A stretch of 64,000 nucleotides of DNA from Phyllobacterium sp. 21LDTY02-6 (GTDB lineage: Bacteria; Pseudomonadota; Alphaproteobacteria; Rhizobiales; Rhizobiaceae): NCBI RefSeq assembly GCF_023554255.2, contig NZ_JAMJWD020000002.1, forward strand, positions 551,435 through 615,434, read 5' to 3'. The number at the start of each line of letters is the position of its first letter. Position 1 is the stretch's first letter. Positions 1 to 64,000 of the stretch are shown here, one piece after another. A program made the translations under genes and the position numbers. The notes below the pieces were generated by a model. The model was not told the origin of the DNA, did not search any database, and was given only the letters and a program-made list of their open reading frames with translations.

Positions 1-219
1 CGCAAGGTTGCGGACAAGCGTATCTTCCCGGCAATGGATATTCTCAAATCCGGCACGCGCAAGGAAGACCTGCTCGTTCCGCGCCAGGACCTGCAGAAGA
101 TTTTCGTCTTGCGCCGTATTCTTGCGCCGATGGGCACGACGGACGCCATCGAGTTCCTCATCGACAAGCTCAAGCAGACGAAGACCAATGGCGAATTCTT
201 CGACTCGATGAATACCTAG
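1..219 (+). CDS. rho: Transcription termination factor Rho, C-terminal fragment
   Basis: This is the last 72 codons of rho; the gene begins upstream of the window. The reading frame opens at base 1 and encodes the typical Rho C-terminus: [11 protein letters not shown], then [18 protein letters not shown], and ending DSMNT. Rho is a hexameric RNA helicase that ends transcription at unstructured C-rich RNA. The stop codon overlaps by 4 nt the stop of the convergent DUF255 gene on the other strand. Family identity is clear from the ending alone. Confidence 0.95.
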
Positions 220-2228
220 CCGGGGCGACGTTGCTGCAGGAGCTCTTCAAGCTCCCCTGCGCTGGCGACCGGTGGAAGACATGAGAACCCGCGGCAAAGA
301 TATGCCGCGGGTTTTTCTATGGCTATGGCGCCACCACCCGGTATGAGTTCTATGGCCTGTTCATGCTGCCATTCGACCCAGATGTCGGTCCGGCGCGGAT
401 CAACCATTCGCGCGGCAGCTTGCACCAATTCATGGTCCTTGGTCGGCGTGACGAGCACGAGCTTGATAGGCTCGAGAAGCAGGCTCGCGCTGTTCAGGAT
501 GCCGGCCTGTCCGTAGCGCTGGTGCAGCACCCGCCCAACGGCCTTCGCTGCCACCCGCTCCGCCTGCTCCAGCAGATCGGTATTGCCGCTGGCAATGGCC
601 AGCCTGGTCAACGCCTCGATGATCTGGCTCGTTGCGCTGGATATCGCTTCATCCTGGTCGCCGCGAATACGGATGATCACGTCATCGGCGCGTGCGGCGC
701 TGAAACTATATTCGTCGGGGCCCGTCCGATGATCGGCATTCAATATATCCAACCATTGCGCTGCCTCGGCAATATAATCTTCCTCGAATGTTGCCTGGTA
801 AAGCGACACGGCCGCATTGATCATGGCGGCATAATCGGATGACAGGCCGGGAAACAAGCGCGATTCCCCGAGCACGGAATGGGGCACGCGCCCATCCTTC
901 ATCGAGGCACGGATTTGATGATAGGCCGTTTGTGCCAGCAACACCCAGTCGGGTTGTTCCAACGCCCTGCCCGCCTCGGCGAGCGCGCGGATCATCAGCC
1001 CATTCCAATCGGTGAGCGCCTTTTCGTCCCTTGTAGGATGCACGCGCTTCTCGCGGATTTCGAACAATTGCCGCCGTATGGGCTCCAGCTGCTGCTCCAG
1101 TTCAGGGCGATCGGCGGAGCCTGCTGCCAGGCGATTGAGGATTGTCTTGTGCTCCCAATTACCTTCCGGCGTCACGTCATAAATCTCCCGAAACAAGGTA
1201 AATTCCAGGGAATCAGGGATTTCTTCGGCGCTCCAGCAGTAGAACTTGCCTTCTTCGCCCTCGCTATCGGCATCAAGACTGGAAGCGAACCGGCCATCGA
1301 TCAGCATTTCTCGCTGTAACCATCCGACAGTCTCTTCGATTCGCCGGCGGAACAAATCATCTCCCGTCGCGTCGAAGGCCCAGAGCGCGTGGCGGATCAT
1401 ATGGGCGTTGTCGTACAGCATCTTTTCGAAATGCGGGACGAGCCAGCGATCGTCCACCGCATAGCGCGAGAGCCCGCCTCCGAGATGGTCATATATGCCG
1501 CCTTGCAGCATCGTGCCGAGGCTGGCAAGGAAAGCGTCGCGGTGCTGGCGATCGCCGTTGCGTAACCAGGACAGCCACAAAGTGTCCATGAACGGGGCAT
1601 TGGGAAACTTCGGTGCGCCTCGCAAACCGCCCTTCTCGGTATCCATGGCAGCGAATATGTTTGTGGCGAACTGGTCGAATATTTCCGGATCAAGCGTGCC
1701 CGGCTCCGCTTCCACAGCGAGGTTGGCCTGAAGATGCCGCGTCAGCGCGGTCACATTATTGGCGATCTTCTGCTTGTCGCTCTGCCAGACGCGGTGGATG
1801 GATGCGAGAATATCCATGAAGCCCGGTCGACCGTAGCGCGAGGTCTTGGGGAAGTAGGTGCCGCCCCAGAATGGTCCCGCATCAGGCGTGAGGAACATTG
1901 TCAGCGGCCAACCGCCCTGCTCGCCCATGGCGCCCAGCGCCGCCATGTAGATCTGATCGATATCGGGCCGCTCTTCCCGATCCACCTTCACATTGACGAA
2001 ATGTCGGTTCATGAGTTCGGCAACTTCAAGGTCTTCGAAACACTCATGCGCCATGACATGGCACCAATGGCAGGCCGCGTAGCCGACGGACAGCAAGATC
2101 GGCTTGCCCGTGTCCCTCGCCTCGTCGAGAGCATTCCGCCCCCAAGCTCGCCAATAGACGGGGTTATCCGCATGCTGGCGCAGATAGGGACTCGACTCAT
2201 CGCCCAGTAGATTTGCCTCGGGGTACAT
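216..2228 (-). CDS. DUF255 thioredoxin-domain protein (YyaL/SPATA20 family)
   Basis: A 670-residue cytosolic protein. The N-terminus has the family signature [14 protein letters not shown], then a thioredoxin-like fold with the redox pair C53-H-W-C56 followed by HVM. The rest resembles the (alpha/alpha)6 barrel seen in N-acylglucosamine epimerase-like enzymes. The C-terminus keeps the family ending [10 protein letters not shown]. The length is normal for the family (about 670). Its cellular role is not established, so no reaction is assigned. Its 3' end overlaps rho by 4 nt and contains the rho terminator hairpin as coding sequence. It is divergent from mnmE. Confidence 0.9.
286..313 (+). terminator. 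Intrinsic terminator downstream of rho
   Basis: An 11-bp perfect stem (AACCCGCGGCA / TGCCGCGGGTT) with a 6-nt loop is followed by a T run (GTTTTTC). On the plus strand it would end the rho transcript. It lies inside the coding 3' end of the opposing DUF255 gene. Confidence 0.85.
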
Positions 2229-2307
2229 TTTCCGCTCCGTCGCTTCCAGAATCCGCCAATGCAGTCTATCAACACTTTGTTAACTTCTGAAACACGGCCC
2301 ATATCCC

Positions 2308-3621
2308 ATGGATGAGACAATTTTTGCCCTATCGAGCGGACGAGTACCTGCCGGTGTCGCTGTCATCCGGGTTTCCGGACCCCAGACTCGATTCGTAGTC
2401 GAAACAATTTCTAGTAACCTGCCGCCGCCGCGCAAGGCCGTTCTGCGCACTTTCCGTGACGGAAATGGCGACATCCTCGACAAGGGGCTGGTATTATTTT
2501 TCCCGGGTCCACAGAGTTTCACCGGAGAGGACTGCGCAGAATTCCATCTCCATGGTGGCGCGGCCGTGGTCGAAGCAATGTTCGTCGCACTGCAAGCAGT
2601 ACCCCATTGCCGGCTGGCGGAGGCCGGCGAATTCAGTCGCCGCGCCTATGCCAACGGAAAGTTCGACCTCACCGCCGCCGAAGGCCTTGCGGATCTCATC
2701 GCAGCTGAAACAGAGAGCCAGCGCCGCCTAGCCTTGCTGCTGGCCTCGGGTGCGCAGGCTGAACTCTATGCCGGCTGGCGCGAAGAACTGCTTCGCGCCC
2801 GCGCGCTGATCGAAGCTGAACTTGATTTTGCCGATGAGGCCGATGTTCCGGGTTCTGTCTCCGAGCAAGTCTGGCAATCGCTCGATGGCTTGAGTGCTCG
2901 GGTCAAAGCTCACATTGAAAGCGGCAGGCGGGGTTCAGTCATACGTGATGGATATCGGATCGTCATACTTGGCGCTCCCAATGCCGGTAAATCCAGTCTG
3001 CTCAACGCGCTGGCCGGATCGGAGGTCGCTATCGTCTCGGACGAAGCGGGCACCACACGCGACCTGATCGAAGTTCGGCTTGACCTGGATGGTGTAGCGA
3101 CGATCATCACGGACACGGCCGGCTTGCGTGAGACCACGGGCAAGGTTGAGCGCATTGGCATTGAGCGCGCGCAGAGCCGCGCCGCTGAGGCGGACCTTCG
3201 ACTTGTATTGTTCGATAGCGTCGATCCGCTCGCAGTCGATATGGCGTCGCTCGCCAATCCCCTGATCCGGATCGGCACAAAGGCCGACCTTGCAACGAAG
3301 AGTCCGAACACCCCCTATGATATGGTTGTCTCGACACGGACCGGCCACGGGATGGATGAACTGATAACACGGATTACCAATCACGCAGTTGCGGCAGCGG
3401 GAAATCTGACGGACCCCCTGCCGACACGGCGCCGGCATCTCGATCTCCTGGCATCAACATTGAGTGAAATCGAAGAAGCGGTGAGTGCAGTGTCCGCGCC
3501 GCTGGAGGTACGAGCCGAGTATCTCCGGCGTGCATCGCACGCCTTGGGACGGATCACCGGTGATATAGGCGTGGAAGACATTCTTGATGTGGTGTTCTCC
3601 CAGTTCTGTATTGGAAAATGA
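2308..3621 (+). CDS. mnmE: tRNA uridine-5-carboxymethylaminomethyl(34) synthesis GTPase MnmE
   Basis: A 437-residue GTPase that works with MnmG to modify U34 in the anticodon wobble position of several tRNAs. The N-terminal tetrahydrofolate-binding domain starts DETIFALSSGRVPAGVAVIR. The G domain has G1 GAPNAGKSS (222-230), the DEAGTTRD switch I loop and DTAGLRET (G3). The protein ends in the conserved C-I-G-K, whose cysteine is a family hallmark. It opens a co-directional cluster with mnmG, rsmG, parA and parB, a common arrangement near the origin. Its stop overlaps the first parS-like site. Confidence 0.97.
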   Translation: MDETIFALSSGRVPAGVAVIRVSGPQTRFVVETISSNLPPPRKAVLRTFRDGNGDILDKGLVLFFPGPQSFTGEDCAEFHLHGGAAVVEAMFVALQAVPHCRLAEAGEFSRRAYANGKFDLTAAEGLADLIAAETESQRRLALLLASGAQAELYAGWREELLRARALIEAELDFADEADVPGSVSEQVWQSLDGLSARVKAHIESGRRGSVIRDGYRIVILGAPNAGKSSLLNALAGSEVAIVSDEAGTTRDLIEVRLDLDGVATIITDTAGLRETTGKVERIGIERAQSRAAEADLRLVLFDSVDPLAVDMASLANPLIRIGTKADLATKSPNTPYDMVVSTRTGHGMDELITRITNHAVAAAGNLTDPLPTRRRHLDLLASTLSEIEEAVSAVSAPLEVRAEYLRRASHALGRITGDIGVEDILDVVFSQFCIGK

Positions 3622-3634
3622 TTCACGTGAAACA
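3619..3634. promoter_or_regulatory. parS-like site 1
   Basis: TGATTCACGTGAAACA matches the canonical ParB site TGTTTCACGTGAAACA at 15 of 16 positions. It begins at the mnmE stop codon. ParB encoded at 7121-7999 is the expected ligand. Confidence 0.8.
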
Positions 3635-3662
3635 TTGCTGCAGGCGGGCCAAACGAGCCTTG

Positions 3663-3678
3663 TGTTTCACGTGAAACA
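3663..3678. promoter_or_regulatory. parS: parS centromere site 2 (perfect)
   Basis: The perfect 16-bp palindrome TGTTTCACGTGAAACA sits in the 116-bp gap between mnmE and mnmG. This is the standard bacterial parS consensus, about 3.5 kb from parB, as expected for an origin-proximal centromere. Confidence 0.93.
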
Positions 3679-3737
3679 TATGCGTCGGGCTTGACTCAAC
3701 ACGGCATTTTGCCCATGTAGACAGCCATTCAAGCAAT

Positions 3738-5624
3738 ATGAGAGTCGCCGCTGTGGAAACCTCTTTTGACGTCATAGTGATCGGTGGCGGCCACGCCGGC
3801 TGTGAGGCAGCCGCTGCAGCTGCCCGATTTGGTGCGCGCACGGCGTTGGTCACACAGCGCCGCGATACAATCGGCGTGATGTCCTGCAATCCCGCGATTG
3901 GCGGCTTGGGCAAGGGCCACCTTGTTCGCGAGATCGATGCACTTGACGGGCTTATGGGCCGTGTTGCGGACGCAGCTGGCATTCAGTTTCGCCTGTTGAA
4001 CAGGCGCAAAGGCCCGGCGGTGCGGGGTCCGCGAACGCAGGCCGACCGCAAGCTGTATCGACTTGCCATGCAGGACGCGATCTCACAGCAACCCAATCTG
4101 ATGGTTGTGGAAGGTAGCGCGGATGATCTCATTGTCGAACAGGATCGCCTCACCGGCATTCGACTGCTCGATGGGCAGCAGCTGCGCTGTCGTTCTGTCG
4201 TTCTGACGACGGGCACATTCCTGCGTGGCTTGATCCATATTGGCGAGAAGAAGATGCCTGCTGGGCGCATGGGCGAAGCTCCTGCCCTCGGCCTATCGGA
4301 TACGCTGGCAAGGTTTGGTTTCGCGCTTGGGCGTTTGAAAACCGGTACGCCGCCGCGGCTGGACGGGCGGACCATTGACTGGGCAGGCCTTGATGTACAG
4401 TTGGCAGATGAGTCGCCGGTGCCGTTCTCGCTGATGACTGACAGGATCACCAACCCGCAAATCGATTGCGGTATCACTCGCACGACGGCGGCGAGCCATG
4501 CGGTTATTCGCGACAATCTGCATCGGTCGGCAATGTATTCCGGTTCGATCGAAGGCATTGGTCCGCGTTACTGTCCTTCTATCGAGGACAAGATCGTCAA
4601 GTTTGGCGATCGCGACGGTCACCAGATATTCCTGGAACCGGAGGGGCTGGACGACCACACCGTCTACCCGAACGGTATTTCGACCTCCCTGCCCGAGGAT
4701 GCGCAACTCGCTTTGCTGAAGACGATTCCAGGCCTGGAACAGGCTACCATGCTTCAGCCCGGCTACGCCATTGAGTATGATTACGTCGACCCGAGAGAAC
4801 TGAACCGGGATCTCCAGACTCGCAAATTACCCGGGCTGTTCCTGGCTGGGCAAATCAATGGTACGACGGGTTATGAGGAGGCGGCGGCGCAGGGCATCAT
4901 TGCCGGTCTCAATGCAGCGCGGATTGCCGGAAATGCAGATACAATCATTGTGCAGCGTACGCAGGCCTATATTGGCGTCATGCTGGATGATCTGACGGCT
5001 CGTGGCGTCAGCGAGCCCTACCGCATGTTTACTTCACGTGCGGAATTCCGTCTTTCACTGCGTGCTGACAATGCGGATGAACGTCTGACGCCGCAGGCGG
5101 CGGCATGGGGGATTCTCGGCAGCGATCGCGCTGCGCGCTTCACGGAGAAGACCGACAAGCTCGCCGCGGCACGGGCTTTGGCCAAGTCGCTTACCGCTAC
5201 CCCGAATGCAGCGGCTGCGGCTGGCGTGCATTTGAACCGTGACGGCGTGCGCCGTTCAGCCTATGAGCTTTTGGCATTTCCGGATATCGATGGCGAACGT
5301 CTGATCGGTCTGTGGCCGGAGCTAGGTTCCATTGACGCCAAAACCATGGCAGCGCTGGAGATCGAAGCACAATATGCCGTTTACCTGGACCGGCAGCAAA
5401 GTGACGTCGCGGCAATGGAGCGGGACGAGCGGTTGGCAATTCCGGATGGACTGGATTTCGCTAACACCGCCGGCCTATCCAATGAACTGAAGCACAAGCT
5501 GGCAACGCGTCAACCTCGTTCGATCGCTGAGGCACAGCGTATCGACGGCATGACGCCGGCGGCGCTTGCCCTTATCATCGCTCAGATACGCAAGGCGGAA
5601 ACCAGCCACAGGAACGTCGCGTGA
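3738..5624 (+). CDS. mnmG: tRNA uridine-5-carboxymethylaminomethyl(34) synthesis enzyme MnmG
   Basis: A 628-residue FAD enzyme that pairs with MnmE to form the carboxymethylaminomethyl group on U34 of tRNA. The Rossmann FAD motif is [10 protein letters not shown] (from residue 16), followed by the family motifs [23 protein letters not shown] and [24 protein letters not shown]. The length is normal. The chosen ATG has no strong ribosome binding site; a GTG five codons in (3753) is an alternative. Its 3' end overlaps rsmG by 4 nt, so the two are probably translationally coupled. Two parS sites lie just upstream and a third just downstream. Confidence 0.97.
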
Positions 5625-6250
5625 GCGATCGTCTGGCCGAGCTACGGGATTTGGTGCCTGATGTTTCACGTGAAACACTGGCGGATCTGATCGCGTTTGA
5701 AGCGCTGTTCCAGAAGTGGTCAAAATCGATCAATCTGGCTTCTCCAGCGACGCTTGATCAACTTTGGTCGCGCCATATCCTCGACAGCGCCCAGCTCTTC
5801 AGTCTAGCGCCTGGCGCCCAGCGCTGGCTCGATCTCGGATCGGGTGGTGGCTTTCCCGGGATAGTCCTTGCTCTGATATTGAAGGCCCATGACGGCCGCC
5901 ATATCGACCTCGTCGAGAGCAATATGAAGAAAGCGGCGTTTCTGCGTACGGCGCTTGGGCAGTTTCGTGCCCCAGCTACGGTTCATGCTCAACGAATCGA
6001 AGATACGACCTCGCTCATCAAGGATCCGGACATCATTACGGCACGCGCACTGGCTTCTTTAAACGACCTTTTGCGGCTCGCGCAGCCCTGGTTGGCTGCT
6101 GGCGCTACGGCGCTGTTTCAAAAAGGTCGGGATTACAGGCGAGAGATCGATGAATGTCGTGACGCATGGACCTTCGATCTGGTAGAACATAGAAGCGCAA
6201 TCGATCAAGATTCTGTCATTCTGCAGATTTCGAATGTCCAGCGCTATTAG
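5621..6250 (+). CDS. rsmG: 16S rRNA (guanine(527)-N7)-methyltransferase RsmG
   Basis: A 209-residue SAM-dependent methyltransferase (GidB) that methylates G527 of 16S rRNA. It shows W-S-K-S-INL-AS near residues 31-40, the R-HILDS motif, and the SAM-binding glycine loop [11 protein letters not shown]. Translation starts at GTG 5621, overlapping the mnmG stop (GTGA). The N-terminal DVSRETL segment is encoded by parS site 3. It precedes parA by 45 nt. Confidence 0.96.
5662..5677. promoter_or_regulatory. parS: parS site 3, embedded in rsmG coding sequence
   Basis: A second perfect TGTTTCACGTGAAACA lies inside the rsmG reading frame, where it encodes the residues VSRET. A parS inside rsmG is well known in other bacteria, so the coding and centromere functions coexist here. 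Confidence 0.93.
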
Positions 6251-6295
6251 AGCAACCGATATCGACAGCGATAGAAGTCAGTTCAGGAACAGATC

Positions 6296-7084
6296 ATGAG
6301 CCGCGAGACCCGCATAATAGCCATAGCGAACCAGAAGGGTGGGGTGGGTAAGACGACAACGGCCATCAATCTCGCAACGGCGTTGGCCGCAATTGGCGAG
6401 AAGGTGCTGATCGTGGACCTTGATCCTCAGGGCAATGCGAGCACCGGATTGGGTGTGGACAGGAAAGCGCGCGCGATTTCGTCCTATGACGTTCTGATGC
6501 AGCAAGCTTCCGTCATGGAGGCTGCTGTCGCAACTGCGGTTCCGAGCCTTTCGCTTATTCCGTCGACGCTTGATCTTCTCGGCGTGGAGATGGAGATCGC
6601 CAGCGCTAGCGACCGTGCGACGCGGCTGCGGCGGGCGTTTACGACCGGATCGCTTCCTTTTAGCTATATTCTGATCGATTGTCCGCCGTCGCTCAATCTG
6701 TTGACGATGAACGCCATGTCAGCTGCGGATTCCGTGCTGGTGCCGTTGCAGTGCGAGTTTTTTGCGCTCGAGGGTTTGAGTCAATTGCTCGAAACGGTGG
6801 GGCAAGTCAGGGCGGCATTGAATCCGGCGCTGACGATTCAGGGCATCGTGCTGACCATGTATGACGGCCGCAACAACCTCGCCACGCAAGTTGTTGAAGA
6901 TGTTCGCTCCTTCATGGGCGACAAGGTCTATAAGACGGTGATTCCGCGCAATGTCCGCGTCTCGGAGGCGCCTTCCTATGGCATCCCGGCGATTTTGTAT
7001 GATCTGAAATGCGCCGGCAGCCAGGCATATCTGCAGTTGGCATCAGAAGTCATTCAGCGAGAGCGGCTTTTGCGGGCTGCTTGA
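6296..7084 (+). CDS. parA: Chromosome partitioning ATPase ParA (Soj)
   Basis: A 262-residue cytosolic Walker-type ATPase. The deviant Walker A motif KGGVGKTT is at residues 14-21, followed by LIVDLDPQGNASTG and LIDCPPSLNLLTMNA (Walker B region). ParA binds DNA non-specifically and moves ParB-parS complexes to segregate the replication origin. It is 36 nt upstream of parB. It is chromosomal rather than plasmid type, judged by its short N-terminus and its place behind rsmG. Confidence 0.97.
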   Translation: MSRETRIIAIANQKGGVGKTTTAINLATALAAIGEKVLIVDLDPQGNASTGLGVDRKARAISSYDVLMQQASVMEAAVATAVPSLSLIPSTLDLLGVEMEIASASDRATRLRRAFTTGSLPFSYILIDCPPSLNLLTMNAMSAADSVLVPLQCEFFALEGLSQLLETVGQVRAALNPALTIQGIVLTMYDGRNNLATQVVEDVRSFMGDKVYKTVIPRNVRVSEAPSYGIPAILYDLKCAGSQAYLQLASEVIQRERLLRAA

Positions 7085-7120
7085 TCGATTCGATAACGAA
7101 ACATAATAAGGCATGGGACT

Positions 7121-7999
7121 ATGAACGAAGATCTGTCGAAAAAGCGTCTCGGGCGGGGTTTGGCTGCCTTGATCGGCGAGATGGACCGGGTGCCGGAGGA
7201 AAAAGTCGCCCCGGTTGCAACCATGGATCGGCAAATTCCCATAGAGTTCATTTCGCGCAATCCGCGCAATCCGCGGCGTCTGTTCACCGAAGGTGATCTT
7301 GAGGATCTCACGCACTCGATCAGGGAGCATGGAATCGTGCAACCCGTGGTCGTGCGCCCGGTCGCCGGCAGTTCAGATCGCTTTGAGCTGATCGCTGGCG
7401 AGCGTCGTTGGCGGGCGGCGCAGCGTGCGGGTTTGGCGGCTATTCCAGTAATCATTCGCGAGGTGGATGATCGCGTCGCGCTGGAACTTGCGATTATCGA
7501 GAACGTTCAGCGTGCAGATCTCAATCCGATTGAAGAAGGCATGGGATATCAACAACTTATCGATGAACACGAGTACACGCAGGCGGATCTGGCCCAGGTG
7601 ATCGGCAAGAGCCGAAGCCACGTCGCCAATACTCTTCGTCTGTTGAAATTGCCTGAAACCGTGCGCGACCTGATCACCAACGGTTCGCTGTCGGCGGGCC
7701 ATGCGCGAACGCTGATCACTGCGGAGGACCCGTCGGGCCTGGCGAACAAGATTATCCGCGATGGGCTGTCTGTGCGTCAGGCCGAGGCGCTGGCCCAGGG
7801 CGAGGGCGGCAAGCCCGCCTCCGGGCAAAAGGCTGCCGAGCGTGAAAAGGATGCCGATACGCAGGCGCTGGAGAAGCTGCTGTCCGACGTGACGGGAATG
7901 CAAGTAAGCGTTAACCATAAGAACAAGGGCGGCGACGTGCGCATCCAGTACACGACGCTGGAACAGCTGGACGAAATCTGCCGGCGCCTGCAGAGCTGA
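7121..7999 (+). CDS. parB: Chromosome partitioning protein ParB (Spo0J)
   Basis: A 292-residue CTP-dependent clamp. The N-terminus is KKRLGRGLAALIG, then the ParB/Srx domain with PRRLF near residue 50 and GERRWRAAQRAG (catalytic R box), then the HTH that reads parS (TQADLAQVIGKSRSHVANTLRLLKLP region, in the middle of the protein), and a C-terminal dimerisation region. It is the last gene of the plus-strand cluster and converges on holA. Confidence 0.97.
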   Translation: MNEDLSKKRLGRGLAALIGEMDRVPEEKVAPVATMDRQIPIEFISRNPRNPRRLFTEGDLEDLTHSIREHGIVQPVVVRPVAGSSDRFELIAGERRWRAAQRAGLAAIPVIIREVDDRVALELAIIENVQRADLNPIEEGMGYQQLIDEHEYTQADLAQVIGKSRSHVANTLRLLKLPETVRDLITNGSLSAGHARTLITAEDPSGLANKIIRDGLSVRQAEALAQGEGGKPASGQKAAEREKDADTQALEKLLSDVTGMQVSVNHKNKGGDVRIQYTTLEQLDEICRRLQS

Positions 8000-8023
8000 C
8001 GCCGCCGACCAACGCCGAGCCGA

Positions 8024-9067
8024 TCAACGTCGACCGGCGCGCGCGGCCTCGGCTGTAAGAGCAATCATGGTCTGCCGGATAATCGGGATGGCGAGAGCGG
8101 CGTTGCGGCGGCTCTCCAATACGGTCTTCTGCAGTCGTTGCAGCGCCCGTCCGCAAGATGCCGTCGTCCAGCGCTGCAGAGCCGTCTCAACAAGCTTCTT
8201 GCGCGCGAAGAATATCGGCGGGCGGGCACCGGCAACGGCCGATGCGGCGTTGGCGCCACCGACTTCCATGCCGTAACGTAACGTTTGTAACGCCTGGAAT
8301 TGCCGGATTGCGGCGCTGAGAATCATGAAACTGGACGAGCCGACATTGATAACCTTGTCGAAGGTTCGAGTGAAATCGCCGATATTCCCGACAAGCATGG
8401 CATCGATGATCGTATCGAACGAGACCGCACTGGCATCGCCGATAATATCGCGCACGTCTTCGACACCTATCCGTTCGCGGCCATGGGCGTAAAGGCAGAT
8501 TTTCTCAAGCTCGGCCCGGGTGGCCAGCCTGTCGCCGCCCAGGCTTTCCTTCAGCAGCGTGCGCGCATCAAGCGTGATCTGCAGGCGGTATCGCGTCAGC
8601 ATCTCGTCGATCGTGGCGTCGATGCCGCGCGCGTCGTCGCTATAACAGGGCAGGGCCATGGCGCTCGCGCTCTGTTCGACAACGCCGCGCAGGCCAGCAC
8701 CTTTTTTCAAGTCGCCAGCCTCGATCAGAATGAATGTATCCGGTGGCGGATCCTTGGCCAGCGTGGCGACGACGTCGGCGAGTGCCTTCTGCCCCTGCGC
8801 ATTGCGCACCCAGATGAGACGATCGCCGCCAAACATCGAAATCGTATTCGCTTCGTCCGCCAGCCGGCCGGGTTCCGCTTGTATGGCGTCGCCATCAAGG
8901 CGGATCACGGCGAAGGGGTCGTCCTTGGCCAAACCGGTCAGCTCGATGAATCGCTCGGCTCTCTCGCTGACCATGCCCTTGTCGGGTCCATAAATCAGCA
9001 CGATCGGGTAGCTGCGATCCAGCCGCTTGAGAAAGGATTCTACTTCATGGGCTTTCTTTTGTGACAT
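8024..9067 (-). CDS. holA: DNA polymerase III subunit delta
   Basis: A 347-residue clamp-loader subunit that opens the beta sliding clamp. Recognisable features are the N-terminal VESFLKRLDRSYPIVLIYGPDKGMVSERAE segment (P-loop-like but inactive), the LIEAGDLKKGAGLR region, the LKESLGGDRLATRAELEKI motif typical of HolA, and the C-terminal collar domain. In many relatives holA is followed by lptE and leuS; here its 5' side is next to the tRNA-Gly locus and its inserted element. It is convergent with parB with a 24-bp gap. Confidence 0.93.
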   Translation of the reverse strand: MSQKKAHEVESFLKRLDRSYPIVLIYGPDKGMVSERAERFIELTGLAKDDPFAVIRLDGDAIQAEPGRLADEANTISMFGGDRLIWVRNAQGQKALADVVATLAKDPPPDTFILIEAGDLKKGAGLRGVVEQSASAMALPCYSDDARGIDATIDEMLTRYRLQITLDARTLLKESLGGDRLATRAELEKICLYAHGRERIGVEDVRDIIGDASAVSFDTIIDAMLVGNIGDFTRTFDKVINVGSSSFMILSAAIRQFQALQTLRYGMEVGGANAASAVAGARPPIFFARKKLVETALQRWTTASCGRALQRLQKTVLESRRNAALAIPIIRQTMIALTAEAARAGRR

Positions 9068-9163
9068 GGCGCAGGTTTAGCGCATTCGCGGCCCGACAGG
9101 AATCGGTTTTATCCATCAAGCGCCATCTCGTGTGCAGGGGCGTGCAATCTGAATGCCGGACTG

Positions 9164-9258
9164 AAATGCAAAAAGGCCCGGTAGAACCGGGCCTTTTGAT
9201 CTTCGGACAACTGGAGCGGGAAATGGGATTCGAACCCACGACCCCAACCTTGGCAAGG
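9164..9258. repeat. attL: displaced tRNA-Gly 3' fragment plus terminator
   Basis: This is 95 bp matching 27321-27415 with five mismatches. Positions 9216-9258 correspond to the acceptor 3' strand, T arm, variable loop and part of the anticodon arm of tRNA-Gly on the minus strand. Identity stops at 9258 inside the anticodon stem. A 20-bp stretch (9239-9258) is identical in both copies and is the likely crossover zone. This copy cannot make a tRNA because the 5' half is missing. Confidence 0.88.
9171..9197 (-). terminator. Orphaned tRNA terminator in attL
   Basis: A 12-bp perfect stem AAAAGGCCCGGT / ACCGGGCCTTTT has a 3-nt loop, and read on the minus strand is followed by further T residues. 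It is the left copy of the tRNA-Gly terminator and would insulate holA from minus-strand transcription coming out of the element. Confidence 0.75.
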
Positions 9259-9413
9259 GAAACATTGGTTTGTTGCGCAAATTTGTCTTAGTGCTCAGAA
9301 TTACCACGATTTGCGCCACACAACGAATTTATTTTGGGCTACGTGTCTTGACTTATAGTGGGGAATTAAATGCATCTTAGTATTACTGTCTACCGCAGTG
9401 AATGCAGAATGCT

Positions 9414-9430
9414 GTAACCATGAAGTAACC
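9414..9430. promoter_or_regulatory. Paired GTAACC motif, left end (candidate integrase arm site)
   Basis: GTAACC occurs at 9414 and 9425, 11 bp apart (about one helical turn), in the non-coding left end of the element (9259-9544). The same doublet with the same 11-bp step occurs at the right end (27260, 27271), and an inverted doublet lies before int. The rest of this 286-bp non-coding stretch shows only AT-rich sequence and a loose inverted pair around TGCGCAAAT (about 9276) and ATTTGCGCC (about 9309). Confidence 0.5.
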
Positions 9431-9544
9431 GGATTTGTATCAGGCCGCGGTGCAGATAATTTATAACTTTGGAAACATGGAAACTAACAGTGTGTTGGCA
9501 CTTTTTCGGGGCATGGCACGCAAGAAGAATGCTGGTGAGGAATA

Positions 9545-11455
9545 ATGTCGAATTTGCAGGTTTCGGAAATCAATGTTCCGGGGGTTATCAAAAAACTGAA
9601 GTCGTCCGAATGGCTCTCGCCGTTATTTCAACGAGACTTCGTTTGGAGTAATGCCTCAGTAGTATCATTGGTCAACTCAATAATTGACGCCAGACCTGTT
9701 GGTATGATTACCCTCTGGGAACAAGAGGGTACGAGCGCATTACCGCTGGAGCCAATCTCAATTGCTGACGCACAGGCAGTTTCTGGAAAAAGCGTGGAGA
9801 AATATTTTGGAGATCCACAAGCTAGGCCGGGTCGCTACTATGCCATATTAGACGGGAGGCAACGCTCGACAGCACTTGCTCTAGCGTTTGGCGGACTGCG
9901 CGCATCTTCCGGTAAATTTCGTAATTCGGGGCGATATTTCTTAGATGTAACTGCCACAGAAAATACTGAGCGTGTAAAGTTCATATCTGAAAAAGACGTA
10001 ACTCGGCGCCAACTCAATATTTTAAAGATAGCCGTCTCGAATGGTCTTTTCCCCCTTGAGGTAGAAGATCCTGACGCGATTTTCGATCAATGGATGTCTT
10101 ATCTTCAGCATATACGTAATCCTGACTACTACAGCAACGGAGTATTGCCAGAAGAAGTGGAATTGCAGAGACGCAATCGTATTTTGCAGTCCGCATTCAA
10201 TGGCATTATAAAGACAAAAATTGCTCTCTATACGGTTCCTCCCACGTACGATCTTGCCGAAATCTGCGATATATTTGAGACTCTGAACACGACCGGGACA
10301 AAGGTTTCAACGGTAGATCTGATACATTCTAATATTTATAGCGACACGGTAAACGACTCTGTCGGTCCGATCCTTATTAGAGATAGCATCGATGAACTTG
10401 GTGAGTTGGATGGCGCAATTGGCTGGGCGTCCTCAAAAGAACGGCCAGAATTGATTGCGCAATTTGCAGCAGCTATGCATGTGGCGCTTGATTCCAAACC
10501 TGAAACACGACCTATCGGAACGAAGGAATATCGGATCTCAAGTATAAAATCTCAAGATCTTTTGGCTTTGCCAGCTAAACATTGGCGCAAAGTTTTTGAT
10601 GAAAGTTCAAAGTTTGCAGGATTTATGGGAGCATTTCAGCTAGCAGTGGCAGGCGGGCACTTTACAATGGCGCAATGCCCCTATCCCGCCGTTGCCTCCA
10701 TTTACGTAGCTTTGCGTTGGTTCTATGAATTCGATCGAGGTACCGATGTTGAGTGGAATCCGACCACTCACCTCGATCCAATATTTCGGGCGTTCTTTTG
10801 GCGAAATGCACTCGCAACAAGATATGACCAAGGCTTCCTTACCCAAATTGGGACCGATATTAGGTCGCTTAAAACGTTCTTAAGCGGTGTTAGGATCGGT
10901 GATAATTACGATGCCTGGAAGGCGAGCGCCAACGCTTGGCTCGACGAAAATGTGGCTAAATCATTGGACCGAGAATCACTTTTTGAAATTGTGACGGATG
11001 GAAGTGAGGCGGGGGCACTAAAAAGGGCTTCGGTACTGCTTTTATACTCAAGGGCCGGTTTGGACGCTATTGATGGCGCAACGCCCATTCAACACGGTTC
11101 GGGGCAATTGCAGCTACATCATATCTATCCAAAAGATTGGTGCGCAAACAACAACTTTGGAAAAGCTGGCGACTTCATTGACATGGGCACTGCTAAAAGA
11201 GACTACGTTGGATCAGCAGCGAACCTTATGCCAATGGCTCGTGCTTCGAACCTCTCTTGGCGGAAAAAACATCCCGCTCAGTTCATAAAAGAAGAATCGT
11301 TGAGTTTTGATTCTCGTGCCAACATATGGAACGCTTATTTCATCAACCGCGACTGCTTTGAGGCTTTGGAATCTCCAGATGTAGATCCGGGCAAATTCTG
11401 GGAGCTAAGGGGCCAAGCGATAGCTACAGAGATTGCGCACCGAATGATGGTCTAG
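9545..11455 (+). CDS. DUF262/DUF1524 fusion protein, GmrSD-like type IV restriction candidate
   Basis: A 636-residue protein. The N-terminal DUF262 (ParB-like) domain shows FQRDFVW at 28-34 and the NTP-associated D-G-R-Q-R at 103-107 within YAILDGRQRSTAL. The C-terminal DUF1524 HNH-type nuclease shows LQLHHIYPKDW with H525/H526 and P529, then the distal N-L-M-P-M motif. In the GmrSD/BrxU family this domain pair cuts modified (for example glucosylated) phage DNA in an NTP-dependent way; that activity is inferred here. The ribosome binding site is GAGGAA just before the ATG. The gene ends 3 nt before the AlbA_2 gene, so the two form one operon. It is AT-richer than the core genome. Confidence 0.85.
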   Translation: MSNLQVSEINVPGVIKKLKSSEWLSPLFQRDFVWSNASVVSLVNSIIDARPVGMITLWEQEGTSALPLEPISIADAQAVSGKSVEKYFGDPQARPGRYYAILDGRQRSTALALAFGGLRASSGKFRNSGRYFLDVTATENTERVKFISEKDVTRRQLNILKIAVSNGLFPLEVEDPDAIFDQWMSYLQHIRNPDYYSNGVLPEEVELQRRNRILQSAFNGIIKTKIALYTVPPTYDLAEICDIFETLNTTGTKVSTVDLIHSNIYSDTVNDSVGPILIRDSIDELGELDGAIGWASSKERPELIAQFAAAMHVALDSKPETRPIGTKEYRISSIKSQDLLALPAKHWRKVFDESSKFAGFMGAFQLAVAGGHFTMAQCPYPAVASIYVALRWFYEFDRGTDVEWNPTTHLDPIFRAFFWRNALATRYDQGFLTQIGTDIRSLKTFLSGVRIGDNYDAWKASANAWLDENVAKSLDRESLFEIVTDGSEAGALKRASVLLLYSRAGLDAIDGATPIQHGSGQLQLHHIYPKDWCANNNFGKAGDFIDMGTAKRDYVGSAANLMPMARASNLSWRKKHPAQFIKEESLSFDSRANIWNAYFINRDCFEALESPDVDPGKFWELRGQAIATEIAHRMMV

Positions 11456-11458
11456 GTC

Positions 11459-12235
11459 ATGTCTAGCGAAATTCCGCCCCCAATTTCTCGGACCATTGTG
11501 GCTGCGCTGACTCAACCAGTTCAAACGAATTTTGCGACATTGATTACGGAACTTGGTTGGAAAGAAAGAGGAGTACTAGAAGCTCTCCTATGTCTCCGCG
11601 ATATTCTTCAGGCTTGGCAGATTGAGTGCGAGCCGCCCATTGGAGAACTCGGCCTGGAGGACGACCGTATTATAAAGCGTAGTTCTGCTGATGACCCATT
11701 GCAGCTCGTTATGGCGGACATCGCCCTCGGTGAAGGCAACACCATCGAATGGAAGGAAACTATCCTTCTCGATGTAAAGAAGCATGCGATCGGCGGAAAA
11801 CCGCTTTCGGAATGCTATTCGGAGAGAGTTCTGCTCTCTTCATTGAAAACCATTGCAGCTTTTCTCAATTCAACTGGTGGAACGCTGCTCGTAGGGGTAA
11901 ATGATATAGGGGAAATAACTGGAATCGAGAAAGAATTTTCGTTAATCCCAGGTGCCAAAAAATTGGATTTCGACGAGTGGGAATTGTACTTGCGTACGTT
12001 AATTGAGAAATATTTTCACAATGGGAGAAGCATAACTTCATCCATTCAAGTAACGAGGGCGCAGCACGCTAACGGTATTGTAGCGAGAATAGTAGTCGGA
12101 CCGCGTCGGGGGCTATGTATAATGAAAAGTACAGAACTCGGAGATCAATTATTTATTCGCGCTGGAAACAGAACACTTTCAGTTGGTTTAACTGATCTTG
12201 AAGAATATTTTTCACTTTCAAAATCGTTCGTTTAA
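11459..12235 (+). CDS. AlbA_2 (Schlafen-like) domain protein
   Basis: A 258-residue protein. The first 85 residues match nothing I recognise. From about residue 90 the AlbA_2/Schlafen core is clear: E92-x4-E97-x-K99 (EGNTIEWKE), then FLNSTGGTLLVGVND (135-149). In Schlafen nucleases paired acidic residues of this kind cleave RNA, while in other AlbA_2 proteins the domain only binds nucleic acid; which applies is not decidable here. It follows the DUF262 gene with a 3-nt gap and ends at a strong terminator, so the pair is a two-gene unit. The combination is a plausible phage-defence system. Confidence 0.8.
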   Translation: MSSEIPPPISRTIVAALTQPVQTNFATLITELGWKERGVLEALLCLRDILQAWQIECEPPIGELGLEDDRIIKRSSADDPLQLVMADIALGEGNTIEWKETILLDVKKHAIGGKPLSECYSERVLLSSLKTIAAFLNSTGGTLLVGVNDIGEITGIEKEFSLIPGAKKLDFDEWELYLRTLIEKYFHNGRSITSSIQVTRAQHANGIVARIVVGPRRGLCIMKSTELGDQLFIRAGNRTLSVGLTDLEEYFSLSKSFV

Positions 12236-12242
12236 AACTTTT

Positions 12243-12277
12243 GACCAATATCCGGCAACAAGTGCCGGATATTGGTC
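12243..12277. terminator. Strong bidirectional terminator between the AlbA_2 and DUF1508 genes
   Basis: A 15-bp perfect inverted repeat (GACCAATATCCGGCA / TGCCGGATATTGGTC) with a 5-nt loop begins 7 nt after the AlbA_2 stop. It sits between two convergent genes and has moderate T content on both sides. Confidence 0.75.
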
Positions 12278-12284
12278 TTCTAAG

Positions 12285-12452
12285 TTAAGTACGATCGATC
12301 ACAGAGGCCGTGGGTATAATCCGTTTGGCGGCGCTCACACCACCTTCTGCGGATTGTTTCGTTGTATAAACTTCCGAATGGCAGATAGTTTCCCCATTAG
12401 AGGCCTTAAGACGCCAATAGTAACCGCCTGTCGCGCGCATAATTTCAAACAT
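12285..12452 (-). CDS. DUF1508 (YegP-like) small protein
   Basis: A 55-residue protein that begins MFEIMRATGGYYWRLKASNG and continues with ETICHSEVYTTKQSAEGGV. This matches the DUF1508 pattern (hydrophobic start, Y-x-W-R-L-K-A-x-N-G, then S-E-x-Y-x-x-K). The domain is usually present as one or two copies of about 50 residues; this is a single copy. A strong AAGGAGG lies about 10 nt upstream of the ATG. The function of YegP-like proteins is not established. It faces the AlbA_2 gene across the shared terminator. Confidence 0.8.
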   Translation of the reverse strand: MFEIMRATGGYYWRLKASNGETICHSEVYTTKQSAEGGVSAAKRIIPTASVIDRT

Positions 12453-12589
12453 TTGTAGTTGCCCTCCTTGGGCATTTTGAGTCAGCCCCGCCCGAAGCGG
12501 CGAGGCATTGACGTTTGAGAGGGGGGCAGCTAGAAACGTATTTGTTCAAGATACGACTAGCGGGCTTCGGCCCCTTTGGAAACCGGGTG

Positions 12590-12841
12590 TTAGCTCAGCC
12601 GGTTTTCAAGCCATGTCGCCTTCGGGGTCATATATGGCCCCTTAGGCGGAAGTTCGCCGGGACTCGCCGGCGGTACTTCCGGAAACCGCGTCCCACCCTT
12701 TACTTCAGCAATGCGGCCCTGGTTGAGGCCGAAGAACGCTGCGATATCGTGATGGCGGTCGCCCCGCTCGATCATTCCCCGAATGAGCGCCGCATCGCGC
12801 TCGGTGATAGTGAGGCCGCTCGGCCTCGCACGTGATCCCAT
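12590..12841 (-). CDS. Small HTH-like protein, possible regulator of the hsd operon
   Basis: An 83-residue basic protein. The central segment ITERDAALIRGMIERG, followed by HHDIAAFFGLNQGRIAEVKGG, reads as a helix-turn-helix of the homeodomain-like kind. The tail is proline-rich. A good AGGAGA precedes the ATG. It is divergent from the type I restriction operon, whose promoter has operator-like palindromes, so a regulatory role is suggested by position only. The stretch 12453-12589 holds nothing recognisable. The overlapping plus-strand frame has no family signature. Confidence 0.65.
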   Translation of the reverse strand: MGSRARPSGLTITERDAALIRGMIERGDRHHDIAAFFGLNQGRIAEVKGGTRFPEVPPASPGELPPKGPYMTPKATWLENRLS

Positions 12842-12936
12842 ATACTTCTCCTGTGTTTTCAGCGTCAGACTCTGGCCTAACCCCTCCTATATGAGGGAGA
12901 GTCTCCCGATAGTCAAGAGCAAATCTAATTATTTAG

Positions 12937-12956
12937 AACCGTAGCCTATTACGGTT
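12937..12956. promoter_or_regulatory. Operator-like palindrome A upstream of the hsd operon
   Basis: AACCGTA-N6-TACGGTT is a perfect 7-bp inverted repeat between the divergent HTH-like gene and the hsd operon. It shares the CGTA half-site core with palindrome B 37 bp further on. Confidence 0.5.
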
Positions 12957-12966
12957 TTATTATTAC

Positions 12967-12995
12967 TTGACTTCGTAGCGTGCTACGGGTATCTA
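12967..12995 (+). promoter_or_regulatory. hsd operon promoter with overlapping palindrome B
   Basis: TTGACT (12967-12972) and TATCTA (12990-12995) are separated by 17 bp, a good sigma-70-type promoter. The palindrome CGTAGC-GT-GCTACG (12974-12987) fills the spacer, the classic place for a repressor operator. The first ATG of the operon is at 13002, only about 6 nt after the -10 element, so the transcript would be leaderless. Confidence 0.55.
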
Positions 12996-13001
12996 CGATA
13001 T

Positions 13002-13634
13002 ATGGAAAAGCAAATGGGAATGGTAGCGTTAAGCCGCTCCGGCACACGCCTTCAGGATGTCGCCGAGGTTTTTGCGGGTGTGGGGGTATCGCGCGAGGAA
13101 ACGATCGTTCGTCCGGGGGGCAGGCTGCGGGTTATCGGCGTGCGTGACCTTCAAGATGGTGCGGTTGCCGCGCGAGAAGCACTGGACACCGCAGGCTTTT
13201 CGTCCCCCTCCAAGGCCATGACCTATGCGGTTCAAGCTGACGACGTGCTCGTCACCGGACGCGGTACACTGTTGAAATTCGGCCTCGTTGGGGTCGAGAC
13301 AGTAGGGGCAATCGCCAGCGCAAACATCATCGTCGTGCGACCCGGCCCCGATGTGGCGGGCGGTGCCCTGTTTGCGATCCTGTCGAGCGATGTGTTTCGC
13401 CCAAAGATAGAGGTCCTTCGGAGGGGCGCGACGACGCTGCTGTCCCTGTCACCGAAAGACCTTGCAAAGCTCGAAATAAATCTGCCGTCGATGAACGAAC
13501 AGGAGCGCATTGCCGTCCTCGTTAAGGAAGCGCAAGTGGCTTACCGCACCGCCCTAGAGGCTGCCGAAATCCGCCGCTCACTCGGGCGGCGTCTAATTGA
13601 CGCTCGCCTGTTTGGCGACAACCAGAACCATTGA
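13002..13634 (+). CDS. Half-size type I restriction specificity (HsdS-like) protein
   Basis: A 210-residue protein, half the length of a normal HsdS. It has one target-recognition-type domain (ADDVLVTGRG region around residues 78-87) followed by one conserved helix: LSPKDLAKLEINLPSMNEQERIAVL. A full HsdS would have two of each. It lies 7 nt before hsdM, ahead of the full-length hsdS in the same operon. Half-S proteins can dimerise to recognise symmetric sites, or may compete with the full subunit. No SD is seen; ATGs at 13002, 13014 and 13020 are possible starts, and the first would be nearly leaderless. Confidence 0.75.
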   Translation: MEKQMGMVALSRSGTRLQDVAEVFAGVGVSREETIVRPGGRLRVIGVRDLQDGAVAAREALDTAGFSSPSKAMTYAVQADDVLVTGRGTLLKFGLVGVETVGAIASANIIVVRPGPDVAGGALFAILSSDVFRPKIEVLRRGATTLLSLSPKDLAKLEINLPSMNEQERIAVLVKEAQVAYRTALEAAEIRRSLGRRLIDARLFGDNQNH

Positions 13635-13641
13635 GGGAAAC

Positions 13642-15168
13642 ATGGCCAAGCTCACACGTATCGAACTGGAAAATCATCTTTGGAAATCCGCCGACATCCT
13701 GCGCGGCTCCATCGATAGTTCCGACTATAAGATCTACATCTTTGGCTTTCTGTTCCTGAAGCGGCTTTCTGATCGGTTCGAGGAAGAAGCCAAGGAGGCT
13801 GTCCGTCAGGGCCTGCCGGAAGATGTCGCCTACAGCGACCCCGACGAGCATGAGTTCTTTCTGGTTGAACGTGCGCGTTGGTCGTCGATCAAAAAGCTGA
13901 CGACAGGCATTGGCGACCACCTCAATAAAGCATGCGCCGCGATTGAAGACGCCAATCCCTCGATTGAAGGCGTACTGGCCAATATCGACTTCAACTCCGA
14001 ATCGCGCCTTGGCGATGCCAAGAACCGAGAAGGCGTTCTGTCGCGTCTGATCGACCACTTCTCGCGCATCGACCTGTCCAACGCCTCTCTGTCCGAGCCG
14101 GATATGCTTGGTCGCGCCTATGAATACCTCATCGACAAATTTGCCGACGACGCAGGCAAGAAGGGCGGCGAGTTCTACACCCCCCACCATGTCGTGCGGC
14201 TGATTGTCGAGTTGCTAGACCCCAAGCCCGGCATGCGTATCAGCGACCCCACCTGTGGTTCAGGCGGCATGCTGGTCCAGGTCGCGGAGCATGTGGCGAA
14301 GCTCGAAGGTAAGCGGCTAGGCGAAGCGCTCAACATCACGCTGCATGGGCAGGAAAAGAACCTTGGCACATGGGCTATCGCCAAGATGAACCTGCTCCTG
14401 CACGGGCTTCGGGATGCGCGAATCGAAAAGGGCGATACGATCCGCAATCCGCGCTTGCTCGATCAGGACGGCAACCTCTTTCTTTATGATCGGGTGATCG
14501 CCAACCCGCCCTTCTCGCTGGATCGCTGGGGTGCAGAGGACGTTTCAGGCGACACCGAGAAGAAGGGCCATAACCGCTTCATCTATGGCATCCCACCCAA
14601 AAACATGGGTGATCTAGCCTTCGTGCAGCACATGGTTGCGACGCTCAATGCCAACGGTATTTGCGGCGTGGTGATGCCGCATGGAGTGCTGTTTCGTGGC
14701 TCAGGCGACGGGCGCATTCGCGAGGCGATGCTGAACGCCGGCCTATTCGAGGCGATTATCGGTTTGCCGGAAAACCTCTTCGCCGGCACTGGCATTCCAG
14801 CGACCGTCTTGATCCTCAACAAGGCGAAGGCACCTGAGCGCAAGGGCAAAGTACTGTTCATTCACGGCGCGAAGGAATTCGGGGAGCGGCCCAAAAAAAA
14901 CATCTTGGGCGAGGGCAACATCACGCGCATCGTCAATGCCTTCGAAGCCTGGAAGGATGAGGACCGCTTTTGCCGCATCGTCGATATGAAGGAGATCGAA
15001 GAGAATGACTTCAACCTCAATATCTCACGCTACATCGACACGCTTGAACCCGAAAAGCCGATCGACGTGAAAGCTGAGCTTAGCAAACTCTGGGCCGCCG
15101 AGAAGGCACGCGATGAAGCCGCCGCGCGCATGAATGCCCTTCTCAAGGAGTTGGGTTATGTCGGCTGA
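13642..15168 (+). CDS. hsdM: Type I restriction-modification system methyltransferase subunit HsdM
   Basis: A 508-residue adenine-N6 methyltransferase subunit. It has the HsdM N-terminal helical domain (ELENHLWKSADILRGSIDSSDYK), the SAM-binding motif I DPTCGSGG at 202-209 and catalytic motif IV NPPF at 288-291. It methylates the recognition site chosen by HsdS and is also required for restriction by HsdR. The start at 13642 follows GAGGGAAAC. The 3' end overlaps hsdS by 11 nt. The longer upstream frame from 13597 runs into the preceding gene and is not used. Confidence 0.96.
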   Translation: MAKLTRIELENHLWKSADILRGSIDSSDYKIYIFGFLFLKRLSDRFEEEAKEAVRQGLPEDVAYSDPDEHEFFLVERARWSSIKKLTTGIGDHLNKACAAIEDANPSIEGVLANIDFNSESRLGDAKNREGVLSRLIDHFSRIDLSNASLSEPDMLGRAYEYLIDKFADDAGKKGGEFYTPHHVVRLIVELLDPKPGMRISDPTCGSGGMLVQVAEHVAKLEGKRLGEALNITLHGQEKNLGTWAIAKMNLLLHGLRDARIEKGDTIRNPRLLDQDGNLFLYDRVIANPPFSLDRWGAEDVSGDTEKKGHNRFIYGIPPKNMGDLAFVQHMVATLNANGICGVVMPHGVLFRGSGDGRIREAMLNAGLFEAIIGLPENLFAGTGIPATVLILNKAKAPERKGKVLFIHGAKEFGERPKKNILGEGNITRIVNAFEAWKDEDRFCRIVDMKEIEENDFNLNISRYIDTLEPEKPIDVKAELSKLWAAEKARDEAAARMNALLKELGYVG

Positions 15169-16459
15169 AGTGCCTGAGGGGTGGCGGGAAGGGCGGCTGA
15201 AGGACCTTTGCGAAAATGTCGAGCGGCGGCTGGGAACTGGCGAAAAATTAGAACTTCTGAGCGTCGCAAAACGTGGCGTGGTTCCTCAATCGCAGACCTA
15301 CGACAAGGAGATCTCGAGCGAGGACGTTTCCCGCTACCGAATTATAGAGCCCGGTGAGTTCGGGTTAGCTCCGATGGCGCTCTATTATGGTGCTATCGGT
15401 CGGTATCGCGGCGCCACTCCTGGGATCATAAGTCCCGCATATAACGTATTTCGTCATACCATGAACGCGGATCCTGACTACTTGGAAACTCTCATCCGTA
15501 TGCCGCGCACGATAGCGAGATACGAAGCGTTGAGCCAAGGCGGCAATTTGGAAGGCAAGCGCAAGCTGACCCCTTATGATGCCTTCGAGACCGTCCAAAT
15601 AGCTATTCCCCCGCTTCCCGAACAGCGCGCGATTGCCAACGTCTTGGGCTCGGTTGAGGAGGTTATCGCCAATACCGAGGCCTTGATTGCAGCGCTGGTC
15701 GACACCAAGCACGCAACCATGCGGGACTTGCTAACGCGTGGCGTTCAGCGCGAGAAGGCCTCAATGAAGCCGTTACCGGCGCGCTGGGTGCTCGGGCGGA
15801 TCGCCGAGGGCATCACGCATATCCCGGCAGATTGGGACCTCGTGACACTGACGAAGGTTGCTAAGCTCGAAAGCGGTCATACACCTGACCGCAAGGAGTC
15901 AACCTATTGGGCCGGCAACATTCCTTGGATCTCGCTTCAAGATGCCGATGCACTCACCAAAGTGACCATCTCGGAGACCGCAGAAACCATTGGACCCTTG
16001 GGCTTAGCCAACTCATCCGCACGCATGCTTCCGGCAGGAACTGTTGTGCTTCAGCGAACTGCAAACGTTGGCCTTGCTTCTGTAATGGGTCGCGAGATGT
16101 GTACCAGTCAGCATTTTGCGAACTGGATTTGCGGAAGCAAGCTCGATCCATACTACCTTCAACAGGTATTCCGGCACATGTCGCGCGAGTGGCAGCGCCT
16201 TGTTGCGGGGAGCGTCCTGCCTGACATCTACATGGGAACCTTCAAGGCACTGCAAATTCTTCTCCCACCATTGGCGGAGCAGAAGAAAATTGGCGAGGTC
16301 GGCGTCGCCTTCGACCTGCGGATTGAAGAAGAAAGAAGCACCCTGACCGTCCTAATTGAGAACCGCAAGGCGCTTGCGCAAGAACTTCTCTCGGGTCGGA
16401 TCCGCCTTCCAGAAAGCATCATTGCTCAGCATCGCGACAAACGCGGACAAGCTGCATGA
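15158..16459 (+). CDS. hsdS: Type I restriction-modification system specificity subunit HsdS (full length)
   Basis: A 433-residue specificity subunit with two target recognition domains, each ending in a conserved helical spacer: IAIPPLPEQRAIANVLGSVEE, then LQILLPPLAEQKKIGEVGVAF. The segment HIPADWDLVTLTKVAKLESG opens the second half. The start at 15158 is preceded by AAGGAG at 7 nt and overlaps the end of hsdM. The 3' end overlaps hsdR by 4 nt (ATGA). It shares the operon with a separate half-size S protein at 13002. Confidence 0.94.
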   Translation: MSAEVPEGWREGRLKDLCENVERRLGTGEKLELLSVAKRGVVPQSQTYDKEISSEDVSRYRIIEPGEFGLAPMALYYGAIGRYRGATPGIISPAYNVFRHTMNADPDYLETLIRMPRTIARYEALSQGGNLEGKRKLTPYDAFETVQIAIPPLPEQRAIANVLGSVEEVIANTEALIAALVDTKHATMRDLLTRGVQREKASMKPLPARWVLGRIAEGITHIPADWDLVTLTKVAKLESGHTPDRKESTYWAGNIPWISLQDADALTKVTISETAETIGPLGLANSSARMLPAGTVVLQRTANVGLASVMGREMCTSQHFANWICGSKLDPYYLQQVFRHMSREWQRLVAGSVLPDIYMGTFKALQILLPPLAEQKKIGEVGVAFDLRIEEERSTLTVLIENRKALAQELLSGRIRLPESIIAQHRDKRGQAA

Positions 16460-19425
16460 ACGAGACAAGCGAGCAGCTAGAGCGTGAATGGGTAGAGGAG
16501 CCGGCGACGGACCTGCTGCGAGTGCTATTCGACTATAAGTCGTTGGCCCAAGACGACGTGCGGCGGTTGCGCGACGGGCTGGCAGCAGAGCCGGTCCTGA
16601 CGGTTCGCCTTACCGAATGCCTAAAGCGCCTCAATCCTTGGCTTGGTGAGGACGGCATTCGCCGCGCTGTTGCGGCGGTCACGCGCGTTACGGCCGTCGA
16701 TGTGATGGAAGCCAACGAAAGCGCCTACACAGCCCTAACCTATGGCGTGACTGCTCCCCACACGGAAGACGGCAGACGACAGGACCGCAATGTGCGGTTC
16801 TTCGATTTCGACGATCCTTCCGCCAACACATTCGAGTTCGCGCGGCAAGTTGCCATCAAGGGCGCGCGTCAAGACATCATCCCGGATATCGTCGTTTACG
16901 TGAACGGCCTCCCGCTTGCGGCAATTGAATGCAAATCGCCGTCACTGGCCGACCCAATGGGCGAGGCAATTCGCCAGTTCCGCCGCTATGAAGGCCGGGA
17001 TGAATTTGCCGGGCTTGGTGCTCCCCGTCTGTTCGAAACCGCGCAGATTTCCATTGCACTGGCGCGCGATGTAGCCAAGTATGGCACGACGCTGACGCCT
17101 GCTCGCCAATGGGCTGAGTGGAAAGACCCCTATCCGCTCACGCTCGATGCACTCGCGGCACAATTAGGCCGAACACCAACCGGACAAGACATCTTGCTCG
17201 CCGGGCTTCTCGCCCCGGCGAATCTGCTCGATCTCATCCGCAACTTCGTGATGTTCGAGACCATCGACGGGCGGCGCATCAAGAAACTGGCGCGCTATCA
17301 GCAATTCGTGGCCGTCGGCAAGGCGATTGAGCGCATCCGGACCGCATCTATTCCGCAGCGCCGTGGCGGCGTCATCCACCATACCCAAGGCTCCGGTAAA
17401 TCGCTGACAATGGTGTTTCTGGCGACTAAGTTGCGTCGCCTGCCCGAAGCCGAAAACCCGACGATTGTCATCGTCACGGATCGAAACGACCTTGATGACC
17501 AAATTACCGGGCAATTCCAGCGCTCAGGCTTTGCTAACCCCATCCAAGCCGAAAGCGGAGACGCGCTGCGCAAAGCACTGTCAGGCGGTGCGGGAACGAC
17601 TGTTCTGACTACTGTTCATAAGTTTCACAGCGCCGTACCGAAACGCTCGTCTGTCATCTCCAAGGCGCGGAACGTCTTCGTAATGGTTGATGAAGCGCAC
17701 CGGACGCAATATGGCGCGCTTGCCGCCCGGATGCGGGCGGGGCTACCCAATGCCTGCATGATCGCCTTCACCGGCACGCCAATCGACAAAAAGGATCGCA
17801 GCACTCGGGAGGTCTTCGGCGACTACCTGCACCGCTACCTCATCGATCAGGCTGTGAAGGATGGGGCGACTGTCCCAATCTACTACGAGATGCGCGATGC
17901 CCAACTCCGGATCGATGGGCGCGATCTGGAACGGGATATTCGGGCCGCGTTTCCGGAACTGTCTGACGAAGAGGTCGAGAAACTGAAGCGCGGCATGCGG
18001 CTTCAGGAGAAGCTAGCCGGGGCGCCAGTTCGCGTTGAGGCTATCGCCAACGACATCCTTGCGCACTATCGAAGCACCATTGAGCCGAACGGTTTCAAAG
18101 GGCAGATCGTAACGGTCAATCGCGATGTCGCCGTAACTTATGTCGAGGCCTTGAGGCAGCTTGCCTCGCCCGAATGCGCGCTCATCATGTCCGCCTCCAA
18201 CAATGACAGCGCCCGACTGCAAGCCCACCACCTGTCCAAGCGTGACCGCGATACTCTGATAAACAGGTTCAAGAAGCGCGACGATCCGCTGAAAATCTTG
18301 GTCGTGTGCGACATGCTGCTCACCGGCTTTGACGCGCCGATCGAGCAGGTTTTGTATCTCGATGCGCCCCTTCGTGAGCATACGCTTTTGCAAGCCATCG
18401 CCCGCGTGAATCGGACCGCTAATGGTAAGACCTATGGGCTGGTCGTCGATTATTGGGGCGACAACCGGCGCATTTCCGATGCTCTGGATATGTTCTCTGA
18501 CGAGGACGGGATATCTAGTGCTTTGCGCCCGCTGTCGGAGAAAATCCAGCTTTTGGAAAGTCGGCACCGAGCGGCCACTCGGCTCTTTGAAGGGATAGGC
18601 CGTCAGGACGATACAGCAAGCGTTGAGCTGCTGCGTCCGGACGACATTCGCGCCAAATTTGAACTCGACTTCCTCCGTTTCGCTGAAGCCATGGATATGG
18701 TCCTGCCGGATCCCAAGGCATTGGAAGAACCCTATCCAACCGACCTGAAGTGGTTGTCGCGCATTCGCGTGCTTGCCCGTCGCGCCTATCATCAGGAGCC
18801 TTTTGACCCCAAAGACTACGGCGCGAAAGTCGGAGAGATTATTACCAGCCATCTCTCGGTAACGGGTGTCGAGCAGTTGCTGGTGAAATTCGACATTCTC
18901 GATCCTGCCTTCCGTCCGCATCTGGAAAGCCTTCGTTCGAGTGAGGCTAAAGCGGCGGAGATTGAACATGCCATTCGGCAAGAGATTCATGTCCACCGCG
19001 ATGAAAATCCCGCAGCCTACTCCTCTCTCTGGGAGCAGCTTGAACGGATCGTCAGCGACAGGCGGGAAGCTCGGGTGTCCGCTGCCAGCGTGTTAATCCA
19101 GCTTGAAGTAATGATTGGACAAGCCGCAGACCTTCGCTTGGGCGCGTCTCTCAGGACCGATGGCCTCAGCGGAACGGCCTCAGCCATCTTACCATTCCTT
19201 GATGCTGATCTGCCTGACGCCGAGCGGTCACGGAGCGCGGCTGGTATCACCAAGGCGCTCGAAGAATATGCCCAGGTTGTTGACTGGCATCATAAAGAGG
19301 ACGTGCAGCGTCAGATGCGCCGATCTATCAAGGAGCAGCTGCGCAACTTAGGATTGGACGCGCATAAGGTCGAAGCCACGACGGCAAAGATCATGGACGT
19401 GGCCCGCGCGAGGTACGCCGGATGA
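16456..19425 (+). CDS. hsdR: Type I restriction enzyme endonuclease/translocase subunit HsdR
   Basis: A 989-residue restriction subunit. The N-terminal PD-(D/E)XK nuclease has D144 in PDIVVYVN and E158-C-K160. The SF2 translocase follows with Walker A QGSGKS (311-316), DEAH (412-415), FTGTP, and later motifs including LLTGFDAP and QAIARVNRT. The C-terminal helical region binds the methylase. It is normal in length and apparently intact. It translocates DNA and cuts unmodified targets remote from the site. It overlaps hsdS (ATGA) and the downstream metallopeptidase gene (4 nt). Confidence 0.96.
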   Translation: MNETSEQLEREWVEEPATDLLRVLFDYKSLAQDDVRRLRDGLAAEPVLTVRLTECLKRLNPWLGEDGIRRAVAAVTRVTAVDVMEANESAYTALTYGVTAPHTEDGRRQDRNVRFFDFDDPSANTFEFARQVAIKGARQDIIPDIVVYVNGLPLAAIECKSPSLADPMGEAIRQFRRYEGRDEFAGLGAPRLFETAQISIALARDVAKYGTTLTPARQWAEWKDPYPLTLDALAAQLGRTPTGQDILLAGLLAPANLLDLIRNFVMFETIDGRRIKKLARYQQFVAVGKAIERIRTASIPQRRGGVIHHTQGSGKSLTMVFLATKLRRLPEAENPTIVIVTDRNDLDDQITGQFQRSGFANPIQAESGDALRKALSGGAGTTVLTTVHKFHSAVPKRSSVISKARNVFVMVDEAHRTQYGALAARMRAGLPNACMIAFTGTPIDKKDRSTREVFGDYLHRYLIDQAVKDGATVPIYYEMRDAQLRIDGRDLERDIRAAFPELSDEEVEKLKRGMRLQEKLAGAPVRVEAIANDILAHYRSTIEPNGFKGQIVTVNRDVAVTYVEALRQLASPECALIMSASNNDSARLQAHHLSKRDRDTLINRFKKRDDPLKILVVCDMLLTGFDAPIEQVLYLDAPLREHTLLQAIARVNRTANGKTYGLVVDYWGDNRRISDALDMFSDEDGISSALRPLSEKIQLLESRHRAATRLFEGIGRQDDTASVELLRPDDIRAKFELDFLRFAEAMDMVLPDPKALEEPYPTDLKWLSRIRVLARRAYHQEPFDPKDYGAKVGEIITSHLSVTGVEQLLVKFDILDPAFRPHLESLRSSEAKAAEIEHAIRQEIHVHRDENPAAYSSLWEQLERIVSDRREARVSAASVLIQLEVMIGQAADLRLGASLRTDGLSGTASAILPFLDADLPDAERSRSAAGITKALEEYAQVVDWHHKEDVQRQMRRSIKEQLRNLGLDAHKVEATTAKIMDVARARYAG

Positions 19426-20162
19426 CGGACGCCGCCCAGCATTCCATCTTCTTTGGAGGTGAAACTATTGTATTCCTGGTCGAGCGGACAGCGCGTCGGA
19501 AAACCGTTGCGATATCAGTTGGCTTCGATGGTGTTCGCGTCCTCGCACCATCGGACCTTGAGGATGATCGCGTCCTGGGCATCGTTCGCAAGAAAGGCGC
19601 TTGGTTGCTTCGTAAACAAGCGGCCTACCGAGAACTTGGCGGCCAGCCTGTAGCAAAGGAGTTTGTTAGCGGTGAGACCTTTCATTATCTCGGTCGCCAG
19701 TACCGCTTGAAGCTTATTCCGGACGAAAGCGCAGTTGTGACCCGCGTTGCCGCGAGAGGGTCGACGCTTGTCGCGCCGGTGCTGCCAAACGGGCACGCAT
19801 CAGTTCAACGCGCCGCTGTCCGCAGTGGTCTTAAGCATTGGTATCGCGCGCGCGCGATCCAGCATTTTCCTGCCCGCACCAGGATGATTGCAGATATGCT
19901 TGGAATTGCGGTTCCACCCCTGAAGATCGTGGATCAGTCTAAACGTTGGGGAAGTTGCGATGCTCATGGCAGAATTCGCCTAAATTGGCGTTTGATTATG
20001 GCGCCGATGCATTTGGTCGACTATGTCATTTCTCACGAAGCCTGTCATATCCTTGAATACAGTCACTCTCGACGCTTTTGGCGTTCTCTTCAGGTCATTA
20101 TGCCTGACTATGAGAAGCGTGTAAGAGAGTTAGATCGCCTGGGTTATCTATTTGTTTGGTGA
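19422..20162 (+). CDS. YgjP/SprT-type zinc metallopeptidase (DUF45 family)
   Basis: A 246-residue protein. The zinc site is HEACH (205-209) with a downstream H215 in EYSHSRRFW. The preceding WGSCDAHGRIRLNWRLIMAP stretch is the family signature. YgjP-like peptidases are frequently encoded directly after hsdR in type I loci; the substrate is unknown, and control of HsdR by proteolysis is a reasonable guess rather than a fact. It overlaps hsdR by 4 nt and is in the same operon. Confidence 0.88.
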   Translation: MTDAAQHSIFFGGETIVFLVERTARRKTVAISVGFDGVRVLAPSDLEDDRVLGIVRKKGAWLLRKQAAYRELGGQPVAKEFVSGETFHYLGRQYRLKLIPDESAVVTRVAARGSTLVAPVLPNGHASVQRAAVRSGLKHWYRARAIQHFPARTRMIADMLGIAVPPLKIVDQSKRWGSCDAHGRIRLNWRLIMAPMHLVDYVISHEACHILEYSHSRRFWRSLQVIMPDYEKRVRELDRLGYLFVW

Positions 20163-20290
20163 AGTACGGCATGTGCCATACCTGTTCGTTCCCCACCGTT
20201 TCCATATACCCCCGTTTGTGTGGCGGCGCAGGCTACGCGTGCGCGGGGCATAAACTCCTAGGTCCAGAATTAGTTAATACAGGTCGCACC

Positions 20291-20881
20291 ATGAGTAATA
20301 AAGATGTACTTGAACGTACCCGCTCTGAGGGAAATCTTCGTCGGCTGGGAAACTTAACTAAAGATGACCTCGTCTGGATTGGTTCCGACGGGATGCTGGA
20401 TCCCACTATCATTTTGGCTGAGAGCGGCTATGACCCGTCTGATCCATTATCAAAAATTTTACTCGCCATCATTGATGCACATCCTTCCACGCTAAAGCAC
20501 TCACGCATTGATCGCTTAGAAAGCGCATTGTCGATGCTTCTGGGACGCGAACGAAAACGTGGTATGAACGACAAAGATGACCACGACTACCTTATGCAGA
20601 TCGCGAGGCTCTATTTTCAAAAATATATTGAGACAGGGCGAACCGAACCGAGTTTGGCACCAATCATTAGGCAGGTTATAGGTTCTTTGAAAGATAAAAA
20701 TTCGTCCGAACAGGATACGTTGGTTCGACGACTACGCGGGAAATTCAACGCCAACAGGGATAGATACTTGGTTTGGGCGACGACGGAGGATGACTGGAAC
20801 CGCATGGACGAATCCCGGTTGGTGCACAAAGCTATTGAGGCGATGCAAGCATTGGGCATTCAGGTTCAGGACATGAATTGA
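20291..20881 (+). CDS. Hypothetical protein following the type I RM operon
   Basis: A 196-residue soluble, charged protein with no signal peptide or membrane segment; I do not recognise a family. It is helix-rich with segments such as DDLVWIGSDGMLDPTIILAESGYDPSDP and a C-terminal WATTEDDWNRMDESRLVHKAIEAM. An ATG at 20291 with a weak AGG upstream is preferred. The frame could start at GTG/ATG codons near 20156, but that would add 45 cysteine- and glycine-rich residues of unlikely coding character. It is co-directional with the hsd genes after a 128-nt gap, so it may be the last gene of that unit. Confidence 0.6.
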   Translation: MSNKDVLERTRSEGNLRRLGNLTKDDLVWIGSDGMLDPTIILAESGYDPSDPLSKILLAIIDAHPSTLKHSRIDRLESALSMLLGRERKRGMNDKDDHDYLMQIARLYFQKYIETGRTEPSLAPIIRQVIGSLKDKNSSEQDTLVRRLRGKFNANRDRYLVWATTEDDWNRMDESRLVHKAIEAMQALGIQVQDMN

Positions 20882-20965
20882 GGTTTACCTATCACCAGGG
20901 ATGGAACGGACGAATTGGGCCTGTAATAGATTCCTCGCCATAAGACATTCTGTGTGAATATTAGG

Positions 20966-20989
20966 AACCTCCTTGCAATCACGGAGGTT
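20966..20989 (+). promoter_or_regulatory. Hairpin that sequesters the AlpA-like gene's ribosome binding site
   Basis: AACCTCC (20966-20972) pairs perfectly with GGAGGTT (20983-20989) across a 10-nt loop. The 3' arm contains the GGAGG Shine-Dalgarno of the gene starting at 20993. Folding of the mRNA leader would hide the site, suggesting translational control. Confidence 0.55.
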
Positions 20990-20992
20990 TAA

Positions 20993-21181
20993 ATGACTTC
21001 AGAAAAACTAATCACATTAAAGCAGGCTGCCGAAGCCTTGGGCCTCCCCGCTTTCAAGATATATCGGGCTGCGAAAAACGGAATACTCCCAACCTACACT
21101 ATCTATAATTCGCGCCGTCTCGTTCGCTTGTCGGAGGTCATCTCGACAATTAACTCCTCCCGCCAAGGAGGTGCAGAATGA
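20993..21181 (+). CDS. AlpA/excisionase-like HTH protein
   Basis: A 62-residue single-domain protein. The sequence LITLKQAAEALGLPAFKIYRAAKNG, followed by RRLVRLSEVI, is a MerR/HTH_17-type winged helix of the kind found in AlpA activators and excisionases. In P4-like satellites and genomic islands such proteins switch on excision or replication genes. GGAGG lies 5-6 nt before the ATG and is buried in a hairpin. The stop overlaps the next small ORF (ATGA). It stands at the head of the replication module. Confidence 0.8.
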   Translation: MTSEKLITLKQAAEALGLPAFKIYRAAKNGILPTYTIYNSRRLVRLSEVISTINSSRQGGAE

Positions 21182-21354
21182 AGCGTGATCACGCAGTCGC
21201 TCCTAATTTAGATGATCCTGTCGAGTATCTAGCAGTACCGCGATGGCTTATCGTCAAAGAGGGTCGCGGCAAAAGCGCCGCAAATGATCCGAAACTGATC
21301 GTACTACAAGCTCCGCGCTCTACAACCATCATATTCAGGTTTGATAATGGTTGA
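21178..21354 (+). CDS. Small coupled hypothetical protein (58 aa)
   Basis: This 58-residue frame starts MKRDHAVAPNLDDPVEYL at an ATG overlapping the stop of the AlpA-like gene (ATGA), so translation is probably coupled. The product has a hydrophobic, beta-like C-terminus (KLIVLQAPRSTTIIFRF). I do not recognise a family. The following 135 bp to the helicase start contains a 6-bp GC hairpin (GGTGGG-ACG-CCCACC, 21389-21403) and no other gene. Confidence 0.5.
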   Translation: MKRDHAVAPNLDDPVEYLAVPRWLIVKEGRGKSAANDPKLIVLQAPRSTTIIFRFDNG

Positions 21355-21489
21355 GCTCTTCGAGCCACCTTCCCGTGCGTGATAGCTAGGTGGGACGCCC
21401 ACCGTTTAATCTTCCAAACTTCAATAACCGAAGCCCCACCTGCACCACTACGCAGGCTGGACAGGCTTGGCTAGAATCTGGACGGACAC

Positions 21490-23685
21490 ATGAGAACAAA
21501 ACTTTTAACTGAAAAAGACCCCATCGATAATACTGACGAAAATTTGGCAATTGAATTTGCCCTGCGGTTTCACCCTGCCCATGCCTTACACCTCGTTGCG
21601 ATGATGCCAGACCGTAAGTTGGAGGCGAAAACATTCCCGCTGGATAAATTGGAAAGAGCTCGGGATTGGCTCAAACATCGCATCAAGAAGGCCAATCTTT
21701 ATTTCCATCCAAATAACGTTGAGATTGACGTAAAGGACCGAAAGGCAAAGAAGGCAGAGATCGTTTCCGCCAGCACTCTACATGTCGATGTAGATGATGC
21801 CAGCATTGAGTCATTAGAACGTTTGAGGAGTTATATACCAGCCCCAACGGTAATCTTGGGTTCAGGGGGCGGCTTCCATGCCTATTGGAGGTTAACGCAG
21901 CCTTCATTTGACCTTGATCTGGTGGAGCAGGCGAACATTCAAATTGCCCAGACTGTAGGGGGTGATCATTGCCATAACGTTGATCGGATAATGCGTTTAC
22001 CGGGCACAATCAATCTGCCTAATGCAAAGAAGTTGGCATCGGGTAGGGTCGCCACGTTGGCAACAGTGATTGAAAGCGATTGGTCGCGGACTTATAGCCT
22101 CGATGATTTTCCCATCGGAAATGAGCCTAGCCCAGCTGGATCTAAGATATCGGTTGTAACAAGCACGGACATTGCGGAAGTGTCCATCGATAGTATTGGC
22201 AAGACTGTATCCGAAGCGACTTTTGCGATTATTAAGCAGGGTGATGACCCGCAGAAACCCCGTAGAGGTCAGAATCCTCGATTTCGATCGCGAAGCGAAG
22301 CCGTATTTCGCGTGGCGTGTGACCTCGCGCGAGACGGTCTTGGTGAGGTGGAGATTGCTGGAATATTGATTAACCCAGCCTACGGCATTTCAGCATCGAT
22401 ATTGGAGAAGAAGAATCCTAAAGCATACGCTTTGAAACAGGCCAGAGCGGCCATAGCCGCTAGCGAGGGAGGCTGGCCGGACGTAGAGAAGTCCGGAAAG
22501 CCCCGACCAACGATGCGTAATACCATTGTTGCTCTCCAACGATTGGAGCTAGCGTTCGCACATGATCTATTCCGACACCGCAAGATCATTAATGGGACGC
22601 AGTTGGAAGAGCACGCTGGTGAGATAAGTGACGACGCATGCAGTAGGCTCCGGGGAATAGTAATTGATCAGTTTGATTTCGACCCTCGGGCAGACAATGT
22701 TCGCGATGCCGTGACCCAACTTTGCCTTGAGAATTCGCTCCATCCGATACGACAGATGTTAGATGATTTGATATGGGACGGTGCTCCACGTGTGGATGGG
22801 TGGCTGTCAGTGTATCTTGGTGCGGAGGACACAAAGCTAAATGTAGCCATCGGAGCAGCAATGCTGATCGCCGCAGTAAGGCGAGTGCGCGAACCCGGCG
22901 CAAAATACGATACCATCCCAATTCTTGAAGGAAAACAGGGGACGGGAAAATCGACCGCGTTGCAGGTCCTCGCAGGTGAAGGTTTTCACTCAGACAATGA
23001 GATACTGACGCTCGACACTAAAGCTCAAATGGAAGCGATGGAAGGCGTGTGGATCTATGAACTGAGCGAAATATCGGGACTTAGGAAAGCAGAAATCGAG
23101 CGAACAAAAGCATTTGCTTCACGGCAGGTCGACCGTGCCCGAATGTCCTACGGAAGATTCTCCGAAAGCAGGGGCCGTCAAGCAATCTTTGTTGGAACAA
23201 CAAACGACGACAAGTATTTGCGGGACAGAACCGGGAATCGGCGTTTCCTGCCTGTGAAAACGGGACAGATTGATCTCAATGCTCTGGTACGGGACCGCGA
23301 TCAGCTTTGGGCGGAGGCAGCAAATAGAGAGGCTGTTGGTGAGAGCATTACGCTGCCATCTGATCTGTGGAAGTCAGCTGCTGCTGAGCAGGAGGAACGT
23401 TTAGAGGACGACCCATGGCTCGAAAAACTTGCCAGTATTCGAGGCGTAGCCTTTGGCGATGAAGTCAGAGCTTTTACGTACGAACTTCTGGGCATAACTC
23501 TCCATATCGAGCTCGAACGCCAACATAACGGTCACACCAAACGACTCTCGGGTCTAATGCGTTCCCTTGGATGGGAGCCAGGTAAGTTCAAGGTGGCGGG
23601 GCAAACGTTACGCGGTTTCCGGCGGATGAAAGCTGACGACCACATTAACGATCCCGATTTCTCTGGAGAGAATAGAAAGTTCTAG
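21490..23685 (+). CDS. Primase-helicase replication protein (RepB-like Prim-Pol plus VapE-type helicase)
   Basis: A 731-residue protein. The N-terminal part carries archaeo-eukaryotic primase signatures: LHVDVDD (about residue 95), GSGGGFHAYW (about 121-130) and RIMRLPGTINLPN. The C-terminal part is a VapE/superfamily-3-type helicase with Walker A EGKQGTGKS (480-488), IYELSEISGL (Walker B region) and the GTTNDDKYLRDRTGNRRFLPV segment. Proteins of this build replicate phage satellites and some plasmids. It lies downstream of the AlpA-like switch and upstream of a repeat-rich non-coding segment and int. It is intact in length. Confidence 0.85.
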   Translation: MRTKLLTEKDPIDNTDENLAIEFALRFHPAHALHLVAMMPDRKLEAKTFPLDKLERARDWLKHRIKKANLYFHPNNVEIDVKDRKAKKAEIVSASTLHVDVDDASIESLERLRSYIPAPTVILGSGGGFHAYWRLTQPSFDLDLVEQANIQIAQTVGGDHCHNVDRIMRLPGTINLPNAKKLASGRVATLATVIESDWSRTYSLDDFPIGNEPSPAGSKISVVTSTDIAEVSIDSIGKTVSEATFAIIKQGDDPQKPRRGQNPRFRSRSEAVFRVACDLARDGLGEVEIAGILINPAYGISASILEKKNPKAYALKQARAAIAASEGGWPDVEKSGKPRPTMRNTIVALQRLELAFAHDLFRHRKIINGTQLEEHAGEISDDACSRLRGIVIDQFDFDPRADNVRDAVTQLCLENSLHPIRQMLDDLIWDGAPRVDGWLSVYLGAEDTKLNVAIGAAMLIAAVRRVREPGAKYDTIPILEGKQGTGKSTALQVLAGEGFHSDNEILTLDTKAQMEAMEGVWIYELSEISGLRKAEIERTKAFASRQVDRARMSYGRFSESRGRQAIFVGTTNDDKYLRDRTGNRRFLPVKTGQIDLNALVRDRDQLWAEAANREAVGESITLPSDLWKSAAAEQEERLEDDPWLEKLASIRGVAFGDEVRAFTYELLGITLHIELERQHNGHTKRLSGLMRSLGWEPGKFKVAGQTLRGFRRMKADDHINDPDFSGENRKF

Positions 23686-23687
23686 TA

Positions 23688-23819
23688 GGTGGCGGTGGCG
23701 GTAGTGGCATGTCCTAGGGAGCTTGGGGGAGTGTAGTGTGCAGTGGTATTGAAATTCTTTGCCCTGTACAGCAGTGGCTGTAGCTCAACATGACGGGTGC
23801 CACCGCCGCCACTGCCACC
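23688..23819. repeat. Long-range inverted repeat of GGTGGC units, possible replication origin
   Basis: Left arm 23688-23709 and right arm 23798-23819 (22 nt each) are inverted copies with 3 mismatches, built from GGTGGC/AGTGGC units. An 88-bp spacer between them includes two further GTGG copies. The segment begins 2 nt after the primase-helicase stop. Iterated units next to a replication gene are typical of satellite origins, but a very long terminator stem is also possible. The remaining non-coding stretch to 24016 holds the GGTTAC doublet described separately. Confidence 0.45.
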
Positions 23820-23907
23820 CAGCTACGATTTCAACCCCAGTGAGGTATGGATCCGGAATGCGGCTGAGCCCGTCGTGACGGGGTTCCGAATGGCTTCAGA
23901 TGTTTGT

Positions 23908-23925
23908 GGTTACCCGGCTGGTTAC
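23908..23925. promoter_or_regulatory. Inverted GTAACC doublet upstream of int
   Basis: GGTTAC occurs at 23908 and 23920, 12 bp apart; on the minus strand this reads GTAACC twice, including CTGTAACCA exactly as at the left end (9412-9420). It lies about 90 bp before int and may be an integrase arm site or autoregulatory site. Confidence 0.45.
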
Positions 23926-24016
23926 AGCGAGGACCGCTAGCAGCTCATTCCGATAAATTGTGTGCGAATTTTCGCAGTGTTTTTTTTGGTTGTGATTTCA
24001 ACCGATGGAGAATGCA

Positions 24017-25252
24017 ATGAGTATCAATGTTAATCTAACCAAGCGAACGCGCAAACGCACCCTGCAGGATGGCAGTCTAGTGCGCCAACTTCGTTATGTG
24101 GTGAATTACAAATGTCCCAAAACCGGTCAGCGCAAACAGGAATTCTTTGAGCGGCAAAAGGATGCGCAGGCACGTCAAAGTGCTCTCACGGTTTCGATTA
24201 GTGCGGGTTCGTATGTGGACCAACGGACTGTACCAACAGTAAATGAAGCGGTTGATGATTGGCTCGCCGACAGGAAACGCCACGTCAAGGAAAGTACTCA
24301 TACCGGCTATTCCATTGTGGTGGCCCACATTAAGGGCCCTTATCTCGTCGGAACGCAGCGAGAGAAGGCGCAATACACTGCGACCGGAGTGAAACCCAGA
24401 GGCACGCATTTGCTGCCTATGTTGGGGAAGATCAAGCTCAACGAACTGACGACCGCAGATATCCGTGGATGGCACCGGCAGCTTCAGGAACATTCTGGGA
24501 CCTATACAGCTAACAGGGCGAAGTCCCATTTTAAAGCGGTCCTAGCCATGGCCGAGGAAGATCATGGTGTTCGCGCTCCCTCCATGCCAACCGGTTTGGG
24601 TCGGGGCAAGCCAAGGGTAAAGAAGGCAATCCTGACGACCGAGCAGATTGCAAAACTAGTCGAGGCGGCAAAGCACGACAAGGAACGAGGCATTTATTGC
24701 GTGTTTCCATTTCTTGTCGGGACGCGCCCAAGCGAACAGTTTGGACTTCTTTGGGAAGATGTCGATTTCGAAGCAAATGTCATCCGTATTCGGCGCATGC
24801 AAGAGCGGGACGGCAGCCTGACAGCCATGACCAAGACGGAGGCCGGGACGCGCGAAGTGCCGATGGGCAAGACACTGCGCACGATGTTGTTGGAGTGGAG
24901 AGCGAGGTGTCCCCGCAAGGGAAAGGAATTATATCGTGTTTTTCCGGGTCCCGGCAGGGTTCAGGCTTGGCCAAAGCCCCGCATTGGTGGCGGCGGGGCC
25001 CTGGTCTACCAAAACTTCCGCAAGCGTTACTGGGTGCCGTTCTTCACTGAACAAGGCTTTCCCTATGTCACGCCCCACAGTGCCAGACATTCGTTTATAT
25101 CAACGATGCAAGCTCAAGGCATTGAAGTCGGCCTAGTCGCACGACTTGCTGGTCACGCCAATGCCACGGTGACGCTTGGTCATTACACACAAGCCGTGCG
25201 TGGTGGTCAAGTGGCGGTTGATGCTCTGGAACGGGCCTACAGCGGTCATTAA
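24017..25252 (+). CDS. int: Tyrosine recombinase/integrase of the element
   Basis: A 411-residue phage-type integrase. It has an N-terminal arm-binding domain, a core-binding SAM-like domain (about 70-190) and a catalytic domain with R237 (GTRPSEQ), H354-x-x-R357 (HSARH), H380 (AGHAN) and the nucleophile Y390 (LGHY). All expected catalytic residues are present. GGAG lies 7 nt before the ATG at 24017, which is preferred over the ATG at 24005. It lies about 2 kb inside the attR end beside the restored tRNA-Gly, the usual arrangement for tRNA-targeting elements. Confidence 0.95.
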   Translation: MSINVNLTKRTRKRTLQDGSLVRQLRYVVNYKCPKTGQRKQEFFERQKDAQARQSALTVSISAGSYVDQRTVPTVNEAVDDWLADRKRHVKESTHTGYSIVVAHIKGPYLVGTQREKAQYTATGVKPRGTHLLPMLGKIKLNELTTADIRGWHRQLQEHSGTYTANRAKSHFKAVLAMAEEDHGVRAPSMPTGLGRGKPRVKKAILTTEQIAKLVEAAKHDKERGIYCVFPFLVGTRPSEQFGLLWEDVDFEANVIRIRRMQERDGSLTAMTKTEAGTREVPMGKTLRTMLLEWRARCPRKGKELYRVFPGPGRVQAWPKPRIGGGGALVYQNFRKRYWVPFFTEQGFPYVTPHSARHSFISTMQAQGIEVGLVARLAGHANATVTLGHYTQAVRGGQVAVDALERAYSGH

Positions 25253-25287
25253 GCCAATCCCTAACTTCGCAAGAAAGGAAAAAACAA

Positions 25288-25593
25288 ATGGTGCAATCTC
25301 ATTCATTCCCCGTTGGAAAGCTTGTGTTCAAGAGCAAAGCCGACTTCATTCGTAGGTGTCGGGAGGCGATCCGTAGAGCCGCCGTTGATACTGTCATGAC
25401 CGGTGAAGATGAAGGTTTGGCCGCAGCAATACTCAATGCGCGTTTAGACAAAGTATCTGAACTTAGGGGCCGTTTAGTGGTGCGATACTGGCGAAAGGCC
25501 CACAAATTCAATACAGTTTCATTCTCTGCTGAGCTGAACGATGGCGAATTTCTAGACTTCAGTTTTATGAAGCTCACTTTGCCTTTACGCTAG
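25288..25593 (+). CDS. Small hypothetical protein, weakly DUF3223-like
   Basis: A 101-residue basic protein with a good upstream AAAGGA. The pattern FKSKADFIRRCREAI, then GEDEGLAAAIL, then FLDFSFMKL resembles DUF3223, a small domain with a terminal DFSY-type motif found in phage and plasmid proteins; the match is by eye and weak. It is 35 nt downstream of int and co-directional. The function is unknown. Confidence 0.55.
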   Translation: MVQSHSFPVGKLVFKSKADFIRRCREAIRRAAVDTVMTGEDEGLAAAILNARLDKVSELRGRLVVRYWRKAHKFNTVSFSAELNDGEFLDFSFMKLTLPLR

Positions 25594-25758
25594 AGTGGAG
25601 TTCGGGCGGTCCAGCCTGCTGCCCTGGCTGGGTGCCGTCCTGCCCCGCCGCGGTACTACGGAACGGCACGGTGCTAGCTGGCGGCCATGTGGCCGCGCCG
25701 CCACCATGCGCGCCGGGAGTACCACTCCCGTAGGCAGTAGCCAATTCAGATGAAATCC
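25594..25758. other. GC-rich, hairpin-dense non-coding island
   Basis: This 165-bp stretch is far richer in GC than its flanks. It contains CGGCCA-TG-TGGCCG (25682-25695) and CGGGAGT-ACC-ACTCCCG (25714-25730), both perfect. No frame looks coding. It could be a structured RNA or a strong termination region between the integrase module and the right-end cargo. Confidence 0.4.
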
Positions 25759-25944
25759 CTATTTCCCGTGTGCTGGAAAAACGATGATCTCAGCGATTGT
25801 ATATCGCGCATTCTCGTAGATGCCGTACTCCTCGAGTGCTGTCTCGAGCTCATCATCGTCAATGGGTAAGAAGTGCGGAATATCCATCAGGTTAATGATT
25901 TGGGCCTGTCGGGTCGTGATATCCGTAATTAATAACGCTCGCAT
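25759..25944 (-). CDS. Small acidic hypothetical protein
   Basis: A 61-residue acidic protein (MRALLITDITTRQAQIINLM, then an IDDDELETALEEYG segment). AGAAGG lies 7 nt upstream of this ATG; an in-frame ATG two codons earlier (25950) has poorer spacing. No family is recognised. It is plausible but unproven. The 274 bp to the next gene (25945-26218) contain nothing clear beyond a 5-bp GGAGG/CCTCC stem near 26058-26080. Confidence 0.4.
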   Translation of the reverse strand: MRALLITDITTRQAQIINLMDIPHFLPIDDDELETALEEYGIYENARYTIAEIIVFPAHGK

Positions 25945-26218
25945 TGGCATGCCTTCTGTTAGATCGCTATTAAAGCACGAGGAGCGGAATGTGGCAATTA
26001 TATCAATAATATCATAGGTTTAATACCAAAATGGGTGTTGTAAGTACTGTCTTCTTCCGGAGGGGGTTAGTGCGACCTCCCCCTATCTTACCGAACGCGG
26101 GCGATTGCAACGGGACCCGGCGAGGTCTGCGATCAATCCGAAATGAATACGCAGTACGCCTTCGAAGTGCTTTAGGCAGAATATTTCTTGCACTATGCTG
26201 ATGTAGGCAAAGATTAGC

Positions 26219-27151
26219 TTATCCAGAGCTGCTGGCCAGAATATTCAGAAGTTCGTAGTGATCGCCTTTGTCCTCGGCAACATATTCCTCGTCGGCACCC
26301 AATACGCCTACGGGCAACTTATTCTTCGCTAATGGATTATGAACTACTACGACTGGATACTGATCTCCGCAGGCCGCATTAACGCCAGCGGGCGTTCCCA
26401 AAATTGCACTGACTGACACGTAATCAGGATTGAGAAAGTTATCGGTTGGTACCTGAGCCCCGTTTGGTTTTGGAATTGTTGGGCGATGCTGAGAGCTTTG
26501 CCGTATGACGGTACCGGTTTCTCGGTCGATCACGATTTCAATGGGACCAACAGGAAGTGCCGATTCAACTGCAAATGGAAACTGGGAAATACCCCTGTGC
26601 AATAGGTCGATACCATGCCCCAACCGGCACGCACTTATTGCAATGACATACGGATCTGTTGGTCCAACTATACCTCTTTCCAAATAGCCCTTTTTCCTAA
26701 TTTCTGAATTAGTTAATTGATCGAATCTTACTGATCCCGTGAGCTTCTCCTTCTTATCCTTCAACGCGGATGTCCAACGAAGAAGCATTGCTTCGTGGGG
26801 AACGCTCCCGGTATGAAATCCTTCGGAAGGATTTATCCATTGTTCCGGAATTCCTGCCGGGGAAGGACATGTCGCTTCGATCCATATAGTCAGACCGTCG
26901 AGTTTGGACTTAAAGTCGGGGCCCTCGTCCTTCGAACTTAAATCATGACCTTTATTTTTTAGGTGTTTCGCCAGGATCATTTCCCAAATGTAGGGATAGA
27001 AATGATCGTCTGCCCCGTCCACGAAATCTTGGTCAAAAGTGCTGTCTTTTAAACCCCATGAATTATATTCCAAGTAGAGGGAGGTTAGCCCATCTCTGAC
27101 GGGTGGATTGTCCGAATACCGTTCGCTCAAATATTTCTCGACACCAGCCAT
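26219..27151 (-). CDS. Right-end cargo protein, possible PD-(D/E)XK-type nuclease
   Basis: A 310-residue soluble protein, AT-rich in codons. The N-terminal half has E57 in a helix (YIWEMILAKHLKNKGHD), then D79 in GPDF and E92 in TIWIEATCP. This order (E, D, E-x-x) resembles a PD-(D/E)XK core in which the usual lysine is replaced. The C-terminal half (SAILGTPAGVNAACGD, VVVVHNPLAKNKLP) is unrecognised. It is transcribed inward from the attR end. Accessory genes at this place in islands are often defence genes, but none is assigned. Confidence 0.6.
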   Translation of the reverse strand: MAGVEKYLSERYSDNPPVRDGLTSLYLEYNSWGLKDSTFDQDFVDGADDHFYPYIWEMILAKHLKNKGHDLSSKDEGPDFKSKLDGLTIWIEATCPSPAGIPEQWINPSEGFHTGSVPHEAMLLRWTSALKDKKEKLTGSVRFDQLTNSEIRKKGYLERGIVGPTDPYVIAISACRLGHGIDLLHRGISQFPFAVESALPVGPIEIVIDRETGTVIRQSSQHRPTIPKPNGAQVPTDNFLNPDYVSVSAILGTPAGVNAACGDQYPVVVVHNPLAKNKLPVGVLGADEEYVAEDKGDHYELLNILASSSG

Positions 27152-27259
27152 CGTAACCTCACAGCTTATGATTGCGATCTATATGGATACTGAACATACA
27201 TTAATTCTTCTGCATCGCATGGGATTGTGCGATGAAAATATCGAGCCGTTAACACGCTG

Positions 27260-27276
27260 GTAACCGGATAGTAACC
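27260..27276. promoter_or_regulatory. Paired GTAACC motif, right end (candidate integrase arm site)
   Basis: GTAACC at 27260 and 27271, 11 bp apart, lies 45 bp inside attR. It has the same motif, orientation and spacing as the left-end pair at 9414/9425. Confidence 0.5.
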
Positions 27277-27320
27277 GAAATTCTGAATGCGCTTGGTGAG
27301 GGTCAGGGGAAAATGCTCTA

Positions 27321-27415
27321 AAATGCAAAAAGGCCCGGTAAAACCGGGCCTTTTGATCTTCGAACAACTGGAGCGGGAGAAGGGATTCGAACCCTCGACC
27401 CCAACCTTGGCAAGG
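27321..27415. repeat. attR: tRNA-Gly 3' part plus terminator supplied by the element
   Basis: This is the right copy of the 95-bp repeat. Here the element-borne 3' half joins the native 5' half (27416-27443) to give a complete tRNA-Gly, so insertion did not destroy the tRNA. Confidence 0.88.
27328..27354 (-). terminator. tRNA-Gly terminator
   Basis: A 12-bp perfect stem AAAAGGCCCGGT / ACCGGGCCTTTT has a 3-nt loop. On the minus strand it is followed by T residues, 19 nt after the tRNA 3' end. Confidence 0.88.
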
Positions 27416-27443
27416 TTGTGCTCTACCCCTGAGCTACTCCCGC
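27373..27443 (-). tRNA. tRNA-Gly (anticodon GCC)
   Basis: A 71-nt cloverleaf without encoded CCA. The 7-bp acceptor is GCGGGAG/CTCCCGC. The D arm is GCTC/GAGC. The anticodon stem is CAACC/GGTTG around loop TTGCCAA (anticodon GCC). The T arm is GAGGG-TTCGAAT-CCCTT, closing with one G-T pair. It is the integration target of the 18-kb element and its 3' half is element-derived. Confidence 0.96.
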
Positions 27444-27634
27444 ATGCACCAGTCTGTCTTGCGAAGCGGGGCCTATATGACCCAAGCGCTGACCAAATGC
27501 AACAGGGAAAATTGCACTTACGAAGGATAAGCTGAAATTTTAGCGATTTTGCCGGCTGCCGGGTTGAGGCGCAAAGTCCGAGCCGCTACGAGACATGATC
27601 TGACCCGCTATGTCCATCAAGGCTGGAGATGCTT

Positions 27635-28144
27635 ATGCCCAAAACTTCTGACGATCTCATGCACTTCCTGACAAAGCTCGATATCCAGACGTCGACGATA
27701 CAGCATCCGCCCGTGTTCACCGTTGCCGAGGCACAGGCGTTGCGCGGGCAGATCAGCGGTGCGCACACCAAGAACCTGTTCCTCAAGGACAAGAAGGACC
27801 AATATTTCCTGCTGACCGTCGATGAAGATGCCGAGATCGACCTGAAATCGATCCATGGCCAGATCGGTGCCGCCAGCCGGGTATCTTTCGGAAAGCCGGA
27901 AAAGCTGATGGAATATCTTGGCCTGACACCGGGTTCGGTCAGCGTCCTGGGCGCCATAAATGACGAAGGCCACCGGGTGAAAATAGTGCTCGATCAGGAT
28001 ATCATGGCAGAAGAGGTGATCAATTCGCATCCCCTGACCAACGAGGCCACGACCTCGATCAAGCCAAAGGACCTCTTGCGCTTTCTCGAAGCCACCGGCC
28101 ATGAGCCGTTGATCTTGAAAATCGGCGCAAAAGAACCGAACTGA
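27635..28144 (+). CDS. ProXp-type prolyl-tRNA deacylase (YbaK/PrdX family)
   Basis: A 169-residue single-domain trans-editing protein. It shows YbaK-like motifs: TIQHPPVFTVAEAQALRG at the N-terminus, HTKNLFLKDKK around residue 45 (the family's catalytic-region K and a LFLKDKK motif) and GSVSVLGAIND further on. Such enzymes hydrolyse mischarged Ala-tRNA(Pro). The ATG at 27635 is preferred because GGAG lies about 6 nt upstream; one at 27629 would have no spacing. It starts the run of core genes to the right of the island. Confidence 0.85.
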   Translation: MPKTSDDLMHFLTKLDIQTSTIQHPPVFTVAEAQALRGQISGAHTKNLFLKDKKDQYFLLTVDEDAEIDLKSIHGQIGAASRVSFGKPEKLMEYLGLTPGSVSVLGAINDEGHRVKIVLDQDIMAEEVINSHPLTNEATTSIKPKDLLRFLEATGHEPLILKIGAKEPN

Positions 28145-28198
28145 AGGCATTGGCAGCAGAGGCGGGATGCTGACGCATAGTTGAGGACGGAGAGTTTA

Positions 28199-29173
28199 AT
28201 GAGCAATACGAACAACCCCTTCGGTAGCGGCTATGGCGCCACGCCTTCCACCACGACTGTTTCCTTTGGGTCGAGCGCGCAGGTGTCCTCCGGCGGCGGC
28301 GATCTGATCAAGGATACGACCACGGCGGGCTTCTCGAAGGACGTCATCGCGGAATCGAAGAACCAGCCGGTCCTCGTCGATTTCTGGGCTCCCTGGTGTG
28401 GTCCCTGCAAACAGCTGACGCCGATCCTGGAAAAGGCGGTCAATGGCTCGGCCGGCCGGGTCAAGCTCGTCAAGATGAACATCGACGATCATCCCGCCAT
28501 TGCCGGCCAGCTCGGCATACAGTCGATTCCGGCCGTGATTGCCTTCGTCGACGGCAAGCCGGTGGATGGGTTCATGGGCGCCTTGCCGGAATCGAAGGTG
28601 ACCGAATTCATCAACCGCCTCGCATCTCCCGATGGCGGGCGTGACGAAGCCGTAAATTCAGCGCTTGAAGCCGCGCGGCAGGCATTGGATGCAGGCGATT
28701 TCGAACAGGCCGGGCAGATATATTCTGCCGTGCTCGCGGAAATACCGGATCATGCCGGCGGGCTGGCCGGGCTCGCGACCTGTCTCGTCGAAGCCGGCGA
28801 CGTGGAAGCTGCGCGAGAGACCCTCGACCGGGTGCCGGACGCCGCCCGATCGGATGCGGATGTAAGGGCGGCCGAGGCGCGGATCGCCCTTGCGGCGCAG
28901 GTGGCGCAGCTTGGCGATCCGAAGCCTCTGGAAGCACGCCTGGCGGCAAATCCCGCCGATCACCAGGCACGCTATGATCTCGCGATGATCCTCAATGCGC
29001 AGGGCCGGCGGGACGAGGCTGCCGATCATCTTCTTGCCATCATGAAGGCGGATCGTTGCTGGAACGATGATGGCGCGCGCAAGCAATTGCTGCAATTCTT
29101 CGATGCCTGGGGGGCGGGCGATCCGTCGTCGCTTGCGGCGCGTCGCAAGCTTTCATCTCTCTTGTTTTCTTGA
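28199..29173 (+). CDS. YbbN/CnoX-like thioredoxin-TPR protein
   Basis: A 324-residue protein with an N-terminal thioredoxin domain containing W-C67-G-P-C70, followed by tetratricopeptide-like helices (about 160-320) in the YbbN arrangement. YbbN/CnoX proteins are holdase co-chaperones that protect proteins from over-oxidation; whether this copy is redox-active is suggested by the intact CGPC. GGAG lies 5 nt before the ATG at 28199. It is followed directly by the Lon-N gene. Confidence 0.9.
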   Translation: MSNTNNPFGSGYGATPSTTTVSFGSSAQVSSGGGDLIKDTTTAGFSKDVIAESKNQPVLVDFWAPWCGPCKQLTPILEKAVNGSAGRVKLVKMNIDDHPAIAGQLGIQSIPAVIAFVDGKPVDGFMGALPESKVTEFINRLASPDGGRDEAVNSALEAARQALDAGDFEQAGQIYSAVLAEIPDHAGGLAGLATCLVEAGDVEAARETLDRVPDAARSDADVRAAEARIALAAQVAQLGDPKPLEARLAANPADHQARYDLAMILNAQGRRDEAADHLLAIMKADRCWNDDGARKQLLQFFDAWGAGDPSSLAARRKLSSLLFS

Positions 29174-29205
29174 GCGAGGTCCAGCACAACAACCGGGAGC
29201 AGGCA

Positions 29206-29868
29206 ATGCAAGCAGGAAATGTCCGCTATCGCACGCTGGAGAACGTTCCGGATGTCGTCCCGATCTTCCCGCTCGCCGGCGCGCTGCTGTTACCCGGCGG
29301 TCAATTGCCGCTGAATATTTTCGAGCCTCGCTATCTGGCCATGGTGGATACCGCCCTGGCAACCAAGCGCGTGATCGGCATGATCCAGCCTCGGCTCGAC
29401 CAGAATGGCGACGATGACAGTGCCTTGAGCGAGATCGGCTGTCTCGGCCGCATAACGTCTTTCGCGGAGACGGGCGATGGCCGCGTGCTGATCACCCTGC
29501 AGGGCATATGCCGGTTTCGCGTTACCAAGGAACTCTCGGTCAGGACGCCGTTCCGTCAGTGCAAGATAGCGCCCTTCCGTGCCGACCTCGACGAGGCCGA
29601 TGACAGGGATGTGGACCGGACGGCGCTGCTGCGGGTTTTTCGTGCCTACCTCGATGCGAACAATCTCGAAGCGGATTGGGACGGCATATCGCGCGCCGGC
29701 AACGAGACCCTGGTGAATGCCCTTGCCATGATGTCGCCATTCGGCGCGGCCGAGAAGCAGGCGCTGCTCGAGGCGGCGGATTTGAAGACCCGCGCCGAAA
29801 CATTGATCGCCATAACCGAGATCGCCCTGGCCAAAGACCAGGATGATTATGAATCGGGATTGCAGTAG
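29206..29868 (+). CDS. Lon N-terminal (PUA-like) domain protein
   Basis: A 220-residue protein beginning near [27 protein letters not shown], the hallmark of the Lon substrate-binding domain, without AAA+ or protease domains. Stand-alone Lon-N proteins are common in Alphaproteobacteria and their role is unclear. GGGAG precedes the ATG at 29206. A TTG at 29170 overlapping the previous stop would add 12 residues. It sits in a tight row with the thioredoxin and Trm112 genes. Confidence 0.88.
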
Positions 29869-29878
29869 GATTATCCGC

Positions 29879-30073
29879 ATGGCCGAGAAAAATCGCGAGA
29901 TCGGAATTGACCGGAAGCTGCTGGAATTGCTGGTGTGCCCGCTGACCAAGGCCAACCTGACCTATGATGCGGAGAAATCCGAGCTGGTCTCGGAAAAGGC
30001 GCGGCTCGCTTATCCCGTTCGTGATGGCATCCCCATCATGCTGCCTTCCGAGGCCCGCCAGCTCGACGGTTGA
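29879..30073 (+). CDS. Trm112 family protein
   Basis: A 64-residue zinc-ribbon-like small protein: [17 protein letters not shown], then [17 protein letters not shown], the classic COG2835/Trm112 pattern. Only one of the usual cysteines remains, so it probably does not bind zinc. Relatives activate methyltransferases in eukaryotes; the bacterial role is unknown. It is 10 nt downstream of the Lon-N gene. Confidence 0.88.
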
Positions 30074-30170
30074 GCGCGGAGCGGGCTCGCACGGACGGGA
30101 ATTAATGACTATATGAGCGCGATACCGGTCGGCAGCAGCCTGGGCCGGTCCGAGTTCAACGGGAGAAGCC

Positions 30171-30593
30171 ATGGCGAGAAGCAATCAGACGGCCGACTGG
30201 GCCAATCGTTTTTCCCCCTCACTTGCCGAAATCGAATCGCTGGCCATCGAAGCCTATGCGCATCTGCCCGAGAGCTTCCGCGAGCTTTGCGGCGATATCA
30301 CCATGCAGATCTCGGAATTTCCGGATGACCAGGTGGTTGAAGACATGGGGCTTGAATCCCCGTTCGAGCTTCTTGGCCTGTTCGAGGGCACGGGAATAGG
30401 CGAGCGCTTCTCACTGCAGACGGGACAACAGAACAACCGCATCACGCTATACCGCCGTGCTATTCTCGATTATTGGGCGGAATATGAGGAGACACTGGGT
30501 GACGTCGTCACCCATGTGCTGATTCATGAAATCGGCCATCATTTCGGCCTGTCGGACGATGAGATGGAGCGCATCGAAGCCAGCGTCGACTGA
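30171..30593 (+). CDS. Metallopeptidase family protein (COG3824/DUF1025)
   Basis: A 140-residue zincin-like protein. The zinc motif HEIGHHFGLSDDEME lies near the C-terminus (about 122-136), where the third ligand is an acidic residue or histidine after the glycine turn. The family is widespread, short and of unknown substrate. GGGAGAAGCC precedes the ATG. Confidence 0.85.
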   Translation: MARSNQTADWANRFSPSLAEIESLAIEAYAHLPESFRELCGDITMQISEFPDDQVVEDMGLESPFELLGLFEGTGIGERFSLQTGQQNNRITLYRRAILDYWAEYEETLGDVVTHVLIHEIGHHFGLSDDEMERIEASVD

Positions 30594-30622
30594 AGCCCGT
30601 TCCGGGAACAGGCTTCATGGAC

Positions 30623-30832
30623 TCAGTAGTCGCTGAGCTTGGTGCTTCCCGGCTCGTAATCGACGCCATCGACATCCTTGACGACGGCCTGACCGCACTG
30701 CATCACGCCGGTTACGGAGTTGAACGCATAGGTCGGCGACCCGTAAATATGCCAGCCCTTGTTGAGGGCGGCCGTCACCTTGTGGCAGAAGCTCGAATCG
30801 TCCGGCCCTGTCAGAAAGCGATATAGTTTCAT
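30623..30832 (-). CDS. DUF1737 domain-containing small protein
   Basis: A 69-residue protein: MKLYRFLTGPDDSSFCHKVT, then LNKGWHIYGSPTYAFNS, the DUF1737 pattern. GGAG lies 7 nt before the ATG. Downstream of the lyase gene on the same strand with a 34-nt gap, it is probably in one operon. The function is unknown. Confidence 0.85.
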   Translation of the reverse strand: MKLYRFLTGPDDSSFCHKVTAALNKGWHIYGSPTYAFNSVTGVMQCGQAVVKDVDGVDYEPGSTKLSDY

Positions 30833-30866
30833 TTCACTGCTCCTCTGTGCGGCAGGCGGTCTGCCG

Positions 30867-31748
30867 TCATTGCGGTAACTTCCGGCCTGATTTGGCGAGG
30901 GTCCGCCGCGCCATATCAAGATGCATCCTCTCGACCATGCGGCCGTCGAGGCCAATCGCGCCCGAGCCGCCGTTCTCCGGCAGCGCGAAGGCGGCCACGA
31001 TCTTCTCCGCCGCTGCGATCTCGTCGGGGCTGGTCGCAAAGGCGGCGTTGGCGCCGGGAATCTGCGTAGGGTGGATGAGCGTCTTGCCGTCAAAGCCCAG
31101 CGCAGCGGCCTGCGCGCATTCGGCGATAAAACCGTCCATGTTGGAATAATCATTGAACACGCCGTCGATGACATCGAGCTTTCCGGCGCGTGCGCATAGC
31201 AATATCTGCATCAGCCAGGGGAGAAAGCCGGCGCGGCCGGGCTCCAGGCGCGTTCTTGTCTCCCTGGCGATATCATTCGTGCCGACGACGAAACATTCGA
31301 GCCGTGCGGCGGAGCGCAAGCCGAGCTCGGCGATCTCGTCGCTGTTGAGAATGCCGCGCGGCGTCTCGATCATCGCCCAAAGGCGGATATTCTCCGATGC
31401 GTCGGTCTCGTCGAGAACTTCCGCGACGGCGGTGACGTCCTGCGGCATCTCCACCTTCGGCAGGAGGATCGCATCCGGCTTGCAGGCGCGGGCCGCCAGC
31501 AGGTCTTCGCTGCCCCATTGGCTCGACAGATGATTGATCCGGATAATGCGCTCGAAACCGGCGGTCTTGCTGGCGGTGAAATGATCGCGCAGCGCCTCGC
31601 GCGCATCCTCCTTGCTCTCGGGAGCGACGGCATCCTCGAGGTCGTAGATGACGCAATCGACGTCGAGGGACGACGCTTTCGCCATGGCTCTTGCATTCGA
31701 AGCGGGGACATAAAGCACGGAACGGCGCGGGCGATAGATCGGAGTCAT
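30867..31748 (-). CDS. HpcH/HpaI aldolase family CoA ester lyase (CitE/malyl-CoA lyase-like)
   Basis: A 293-residue TIM-barrel lyase. Motifs include RRSVLYVPASNARAMAKA at the N-terminus, DCVIYDLEDAVAPESK (metal-binding acidic residues), LLPKVE, MIETPRGILN and LGFDGKTLIHPTQI. Relatives cleave (3S)-citramalyl- or malyl-CoA; the exact substrate cannot be told by eye. The start at 31748 gives the usual N-terminus; upstream ATG in the same frame (31814) would add an atypical extension. Confidence 0.88.
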   Translation of the reverse strand: MTPIYRPRRSVLYVPASNARAMAKASSLDVDCVIYDLEDAVAPESKEDAREALRDHFTASKTAGFERIIRINHLSSQWGSEDLLAARACKPDAILLPKVEMPQDVTAVAEVLDETDASENIRLWAMIETPRGILNSDEIAELGLRSAARLECFVVGTNDIARETRTRLEPGRAGFLPWLMQILLCARAGKLDVIDGVFNDYSNMDGFIAECAQAAALGFDGKTLIHPTQIPGANAAFATSPDEIAAAEKIVAAFALPENGGSGAIGLDGRMVERMHLDMARRTLAKSGRKLPQ

Positions 31749-31891
31749 GAGCGATTTCTGCCCTGATTGCGCCTCCGTTACAAGAGCAAAGGCTCCTGCG
31801 GCAGGGCAGGACAAGCGAAATGCTTTGCTTCGCGGCCAAGCTGGTGTAAAGCCAAGGCCTACACAATTTATGAGATCTGCAGGCAGGCATT

Positions 31892-32497
31892 ATGGATAAA
31901 TTTACCCATCTCACCGGCGTGGCCGCTCCGTTGCCCATCGTCAATGTCGATACGGACATGATCATCCCCAAGGATTATCTCAAGACGATCAAGCGCACCG
32001 GACTCGGAAAAGGTCTGTTTGCCGAAATGCGCTATAATGAGGATGGTACGGAGAATCCCGACTTCGTCCTCAACAAGCCGGCCTACCGGAATGCGCAGAT
32101 CCTCGTCGCCGGCGACAATTTCGGCTGTGGTTCGAGCCGCGAGCATGCGCCCTGGGCGCTGCTGGATTTCGGTATCCGCTGCGTCATTTCCACCAGCTTC
32201 GCCGATATTTTCTACAATAACTGCTTCAAGAATGGCATTTTGCCCATTCGCGTCAGCCAGGAAGACCTGGACAAGCTCATGGACGATGCGCAGCGTGGCG
32301 CCAACGCCACCCTGTCGATCGATCTGGAGGCGTTGACGATCCAGGGTCCGGATGGCGGCACGATCAATTTCGACCTCGACGAGTTCCGCCGTTACTGCAT
32401 GCTGAACGGCCTCGATGATATCGGCCTTACCATGGAGAAGGCTGCGAAGATCGACAATTTCGAAGCGCTCAACGCGCAACGCCACCCCTGGGCATAA
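31892..32497 (+). CDS. leuD: 3-isopropylmalate dehydratase small subunit
   Basis: A 201-residue swivelling domain of isopropylmalate isomerase for leucine synthesis; the large subunit LeuC is not in the window. Motifs are the start [35 protein letters not shown] and the [17 protein letters not shown] loop. It is of standard length. It is followed by a terminator and then leuB. Confidence 0.96.
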
Positions 32498-32508
32498 TCG
32501 CTCTCAAA

Positions 32509-32532
32509 AACCCGGCCAGGCCGGGTTTTTTT
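32509..32532 (+). terminator. Intrinsic terminator after leuD
   Basis: A near-continuous palindrome AACCCGGCC-A-GGCCGGGTT is followed by five more T residues, 11 nt after the leuD stop. leuB therefore probably has its own promoter. Confidence 0.88.
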
Positions 32533-32657
32533 ATGCGCTCCGCCGGCCACGGAAACTCCCGGGCACAAGATTATTTCGCCGGGTGCTTTTCTTCTTTGCT
32601 CAGATTGCGCTAAACACGCGCCATTCATCCTTATCGAACGACACGAGGTCTCACGAC

Positions 32658-33770
32658 ATGGCATCCAAAAAGCTCTTTCTTCTTCCTGGTGACGGCATCG
32701 GGCCAGAGGCTATGGCCGAAGTCCGGAAAATCATTGCCTATATGAATGCCGAGTTGAAGAGCGGCTTCGAACTGGATGAGGGCCTTGTCGGCGGTTCGGC
32801 CTATGACGCGCATGGCAAGGCGATCTCCGATGCGGACATGCAGAAGGCCCTGGCTTCCGACGCAGTCCTGTTTGGGGCGGTCGGCGGTCCGAAATGGGAC
32901 AGCGTGCCCTATGATGTGAGGCCCGAAGCCGGCTTGCTGCGCCTGCGCAAGGACATGGAGCTTTTCGCCAATCTTCGTCCCGCCATCTGCTATCCGGCGC
33001 TGGCCGACTCGTCGTCGCTGAAGAAGGAGGTCGTCGAAGGGCTCGATATTCTGATCGTGCGCGAATTGACCGGCGGCGTCTATTTCGGCGAGCCCAAGGA
33101 GATCCGCGATCTCGGCAACGGGCAGAAGCGCGGCATCGACACGCAGGTCTACGACACCTACGAGATCGAGCGGATTTCCGGCGTCGCATTCGAGCTTGCG
33201 CGCACCCGCCGCAACAAGGTCACGTCCATGGAAAAGCGCAACGTCATGAAGTCCGGCGTGCTGTGGAATGAGGTCGTGACCGCGACGCACAAGGAGAAAT
33301 ATGCCGATGTCACGCTCGACCACATGCTGGCGGATGCCGGTGGCATGCAATTGGTGCGCTGGCCCAAGCAATTCGACGTCATCGTCACGGACAATCTCTT
33401 CGGCGACATGCTTTCCGATATCGCCGCCATGTTGACCGGCTCGCTTGGCATGCTGCCGTCAGCGTCGCTCGGCGCTCCCGACCCGAAGACCGGCAGCCGC
33501 AAGGCGCTTTACGAGCCCGTCCATGGTTCAGCGCCCGATATTGCCGGAACAGGCGCAGCCAATCCGATCGCCATGATCGCTTCCTTTGCCATGTGTCTGC
33601 GCTATTCCTTCAACATGACGGCCGAGGCCGACCGGCTCGAAGCGGCAATCGCGGCGGTCCTTGATGATGGCATCCGCACGGCCGACATCATGTCCGAAGG
33701 CAAGACCAAGGTCGGCACTACCGAAATGGGCGATGCCATCCTGGCCAGGTTCAAGGCACTGGCAGCCTGA
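32658..33770 (+). CDS. leuB: 3-isopropylmalate dehydrogenase
   Basis: A 370-residue NAD-dependent enzyme, the third step of leucine synthesis. It starts [20 protein letters not shown], has [15 protein letters not shown] (substrate arginines) and [28 protein letters not shown]. The ATG at 32658 has GAGG about 9 nt upstream; the much longer upstream frame crosses the leuD terminator and is not used. Confidence 0.97.
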
Positions 33771-33782
33771 GGCACGCATGAA

Positions 33783-33818
33783 AAAAAGCCCGGCGCGAGC
33801 GATCGCGCCGGGCTTTTT
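33783..33818. terminator. Bidirectional terminator between leuB and the MFS gene
   Basis: A perfect 10-bp GC stem GCCCGGCGCG / CGCGCCGGGC with a 6-nt loop is flanked by A7 on the left and T5 on the right. It can serve both convergent genes. Confidence 0.92.
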
Positions 33819-33832
33819 CGTTAGTGGGCCGA

Positions 33833-35719
33833 CTATTCTACTTCGTGCAGGTCGGTGTCCTTCGTATCGCGAACGAAGAGCAGGCCGATGACCAGCGTCA
33901 TCGCTGCGATGACGATGGGGTACCAGAGGCCATAATAGATATCGCCCTTCGCGGCACTCATCGCGAACACAGTTGCGGGAAGCAGTCCGCCGAACCAGCC
34001 ATTGCCGATATGATAGGGCAGGGACATGCCGGTATAGCGGATGCGGGTCGGGAACATTTCCACCAGGATTGCGGCAATGGGCCCGTAGACCATGGTCACG
34101 TAGAGGACCAGGATGAACAATATGCCGATGGTCATGATCCAGTTCACCCCAGCAGGATCCGCCACCATCTTGAAGGCGCCGGCGCCCGGCACGGTGTAGA
34201 CCGGAACCTCGGTGGCGCCCGCCGCCTCTTCGGCGGTGATCAGCTTGTCCTTTACGGCCTGATCGACCGGAACCATGGACTTTTCACCGCCGCGGATAGC
34301 TGCCGCGTCCAGCGCAAGCTTGGGATTGGCGGCAACCAGTGCATCGAGCTTTGAGTCCACGACCTTTACCGGGTCGCGCACCAGCGGATAGCCTGCATCC
34401 TGCAATGCGACGTTGATGCCCTTCTTCAATGCTGCGTCCTTGGCGGCAACATCGGCACCAGCCGCAGCGGCATCATAGGATTCCACCGTTTCGCTGCCGA
34501 TCGTCACCTTGGCGGGAGTTCCTGCCGGAGCAGTCGCCGCGATGTCATAGGGGATCGAGCTCTTGGCGAGGAAGTCGGTGGCGATATCGCAGGAAGTCAC
34601 CGGCTTGCGTGTGCCGACCGGATTGAACTGGAAGTTGCAATCGCCGGGAGCGGCGGTGACAGTTGCCCGAACCGTATCCTGCGCCTGGGCGAGGGCTGGA
34701 TTGGCAGCCCAGGTCAGCGCCTTGAACAGCGGGAAGTAGGTGAGGATCGCCAGGGCAAGGCCGGCCATGATGATCGGCTTGCGCCCGATCTTGTCCGACA
34801 GCCAGCCGAAGAAGACGAAGAAGCCGGTGCCGAGAAGAAGTGCGATCGCGATCATGATGTTGACTGACTGGCCGTCGACCTTGAGCACGTTCTGGAGGAA
34901 GAACAGCGCGTAGAACTGGCCGGAATACCACACGACGGCCTGGCCGGCGGTGAGGCCGAAAAGGGCGAGCAGGGCCAGCTTTGCATTCTTCCATTGGCCG
35001 AAGGCTTCGGATAGCGGTGCCTTGGAACCCTTGCCCTCTTCCTTCATGCGCTGGAAGGTCGGCGATTCACTCAGCGAAAGCCGGATCCAGACCGAGACGC
35101 CGAGGAGGACGAAGGAAAGGATGAAGGGAACGCGCCAGCCCCAGGCGGCGAAGGCTTCCTTGCCGAGCCAGTTCTGGATCACCAGAATGACGATGAGCGA
35201 CAGGAACAGGCCGAGCGTGGCGGTCGTCTGGATCCACGACGTGTAGTAGCCGCGCCTGTTGCTGGGCGCATGTTCGGCCACATAGGTGGCAGCACCACCA
35301 TACTCACCGCCGAGCGCCAGGCCTTGCAGCATGCGCAGCAGCAGCAGAATGATCGGCGCCGCGATGCCCCAGCTCGCGGAGCCGGGAAGCACGCCCACCA
35401 GGAAGGTGGACAGACCCATGATCAGGATCGTGACGAGGAAGGTATATTTGCGGCCGACGAGATCGCCGATCCGGCCGAAGACCAATGCACCGAAGGGCCG
35501 CACGAGGAAGCCGGCGGCAAATGCCAGCAGGGCAAAGATGTTGCGTGTCGCTTCAGGATATTCGCTGAAGAAGGCCGTGCCGATAAAGGCCGCCAGTGAG
35601 CCGTAAAGATAGAAGTCGTACCATTCGAAGACGGTGCCGAGCGACGAGGCGAAGATGACTTTCTTCTCCTCTCGCGTCATACCTCGCCGAGAATCGTCGG
35701 CTACGGTTGTGGATGCCAT
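33833..35719 (-). CDS. MFS transporter of the metabolite:H+ symporter type with large periplasmic insert
   Basis: A 628-residue inner-membrane protein. The N-terminal half has FASSLGTVFEWYDFYLYG, the GRIGDLVGRK loop 2-3 motif and LRMLQGLALGGEYGGA, typical of the MHS/ProP/ShiA branch. The second GR-type loop is SDKIGRKP (about 308-315). Between TM9 (about 315-333) and TM10 (from about 526) lies an insert of about 190 residues (336-524), rich in Ala, Asp, Lys and Val, with two cysteines (C361, C377). The usual loop is about 10 residues. The substrate is not predictable. It is convergent with leuB. Confidence 0.88.
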   Translation of the reverse strand: MASTTVADDSRRGMTREEKKVIFASSLGTVFEWYDFYLYGSLAAFIGTAFFSEYPEATRNIFALLAFAAGFLVRPFGALVFGRIGDLVGRKYTFLVTILIMGLSTFLVGVLPGSASWGIAAPIILLLLRMLQGLALGGEYGGAATYVAEHAPSNRRGYYTSWIQTTATLGLFLSLIVILVIQNWLGKEAFAAWGWRVPFILSFVLLGVSVWIRLSLSESPTFQRMKEEGKGSKAPLSEAFGQWKNAKLALLALFGLTAGQAVVWYSGQFYALFFLQNVLKVDGQSVNIMIAIALLLGTGFFVFFGWLSDKIGRKPIIMAGLALAILTYFPLFKALTWAANPALAQAQDTVRATVTAAPGDCNFQFNPVGTRKPVTSCDIATDFLAKSSIPYDIAATAPAGTPAKVTIGSETVESYDAAAAGADVAAKDAALKKGINVALQDAGYPLVRDPVKVVDSKLDALVAANPKLALDAAAIRGGEKSMVPVDQAVKDKLITAEEAAGATEVPVYTVPGAGAFKMVADPAGVNWIMTIGILFILVLYVTMVYGPIAAILVEMFPTRIRYTGMSLPYHIGNGWFGGLLPATVFAMSAAKGDIYYGLWYPIVIAAMTLVIGLLFVRDTKDTDLHEVE

Positions 35720-36055
35720 TTCGTTTCCTCCCAGAAAACTGCAGTTAAGCCAAAGGGGATTTCACTCCGATATCTCCGCTTGGTCCCCTCCAACGCCGAT
35801 GTTAGCCATGATCTTCTGTTCGCGAGAGCATTCAAATGATCATGTACTGGTCAACGTCCTCCGGATTATCTTTCCCCTCAAGGTCATCTACCCATCGAAC
35901 AGGCGAATTGTTGTCCAATTATTGAAGAAAGCAAAGCCCGCTTCTTGGGGTAAATGTCTAAAATTGTGCGTAACGCGACATATTCTTGCTGTTTAAACAT
36001 GCAATTGACTCTTTTGGGAAAGTGCGTACAAGCACAGGCGGACAAGGAGACCAGC
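35720..36055. other. Intergenic region with a likely promoter for the asd leader
   Basis: This 336-bp region between the divergent MFS gene and the asd leader has no gene that I can support. Near its right end TTGACT (36005-36010), a 16-bp spacer and TACAAG (36027-36032) form a reasonable promoter about 12 nt before the leader peptide's AAGGAG. Confidence 0.4.
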
Positions 36056-36187
36056 GTGCGTAGCGAATCGACAGCGCTATTTTCGGCAAAGGGCGGCGGC
36101 ATTCATGCCGGCTGCATCGGCATGTCTGCTCCTTCGATCACCATTTCGGCCAAACCGACTGTTAAAACGACCATCAAAACGGTCTGA
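36056..36187 (+). CDS. Putative asd leader peptide rich in Thr, Ile and Lys
   Basis: A 43-codon frame starting at GTG 36056 with an ideal AAGGAG 6 nt upstream. The last 17 codons read SITISAKPTVKTTIKTV: five Thr, three Ile, three Lys and two Val. Threonine, isoleucine and lysine are all end products of the pathway that the next gene, asd, feeds. The stop is followed at 15 nt by two adjacent hairpins and then asd. This is the architecture of transcription attenuation as in the thr and ilv operons. No homologue was checked. Confidence 0.55.
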   Translation: MRSESTALFSAKGGGIHAGCIGMSAPSITISAKPTVKTTIKTV

Positions 36188-36201
36188 TTTCCCTTGGCCT
36201 G

Positions 36202-36252
36202 CTCGCCCCTCCCGGGTCCGGCCCGGGGCGAGACCCGCGGTGGCCGGCGGGT
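36202..36252 (+). promoter_or_regulatory. Attenuator-like hairpins between leader peptide and asd
   Basis: Hairpin A pairs CTCGCCCC (36202-36209) with GGGGCGAG (36225-36232), an 8-bp perfect stem. Hairpin B starts at the next base: ACCCGC (36233-36238) with GCGGGT (36247-36252) followed by TT. The segments CCGGCC in A's loop and GGCCGG in B's loop are complementary, so alternative folds exist. The T tract is short, so the mechanism may differ from simple termination. Confidence 0.45.
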
Positions 36253-36284
36253 TTGCACAAGCGGAGAGGGACAGGAGACACAAA

Positions 36285-37319
36285 ATGAGTTTCAAGGTTG
36301 CAGTAGTCGGCGCCACGGGCAATGTGGGCCGCGAGATGCTGACGATACTGGAAGAGCGCGGCTTCCCGGTCAGTGAAGTGGTGCCGCTGGCCTCGCGGCG
36401 TTCGCAGGGCACGGAAGTTTCCTTCGGCGACAAGACGTTGAAGGTGCGCGCGCTCGACAATTATGACTTTTCGGACACGGATATCTGCCTGATGTCGGCC
36501 GGCGGCAATGTCTCCAAGGAATGGTCGCCGAAGATCGGCGCGCAGGGCTGTGTCGTCATCGACAATTCGTCGGCCTGGCGCTACGATTCCAATGTTCCGC
36601 TGATCGTCCCGGAGGTCAATCCCGACGCCATTTCCGGCTTCTCCAAGAAGAACATCATCGCCAATCCGAACTGCTCCACGGCGCAGCTCGTCGTGGCCTT
36701 GAAGCCGCTGCACGACCGGGCCCGCATCAAGCGCGTCGTCGTCTCTACCTACCAGTCGGTATCCGGTGCCGGCAAGGAGGGCATGGATGAGCTGTTCGAA
36801 CAGTCGCGAGCCGTGTTCGTCGCCGATCCGGTAACGGCCAAGAAGTTTACCAAGCGCATCGCGTTCAACGTCATTCCTCATATCGACGTCTTCATGGAAG
36901 ACGGCAATACGAAGGAAGAGTGGAAGATGGTGGCGGAAACCAAGAAGATGCTGGATCCGAAGATCAAGCTGACTGCGACCTGCGTCCGCGTGCCGGTGTT
37001 CATCGGCCATTCGGAAGCCGTGAACATCGAATTCGACGCGCCGATGAGCGCGGAGGAGGCGCGGGAGATCCTGTCCAATGCTCCAGGCTGCCTGGTCGTC
37101 GATCGCCGCGAAGATGCCGGCTATATCACGCCCTATGAGGCTGCAGGCGAGGATGCGACCTATATTTCACGCATCCGCGAGGACATCACGGTCGAAAACG
37201 GACTTTCGCTGTGGGTTGTTTCCGACAATCTGCGCAAGGGCGCGGCACTGAACACCATACAGATCGCCGAGTTGCTGGTCGCACGGGGGCTGATCCAGCC
37301 CAAGCAGATCGCAGCCTAG
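36285..37319 (+). CDS. asd: Aspartate-semialdehyde dehydrogenase
   Basis: A 344-residue NADP-dependent enzyme that makes aspartate semialdehyde, the branch point to lysine, methionine, threonine and isoleucine. It begins FKVAVVGATGNVGREMLTIL and has the catalytic cysteine C130 in NPNCST, with QSVSGAGKEGMDEL later. AGGAG lies 6-7 nt before the ATG at 36285. An in-frame upstream ATG (36105) would add 60 non-homologous residues across the leader hairpins and is rejected. Confidence 0.96.
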   Translation: MSFKVAVVGATGNVGREMLTILEERGFPVSEVVPLASRRSQGTEVSFGDKTLKVRALDNYDFSDTDICLMSAGGNVSKEWSPKIGAQGCVVIDNSSAWRYDSNVPLIVPEVNPDAISGFSKKNIIANPNCSTAQLVVALKPLHDRARIKRVVVSTYQSVSGAGKEGMDELFEQSRAVFVADPVTAKKFTKRIAFNVIPHIDVFMEDGNTKEEWKMVAETKKMLDPKIKLTATCVRVPVFIGHSEAVNIEFDAPMSAEEAREILSNAPGCLVVDRREDAGYITPYEAAGEDATYISRIREDITVENGLSLWVVSDNLRKGAALNTIQIAELLVARGLIQPKQIAA

Positions 37320-37342
37320 GCGGTTTTCAGTTCAATCACTTG

Positions 37343-37366
37343 AAAGGGCGTCTCTTGGCGCCCTTT
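37343..37366. terminator. Bidirectional terminator between asd and ohrR
   Basis: An 8-bp stem AAAGGGCG / CGCCCTTT is followed by further T residues on the plus strand and located between two convergent genes. On the minus strand it lies immediately after the ohrR stop. Confidence 0.85.
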
Positions 37367-37367
37367 T

Positions 37368-37826
37368 TCATTTTGCGTCATCTATGCTGGCGATCAGCTT
37401 CTGCCGCAGCTCCATCAGCTCGGCCCTCAGCGTCTTTGCCTCGCCCATCGAGCAACCGAAGGCCTTTCCCATTGCCAGCGGTACGGATTCTGCCTTTTCG
37501 CGCATGGCTTCTCCCGCATCGGTGAGGCCGATCAGCACCTGTCTCTCGTCGCTGCGGTCGCGGGTGCGGGTAATCAGTCCCGCAATCTCCAGCCGCTTCA
37601 ACAGGGGCGTGAGCGTTCCGGAGTCGAGCCCGAGCTTCTCGCCGATCGATTTTACGGCCTGGTTTTTCTGCTCCCACAATACCACCATGACGAGATATTG
37701 CGGGTAGGTCAGGTTCAGCGCCGCCAAACGAGGCTGATAGGCCCGGGTCAGCGCATTCGCCGTCGAATAGATGGCAAAGCAAAGAAAATTTTCGAGTTTG
37801 AGATTGCTCTCGCCCGCATCGCGCAT
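37368..37826 (-). CDS. ohrR: MarR-family organic hydroperoxide sensor OhrR
   Basis: A 152-residue winged-helix repressor. The N-terminal LENFLCFAIYSTANALTRAY carries the single peroxide-sensing cysteine (C16) of OhrR. The DNA-binding wing region is GTLTPLLKRLEIAGLITRTRDRSDERQ. It is divergent from ohr with two repeated motifs between them, so it most likely represses ohr and itself until oxidised. Confidence 0.93.
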   Translation of the reverse strand: MRDAGESNLKLENFLCFAIYSTANALTRAYQPRLAALNLTYPQYLVMVVLWEQKNQAVKSIGEKLGLDSGTLTPLLKRLEIAGLITRTRDRSDERQVLIGLTDAGEAMREKAESVPLAMGKAFGCSMGEAKTLRAELMELRQKLIASIDDAK

Positions 37827-37872
37827 TTGTCCGCTCCGTTCAATGATCGACCAGCATAATCGACCGATTTCG

Positions 37873-37932
37873 ATTGCACATCATTTAATTTAGCATCACG
37901 TGCAAAATATCTATTGCACACAATTTAATTTT
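37873..37932. promoter_or_regulatory. Two OhrR-type operators between ohrR and ohr
   Basis: ATTGCACA followed by a TTTAATT tract occurs at 37873-37890 and again at 37913-37932, exactly 40 bp apart in the same orientation. The second copy continues into a dyad TTGCACA-N11-TGTGCAA-like arrangement (37914-37937). AT-rich dyads of this type are OhrR targets. Confidence 0.6.
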
Positions 37933-37975
37933 GTGCAATTTAATAGCCATACCAACCAAGCAAAGGACCAGGACG

Positions 37976-38398
37976 ATGAGCATTCTCTATACGACTGAAG
38001 CAACGGCAACCGGTGGTCGCGACGGAAGCGCCAGGAGCGTCGATGGACGGCTGGCTGTCACGCTTTCGACGCCAAAGGAACTGGGCGGCAATGGAGCCGA
38101 GGGAACCAACCCCGAGCAGCTGTTCGCGGCCGGCTACTCGGCATGCTTTCTCGGCGCCCTGAAATTCGTTGCCTCGAAGCGCAAGATCAAATTGTCCGAG
38201 GAGACTTCCGTCACCGCCACTGTCGGCATCGGACCGCGCGCGGACGGCAAGGGCTTCGGACTCGACGTCGCGCTCAAGGTGTCGGTACCCGGCATCGAAG
38301 GCAATGTCGCAAGGGAGCTTGCCGACGAAGCCCATATCGTCTGCCCCTATTCGGAAGCCACGCGCAGCAATCTGGCTGTTCGCATAGATGTCGCGTGA
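37976..38398 (+). CDS. ohr: Organic hydroperoxide resistance protein Ohr
   Basis: A 140-residue thiol peroxidase of the Ohr/OsmC fold. The two catalytic cysteines are C57 (GYSACF) and C124 ([10 protein letters not shown]); N-terminal [14 protein letters not shown] is typical. It reduces organic and fatty-acid hydroperoxides using lipoylated proteins. It is divergent from ohrR. AGGA lies just before the ATG. Confidence 0.96.
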
Positions 38399-38405
38399 GG
38401 CGGAT

Positions 38406-39359
38406 ATGACGGCTTCGCATCTCGCAACGCGCCGTTCCTTCCTCGCGGCCAGCGCCGGTCTTGCGGCCATGGTCGCCCTGCCGGGAACGGCAGCCACATC
38501 CACTATCAACAGCGAAATCCCGAAAGGAAACAGGACCATGGCCCGCTTCAACACCAAGGACGGCACGGAAATCTACTACAAGGACTGGGGCACGGGGCAG
38601 CCGGTGGTGTTCAGCCATGGCTGGCCGCTGACGGCCGACGCCTGGGAAGACCAGATGGTCTTTCTCGGATTGAACGGTTATCGCGTCATCGCCCATGATC
38701 GGCGCGGCCATGGGCGTTCCGGCCAGAGCTGGGATGGCAACCATATGGATCAATATGCGGACGATCTGGCGGAGTTGTTCGAAAAGCTGGACCTGAAGGA
38801 CGCGATCATGGTCGGACACTCCACCGGCGGTGGCGAGGTGGCCCGTTATATCGGTCGCCATGGCACCAGGCGCGTGGCCAAGGCCGTGCTCGTTGGGGCC
38901 GTCCCTCCGATCATGCTCAAGACCGAGGCCAATCCGGAAGGCCTGCCGATCGATGTGTTCAACGGCATCCGCGATGGCGTGACGGCGGATCGCTCGCAGT
39001 TCTTCAAGGATCTGACGATACCGTTCTACGGCGCCAACCGGCCGGGTGCGAAAGTATCGGACGGCATGCGCGAGGCATTCTGGCTGCAGGGCATGCAGGG
39101 TGGGCTGAAGAACGAGCTCGATTGCATCAAGGCCTTCTCGGAAACCGATTTCACCGAGGATTTGAAGAAGTTCGACGTGCCGACATTGATCGTCCATGGC
39201 GATGACGACCAGATCGTGCCGATTGCCGCTTCCGCCCACAAAGCCGCCAAGCTCGTCAAGGGCGCCGAACTGAAAGTCTATCCGGGCGCCCCGCATGGCC
39301 TGGCCACCACACATAAGGACCAGCTCAACAGGGACCTGCTGGCTTTCGCCAGGTCCTGA
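38406..39359 (+). CDS. Alpha/beta hydrolase (non-haem chloroperoxidase/esterase type) with Tat-like N-terminus
   Basis: From residue 45 it is a typical chloroperoxidase-type hydrolase: [20 protein letters not shown], oxyanion region SHGWPL, nucleophile in GHSTGGGE, and a late GDDDQIVP and HGL with the catalytic Asp and His. The full frame (317 aa, ATG 38406, GAGG upstream) adds [20 protein letters not shown], a twin-arginine signal. A second start at ATG 38538 with AGGA upstream would give a 273-residue cytosolic enzyme, the usual family length. It is 7 nt after ohr, so it is probably co-induced by peroxide. Confidence 0.88.
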
Positions 39360-39385
39360 GGTCGAGCTACGGGAAGAGCGAGCTG

Positions 39386-41434
39386 TTAGAGCCCGCGCTT
39401 CTCGATCATGGCTTCGGGTGATGGCATCCTGCCGCGGAAGGCCTTGTAGAGATCCTCGGGATCTCTGCTGCCTCCCGCGGCATAGATATGCTTCTTCAAC
39501 TTGGCAGCGAGTTCTGCATTGAATACGTCGCCGGTCTCCTCGAATGCCTTGAAGGCGTCGGCATCAAGGACTTCCGACCACATGTAGGAGTAGTAGCCGG
39601 CCGAATAGCCATCGCCCGAGAACACATGGGTGAAATGCGGCGTGCGGTGGCGCATGATGATCGCCTCGGGCATGGCGAGACGCTTCAATGCTTCCGCCTC
39701 GAATGCGATGGGATCGGAGGTCGGCGCATCGCCGGCGTGAAACGCCATGTCCACCAGGGCGGAAGCGGTGAATTCCACCGTATTGAAGCCGGCATTGAAG
39801 GTCTGGGCCGCGATCACCTTGTCCAGAAGCGCCTTCGGCATCGGCTGGCCGGTGCGATAATGGATGGCGAACTGCTCGAGAATGGCGGGCGTCGTCAGCC
39901 AATGTTCGTAGAGTTGCGATGGAAGCTCGACGAAATCGCGCGCCACCGAAGTGCCGGATACCGCCGGCCAGGTCACGTCGGACAACAGTCCATGCAAGGC
40001 ATGGCCGAATTCGTGGAACAGGGTGCGCGCGCCGTCGAGGGAGAGCAGCGCCGGCTCGCCCTTCGGCGGCTTGGCGAAGTTCATGACATTGTAGATGATC
40101 GGCTTCTGCTCGCCGTCCAGCCTGTGCTGGGATCGCAGCGCGCTCATCCACGCGCCGGACCGCTTCGACTGCCGGTTGAAATAATCGCCGAGGAACACGC
40201 CGCGCTCAGTGCCGTCGGGGTTGAACACCTGCCATACGCGCACGTCGGGATGCCAGAGCGGAACGCCGCTCCTCTCCTTGAACGTGACGCCGAACAGCCG
40301 CGTCGCGACGTCGAAACAGGCATCGATGATCTTCTCGAGCTGCAGGTAGGGTTTCAGCTCGGCCTCGTCGAAGGAGAATTTCTCATTGCGCAGCTTTTCC
40401 GCATAATAGCGCCAATCCCAGGGTTCGACCTGGTGATTGCGCCCTTCCGCCGCGATCAGCCTTTGCAGTTCCGCCTGCTCCTCGCCGGCCCGCGCCTTGG
40501 CCCGTTCCCAGACAGGCTCCAGCAGGTCCATGACGGCCTTCGGCGTCTTGGCCATCGTATTGTCGAGCTTGTAGGCAGCAAAACTGCCATAGCCGAGAAG
40601 CCGGGCCTTCTCCGTGCGCAACGCCACCATCTCGGCGACGATGGCGACATTGTCGGTCTCGCCGCCATTTTCGCCCCTTGCCGCCCAGGCGCGGAACGCC
40701 TTCTCGCGCAGGGTGCGGTTTTCCGAAAAGGACAGGAACGGTTCGATGATGGAGCGCGACAGCGTCACCGCCCATGCGTCGGGTCGGCCGCGTTCCTCCG
40801 ACGCGCCGCGCATGGCATCGCGCACGAAATCCGGAAGGCCGGCCAGTTCGTCCTCGCTTTCCAGGAACAGCGCCCATTCCGCCTCGTCCTTCAGTACATT
40901 CTGCCCGAAGCGTGCACCGAGGCCGGCCAGCCTTTCATTGATGTCCGCAAGCCTTGCCTTGCCCTGTTCGTCCAGCCGCGCGCCGCTGCGCACGAAGCCT
41001 TTCCAGGTTTCTGCCAGTACGCGATCGGTTTCCGGGTCGAGCCCAAGCAGATCGCGCTGCTCGTAGAGCGAGTCGATGCGGGCGAAAAGCTTTGGATTCA
41101 TCATGATGGAAGATGAATGCCGCGCCATCTTTGGCGCAATCTCACGCTCCATCGCCTGGATTTGATCATTGGTGTGCGCGCCGGCGCGCATCCAGAATAT
41201 CGACGAGATCCGGTCCAGGGCCTGGCCCGACAATTGCAGTTGCTTGAGCGTGTTCTCGACCGTCGGCGCTTCGGGATGCGAGATGATTGCCTCTATGTCC
41301 TGAAGATCGCTGGCCAGCGCCATGTCGAAGGCAGGCCCGAAATCCGCGTCGCTGAACGCCGTGAAATCGGGAAGCCCCAGCGGTCCGGTCCAATCGAACA
41401 GGGCGGTGTTGACGGCTGGTCGGGCAGCGCACAT
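39386..41434 (-). CDS. M3-family oligopeptidase (Dcp/OpdA type)
   Basis: A 682-residue zinc peptidase. The active site HEFGH is at 474-478 with the downstream acidic ligand region. It has other M3 landmarks such as YYAEKLRNEKFSFDEAELKPYL and DYFNRQSKRSGAWM. It lacks a signal peptide and probably degrades short peptides in the cytosol. The ATG at 41434 (TGGAG 7 nt upstream) is preferred over 41446. It is convergent with the hydrolase gene. Confidence 0.92.
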   Translation of the reverse strand: MCAARPAVNTALFDWTGPLGLPDFTAFSDADFGPAFDMALASDLQDIEAIISHPEAPTVENTLKQLQLSGQALDRISSIFWMRAGAHTNDQIQAMEREIAPKMARHSSSIMMNPKLFARIDSLYEQRDLLGLDPETDRVLAETWKGFVRSGARLDEQGKARLADINERLAGLGARFGQNVLKDEAEWALFLESEDELAGLPDFVRDAMRGASEERGRPDAWAVTLSRSIIEPFLSFSENRTLREKAFRAWAARGENGGETDNVAIVAEMVALRTEKARLLGYGSFAAYKLDNTMAKTPKAVMDLLEPVWERAKARAGEEQAELQRLIAAEGRNHQVEPWDWRYYAEKLRNEKFSFDEAELKPYLQLEKIIDACFDVATRLFGVTFKERSGVPLWHPDVRVWQVFNPDGTERGVFLGDYFNRQSKRSGAWMSALRSQHRLDGEQKPIIYNVMNFAKPPKGEPALLSLDGARTLFHEFGHALHGLLSDVTWPAVSGTSVARDFVELPSQLYEHWLTTPAILEQFAIHYRTGQPMPKALLDKVIAAQTFNAGFNTVEFTASALVDMAFHAGDAPTSDPIAFEAEALKRLAMPEAIIMRHRTPHFTHVFSGDGYSAGYYSYMWSEVLDADAFKAFEETGDVFNAELAAKLKKHIYAAGGSRDPEDLYKAFRGRMPSPEAMIEKRGL

Positions 41435-41569
41435 GGCGAACTCCATCTGGATGATTTGAGGCTTTTCAGGCTATCCCGCCGTGGCAGCACCGCAGCAGGA
41501 CTATCAGCAAGGTAGGTATAATCGCCGCAGAGGCAAGAGGGCAGGCACAGGCGGCCCGCCCCCTTCCGA

Positions 41570-42793
41570 TCAGCTGCCGCGCTTGCGGGCGGCGAGAGTG
41601 CGCAGGCGCAGGGCGTTCAAGCGGATGAAGCCGGCGGCATCCTTCTGGTCATAGGCGCCGCGATCGTCCTCGAATGTCACCAGCGCATCGGAATAGAGCG
41701 ACTTGTCGGACTTGCGGCCGCAGACCATGACATTGCCCTTGTAGAGTTTCAGGCGCACGGTTCCTTCGACATCCTCCTGGCTCCGGTCGATCATCGCCTG
41801 GAGCATTTCGCGCTCCGGCGAATACCAGAAGCCATTATAGATCAGTTCCGCATAGCGCGGCATGAACTCGTCCTTCAGATGCGCCGCGCCGCGATCGAGC
41901 GTGATCGACTCCATCGCACGGTGCGCCGCGAGCAATATCGTGCCGCCCGGCGTCTCGTAGACGCCACGCGACTTCATGCCGACGAAGCGGTTTTCCACCA
42001 GGTCGAGCCTGCCGATACCATTGTCGCGGCCGAGATCGTTGAGCGTCTTGAGCAGGGTTGCCGGCGACAGGGGCTTGCCGTCAATGGCAACCGCATCGCC
42101 CTTTTCGAAGGCGATCTCGATTTCGGTCACCTTGTCGGGCGCCTCCATCGGCGAAATCGTGCGCTGGTGCACATATTCCGGCGCCTCCTGCCAGGGATCT
42201 TCCAGGACCTTGCCTTCGGAAGAGGAATGCAGAAGATTGGCGTCGACCGAGAACGGCGCCTCGCCGAGCTTGTCCTTGGCGATCGGAATCTGGTGCTCGC
42301 GGGCGAATTCGAGCAGATCCGTCCGGGATTTGAACGACCAGTCGCGCCAGGGTGCGATCACCTTGATGTCGGGGTTCAGCGCATAGGCCGAGAGCTCGAA
42401 CCGCACCTGGTCGTTGCCCTTGCCGGTCGCGCCATGGGCGATGGCGTCAGCGCCGGTGCGCGCGGCGATATCGACCAGATGCTTCGAGATGAGCGGGCGT
42501 GCTATGGACGTGCCCAGCAGGTAGACACCCTCATAGACCGCATTGGCGCGGAACATTGGAAAGACGAAGTCGCGGACGAATTCCTCGCGCACGTCCTCGA
42601 TGTAGATTTCCTTGATGCCGAGCATTTCGGCCTTCTTGCGTGCCGGCTCCAGCTCCTCGCCCTGGCCGAGATCGGCGGTGAAGGTAACGACTTCCGCGCC
42701 GAGTTCCGTCTGCAACCATTTCAGGATGATCGATGTATCGAGACCGCCCGAATAGGCAAGCACGACCTTCTTGACGTCTTTCCATTTGTTCAT
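41570..42793 (-). CDS. argG: Argininosuccinate synthase
   Basis: A 407-residue ATP-dependent ligase of arginine synthesis. The P-loop-like ATP site is AYSGGLDTS (residues 13-21), followed by [13 protein letters not shown] and [15 protein letters not shown]. The start at 42793 gives the standard N-terminus ([17 protein letters not shown]); the longer upstream frame is non-homologous. It is of normal length. Confidence 0.97.
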
Positions 42794-42973
42794 TGTGTTT
42801 TCCTGCTTTCGACCGGCCGTGGCTCCACCGGCATAATCATTTGCCGGTCTTGTAGCATTTGGGCCGCGCTTGGCAAGATCGGCGGCGGATGAGCAGGGCC
42901 GGCGGGGCACAAAATAGCGATGGCGCTGCTATCGGTTTCGCGTTAGTTTCCGGCGAATTTGCTGGAGGTACGA

Positions 42974-43618
42974 ATGAATTTCATTCCTGATTGGCCGATC
43001 ATCATGCAGTTTGCGCTGGCCACCTTCGTGCTGTCCATCACGCCCGGGCCGGACATGACGCTGTTTGTCGGCCGCGCCCTGTCCGAGGGGAGGGCCGCCG
43101 GCTTTTCCTGCCTCATGGGCGCTTGTACCGGCGTCGTCATCCATACGACCATGGTTGCCATTGGCCTTTCGGCGCTCATCGTCGCCTCGCCAACGGCCTT
43201 TCTGGTGCTGAAGGTCGTGGGGGCAGGCTATCTCGTCTGGCTCGCCTACCAGGCCATTCGCCACGGCTCGGCCTTCTCGCCGGAGAAGAAGGGCGGCGGG
43301 CCGTCGCATTCGCTGTTCCAGAACTGGCTCACCGGCCTCGGCATCAATCTGCTGAACCCGAAGATCATCCTGTTCTTCATGACCTTCCTGCCGCAGTTCG
43401 TCTCGGCAAGCGATCCGCATGCGCCGGGCAAGCTGTTCTTCCTCGGGCTGCTGTTCATCCCGATGTCCTTGCCGGTCGTCGCGCCGATGATCATCGCTGC
43501 CGACAGGTTTTCGCGGCTGCTGCGCAAGAATCCGACCGTGACCCGCGCCACCGACTGGCTGTTTGCGGGCGTATTCTCGGCCTTTGCGGCCAAGATACTG
43601 CTGGCGCAGGCAAAATAG
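42974..43618 (+). CDS. LysE/RhtB-family amino-acid exporter
   Basis: A 214-residue membrane protein with about six helices. The signature FVLSITPGPDMTLFVGRALSEGRAAG lies at 18-43 and the second half has LTGLGINLLNPKIILFFMTFLPQF. GGAGG precedes the ATG at 42974. It exports amino acids or homoserine-lactone-like compounds; the substrate is unknown. It is divergent from argG, and the 180-bp gap shows no clear motif. Confidence 0.92.
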   Translation: MNFIPDWPIIMQFALATFVLSITPGPDMTLFVGRALSEGRAAGFSCLMGACTGVVIHTTMVAIGLSALIVASPTAFLVLKVVGAGYLVWLAYQAIRHGSAFSPEKKGGGPSHSLFQNWLTGLGINLLNPKIILFFMTFLPQFVSASDPHAPGKLFFLGLLFIPMSLPVVAPMIIAADRFSRLLRKNPTVTRATDWLFAGVFSAFAAKILLAQAK

Positions 43619-43624
43619 GGTGAA

Positions 43625-44041
43625 TTACGACGCCCGGGCGTTGTCGAACAGGCCGGCGGTGCGGCCTGAAACCATCCAGTAGACGAAGCCGCCAATGATG
43701 CCGGTGGCGAGAATGGCGGCGAAGGTGCTGACATCCTCGGTCTGCGGGCGCCATTTCCAGACGATGATGATGACGGAGGCCGCTGCACCGCCTATGGTGT
43801 AGAACAGCCAGTCCCGCCATGCGGTGAGCTCGGCATAGACGATGATGATCGCCGCCGGAACGAAGACGCTATAGCCGATCGCCGCAGCAAAGGCCGGAAT
43901 GGTCAGGTAGTAGAAGGTCGCGTCGCCGCCGGCCCATTCGCTGCTGCCGATCAACAGCGCATTGAGGAACAGCGAGGCGGCCAGTATCGCGGCGACGAAG
44001 CCGAAGACGATGAGCGTGAGCCGTGTCAGATAGTGCAACAC
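43625..44041 (-). CDS. Small four-helix membrane protein
   Basis: A 138-residue protein with four likely transmembrane segments (about 7-30, 44-70, 80-97, 106-127). No family is recognised with confidence. It begins 3 nt after the rlmN stop on the same strand, so it is co-transcribed with rlmN. It is convergent with the LysE-type gene (6-nt gap). Confidence 0.75.
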   Translation of the reverse strand: MLHYLTRLTLIVFGFVAAILAASLFLNALLIGSSEWAGGDATFYYLTIPAFAAAIGYSVFVPAAIIIVYAELTAWRDWLFYTIGGAAASVIIIVWKWRPQTEDVSTFAAILATGIIGGFVYWMVSGRTAGLFDNARAS

Positions 44042-44044
44042 GCG

Positions 44045-45283
44045 CTAATCCTCACCGTGCCCGGCGATCATCGCCGCCTCGAAAGCCAGACGCTCGGTCT
44101 TTTTCATCCGCTCGGATTCCGATTTCAGCTGGCCGCAGGCGGCGAGGATATCGCGGCCGCGCGGCGTGCGGATCGGCGAGGCATAGCCGGCATTGTTGAC
44201 GTAATCGGCGAATTTCTCGATCTGCTCCCAATCGGAACATTGGTAATTGACGCCGGGCCATGGATTGAAGGGGATCAGGTTGATCTTCGCCGGAATGCCC
44301 TTCAGCAGCCGCACCAGCTCCCTGGCATCGTCGAGCGAATCGTTGACGCCCTTCAGCATCACATATTCGAAGGTGATGCGTTTCGAATTGGAAAGGCTCG
44401 GATAGGCGCGGCAGGCGTCCAGGAGTTCCTTCAACGGGTATTTCTTGTTGATCGGAACGAGCATGTCGCGCAAATCGTCCTTCACCGCGTGCAGCGAAAT
44501 GGCCAGCATCACGCCGATCTCCTCGCCGGTGCGATAGATCTCCGGGACGACACCGGACGTCGACAGGGTGATGCGGCGCTTCGAAAGCGACAGGCCATCG
44601 CCGTCCGATGCAATGAGCAGCGCCTTCTTTACATTCTCGAAATTATAGAGCGGCTCGCCCATGCCCATCATGACGATGTTGGACACCTTGCGGCCCTCGG
44701 CCGGAACGATGGCGCCTTCCGGCGTGTTGCGGTCGGGAAAATCGCCCAGCCGATCGCGCGCGATGAGCAGTTGCGAGAGGATTTCCTCGCTCGTCAGGTT
44801 GCGGACGAGCTTCTGCGTGCCCGTATGGCAGAAGGAACAGGTGAGGGTGCAGCCGACCTGGCTCGAAATGCACAGGGTGCCACGGCCTTCTTCCGGGATA
44901 TAGACGGTCTCGATCTCCACCGGACGCCCCGCACCGCGCGCGGGAAAGCGGAAGAGCCATTTGCGCGTACCGTCGTTCGAAATCTGCTCTTCGACGATCT
45001 CCGGCCGCTTGATGGTAAAATGCCGGTCCAGAAGCTCGCGCATGTCGCGCGATATGTTCAGCATGTCGGCGAAATCCGAGACGCCGCGCACATAGAGCCA
45101 ATGCCAGAGCTGCGCCACGCGCATCTTGACCTGCCGTTCCGGCACGCCGATCTGGACGAGCGCCTCCGCCATCTCGGCGCGCGACAAGCCGATCAATGGC
45201 GGCTTTTCGGCTGCCATTGCAGGACGCACATCGCGGGTCTTCTCCCGCAGCGGTGATGGTGTCAGGTCAAGTGTCACGGACAT
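44045..45283 (-). CDS. rlmN: Dual-specificity RNA methyltransferase RlmN
   Basis: A 412-residue radical-SAM enzyme that methylates C2 of A2503 in 23S rRNA and A37 of some tRNAs. The cluster motif is C145-x3-C149-x2-C152 in [14 protein letters not shown], followed by [13 protein letters not shown]. The late [11 protein letters not shown] carries the methyl-carrying cysteine. It is of normal length. Confidence 0.96.
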
Positions 45284-45360
45284 CGGTAAAATCTGTCGCT
45301 CTGTTATAAAGCGCGGCTCATATCACGTTCCGGCCGTTACGTCACCCTGAACAAAGCAAA

Positions 45361-45385
45361 GGGGCCCGGACTGGAACCGGACCCC
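45361..45385 (-). terminator. Terminator after the ialB-like gene
   Basis: The imperfect GC stem GGGG-CCCGG / CCGG-CCCC, about 25 nt downstream of the ialB stop on the minus strand, is followed there by TTTGCTTTG. It is of moderate strength. Confidence 0.65.
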
Positions 45386-45410
45386 ATCTAACCCAGGAAT
45401 GTGGCAGAGC

Positions 45411-45914
45411 TTATTTACAATCGGAGATTGCCTTCAAGGCGGCAGACACGCCCTTGAGCGAATAGGCATAGCTCGTCTTGGTGCCGCGCTTCGAAACGGC
45501 ATTGATGGTCATGTTCGTGCCGGCACGCAAGGCGGCGACGAGCTGAGGCTCCTCGGCTGCATTTTCCATCCAGCCATGGCTGCCATTGGTGAACATCGAG
45601 AAGGTCCGGTTATCGATCTTGACGAGAACCTTGGAATTCTCCTGCAGGTCGTAGCCGGCCTTGAATTGCGGCTCGAAGCTGACATTCTGGCCCGGCTTCT
45701 GGCTGACCATGAAGAAATTGTCGCCGTGATCGACCTGGGCGGGCTGTTTATCGACGGGAACAGACAATACGTAGCAAACCTTGCCCTTGCCCTGCTGATA
45801 GCTATAGGCGCCCCAGGCGTTGAACTGGCTGATTTGACTCGGGGTTTGGGCCAGAGCAGTTCCCGCCAGCCCAAGGATGAGCGCAGACGCTGCTGCGATC
45901 GATTTTCCAAACAT
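45411..45914 (-). CDS. Invasion-associated locus B (IalB) family protein
   Basis: A 167-residue exported protein. The signal peptide is MFGKSIAAASALILGLAGTALA followed by QTPSQ. The mature part has the IalB pattern WGAYSYQQGKGKVCYVLSVPVDK and ends SAALKAISDCK, giving a likely disulfide pair. In Bartonella IalB is linked to erythrocyte invasion; free-living relatives also carry it, so virulence is not implied. An upstream ATG at 45935 is possible. The 265-bp gap to 46179 has nothing identifiable. Confidence 0.88.
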   Translation of the reverse strand: MFGKSIAAASALILGLAGTALAQTPSQISQFNAWGAYSYQQGKGKVCYVLSVPVDKQPAQVDHGDNFFMVSQKPGQNVSFEPQFKAGYDLQENSKVLVKIDNRTFSMFTNGSHGWMENAAEEPQLVAALRAGTNMTINAVSKRGTKTSYAYSLKGVSAALKAISDCK

Positions 45915-46179
45915 TGTACCCACCGGTTTTATCATTTCGTTGCATACTGAACCGGAAAGGGCGCGCAGGGCCACTCGGGCGCTACACCATCCAGTCCGCG
46001 TGTCTTAATTTGACTTAATCTGGGTTACCAAACGGTGAAGACAGGTCAAAAAAGCATCTGTTGGAGCCAAGGAAATCACGGTCTTATCCCGCAGCAAAGT
46101 CCGACACAGCCACACCAGCCAAAGAAAAACGGCGAGACTTTGACTGCGGACGGTCACAGACTTGTGATGGACCCCGGCA

Positions 46180-46566
46180 TCAAGCCTTCTCGGAACCGCT
46201 GAAATCCTCCAGCGCCTTCCTGGCTGCAGCACGGTGCGCCGGCGTGATATTGGTGCGGATGGCGCTAATGGCCGCCATCAAAACCGCCGCGTCGTCGCCG
46301 AATCCGATGCCGAGGACGAAGTCGGGGATGAAGTCGAGCGGAAGGACGAAATAGGCCAGCGATGCCAGCAATATGCCACGCACCCGCGTCGGCGTCGCCG
46401 GATCGAGCGCGCAGAAATAGGCGGCGACGAGTTCGTCCAGGAAAGGGACGTGCCCGGCAGCCTTGCGCAGCGTCCGCCAGAAACGCGCGCGCACCTTCTC
46501 CTCACGCGCAGCGTTTTCGCGCTCGGTCCCAGGCTCGAGAATTTCTCCGATCTTGACGTCGTCCAT
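46180..46566 (-). CDS. YkvA family (DUF1232) membrane protein
   Basis: A 128-residue protein with the DUF1232 core: LVAAYFCALDPATPTRVRGILLAS, then YFVLPLDFIPDFVLGIGFGDDAAVL. It has two probable membrane helices. The family is widespread and uncharacterised. It is divergent from the phosphatase gene. Confidence 0.88.
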   Translation of the reverse strand: MDDVKIGEILEPGTERENAAREEKVRARFWRTLRKAAGHVPFLDELVAAYFCALDPATPTRVRGILLASLAYFVLPLDFIPDFVLGIGFGDDAAVLMAAISAIRTNITPAHRAAARKALEDFSGSEKA

Positions 46567-46685
46567 TTCCAGACCTCTTTACCTCCATTATCCCTGCCGA
46601 AGCAGTTTACCGCTATAGATGGGACGGCGTAAGAAGCTGCGCAAGTCTTGTCCGTCGCTTCAATCCACCATCGCCCAAATCCATC

Positions 46686-47183
46686 ATGGAAACCACAATG
46701 AACCCCACCTTCGCGAATCCGACCCCTGCGCGCTCGGTCCTGTTCGTCTGTCTCGGCAATATCTGCCGTTCGCCGCTGGCAGAAGGCGTCTTCCGGTCGG
46801 TGCTCGAAGCATCGGGCCGGGCCGCGAATGTCGACATCGATTCAGCCGGCACCAATGGCTACCACACGGGCGAAGCGCCGGATCCGCGTTCGATCGCCGT
46901 TGCGCGGCGTCACGGTATTGATATTGCAGGCCAAAGGTGCCGCCAGCTGACCGCCGAGGACTTCGACAGGTTCGACCTCGTCCTCGGCATGGACCAGATC
47001 AACATGACGGCGATCGAACGTCGCCGCCCGCAGTCCTCGTCCGCCCTCACCGGGCTGTTCCATCAGGTCGCGCTCGGCGCGGCGGTACAGATACCGGACC
47101 CCTATTATGGCGGCGAGACGGATTTCGAAAACGTCTACCGGATGGTTCTCGCGGCTTCGAAAGGCCTGCTGTCGCGGTTCTGA
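46686..47183 (+). CDS. Low-molecular-weight protein-tyrosine phosphatase
   Basis: A 165-residue phosphatase. The P-loop is C22-L-G-N-I-C-R28-S (VCLGNICRSPLAEG) and the general acid aspartate lies in PDPYYGG. It may act on exopolysaccharide kinases, as related enzymes do, but context here does not say. ATGs at 46686 and 46698 are both possible. Its last 49 nt overlap the convergent thpR gene. Confidence 0.92.
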   Translation: METTMNPTFANPTPARSVLFVCLGNICRSPLAEGVFRSVLEASGRAANVDIDSAGTNGYHTGEAPDPRSIAVARRHGIDIAGQRCRQLTAEDFDRFDLVLGMDQINMTAIERRRPQSSSALTGLFHQVALGAAVQIPDPYYGGETDFENVYRMVLAASKGLLSRF

Positions 47184-47731
47184 TAGGAGGAGCGGCGCGA
47201 TTCGAGCGGCCATGCCTCTTCCACGACATAGGGTCCGCCGCCGACCGAATCCCGCGACGACATCAGCACGAAGCGGTTGACGGTAAAGGGAGAGGCGGAG
47301 AAATTGCCGCGCGAGGAAAGATAATGCGCGACTTCCTCGCTGCGGACATTGCGCAGACGGGCCAGCGTGACATGCGGTGTGAACTTGCGGGCATCGGCCG
47401 GCAGCATCAGGCGCTGGCAGATCCGCTCGATTTCCGCGTGCAGCGCCTGAAGATCCGGCGAGGGCACGATGGAGGCCACGAGACTGTGCGGCTTCTTGGT
47501 GCCGAATGCGGTGACGCCCGCAAGGCGCAAGGTGAATTCCGGCCGCCGGATACGGTCGAGCGCATTGGCAACTTCGTCGGCCACATGGCCTTCGACGTCG
47601 CCGATGAATCGCAGGGTGATGTGGTAGTTCTCGACGTCGATCCATCGAGCTCCCGGTAACCCACCGCGCAACAATGACAGCGAAAGAGCGGCATCGCGCG
47701 GAATTTCGAGGGCAGTAAAGAGACGCGGCAT
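47135..47731 (-). CDS. thpR: RNA 2',3'-cyclic phosphodiesterase (2H family)
   Basis: A 198-residue 2H phosphoesterase. The two catalytic motifs are H-I-T-L-RF (about residue 38) and H-V-T-L-ARL (about residue 123). It opens 2',3'-cyclic phosphates on RNA. Its 3' end overlaps the opposing phosphatase gene by 49 nt; both frames look authentic to their ends. Confidence 0.9.
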   Translation of the reverse strand: MPRLFTALEIPRDAALSLSLLRGGLPGARWIDVENYHITLRFIGDVEGHVADEVANALDRIRRPEFTLRLAGVTAFGTKKPHSLVASIVPSPDLQALHAEIERICQRLMLPADARKFTPHVTLARLRNVRSEEVAHYLSSRGNFSASPFTVNRFVLMSSRDSVGGGPYVVEEAWPLESRRSSYQNRDSRPFEAARTIR

Positions 47732-47846
47732 AAGGCATCCTCCCCGAATCGAGTTCTGTTACTAGAGAATCACCGAACCCGGCCGCGGGCAAGCCGTAAG
47801 TTCATATTCTTTGGGGACGCGACAAATTGAACACTGTTTTTTGCAA

Positions 47847-47880
47847 GGGCCGGGTTTTCTGCGGGGGCCGGGTTTTCTGC
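47847..47880. repeat. Short tandem repeat, 2 copies of an 18-bp unit
   Basis: GGGCCGGGTTTTCTGC occurs at 47847-47862 and 47865-47880 (period 18 bp) in the gap between thpR and the esterase gene. Any function is unclear; it may reflect a recent slippage duplication. Confidence 0.7.
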
Positions 47881-47893
47881 AACGCCCGCCGGC

Positions 47894-48559
47894 CTATTGC
47901 GATGCGTTCCCCGACTTGGCGGCAAGGGTCTTTTCCATGATAGGCAGAAACCGCTCGACCATCTCGGCAACGCCTTTCGCATTGGGGTGCATCCCGTCTT
48001 CGAGCTGGAGCGTTCTCTCTGCCGCCACCCCGTCGAGAAAGAACGGATAGAGCGGAACATTGTATTTCTGCGCCAGCCGGGGGTAGATCGCATTGAACTT
48101 CGCTTCGTAATCGGCCCCCATATTGGGTGGTGCCAGCATACCGGCGAGAACGACAGTCACGCCCCGCTGCTGAAGCTTCTCGATGATGTCCGACAGGTTC
48201 TTTTCGCTGAGGTCCGGGGAAATGCCGCGCAGGGCGTCATTCGCGCCGAATTCCAGGATGACCATGTCGGTATCTTCGGGCACCGACCAGTCCAGCCGGT
48301 TGACGGCATCCGTCGTCGTCTCGCCGGCAACGCCGGCATTGGCGACACTCGCCTTGATCCCCTTGTCCTTCAAGGCCTTCTCCAATTGCGCCGGGAAGGA
48401 ATCCTGCGGCGGCAACTCGAAACCGGACATGAGGCTATCGCCAAATCCGACCACGCTGACGGCCTCGCCGGACACGGTATTTTGATTCGCCAGGGACAGG
48501 GACGGCGAGGCAACAAGGCCAAAGGCGAGCAACAATTCAACGAAGAGTTTGAATCTCAT
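47894..48559 (-). CDS. Exported SGNH-family esterase (TesA-like)
   Basis: A 221-residue protein with a signal peptide (about 1-24, [15 protein letters not shown]). The nucleophile motif is G-D41-S42-L in VVGFGDSLMSG, with the GxND block as FGANDALRG and the late DGMHPNAKG carrying Asp and His. TesA-like lysophospholipase or arylesterase activity is likely. It is divergent from a YbbA/YbbP-type exporter, the same layout as tesA-ybbA-ybbP in E. coli. Confidence 0.92.
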   Translation of the reverse strand: MRFKLFVELLLAFGLVASPSLSLANQNTVSGEAVSVVGFGDSLMSGFELPPQDSFPAQLEKALKDKGIKASVANAGVAGETTTDAVNRLDWSVPEDTDMVILEFGANDALRGISPDLSEKNLSDIIEKLQQRGVTVVLAGMLAPPNMGADYEAKFNAIYPRLAQKYNVPLYPFFLDGVAAERTLQLEDGMHPNAKGVAEMVERFLPIMEKTLAAKSGNASQ

Positions 48560-48625
48560 TTCACGGCACCCATATCAGTTCGGCTGGCTTAGCCGGCGCG
48601 ACCTTATCGCAAAGGAAATGTTTTC

Positions 48626-49330
48626 GTGACGAAATCGATTATCAAGCTCGATCACATTGAATTGACTCTCGGCACCGGCGCTTCTGCCGTCCATGTGCTG
48701 AAAGGTGTGTCGCTTGATATCGAGGCGGGCCAGTCGGTGGGTATCGTCGGACCGTCCGGCTCGGGCAAATCCACCTTGCTGATGGTGCTGGCCGGGCTGG
48801 AGCGGGTGGATTCGGGCTCCGTCGAAATCGCCGGCGAGCGGCTGGAGAAGCTGAACGAAGATGCGACCGCGGCGTTTCGCGGCAGGAATATCGGCATCGT
48901 CTTCCAGTCGTTTCATCTCATTCCCAACATGACGGCGCTGGAAAACGTCGCGGTTCCGCTCGAACTGGCGGGAAAAGGCGACGCCTTCGCCACTGCCGGG
49001 CGCATGCTCGCGGCCGTCGGGCTCGCAGATCGCAGCACGCATTATCCGGGCGAGCTATCCGGCGGCGAACAGCAGCGGGTCGCCATCGCGCGGGCTCTTG
49101 CGCCGTCGCCCAAAATACTCATCGCCGACGAGCCGACCGGCAATCTCGACAGTACGACGGGCAAACAGATCGCCGACCTCCTGTTCGAAAAGCAGAGGGA
49201 GCTTGGGCTGACGCTCGTGCTCGTCACCCATGATGCGAGCCTCGCCGCACGCTGCGAGCGCGAAATCCGCGTCAGGTCGGGAATCATCGAGGCCGACGAA
49301 GGCAAGCCCGAACTGGCGAGAACCGCATGA
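48626..49330 (+). CDS. ABC transporter ATP-binding protein (LolD/YbbA-like)
   Basis: A 234-residue ATPase starting at GTG 48626 with AAGGAA upstream. Walker A is GPSGSGKST (42-50); the signature is LSGGEQQRVAIARAL and Walker B is ILIADEPTGNLD. It belongs to the MacB/LolD/FtsE group that powers mechanotransmission-type permeases. It overlaps the permease gene by 4 nt. Confidence 0.94.
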   Translation: MTKSIIKLDHIELTLGTGASAVHVLKGVSLDIEAGQSVGIVGPSGSGKSTLLMVLAGLERVDSGSVEIAGERLEKLNEDATAAFRGRNIGIVFQSFHLIPNMTALENVAVPLELAGKGDAFATAGRMLAAVGLADRSTHYPGELSGGEQQRVAIARALAPSPKILIADEPTGNLDSTTGKQIADLLFEKQRELGLTLVLVTHDASLAARCEREIRVRSGIIEADEGKPELARTA

Positions 49331-51891
49331 GCAGCGCGCGCTCCGGTGCCGGGCCGTCGCTGCTGCTTGCCCTGCGCTTCGCCTTGCGCGAAATGCGCAG
49401 CGGACTTTCGGGTTTCTATATATTCCTTGCCTGTATCGCGCTTGGCGTTGCGGCAATCGGCGGCGTCAACTCGGTCGCGCATTCGATAACGGCCGGAATA
49501 TCCACCCAGGGACAGACAATCCTCGGCGCCGACATGCGCTTCCAGCTCAACCAGCGGGAAGTGACCTCGGCGGAAAGAGCGTTCCTGGAGAGCAAGGGAC
49601 GACTCGCCGTGAGCGCCGGCATGCGCTCCATGGCGCGGCTCACCGACGGCTCCGATCAGTCGCTGGTGGAGGTCAAGGCCGTCGACGAGGCCTATCCGCT
49701 CTACGGCAGGCTGGAGGTAGCGCCGCCGCTCGACCATTCTGCCCTGTTCGGCGAGACGAATGGGGCGTTCGGCGCGGCCGTGGCGGAGATCTTCCTCGAG
49801 CGCCTTCATCTCAAGCTCGGCGACCGGGTGATGCTGGGCGGCGCCACGTTCGAATTGCGTTCCATCATCAGGAGCGAACCGGACGTCCTTTCCGACGGCT
49901 TCGGCTTCGCGCCACGTTTCATGGTGTCGCGGGAAGGCCTGGCGGCGGCGGGCCTCGTGCGGCCGGGAAGCCTCGTCGAGCATGATTACAAGATCGCCCT
50001 GCCCGCGGGGTCCAGCGAGGAGGTCCTGACTTCGATCAGGGACGAGGCGCAGAAGCTGTTTCCCGAGGCGGGCTGGGCCATCCGCAGCCGCCTGAACGCG
50101 GCGCCGTCGCTCGCGGCAAACGTGGAACGATTCTCGCAGTTCCTGACGCTGGTCGGCCTGACCGCGCTCATTGTCGGTGGTGTCGGCGTCGCCAATGCCG
50201 TCCGTGCCTATCTCGATGCAAAGCGCGGGGTCATCGCGACCTTCAAGTCGCTCGGCGCTCCCGGCTGGTTCGTGATCGCGGTCTACCTGCTTCAGATACT
50301 CATCATCGCGCTGCTGGGCATTGCCATTGGCATCGCCATCGCCGCGATCATACCCTATGCGGCGGGCTTTGCACTCAAGAGCGTATTGCCGATCGCGGGC
50401 GAGGGCGGTTTCTACCCCGGCGCCCTGGTCTGGGCGGGCCTCTTCGGCCTGCTGACGACCCTGGCATTCGCCATCCTGCCGCTTGGCCGCGCAAGGGACG
50501 TGCCGGCGACGGCACTCTTTCGAGAGCAGGGCTTCGACCAGCGCGGCTGGCCCAAGGCCATCTACATCGTCCTCGCCGCGCTGCTGATTGCCATCCTCGG
50601 CGGTCTCGCCATCTATTTCGCCTTCGACCGACGCATAGCGACGGTGTTCGTCGGTGCGGTCGCGGCGTCTTTCATCGTCTTGCGCGGTGTCTCGGCCGGC
50701 GTTCAATGGATGGCGCGGCGCGCGCCGCTCATGCGCTCGACGGCGCTGCGGCTAGCCGTCGGCAATATTCACCGCCCCGGCGCCCTGACGCCATCGGTGG
50801 TGCTGTCACTCGGCCTCGGGCTCACTTTGCTCGTGTCCCTGGCGCTTATCGACGGAAGCCTGCGCCATCAGCTTGCGGGCAATCTGCCGGAACGGGCGCC
50901 GAACTTCTTCTTCGTGGATATTCAGAGCAGGGAAGTGGATGCGTTCAAGGACCTGCTGCAACGCAGTGCGCCGGAAGCGAAGATCGTCAGCGCGCCGATG
51001 CTGCGCGGCCGGATCGTGGCGCTCAACGGTACGGACGTGACGAAACTGACCATACCGCCCGAGGGCGCCTGGGTCCTGCGCGGCGACCGCGGTATCACCC
51101 ATGCGCGCACAGTCCCGGAAAACTCCACGCTGACCGAGGGCCAATGGTGGCCGGAAGACTACAAGGGCGAGCCGCTGGTTTCGTTCTCGGCCGAGGAAGC
51201 GACCAATCTCGGTTTGAAGATCGGCGACACCGTCACGGTCAATGTCCTTGGGCGTAACGTAACGGCGCGCATAGCCAATCTGCGGCAGCTGCAATGGGAG
51301 TCGCTCGCCATCAATTTCGTCATGGTGTTCTCGCCCAACACGTTCGCCGGCGCGCCGCACGCATGGCTGGCGACACTCACCGATCCATCGGCCTCGACGA
51401 GTTCCGAAGCGGCATTGATGCGTGACGTAACGCGCGCCTACCCCGCCGTAACGTCGGTTCGGGTGAAGGATGCGATCACCATCGCCAATGAACTGGTGGG
51501 ACAGCTGGCCGTCGCCATCCGGGCGGCCGCATCTGTAGCGCTGATCGCTTCCATCCTGGTGCTGGGCGGCGCGCTGGCGGCAGGCAATCGGGCACGGGTG
51601 CATGATGCCGTGGTGCTCAAGACCCTTGGCGCTACCCGGCGCACGCTCGTGAAGGCCTTCACCCTCGAATATGTCATGCTCGGCCTTGCAACTGCCGTCT
51701 TCGCGCTGGTCGCCGGCGGCGTCGCCGCCTGGTACGTGGTCGTCAGGGTCATGACCATGCCGGCCTGGTTCCAGCCGCAGGTCGCGGTACTGACCGTGGT
51801 CGTCGCGCTGGTGCTCACCGTCGGTTTCGGCCTCGCCGGCACCTGGAGGATATTGGGCCAGAAGGTGGCGCCAATATTGCGCAATCTCTGA
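49327..51891 (+). CDS. FtsX-like ABC permease (YbbP-like)
   Basis: An 854-residue membrane protein with about ten helices and two FtsX-type domains separated by large periplasmic parts; LGAPGWFVIAVYLLQI and VVLKTLGATRRTLVKAFTLEY mark the two cores. It works with the preceding ATPase. The substrate is unknown; the neighbouring esterase suggests lipid or envelope processing. Confidence 0.92.
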   Translation: MSSARSGAGPSLLLALRFALREMRSGLSGFYIFLACIALGVAAIGGVNSVAHSITAGISTQGQTILGADMRFQLNQREVTSAERAFLESKGRLAVSAGMRSMARLTDGSDQSLVEVKAVDEAYPLYGRLEVAPPLDHSALFGETNGAFGAAVAEIFLERLHLKLGDRVMLGGATFELRSIIRSEPDVLSDGFGFAPRFMVSREGLAAAGLVRPGSLVEHDYKIALPAGSSEEVLTSIRDEAQKLFPEAGWAIRSRLNAAPSLAANVERFSQFLTLVGLTALIVGGVGVANAVRAYLDAKRGVIATFKSLGAPGWFVIAVYLLQILIIALLGIAIGIAIAAIIPYAAGFALKSVLPIAGEGGFYPGALVWAGLFGLLTTLAFAILPLGRARDVPATALFREQGFDQRGWPKAIYIVLAALLIAILGGLAIYFAFDRRIATVFVGAVAASFIVLRGVSAGVQWMARRAPLMRSTALRLAVGNIHRPGALTPSVVLSLGLGLTLLVSLALIDGSLRHQLAGNLPERAPNFFFVDIQSREVDAFKDLLQRSAPEAKIVSAPMLRGRIVALNGTDVTKLTIPPEGAWVLRGDRGITHARTVPENSTLTEGQWWPEDYKGEPLVSFSAEEATNLGLKIGDTVTVNVLGRNVTARIANLRQLQWESLAINFVMVFSPNTFAGAPHAWLATLTDPSASTSSEAALMRDVTRAYPAVTSVRVKDAITIANELVGQLAVAIRAAASVALIASILVLGGALAAGNRARVHDAVVLKTLGATRRTLVKAFTLEYVMLGLATAVFALVAGGVAAWYVVVRVMTMPAWFQPQVAVLTVVVALVLTVGFGLAGTWRILGQKVAPILRNL

Positions 51892-52028
51892 TTTGGCGGC
51901 GTTACTCGGTTAAATCTTCGCAATAATCGGCGCATTTCGCCGGATTCAGGCCCTGGCACGCTTTGTTGAGTGGATCGCTACTTGTGCAAGACCAATTGAA
52001 TCACCATAATTCCGATAGGCATGCTGGG

Positions 52029-52075
52029 GTCCCGCCAGCGGCGCCCGGGAATCGTTCCCGACACCACGACGGGAC
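52029..52075 (+). ncRNA. Structured leader of the Bax-inhibitor-type gene, resembling the ybhL leader motif
   Basis: An outer stem GTCCCG (52029-52034) / CGGGAC (52070-52075) encloses a perfect hairpin CGGGAA-TCG-TTCCCG (52046-52060). It ends 20 nt before the start codon of a ybhL-type gene. A ybhL leader motif has been described upstream of this family in Rhizobiales; identity here rests on position and two-stem shape, not on alignment. Confidence 0.55.
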
Positions 52076-52095
52076 GTAGCAAATGAGGAAAAACC

Positions 52096-52872
52096 ATGGC
52101 TGACTATCGCAACATCCAGGCTCGTACGACGGCCGGAGTGCGTGTGGACGCGGAGATCGACCAGGGTCTTCGCAGCTACATGTTGAAAGTCTACAATCTG
52201 ATGGCGGTCGGTCTTGCCGTGACCGGCCTCGCCGCATTGGCGCTCGTCTACATGACGACGACCAACGATCCAAGTCTCGCGGCAGCGACACTGGGCAACG
52301 GCAAGATGCTGACCAGCTTCGGCGTGACATTCTTCGTTTCGCCGCTGAAATGGGTCGTCATGCTCGCTCCCCTGGCTGCGGTGTTCTTCCTGAGCTTCCG
52401 TATCCAGTCGATGAGCGTCGCGGCAGCGCAGGCCACATTCTGGGTATATGCAGCACTCGTCGGCGCTTCGCTGTCATCGGTCTTCCTGGTGTTCACCACC
52501 GGAAGCATCGTCCAGACGTTCTTCATCACCGCGGCATCCTTCGGTGCCCTCTCGCTCTATGGCTACACCACGAAGCGCGATCTTTCAGGTTTCGGCTCGT
52601 TCCTGTTCATGGGCGTCATCGGCATCATCCTTGCTTCGGTGGTCAATATCTTCCTTCAGTCCAGCGCGCTGCAGTTCGCGATCTCGGCGATTGGCGTTCT
52701 GGTCTTCGCCGGCCTGACTGCCTATGACACGCAGCAGATCAAGGAAATGTACTTCGAAGGCGACGATGCCGATTCCTATGGCCGCAAGGCGATCATGGGT
52801 GCGCTTCGGCTCTATCTCGACTTCGTCAACATGTTCATGTTCCTGCTCCAGTTCCTCGGCAATCGGGAATAG
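52096..52872 (+). CDS. Bax inhibitor-1/YccA (YbhL-like) family membrane protein
   Basis: A 258-residue protein with seven probable membrane helices after a soluble N-terminus (VRVDAEIDQGLRSYMLKVYNLMAVGLAVTGLAAL). The family ending GLTAYDTQQIKEMYFEGDD is followed by GALRLYLDFVNMFMFLLQFLGNRE, the diagnostic C-terminal pattern with conserved aspartates. Relatives are pH-sensitive calcium leak channels or FtsH interactors. The gene is preceded by a structured leader and followed by a strong terminator. Confidence 0.95.
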   Translation: MADYRNIQARTTAGVRVDAEIDQGLRSYMLKVYNLMAVGLAVTGLAALALVYMTTTNDPSLAAATLGNGKMLTSFGVTFFVSPLKWVVMLAPLAAVFFLSFRIQSMSVAAAQATFWVYAALVGASLSSVFLVFTTGSIVQTFFITAASFGALSLYGYTTKRDLSGFGSFLFMGVIGIILASVVNIFLQSSALQFAISAIGVLVFAGLTAYDTQQIKEMYFEGDDADSYGRKAIMGALRLYLDFVNMFMFLLQFLGNRE

Positions 52873-52892
52873 CGGCTGATTGAATCGATGCG

Positions 52893-52922
52893 AAAAGGGC
52901 GGCTTTCGAGCCGCCCTTTTTT
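52893..52922 (+). terminator. Strong terminator after the Bax-inhibitor-type gene
   Basis: A 12-bp perfect stem AAAAGGGCGGCT / AGCCGCCCTTTT has a stable TTCG tetraloop and trailing T residues, 21 nt after the stop. Confidence 0.95.
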
Positions 52923-53005
52923 GTTACCCGCACGGAAAATCCTTTGACTTGATTGCAAAGCAGTGCATGAAAAACCAGACTGTTCTCCAAGTGCAAGCCA
53001 ACATC

Positions 53006-53551
53006 ATGTCCGATATCACCATCCGCCCGGCCCAGCCTGCCGACCTCAGTGCAATCACCGACATCTACCGTGACGCGGTGCTGAACGGCACTGCCACCTA
53101 CGAGATCGATCCGCCGAGCCTCGACGAAATGACGTCGCGGTTCCATGCGATCACCAGCAGCGGCTTTCCCTATGTCGTGGCGGTGCAGGGCGACGCTGTC
53201 ATCGGCTATGCCTATGCGAGCTATTTCCGCGCCCGGCCAGCCTATTGGTGGACGGTGGAGGATTCGATCTATATCGCGCCGGAGGCGAAGGGAAAGGGGC
53301 TGGGGAAAGTCCTGCTCGAGCGCCTGATAGCCGATTGCACCGCCCTCGGCTTCCGCCAGTTCATCGCCGTGATCGGTGACGGACATCCCGGATCCGCCTC
53401 GGTAAGGCTCCATAGCAAGCTCGGCTTCGAACATTCGGGCACGATCCGCGCCTCGGGGTTCAAACATGGTCGCTGGCTCGATACGGTGCTGATGCAGCTG
53501 GAGATGAATGGCGGCTCGGAGTCCCTGCCGGACAAGCCGCCTCTGCAATGA
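53006..53551 (+). CDS. GNAT N-acetyltransferase (phosphinothricin acetyltransferase-like)
   Basis: A 181-residue acetyltransferase: ITIRPAQPADLSAITDIYRDAVLNGTATYE at the N-terminus, the acetyl-CoA loop EAKGKGLGKVLLERLI and LHSKLGFEHSGTIRASGFKHGRWLD, the arrangement of the PAT/YncA group. Substrates of that group include phosphinothricin and methionine derivatives. The ATG at 53006 matches the family start; ATG 52967 is an alternative. It is convergent with the DUF2794 gene at 0-nt spacing. Confidence 0.9.
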   Translation: MSDITIRPAQPADLSAITDIYRDAVLNGTATYEIDPPSLDEMTSRFHAITSSGFPYVVAVQGDAVIGYAYASYFRARPAYWWTVEDSIYIAPEAKGKGLGKVLLERLIADCTALGFRQFIAVIGDGHPGSASVRLHSKLGFEHSGTIRASGFKHGRWLDTVLMQLEMNGGSESLPDKPPLQ

Positions 53552-53923
53552 TCAGCTCCTGACGATACTCAGGCTCTTGTCGAATATGCGCAGCACGCGA
53601 TCGAGTTCATGGCCGCGCTTGAGGATATGGCCGCTTGCCGCGATGACGCTATAGGCGCCCTGTTTGCGTGTCAGCCTGGGATTCTTCTCGATGCGGAACA
53701 TCGGCATTTCGCTGGTACGCCGGAAAATGGAGAATATTGCGCGGTCGCTCAGATGGTCGATCGCATAGTCGCGCCATTCGCCGGCTGACACCATGAAGCC
53801 ATAGACCCGCAGGATCTGGTCCAGTTCGCGGCGGTTGAACGTGACGGGAAGGTCGCTCTGGCGGTTGAGGGGTATCAGTTTCGCCTGTTGCGATTCGCCG
53901 CCGCCCGCGCTGCTATCCATCAA
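53552..53923 (-). CDS. DUF2794 domain-containing protein
   Basis: A 123-residue basic cytosolic protein. FNRRELDQILRVYGFMVSAGEWRDYAIDHL is the recognisable DUF2794 core, common in Alphaproteobacteria and of unknown function. Its start lies about 250 bp from the candidate small RNA on the other strand. Confidence 0.88.
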   Translation of the reverse strand: MMDSSAGGGESQQAKLIPLNRQSDLPVTFNRRELDQILRVYGFMVSAGEWRDYAIDHLSDRAIFSIFRRTSEMPMFRIEKNPRLTRKQGAYSVIAASGHILKRGHELDRVLRIFDKSLSIVRS

Positions 53924-54173
53924 TCATGCACCTTCGGATCTCTCGTGTGACACCTGGATGACAATAGGGTGGCCTCATCGGCGACGTTTTTCAAGCTTTG
54001 TTGTCGGTACTCACCCGGTTTTATCAGTGTCTCCGACAGCTGAATCTTTCACGAAGCAATACGTGCTGAAGAGAATGGTGATGGTCCGTCACATTTTCGC
54101 CATCCGAAAAACGCACTCGCGCCCGATTCCAAAACGACGATCGCTCGCATGTTGCCGATGTGCAGCTGATCTT

Positions 54174-54276
54174 GCCGGTTCATTACCCCAAGCCCCCGCC
54201 CATGGACCGGCCTCGACCAGTTTGCGCTGGCAACATGCCCCAATAGCTCAGGCCGGATTCATCCGGCCTGTTTTTG
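54174..54276 (+). ncRNA. Candidate small RNA with C-rich loop and intrinsic terminator
   Basis: An orphan terminator (AGGCCGGA-TTCA-TCCGGCCT then GTTTTTG, 54250-54276) has no plus-strand gene before it. Upstream are a stem GCCGGT/ACCGGC (54174-54179, 54206-54211) whose loop is C-rich (CCCC, CCCCC, CCC) and a hairpin CCAG-TTTGCG-CTGG (54217-54230). An exposed C-rich loop could pair with Shine-Dalgarno sequences, as in several rhizobial trans-acting RNAs. The 5' end is not determined; the rest of the 358-bp gap 53924-54281 has no gene. Confidence 0.5.
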
Positions 54277-54281
54277 TTTGG

Positions 54282-55130
54282 TCAGGGCTTGACCAGGATC
54301 GACGCGCCGATGATCGGCCCCGGCTTGTCTTCCCCCAGCACTTCCTGCAGCAGGACGGCGCAGCCCGACGCCTTCTTGCTGGCGATCTCGCTCCAGGGAA
54401 TCTCGATCTTCTGGGCGTTTCCGTCCCACATGCCGACAGTTTCCATGGCGCGGACGCTGTTGGCGTAGCTCACCTGCCGGCCGGTATTCTCGCCATCGGG
54501 AATGGAAACCACGCTCTCCTTGTCGAAATAGGCGAGCAGGACCCGCACCGGGTTCGGCGTGACGGCCCCCTGGCCGATATCGATGAGCAGGCGCTTCTTC
54601 GGCGTCTTCGACAGTGTGACCGGGACCGTCAGCCCCGAGGTATTCTGCTTCATTTCGGCAATGCGGCGACGGATCTTGTCACCATCCTGCCCGTTGATGT
54701 GCTCGCGACCGTTCAGGATGGCTTGCGGCGTATAAACGCCATTGAGACCGAGCGTCTGGCGATACTCGTTCTGCCGTTCGGTGTTCTCCGGCAGGGCGAG
54801 CGTATCCGTCCAGCCGCGGTAATCCCAGTAATCGACATGAAAGGCGAGGGCGACGACATTGCCTTCGCGCGCCAGTTCCTTGAGGACTGCATCGGCCGGC
54901 GGGCACGAGCCGCAACCCTGCGACGTATAGAGTTCGACCACGCCGTCCGGCCGCTTCCCGCTGTCCTGCGCGCAGACCGGCAGCACATAGACCGCAGCAG
55001 CCAGAAGTGGCGAGCCGATCAGGACCAGGATTGACGTGATGCGCAGAGGCAAGGCGGCATGCTTTCTCTCAAAAATGCAAATCTGGCAGTCATTTATTGC
55101 CAGAAGATTGATAAGAGCCGCGTGCATCAA
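54282..55130 (-). CDS. Exported DUF1223 (thioredoxin-like) protein
   Basis: A 282-residue protein. An N-terminal hydrophobic stretch (about 30-53, ending PVCAQ) is a signal peptide or anchor. Then VVELYTSQGCGSCPPADAVL holds a CGSC redox-type motif and AFHVDYWDYRGWTDTLA follows, both hallmarks of DUF1223. The first 29 residues are unusual, so translation may begin at a later TTG. The function is unknown; a periplasmic redox role is possible. Confidence 0.88.
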   Translation of the reverse strand: MMHAALINLLAINDCQICIFERKHAALPLRITSILVLIGSPLLAAAVYVLPVCAQDSGKRPDGVVELYTSQGCGSCPPADAVLKELAREGNVVALAFHVDYWDYRGWTDTLALPENTERQNEYRQTLGLNGVYTPQAILNGREHINGQDGDKIRRRIAEMKQNTSGLTVPVTLSKTPKKRLLIDIGQGAVTPNPVRVLLAYFDKESVVSIPDGENTGRQVSYANSVRAMETVGMWDGNAQKIEIPWSEIASKKASGCAVLLQEVLGEDKPGPIIGASILVKP

Positions 55131-55225
55131 GGGGAAGTCACTTTGAGGTGAATTTGTTCACGAATATGCCATTGCGCGGTCAGTGGGAAATGAGCCTGTC
55201 GAAACGAATGGGACGGGCAATGGAA

Positions 55226-55253
55226 AAGGGCCGCCGGTAACCCGGCGACCCTT
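55226..55253 (-). terminator. Terminator after acnA
   Basis: A 12-bp stem AAGGGCCGCCGG / CCGGCGACCCTT with one mismatch and a 4-nt loop is followed by TT on the minus strand, 25 nt downstream of the acnA stop. Confidence 0.8.
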
Positions 55254-55278
55254 CCATATCAAGGCTTGTTTTGTAGCG

Positions 55279-57966
<2,688 letters not shown>

Positions 57967-58255
57967 TTCTCGTTCGTCCTTATGCTGCGGCCTAACCCGG
58001 GACGAACGCCTTCCGCTGCGTGTCAAGGACGCGCCAAAGGTGCGGGTGCAGTCATTTCCGCTGTCCGTCCCGCGGCAGAAGCCTGAAGGCATCTGCGCCG
58101 AGATCGGCCAAAATTGTTTCCACGCCGACCGCTGGCATGGTTGAGAGCTATATAGAGTTTTTCCTCAATTTGTGCCAGACCGGCAAAGGGCAAAAATGCG
58201 GCCCTGCGGCGAAATGATCCTGCATGGCCGCGGAGCGCGGAAAAGCGGGTTGTTG

Positions 58256-58885
58256 ATGCGATTGGTCGCCGAAAATCTCGGGGGTGAGCGGAATGGCGAG
58301 GTGCTGTTTTCCGGTCTTGGTTTCTCCGTTGCGGCGGGCGAGGCGTTGTTGGTGACAGGGCTGAACGGCTCCGGCAAATCGACGCTGCTGCGAATCATCG
58401 CCGGCCTGTTGCCGCCGTCCGAGGGCAGTCTGCAAATGGAGGCGCTGGGCGACGAATACGGGTCGATAGCCGATGCCGCGCATTATATCGGGCACCTCAA
58501 TGCCATGAAGCCGGCGCTGACGCTGCGGGAGAATCTCGAATTCTGGCGGCAATTCGGCGGCGCTGGACCGGGGAGAGGGCGGCGATCGATCGACGACGCA
58601 CTGGATGCGGTCGGCCTGGCCGGGATCGATGATCTCCCCTTCAGCTATCTTTCCGCCGGGCAGAAGCGGCGCGCCAGCATCGCCCGGCTCCTCGTGGTCC
58701 ATCGCCCGCTCTGGTTGCTCGACGAGCCGACCTCCAGTCTCGACAGCCAGTCGGAACAGCGCTTCGGCCAGTTGATGCGCGATCACCTTGGCGATGGCGG
58801 TCTTATCGTCGCCGCGACTCATCTACCCTTGCAGCTTGGCAAATCGCGCGAGATCAGGCTTGGCGCGGAGCAGCACGCATCATGA
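58256..58885 (+). CDS. ccmA: Haem exporter ATP-binding protein CcmA
   Basis: A 209-residue ABC ATPase of the CcmABCD complex that delivers haem to CcmE during cytochrome c maturation. Walker A is GLNGSGKS (35-42), with LSAGQKRRASIARLL and LLDEPTSSLD. The ATG at 58256 gives the family start (MRLVAENLGGERNGEVLF). It overlaps ccmB by 4 nt. It is the first gene of ccmABCDG. Confidence 0.95.
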   Translation: MRLVAENLGGERNGEVLFSGLGFSVAAGEALLVTGLNGSGKSTLLRIIAGLLPPSEGSLQMEALGDEYGSIADAAHYIGHLNAMKPALTLRENLEFWRQFGGAGPGRGRRSIDDALDAVGLAGIDDLPFSYLSAGQKRRASIARLLVVHRPLWLLDEPTSSLDSQSEQRFGQLMRDHLGDGGLIVAATHLPLQLGKSREIRLGAEQHAS

Positions 58886-59544
58886 TGGCGCTCTTTGTTC
58901 GCGATGTCCGGTTGGGCCTGCGCGCCGGTGGCGGTGCGCTGGTGGCCGTCCTGTTCTTCCTGGCCGTCATCGCCATCGTGCCATTCGCGGTCGGCCCGGA
59001 CCTGAAGCTTCTGGCGCGCATCGGCGGCGCGATGCTGTGGATCGGCGCCTTGCTCGCCAGTCTGCTCGGGCTCGACAGGCTGTTCCAGGCCGACCGCGAC
59101 GACGGCTCGCTCGACCTGCTCATCATGGCGGACCGTCATCTGTTGCCGGTGACGGTCCTGGTGAAGTGTCTCGCCCATTGGTTCGTCAGCGTGCTGCCGC
59201 TCGTGCTCGCAGCGCCGCTGCTCGGGCTTTTCATGAACATGGAGCCAAAAGCCATCGGAGCGACGACCCTTACGCTCCTGGTGGGGACGCCGGCAATCAC
59301 TTTCATCGGCGCCGTTGGCGCTGCCGTTGCCGTCGCCCTGCCGCGCGGCGGTCTGCTCGTATCCATCATCATATTGCCGCTGACGATTCCGGTGCTGATC
59401 TTCGGCGTATCGGCCGCCTATGGTGCCATGGATGCGTCGGCGGCATTTCTGCCGCCCTTCCTCATCCTTGCCGCAATCACGTTGTTCTTCGCAGTATTGG
59501 GACCGATAGCGTCAGCCGCGGCGCTGCGGGGTTCCGCTGATTGA
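58882..59544 (+). CDS. ccmB: Haem exporter permease CcmB
   Basis: A 220-residue protein with about six membrane helices, starting MALFVRDVRLGLRAGGG and with LLASLLGLDRLFQADRDDGSLDLL, typical of CcmB. It forms the transmembrane part with CcmA. It is separated from ccmC by 112 bp with no clear signals. Confidence 0.95.
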   Translation: MMALFVRDVRLGLRAGGGALVAVLFFLAVIAIVPFAVGPDLKLLARIGGAMLWIGALLASLLGLDRLFQADRDDGSLDLLIMADRHLLPVTVLVKCLAHWFVSVLPLVLAAPLLGLFMNMEPKAIGATTLTLLVGTPAITFIGAVGAAVAVALPRGGLLVSIIILPLTIPVLIFGVSAAYGAMDASAAFLPPFLILAAITLFFAVLGPIASAAALRGSAD

Positions 59545-59656
59545 GGCACCATGCCCTATTGACCGCAAGCCGCGCAATTGGCGTATTGTCGGTCGGGGAG
59601 CGATCCATAGGGAAGCGCCATTGTTGAAATCCGCTGGGCACGGACAAGGAAGAAGC

Positions 59657-60424
59657 ATGAATAGTGCGGCGTCTCGATCGGGAAGATGGGTAGACATTGC
59701 AAACCCGACCAGGTTCCTCGACCTGGCGGGAAGATTGTTGCCATGGCTGGCGGGCCTGTCCACACTCGCGCTTGTGGCCGGGCTTTGGATGTCGTTTCAG
59801 GCACCGGACGACTACCAGCAGGGATCGACGGTCAAGATAATGTTCATCCACGTGCCTTTCGCCTGGCTGTCGATGATGTGCTACACGATCATGACGCTGG
59901 CCGCGCTTGGAACGCTGGTGTGGCGGCATCCGCTCGCCGATGTATCCGCCAAGGCGGCCGCGCCGATCGGCGCCGTCTTCACCGCGCTTGCTCTCATCAC
60001 CGGCTCGCTCTGGGGCAAGCCGATGTGGGGAACATGGTGGGTCTGGGATGCGCGGCTGACCTCGGTCTTCGTCCTGTTCCTGATGTATCTCGGCATCATC
60101 GCACTCAACCGGGCCATGGACGACGCAGCCAAGGCGGCGCGGGCGACAGCCATCATCACGCTCGTCGGGTTCATCAATATCCCGATCATCAAGTTCTCGG
60201 TGGACTGGTGGAACACGCTGCATCAGCCCGCCTCGGTCCTGCGGGCGGGCGGCTCGACGATCGATGGTTCGATGCTGCGGCCCCTGCTGGTGATGGCGCT
60301 CGGCTTCACCCTGCTTTTCTTCACGCTGCATGTGATGGCGATGCGCAACGAGATCTGGCGCCGCCGCATCACCGCCATGCGCCGGATCGCCGCGCGCGGT
60401 GCCGAACGGGGGCGGGCAGAATGA
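59657..60424 (+). CDS. ccmC: Haem transporter CcmC
   Basis: A 255-residue six-helix membrane protein of the haem-handling family. The Trp-rich periplasmic motif is WGTWWVWDARLTS, with conserved histidines in IHVPFAWLS and WWNTLHQP. It loads haem onto CcmE. It overlaps ccmD (ATGA). The start at 59657 is preferred over an upstream ATG at 59621. Confidence 0.95.
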   Translation: MNSAASRSGRWVDIANPTRFLDLAGRLLPWLAGLSTLALVAGLWMSFQAPDDYQQGSTVKIMFIHVPFAWLSMMCYTIMTLAALGTLVWRHPLADVSAKAAAPIGAVFTALALITGSLWGKPMWGTWWVWDARLTSVFVLFLMYLGIIALNRAMDDAAKAARATAIITLVGFINIPIIKFSVDWWNTLHQPASVLRAGGSTIDGSMLRPLLVMALGFTLLFFTLHVMAMRNEIWRRRITAMRRIAARGAERGRAE

Positions 60425-60597
60425 TGGACAGCCATACAGCTTTCGTCGCCGCCTCCTATGCCGCCGCTGCCCTGGCGCTAGCCGGGCTTGTTGGCTGGAT
60501 AGTGCTCGACCAGCGCATCCAGAAGCGCGCCATGCGCGATCTGGAGTCGCGCGGCGTGCGCCGTCGCTCCGAATCCAAGGCGGACAAGAAATCGTGA
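60421..60597 (+). CDS. ccmD: Haem exporter small subunit CcmD
   Basis: A 58-residue protein with one membrane helix (about 8-28, FVAASYAAAALALAGLVGWIV) and a basic cytosolic tail, the CcmD pattern. It stabilises the CcmABC complex and releases holo-CcmE. It overlaps ccmC (ATGA) and ccmG (GTGA) and is shorter than most gene-finder limits. Confidence 0.9.
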   Translation: MMDSHTAFVAASYAAAALALAGLVGWIVLDQRIQKRAMRDLESRGVRRRSESKADKKS

Positions 60598-61193
60598 CCG
60601 AGCAGCAATCAGTGCAAGTGCCCGCACGGCGGCGCAGGCTTTTCGTCTCCTTGCTCCCACTCATCATCTTTGGGCTTCTTGCCGCGATCTTCGCATTGCA
60701 GCTCGCGTCGGGCCGGGATGAATCGGTCATTCCGTCCGCCTTGATCGGCAAACCCGCACCCAATGTGTCGCTGGCGCCGGTTCCGGGGTTGACGAAGAAC
60801 GGATCGCCGCTGCCCGGTATCGATCCCGCCGCCTTCAAGGGCAAGATCACCTTGGTCAACGTCTTCGGTTCATGGTGCGTGCCCTGCCGGGCGGAGCATC
60901 CGTTCCTGATGCGGCTCGCAGGCGACGAGCGGATCACGCTCATTGGACTTAACTACAAGGACAAGGCGGAGAACGCCGCGAGTTTCCTTGGAGAACTGGG
61001 CAACCCCTTCGCTGCGGTGGGAGCCGATACGGATGGCCGCGCCGCAATAGAATGGGGCGTCTACGGCGTCCCGGAGACTTTCCTCGTCGGGCCAGACGGC
61101 ACCATACTCTACAAGCATGTCGGGCCGTTCACCGAACGGAGCATTGCGGCCGAACTCATGCCGGCCATCGAGGCGGCGCTGAAGGCCAATTGA
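60594..61193 (+). CDS. ccmG: Periplasmic thiol:disulfide oxidoreductase CcmG (DsbE)
   Basis: A 199-residue membrane-anchored thioredoxin with GTG start overlapping ccmD. The anchor spans about 16-37; the active site is W-C95-V-P-C98 in FGSWCVPCRAEHP, followed by WGVYGVPETFLV. It keeps apocytochrome c thiols reduced for haem attachment. It ends the ccm cluster here; ccmE, F and H are not in the window. Confidence 0.95.
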   Translation: MTEQQSVQVPARRRRLFVSLLPLIIFGLLAAIFALQLASGRDESVIPSALIGKPAPNVSLAPVPGLTKNGSPLPGIDPAAFKGKITLVNVFGSWCVPCRAEHPFLMRLAGDERITLIGLNYKDKAENAASFLGELGNPFAAVGADTDGRAAIEWGVYGVPETFLVGPDGTILYKHVGPFTERSIAAELMPAIEAALKAN

Positions 61194-61197
61194 GTTA

Positions 61198-61860
61198 TCA
61201 GCCGGCCTTGTCGCCCGTTGCCGGCTGATCCGCCGCGTGTTTCATGATCAGCGGCATTTGCGCGAATGTGAACAGGAGCGTGATCGGCATGGTGCCCCAG
61301 ACCTTGAACGCCACCCAGAAATCGGTCGAAAAGCTGCGCCAGACAACCTCGTTCAGGATCGCGAGGAAGAGGAAGAACACGCCCCAGCGCATGGTGAGCT
61401 TGCGCCAGCCTTCGGCATCGAGCTTGAAGGCGCTATCGAAGACATAGCCGAGCAGCGCCTTGCCGAAATAGAGCCCGCCCAGGAGAATGACGCCGAAAAG
61501 CGTGTTCACGATCGTCGGCTTCATCTTGATGAATGTCTCATTGTGAAGCCAGAGCGTCAGCGCGCCGAAAACCAGCACCACGATGCCGGAGACGAGCGGC
61601 ATGATCGGCAGGCTGCGGATGAGAATCCATGATGCCAGCAAGGCTATGGCGGTCGCCGCCATGAAGGCTGCGGTTGCCAGGAAAATGGGTCCGCCGATGG
61701 CGGCAAGGGCGGGAACGCGCTCTATCAGCCATTCGCCGCGGGCATTGGCAAAGAAGAAGACCATCAGCGGGCCGAGTTCCAGCACCAGCTTCACCAGCGG
61801 ATTGATCTGCTTGTGTGCGGGATCGGACGGATCGCGTTCGAATACCGATTCTTCCATCAT
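61198..61860 (-). CDS. yciB: Inner membrane-spanning protein YciB (septation protein IspZ family)
   Basis: A 220-residue protein with about five to six membrane helices. Motifs are [24 protein letters not shown] and [16 protein letters not shown], then [18 protein letters not shown] at the end. It is linked to cell envelope and division. It overlaps ftsY by 4 nt, so the two are co-transcribed. Confidence 0.94.
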
Positions 61861-63428
61861 GCAACTCCTGCAATGGCCTTGGCGAAATCCTGCGCCGCGA
61901 AAGGCTCGAGATCATCGACCTGTTCGCCAACGCCAATGAAATATACGGGCAATTTATGCTTCGCGGAAATGGCAACCAGGATGCCGCCCCTGGCGGTGCC
62001 GTCGAGCTTGGTCATGACCAGGCCGTTGACGCCGGCGACATTGCGGAAGATCTCGACCTGGTTCAGCGCGTTCTGGCCGGTGGTGGCATCGAGCGTCTGC
62101 AGCACCGTATGCGGCGCTTCCGGATCATGCTTGCCGAGCACGCGCACGATCTTTGCCAGTTCGTCCATCAGTTCCGCCCGGTTCTGCAGGCGGCCGGCGG
62201 TATCGATGATGAGTACGTCGCTGCCCGCTTCCTTCGCCTGCTGCCAGGCGTCGAATGCCAGGCCGGCCGCATCCGCGCCGAGCTTCGATGAAACGACGGG
62301 CGAGCCGGTGCGCTGGCCCCAGATATGCAATTGCTCGATGGCGGCCGCGCGGAACGTGTCGCCTGCCGCCAGCATGACATTGAGCCCGCCCGCGGTCAGT
62401 TTCGCCGCAAGCTTGCCGATCGTCGTGGTCTTGCCCGTACCGTTGACACCGACGACAAGGATGACGTGCGGCTTGTGCGAGAGATCAAGCTCGAGCGGCT
62501 GTGCCACCGGCGCCAGCACCTTTTCGATTTCACTCGCCATGATCGTGCGCACCTCGTCGGTGCCGATATCCTTGCCGTAGCGTGTCGCACTCAGGGCGCC
62601 GGTGATGCGGATCGCCGTCTCCATGCCGAGATCGGCCTGGATCAGGACATCTTCGAGGTCCTGCAGCGTGTCCTCATCGAGCTTGCGCCGCGTGAATATC
62701 CCGCCAATGGAGTCGCCAAGCTGCTGCGAGGAGCGCGACAGGCCCTTGCGCAGGCGTTCGAACCAGGAGAGCCGCTTTTCCGCCGGTGCGGGCGCCGGTT
62801 CTTCTTCGCGCTTGGCCTCGACGGTCTTGGCCACCGTTACCTTGGGCGATCCTGTTGCCTTGGGCGAGACGGGCTTTACCGGTTCCGGCAGCGGAGGCTG
62901 TTCGACGGGCTCTGGCTCTGGCGCGGGTGGCTCGGGCACCGCCTCTTCAAGGCGTGCCGGTTGCTCGTCCTGTTCGGGCTGGGCCTGGGGCTGGCGGGAC
63001 TCTTCGTCCGCTGCGCTGGCCGGGATGTCCGGTTCCGGCGCGGCTGTTTCTACCGGCGGCGCTGGCGATTCCGGGACAATGGCGGGTTTGGGCGCGCGTT
63101 CCGGTACCGAATCCGCTTCGTGCTTCGCTTCTGCCGCAACGGGTTCGCTATCCTCGGGCTCGGGAAGCTCAATCGGCTCCTCGACGACAGGCTGCGATTC
63201 CGGCAGGATCTCCGGTTCGTCCGGCTCTGGCTCGGGTTCGGGAGCGATCGCCTCGGGCGAAGCCTCCGGCTCAGGCTCGACGGCCACCGCGTCGGGCTGC
63301 GGCTCCAGGCTTTCGACCGGCGTGGAGCCGGCCTCGGGCTCCCGTTCGGCGAGCACCGCCTCTTCGGGGATTTCTTCGACCTCTTTCTTGCCGAAAGAGA
63401 ATATCTTCTTGATGAAACCGAGAGCCAT
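61857..63428 (-). CDS. ftsY: Signal recognition particle receptor FtsY
   Basis: A 523-residue GTPase that docks ribosome-SRP complexes at the membrane. Residues 20-215 form an acidic, Pro/Glu/Ala-rich A domain with many EPEP-type steps; the NG domain follows, with [20 protein letters not shown] and G1 GVNGTGKT (327-334), [16 protein letters not shown] and [11 protein letters not shown]. The long low-complexity stretch makes a large spurious frame on the other strand. Confidence 0.96.
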
Positions 63429-63449
63429 GAATGCCGTTTTTTCTCGTTA

Positions 63450-64000
63450 TTATGCTGCGCGAAGGTCTTGGGCAGCGGTCAGAAGTTTGTCGCCATCATG
63501 GCCGGTCACAAGCCGTTCGACGATCGTTCCCGCGGCACCCGTACCGATGCCTGCGAGAGTGAAACCCGCCGTGCGGCCAATGCCTTCGCGTTCGACAAGT
63601 ATCTTCTGCCTGGTCCCCACCAATGTGTCGAGATGGTTCGCATAGGCCCTGTCCCCGGCCGCCCGCAGGCGCGCTGCACGCTCCTTCACGGCCCGGCGGT
63701 CGACTTGCGGCATACGGGCCGCAGGCGTGCCCTTGCGCGGACTGAAGGGGAATACGTGCAGGTGGGTGAGGCCGCATTCCTCGACGATGCGGATGGAGTT
63801 CTCGAACATTTCATCCGTCTCGGTCGGGAAGCCCGCAATGATATCGGCGCCGAATACGATGTCGGGACGCAATGCCCGTACCGCATGGCAGAATTCGATC
63901 GAATCCTCGCGAAGATGACGCCGTTTCATCCGCTTCAATATCATGTTGTCGCCGGATTGCAGCGACAGATGCAGATGCGGCATCAGCCGATGCTCATTGG
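63450..64000 (-). CDS. mtaB: tRNA threonylcarbamoyladenosine methylthiotransferase MtaB, C-terminal part
   Basis: Only the C-terminal part is in the window; the frame runs off the right edge. It has the radical-SAM family motif HLHLSLQSGDNMILKRMKR, FGADIIAGFPTETDEMFENS, HVFPFSPRKGTPA and a C-terminal TRAM-like domain. MtaB adds the methylthio group to t6A37 of tRNA. The iron-sulfur CxxxCxxC motif lies outside the window. Confidence 0.92.
   Translation of the reverse strand, partial: NEHRLMPHLHLSLQSGDNMILKRMKRRHLREDSIEFCHAVRALRPDIVFGADIIAGFPTETDEMFENSIRIVEECGLTHLHVFPFSPRKGTPAARMPQVDRRAVKERAARLRAAGDRAYANHLDTLVGTRQKILVEREGIGRTAGFTLAGIGTGAAGTIVERLVTGHDGDKLLTAAQDLRAA

Follow-up and report, generated by a model that had tools for sequence, protein, structure and literature searches.

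Gram-negative PICIs of the EcCICFT073 type combine int, alpA, a primase-helicase and accessory genes, and their origin lies directly after the replicase gene and consists of two iteron sets flanking an AT-rich region (PMC6092414). Gram-negative PICIs are further characterised by genes exclusive to their family, attachment sites that prophages never use, induction by a phage, high-frequency packaging, and interference with the helper. For the PICMI elements of Vibrionaceae (mean size 6.7 kb), integration at fis is given as the hallmark; PICMI115 requires int, alpA, iolg, and prim, a search of it for packaging-redirecting homologues reportedly found none, and iolg, which overlaps int, is needed for PICMI115 excision and is present in 21 of 35 PICMI subfamilies (PMC10803314). 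The I55-like tmRNA islands of Pseudomonas carry a tyrosine integrase, AlpA, flanking repeats, and defence systems, with no recognised transfer genes (PMC12595487).

The window, i.e., the whole stretch of DNA that was analysed, comprises 64,000 nt of Phyllobacterium sp. 21LDTY02-6 (NZ_JAMJWD020000002.1, positions 551,435-615,434), and window coordinates are used throughout. It holds an island of about 18 kb (9161-27415) inserted in tRNA-Gly(GCC), with the following features:

9161-9258, no strand: distal attachment repeat (94% identical to 27318-27415; holA-side sequence reaches up to the repeat in congeners)
9545-11455, plus: GmrSD_N/DUF262 protein, defence cargo (Pfam PF03235, 1.4e-20; PADLOC HEC-05, 1.5e-18)
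11459-12235, plus: SLFN_AlbA_2 protein adjoining the GmrSD gene (Pfam PF04326, 7.2e-11)
12590-12841, minus: small HTH-like ORF, head of the RM cassette (HTH judged by eye)
13002-13634, plus: half-length HsdS (Pfam Methylase_S, 8.8e-06; PADLOC Specificity_I, 7.1e-16)
13642-15168, plus: HsdM (ORF opens at 13597; Pfam N6_Mtase, 7.1e-97; NPPF)
15134-16459, plus: full-length HsdS (Pfam, 1.7e-22; PADLOC, 1.5e-69)
16456-19425, plus: HsdR (Pfam HSDR_N, 8.9e-43, and SWI2_SNF2, 2.4e-80; GSGKS, DEAH, IECK)
19422-20162, plus: YgjP-like metallopeptidase, end of the RM cassette (Pfam, 6.7e-57; HEACH)
20291-20881, plus: orf241 (c8), ORF without assigned function immediately preceding AlpA (open frame from 20156)
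20993-21181, plus: AlpA-type HTH regulator/excisionase (Pfam HTH_17, 5.4e-06; phrog_66, 2.7e-05)
21490-23685, plus: RepB-type primase/VapE-type helicase, the replicase (Pfam, 1.3e-67 and 2.2e-09)
23688-23819, no strand: candidate origin of replication, two GGTGGC-type repeat arrays that face each other across an 88-nt spacer (23688-23709 and 23798-23819)
23908-23925, plus: operator-like GGTTAC-N6-GGTTAC upstream of int (sole window match at ≤1 mismatch; 0.03 expected)
24005-25252, plus: tyrosine integrase (Pfam PF00589, 3.4e-17; motifs; family alignment)
25288-25593, plus: DUF3223/HamC2-like small protein (PADLOC HamC2, 3.6e-04, weak)
26219-27151, minus: PD-T7-5-like protein, probable defence gene (PADLOC, 8.6e-10; phrog_8571, 1.5e-17)
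27318-27415, no strand: proximal attachment repeat, within and downstream of tRNA-Gly (98-nt direct repeat)
27369-27443, minus: tRNA-Gly(GCC), the target gene (ARAGORN; Rfam tRNA, 69.7 bits)

As in the Gram-negative PICIs, int, alpA, a primase-helicase, and accessory genes occur together, the integrase is without near phage relatives, and the candidate origin, known here from sequence, sits right behind the replicase with two repeat sets. Unlike those elements, the island has cargo on both sides of its core, int within the core, a spacer that is not AT-rich, and no recognised capsid or terS gene. The same tRNA in a congener hosts a different island with tail-like proteins, which may or may not be a prophage. 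The likeness to a PICI is partial: an AlpA gene is present, as is a primase-helicase gene followed at once by two sets of iterons, and an AT-rich spacer is missing. With the PICMIs, the island shares a co-located minimal int-alpA-prim core, defence cargo, and the lack of a recognised packaging or capsid gene. However, it lies in tRNA-Gly instead of fis, its host is not among the Vibrionaceae, elements of its family measure 7.8 to 20.4 kb, and the family order is alpA-prim-ori-int with two replicase types; judged by its integration site, it is not a PICMI. The DUF3223-like ORF begins 35 nt past int, without overlap. The features listed above for the I55-like islands recur here, although at a tRNA instead of a tmRNA and together with a replicase and candidate origin, and the RadC, YqaJ, and Gp2-like proteins frequent in those islands were not named in Pfam scans of the window island.

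The island ends are two 98-nt direct repeats differing at 6 positions, the sole direct-repeat family reported in 6000-31000 (seed 14, length 25). They consist of the tRNA-Gly 3′ part and terminator: the right copy contains nt 29-75 of the intact gene, the only tRNA found by ARAGORN in the window, and the left copy is taken to be the displaced host 3′ part with its terminator. The original prediction had described 95-bp repeats with tRNA 3′ sequence from 9164, which proved to be a trimmed version of these real repeats, and had named an ordinary tandem tRNA duplication as one case that would overturn it. Such a duplication is excluded, since the repeated part is just tRNA nt 29-75 plus 51 nt downstream and the window has one intact tRNA. 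An Rfam search at E ≤ 1 over 9000-27600 returned the tRNA alone, besides one sub-threshold tmRNA fragment. The G+C content is 0.526 in the island (0.495 without the RM block) and 0.588 and 0.610 in the flanks.

The comparison with related genomes proposed earlier revealed an empty site in 17 of 19 congeners, where the holA-like and ybbN-like flanking genes stand on either side of the tRNA in some 3.2 kb (in one of the 17, L022, holA lies about 1.4 kb away). The exceptions are L028, a stretch without holA, and L026, where a different island is found; this island (L057), with its tail-like proteins, occupies the same tRNA in congener G016. The T-stem forms of both repeat copies are present among congeners (14 versus 5), so either copy may be the host's own. 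Among 20 genomes of the genus, the replicase occurs at high identity only in the window's own genome (the match in G017 is 38% identical), and this single occurrence, together with the 17 congeners whose site is empty, makes the arrival of the island look recent.

The core genes read in the original prediction were confirmed and given more weight by their recurrence elsewhere and by the candidate origin. The integrase, whose conserved start is probably 24017 according to the family alignment, has the catalytic residues R241, K277, H358, R361, H384, and Y394 (positions derived from motif starts). Profile matches bear out the AlpA-like HTH protein as well as the replicase, which joins a RepB_primase and a VapE-like helicase in one protein with the Walker A motif GKQGTGKST. 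The core, in the order [upstream ORF]-AlpA-replicase-Int, is shared by 64 further loci, nearly all alphaproteobacterial, from taxa including Rhizobium, Shinella, Mesorhizobium, Methylobacterium, Roseibium, and Aliiroseovarius. Their replicase is either RepB-primase/VapE, as in the window island, or Prim-Pol, and the AlpA family is present in 48 of 65 stretches. A tRNA lies downstream of Int in 34 of the 64 loci, and within the stretches examined, its 3′ end is repeated upstream of Int in 12 of these 34, delimiting the elements of 7.8 to 20.4 kb.

Other parts of the core region vary. The c8 family (orf241; mean pLDDT of a poor AF2 model, 62.5) occurs in 8 of 65 stretches. Treating it and c5 as a single family was rejected (hhalign probability 0.2%); c5 is absent from the window, and its model (pLDDT 84.8) had no match in a PDB structure search at E ≤ 0.001. 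The c7-c3-HTH_3 module found in many relatives is missing from the window island, and its control may therefore be impaired. In 32 of 63 loci, a looser version of the GGTTAC pattern lies no more than 300 nt upstream of Int; this version has one more window match, at 29347, outside the island. The idea that the GGTTAC pair is an operator common to alpA was dropped, as there was no match near alpA.

Directly after the replicase stop codon, the facing arrays of the window form an inverted repeat (p 0.016 against 60 shuffles). The same test was applied to 48 loci (53 had a replicase; 5 with an intergene of 0 or >700 nt were dropped), with intergenes delimited by an approximate Int start. Facing repeats reached p ≤ 0.05 in 36 loci and missed it in 12, the position rule held in 36 of 48 loci compared to 81 of 480 shuffles, and both held together in 29. 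We consider the arrays a probable replication origin. They could also be a terminator, a structured RNA, or a site of replicase self-repression, in keeping with their place directly after the stop codon, their GC-rich arms, and a spacer without AT-richness (G+C 0.52 versus 0.54 for the whole intergene in the window; in 31 of the 36 position-rule loci, the spacer exceeds its intergene in G+C). This is improbable, however, as the arms lie 73 to 145 nt apart in those 36 loci, no long T-run follows the second arm in the window, replicase type predicts repeat type over 14 independent pairs, and near integrases with different replicases differ on the replicase side of the intergene.

The linkage between replicase and origin repeats is visible in several comparisons. 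At least four copies of GTRGC, a motif picked after data inspection, were present in 16/16 VapE loci and 3/32 Prim-Pol loci, compared to 0/16 and 0/32 in the int-side block used as control. When a motif was learned from one half of the loci, it separated the other half (p 0.011), with 2 of 7 VapE loci low and 2 of 17 Prim-Pol loci high. About 12 of the 14 independent pairs were concordant for replicase and repeat type and none opposed (median p 0.0005); nine swap pairs were hand-picked. On a tree of 28 Prim-Pol replicases, the repeat label fitted well for GGACG (2 changes, with 0 of 500 shuffles at or below this number) and weakly for GTGACG (7 changes; 60 of 500), and six loci had no fitting label. 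For pairs whose integrases share 70% identity or more, which are not independent and leave out four loci without a class, the median identity of the replicase-side 150 nt was 0.57 where the replicase class was shared (50 pairs) and 0.48 where it differed (117 pairs), whereas that of the int-side 170 nt was 0.60 and 0.61; the contrast has the expected direction and is modest save among the nearest pairs. Since replicase and repeat types change together, the protein seems to travel with its origin as a single exchangeable cartridge. This exchange also looks fast, because all seven classified pairs with integrases at least 87% identical differ in replicase class.

On a broader reading we are evenly divided. 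The loci would form an unnamed, mainly alphaproteobacterial satellite family in which VapE and two Prim-Pol lineages, all paired with repeat-array origins of their own, move as units between integrase-tRNA backbones, while the GGTTAC int-side block stays with int. Replicon switching would then help an element escape interference with its replication by phage, host, or sibling elements, and the cargo slots flanking the core would exchange defence cassettes. The repeated exchange would serve as a natural experiment, both for matching replicases to the repeats they read and for asking why satellites switch replicons; the conserved cargo slots would be places to search for unknown defence genes.

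For the window island itself, we favour, with moderate confidence, a satellite-like integrative element. The integrase would recombine the tRNA-Gly 3′ part, AlpA would switch on or assist excision, and the island's own primase-helicase would copy the excised circle from the facing arrays just after its gene. By analogy with PICI and PICMI work, from which the roles of AlpA, the origin, and the cargo are also extrapolated, the copies would most probably leave the cell within helper-phage particles, and the defence cargo would earn its keep by blocking other phages. If so, satellites of the PICI/PICMI kind would extend widely into Alphaproteobacteria, carrying defence systems.

Where the original prediction had spoken of a phage satellite or minimal island, the site-specific island, the satellite-type core (int, alpA, primase-helicase), and the defence cargo held up, but for a phage satellite there was no comparable support: none of the island genes was recognised as serving packaging, capsid redirection, or interference, and no relative of the integrase was found in viral contigs. 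P4-like satellites have the P4-type psu/delta/sid genes, and general profile scans of the island ORFs gave no match so named. Structural, terminase, relaxase, and conjugation families were likewise without a match in Pfam, PADLOC, and PHROG scans of the island ORFs (not all against every library), in agreement with the earlier claim that structural and conjugation genes are lacking. Twelve other complete elements were scanned with PHROG for 110 of their 182 ORFs (core genes, ORFs <70 aa, and 20 ORFs ≥480 aa left out), and 83 of these were re-scanned in two sets. Among the families listed (the best 25 of 78, then the best 25 of 34 and 18 of 18), many of unknown function, none was a virion or terminase family. 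Integrase matches occurred in 457 of 50,697 phage records and 143 of 72,556 plasmid records, all at <60% identity, and those listed were about 26% identical or less. The viral collection was set aside as evidence for packaging: no relative of Int was found in it, its best replicase match was 39%, and the GGTTAC pattern matched 20 stretches, but by tblastn L126-L181 encode neither Int nor any window protein other than the replicase.

With no hijacking gene recognised, the island might instead have no dedicated helper and be moved by phages only occasionally, as the Pseudomonas tmRNA islands are by jumbo phages, and its integrase, AlpA, and defence cargo do resemble those of I55-like islands (PMC12595487). 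This is unlikely, since a passive passenger would have no need to keep a replicase and the conserved candidate origin that goes with it. It is distinctly unlikely that the island is an integrative mobilizable element that uses a cis-acting oriT to travel with a conjugative helper plasmid or ICE; replicating mobilizable islands such as SGI1 reportedly exist (PMC7433901), but no relaxase, type IV secretion, or other conjugation family was found in Pfam and PHROG scans of the island ORFs. Least probable, at a very low level, is a formerly mobile relic now fixed as a defence island. The 6 differences in 98 nt between the repeats and the missing c7-c3-HTH_3 module would fit a relic, whereas the open Int and replicase frames with their motifs and the recent-looking arrival speak against it.

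The cargo of the satellite-like element agrees with the DUF262-AlbA_2 pair and type I RM system named earlier, with the YgjP-like gene in addition. The GmrSD-type protein has the motif DGRQR and a C-terminal, HNH-like HHIYP. GmrSD and AlbA_2 were not supported as a recurrent pair: SLFN_AlbA_2 had a single other match, a weak one, among 337 genomes of the class, and tblastn found neither protein in the 64 relatives. The possible nuclease of the original prediction corresponds to the PD-T7-5-like protein, assigned by profile match. Homologues of the DUF3223/HamC2-like protein were found in L072 and L090. The type I RM operon includes the extra half-length HsdS, which is kept in L071, L079, and L094; in the same three loci, proteins 74 to 93% identical to the small HTH-like ORF always adjoin the same RM genes, and in L094 a YgjP-like gene occupies the equivalent place.

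The island lies in a tRNA-Gly(GCC) gene, and its landmarks in the window are as follows.

9161-9258 and 27318-27415: flanking repeat copies, 98 nt, 94% identical
12590-20162: type I RM cassette
23688-23709 and 23798-23819: arms of the candidate origin, an inverted repeat with an 88-nt spacer
27369-27443, minus strand: tRNA-Gly(GCC), intact

As the original prediction had it, repeats with tRNA 3' sequence bound the island; they comprise nt 29-75 of tRNA-Gly and 51 nt downstream with a terminator, the second copy being that at 9161-9258. The G+C content of the island is 0.526, compared to 0.588 and 0.610 in its flanks. The differences between the repeat copies preserve T-stem pairing of the tRNA, and both of the resulting T-stem forms were found among congeners (14/19 and 5/19). 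When related genomes were compared for an empty site, as had been proposed, holA-like and ybbN-like genes were found on either side of tRNA-Gly within a locus of ~3.2 kb in 17 of 19 congeners (counting L022, in which holA is ~1.4 kb away from the tRNA). The two deviating congener loci were those of genome G016 and L028. In G016, an unlike island of ~14 kb (L057) occupies the same tRNA-Gly; its integrase is 25% identical to that of the window (284 aa), and it encodes a minor-tail-like protein, a tail-repeat match below the cut-off, an AAA_25 ATPase and a DprA-like protein (DNA_processg_A). Together, the congener loci and L057 showed that the integration is real and that the tRNA-Gly site has been occupied repeatedly.

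The core consists of orf241, AlpA, a RepB-primase/VapE replicase and the integrase (Int), and none of the scanned island ORFs matched structural, terminase or relaxase families, in agreement with the predicted core of int, alpA and primase-helicase without structural genes. The left cargo consists of a GmrSD_N protein and an SLFN_AlbA_2 protein. The RM cassette runs from a small HTH-like ORF on the opposite strand through a half-HsdS (210 aa), HsdM, a full HsdS and HsdR to YgjP. To the right are a DUF3223/HamC2-like ORF (a weak match, 3.6e-04) and a protein resembling PD-T7-5, a defence gene discovered by experiment.

A profile search with an alignment of 8 integrases against contigs of 84,980 species genomes identified 64 further loci with an integrase of this family, nearly all with alphaproteobacterial titles; exceptional or ambiguous titles were those of L093 (a Marinagarivorans bin), L115 and L118 (Micavibrio, placed under Bdellovibrionota by the taxonomy tool) and L081 ("bacterium"). 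Within the host order, 9 of 297 genomes, the window's own counted, had integrase matches at E<=1e-30. Across the 65 stretches (64 loci and the window), AlpA was present in 48, and the replicase was VapE-type in 21 and Prim-Pol in 35, with L092 and L094 matching both; some of the missing AlpA or replicase hits are due to stretches cut by contig ends. The usual gene order is a c5 or c8 ORF, AlpA, replicase, Int. Beyond Int, many relatives carry c7 and c3, encoded on the opposite strand, followed by a small HTH_3 gene, all absent from the window (matches in 17, 25 and 37 of the 65 stretches for c7, c3 and HTH_3, respectively, some of the HTH_3 ones located elsewhere). In L112, a Shinella sp. SUS2 locus, these genes are placed as follows.

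6367-7128: c5 ORF upstream of AlpA, found in 23 stretches
11797-13475, minus strand: c7-c3 module, facing the HTH_3 gene, found in the Int-tRNA interval of many relatives

The c3 protein is strongly conserved (mean column identity of 47% over 24 sequences), and Pfam and PADLOC gave no match for c3 or c7 from L112. For c5, the predicted structure is mostly helical and fairly confident (pLDDT 84.8), with no match in the PDB at E<=0.001; in the window its position is taken by an unrelated ORF, orf241 (c8).

A tRNA was present in 34 of the 64 loci, always downstream of Int (Gly in 20, Arg in 5, Thr in 4, Ala in 4, and Met plus Glu in one locus), and 12 of these 34 loci had the tRNA 3' end duplicated upstream of Int within the available stretch. 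Judged from coordinates, the repeat edge in 11 of the 12 falls within tRNA nt 27-33 (nt 44 in L060; 29 in the window), which places the crossover near the anticodon. On the integrase tree, loci with like tRNA labels group together: tRNA-Gly required 11 changes compared to a shuffled mean of 17.0 (0/500 as low), and all labels together, with "none" as one label, 20 compared to 29.2 (0/200 as low). Family integrases also occur in pairs near each other on one contig (L066/L112 in Shinella sp. SUS2 and L101/L104 in Aliiroseovarius marinus), as expected under repeated integration at a single site.

The closest integrase to that of the window (L059, 76%) also lies at tRNA-Gly but is accompanied by the other replicase type, and replicase type requires 14 changes on the integrase tree. 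Repeats and an all-against-all comparison of the intergenes, the DNA between replicase and int, singled out this region. Directly 3' of the window replicase stop lies GGTGGCGGTGGCGGTAGTGGCA, with its near reverse complement 88 nt further. Among 53 loci with a replicase, 5 were excluded (intergene of 0 or >700 nt). In 36 of the 48 tested, the best inverted repeat in the first 280 nt reached p<=0.05 (60 dinucleotide shuffles); likewise, 36/48 had the conserved position (arm 1 starting at most ~50 nt from the replicase stop, spacer of 65-150 nt), compared to 81/480 shuffled cases, and 29/48 had both. The arm repeats vary by locus (GTGGC or GTAGC, GGACG, GTGACG, GTGTAGG) and are linked to the replicase: at least 4 GTRGC in the first 200 nt were found in 16/16 VapE loci compared to 3/32 Prim-Pol loci, and in 14 independent pairs repeat type was concordant with replicase type in ~12 and opposed in 0 (median p 0.0005).

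The int-proximal end of the intergene behaved differently. Identity was 35-54% over the first 150 nt and 60-96% over the last 170 nt in 9 pairs, chosen by hand, whose replicases differ. All 7 nearest classified pairs (integrase at least 87%; L065/L068, L112/L074, L079/L070, L079/L072, L070/L072, L094/L095 and L061/L060) differ in replicase class, in a sample of one genome per species with 4 loci unclassified. In the 5 of these pairs at 90% or more, the first 150 nt shared 39-54% and the last 170 nt 91-96% identity. The int-side block includes GGTTAC-N6-GGTTAC, which has a single match in the window when one mismatch is allowed; a looser pattern lies at most 300 nt upstream of Int in 32/63 loci. 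The simplest reading of these comparisons is that the replicase and its own putative origin are swapped as a unit, and that the adjoining int control region stays with int. Several points run contrary to this reading: the spacer between the arms is not AT-rich, inverted-repeat significance was missed in 12/48 loci, the GTGACG label is scattered within Prim-Pol loci, and the contrast is modest when every pair with an integrase identity of 70% or more is counted (first 150 nt, median 0.57 for 50 same-class compared to 0.48 for 117 different-class pairs; last 170 nt, 0.60 and 0.61).

The window RM cassette has counterparts in L071, L079 and L094, oriented opposite to Int, with a half-length HsdS before HsdM, a full HsdS after it and the small HTH-like ORF; YgjP is present in L094, and the L071 and L079 stretches stop within HsdR. 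In L094 the cassette is on the other side of Int relative to the window. Its recurrence in these settings indicates that this cargo moves between family members independently of the core. Identities to the window were 77-95% for HsdM, 62-89% for the half-HsdS and 35-65% for the full HsdS, as if specificity were undergoing change. Of 10 hand-picked sister-element proteins, 7 matched in PADLOC (PDC-M28B, PDC-M28C, two AriA/GajA-like, PDC-S37, HerA and ZacB-like, the AriA and ZacB matches being partial), and c3, c7 and a 499-aa ORF of L112 did not. PHROG scans of 12 complete sister elements gave no structural or packaging family among the matches listed.

By analogy with the phage satellites PICI and PICMI, AlpA would start excision, the replicase would copy the excised circle, probably from the candidate origin, and a phage would supply the particle for transfer; the cargo may benefit its carrier. 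Sequence data show the integration, the core, the family and the linkage of candidate origin and replicase, and from these and the analogy follow, as inferences, the AlpA trigger, use of the origin, a helper phage and the benefit of the cargo. AlpA is described as an activator in EcCICFT073 (PMC6092414) and as required for excision in PICMI115, for which a recognisable packaging gene is described as not needed (PMC10803314). In complete genomes, the latter source also counts 135 int-alpA-prim elements, of which Vibrionaceae account for 67 (PMC10803314), and such cores outside Vibrionaceae are thus already on record. In searches of an open-access collection, which excludes most subscription papers, we found neither a named alphaproteobacterial family nor this replicon exchange. 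A single match to a phage portal protein occurs in the host genome (G000:C7:23065-24045, L125); it may belong to a prophage or a gene transfer agent and points to a possible helper of the island.
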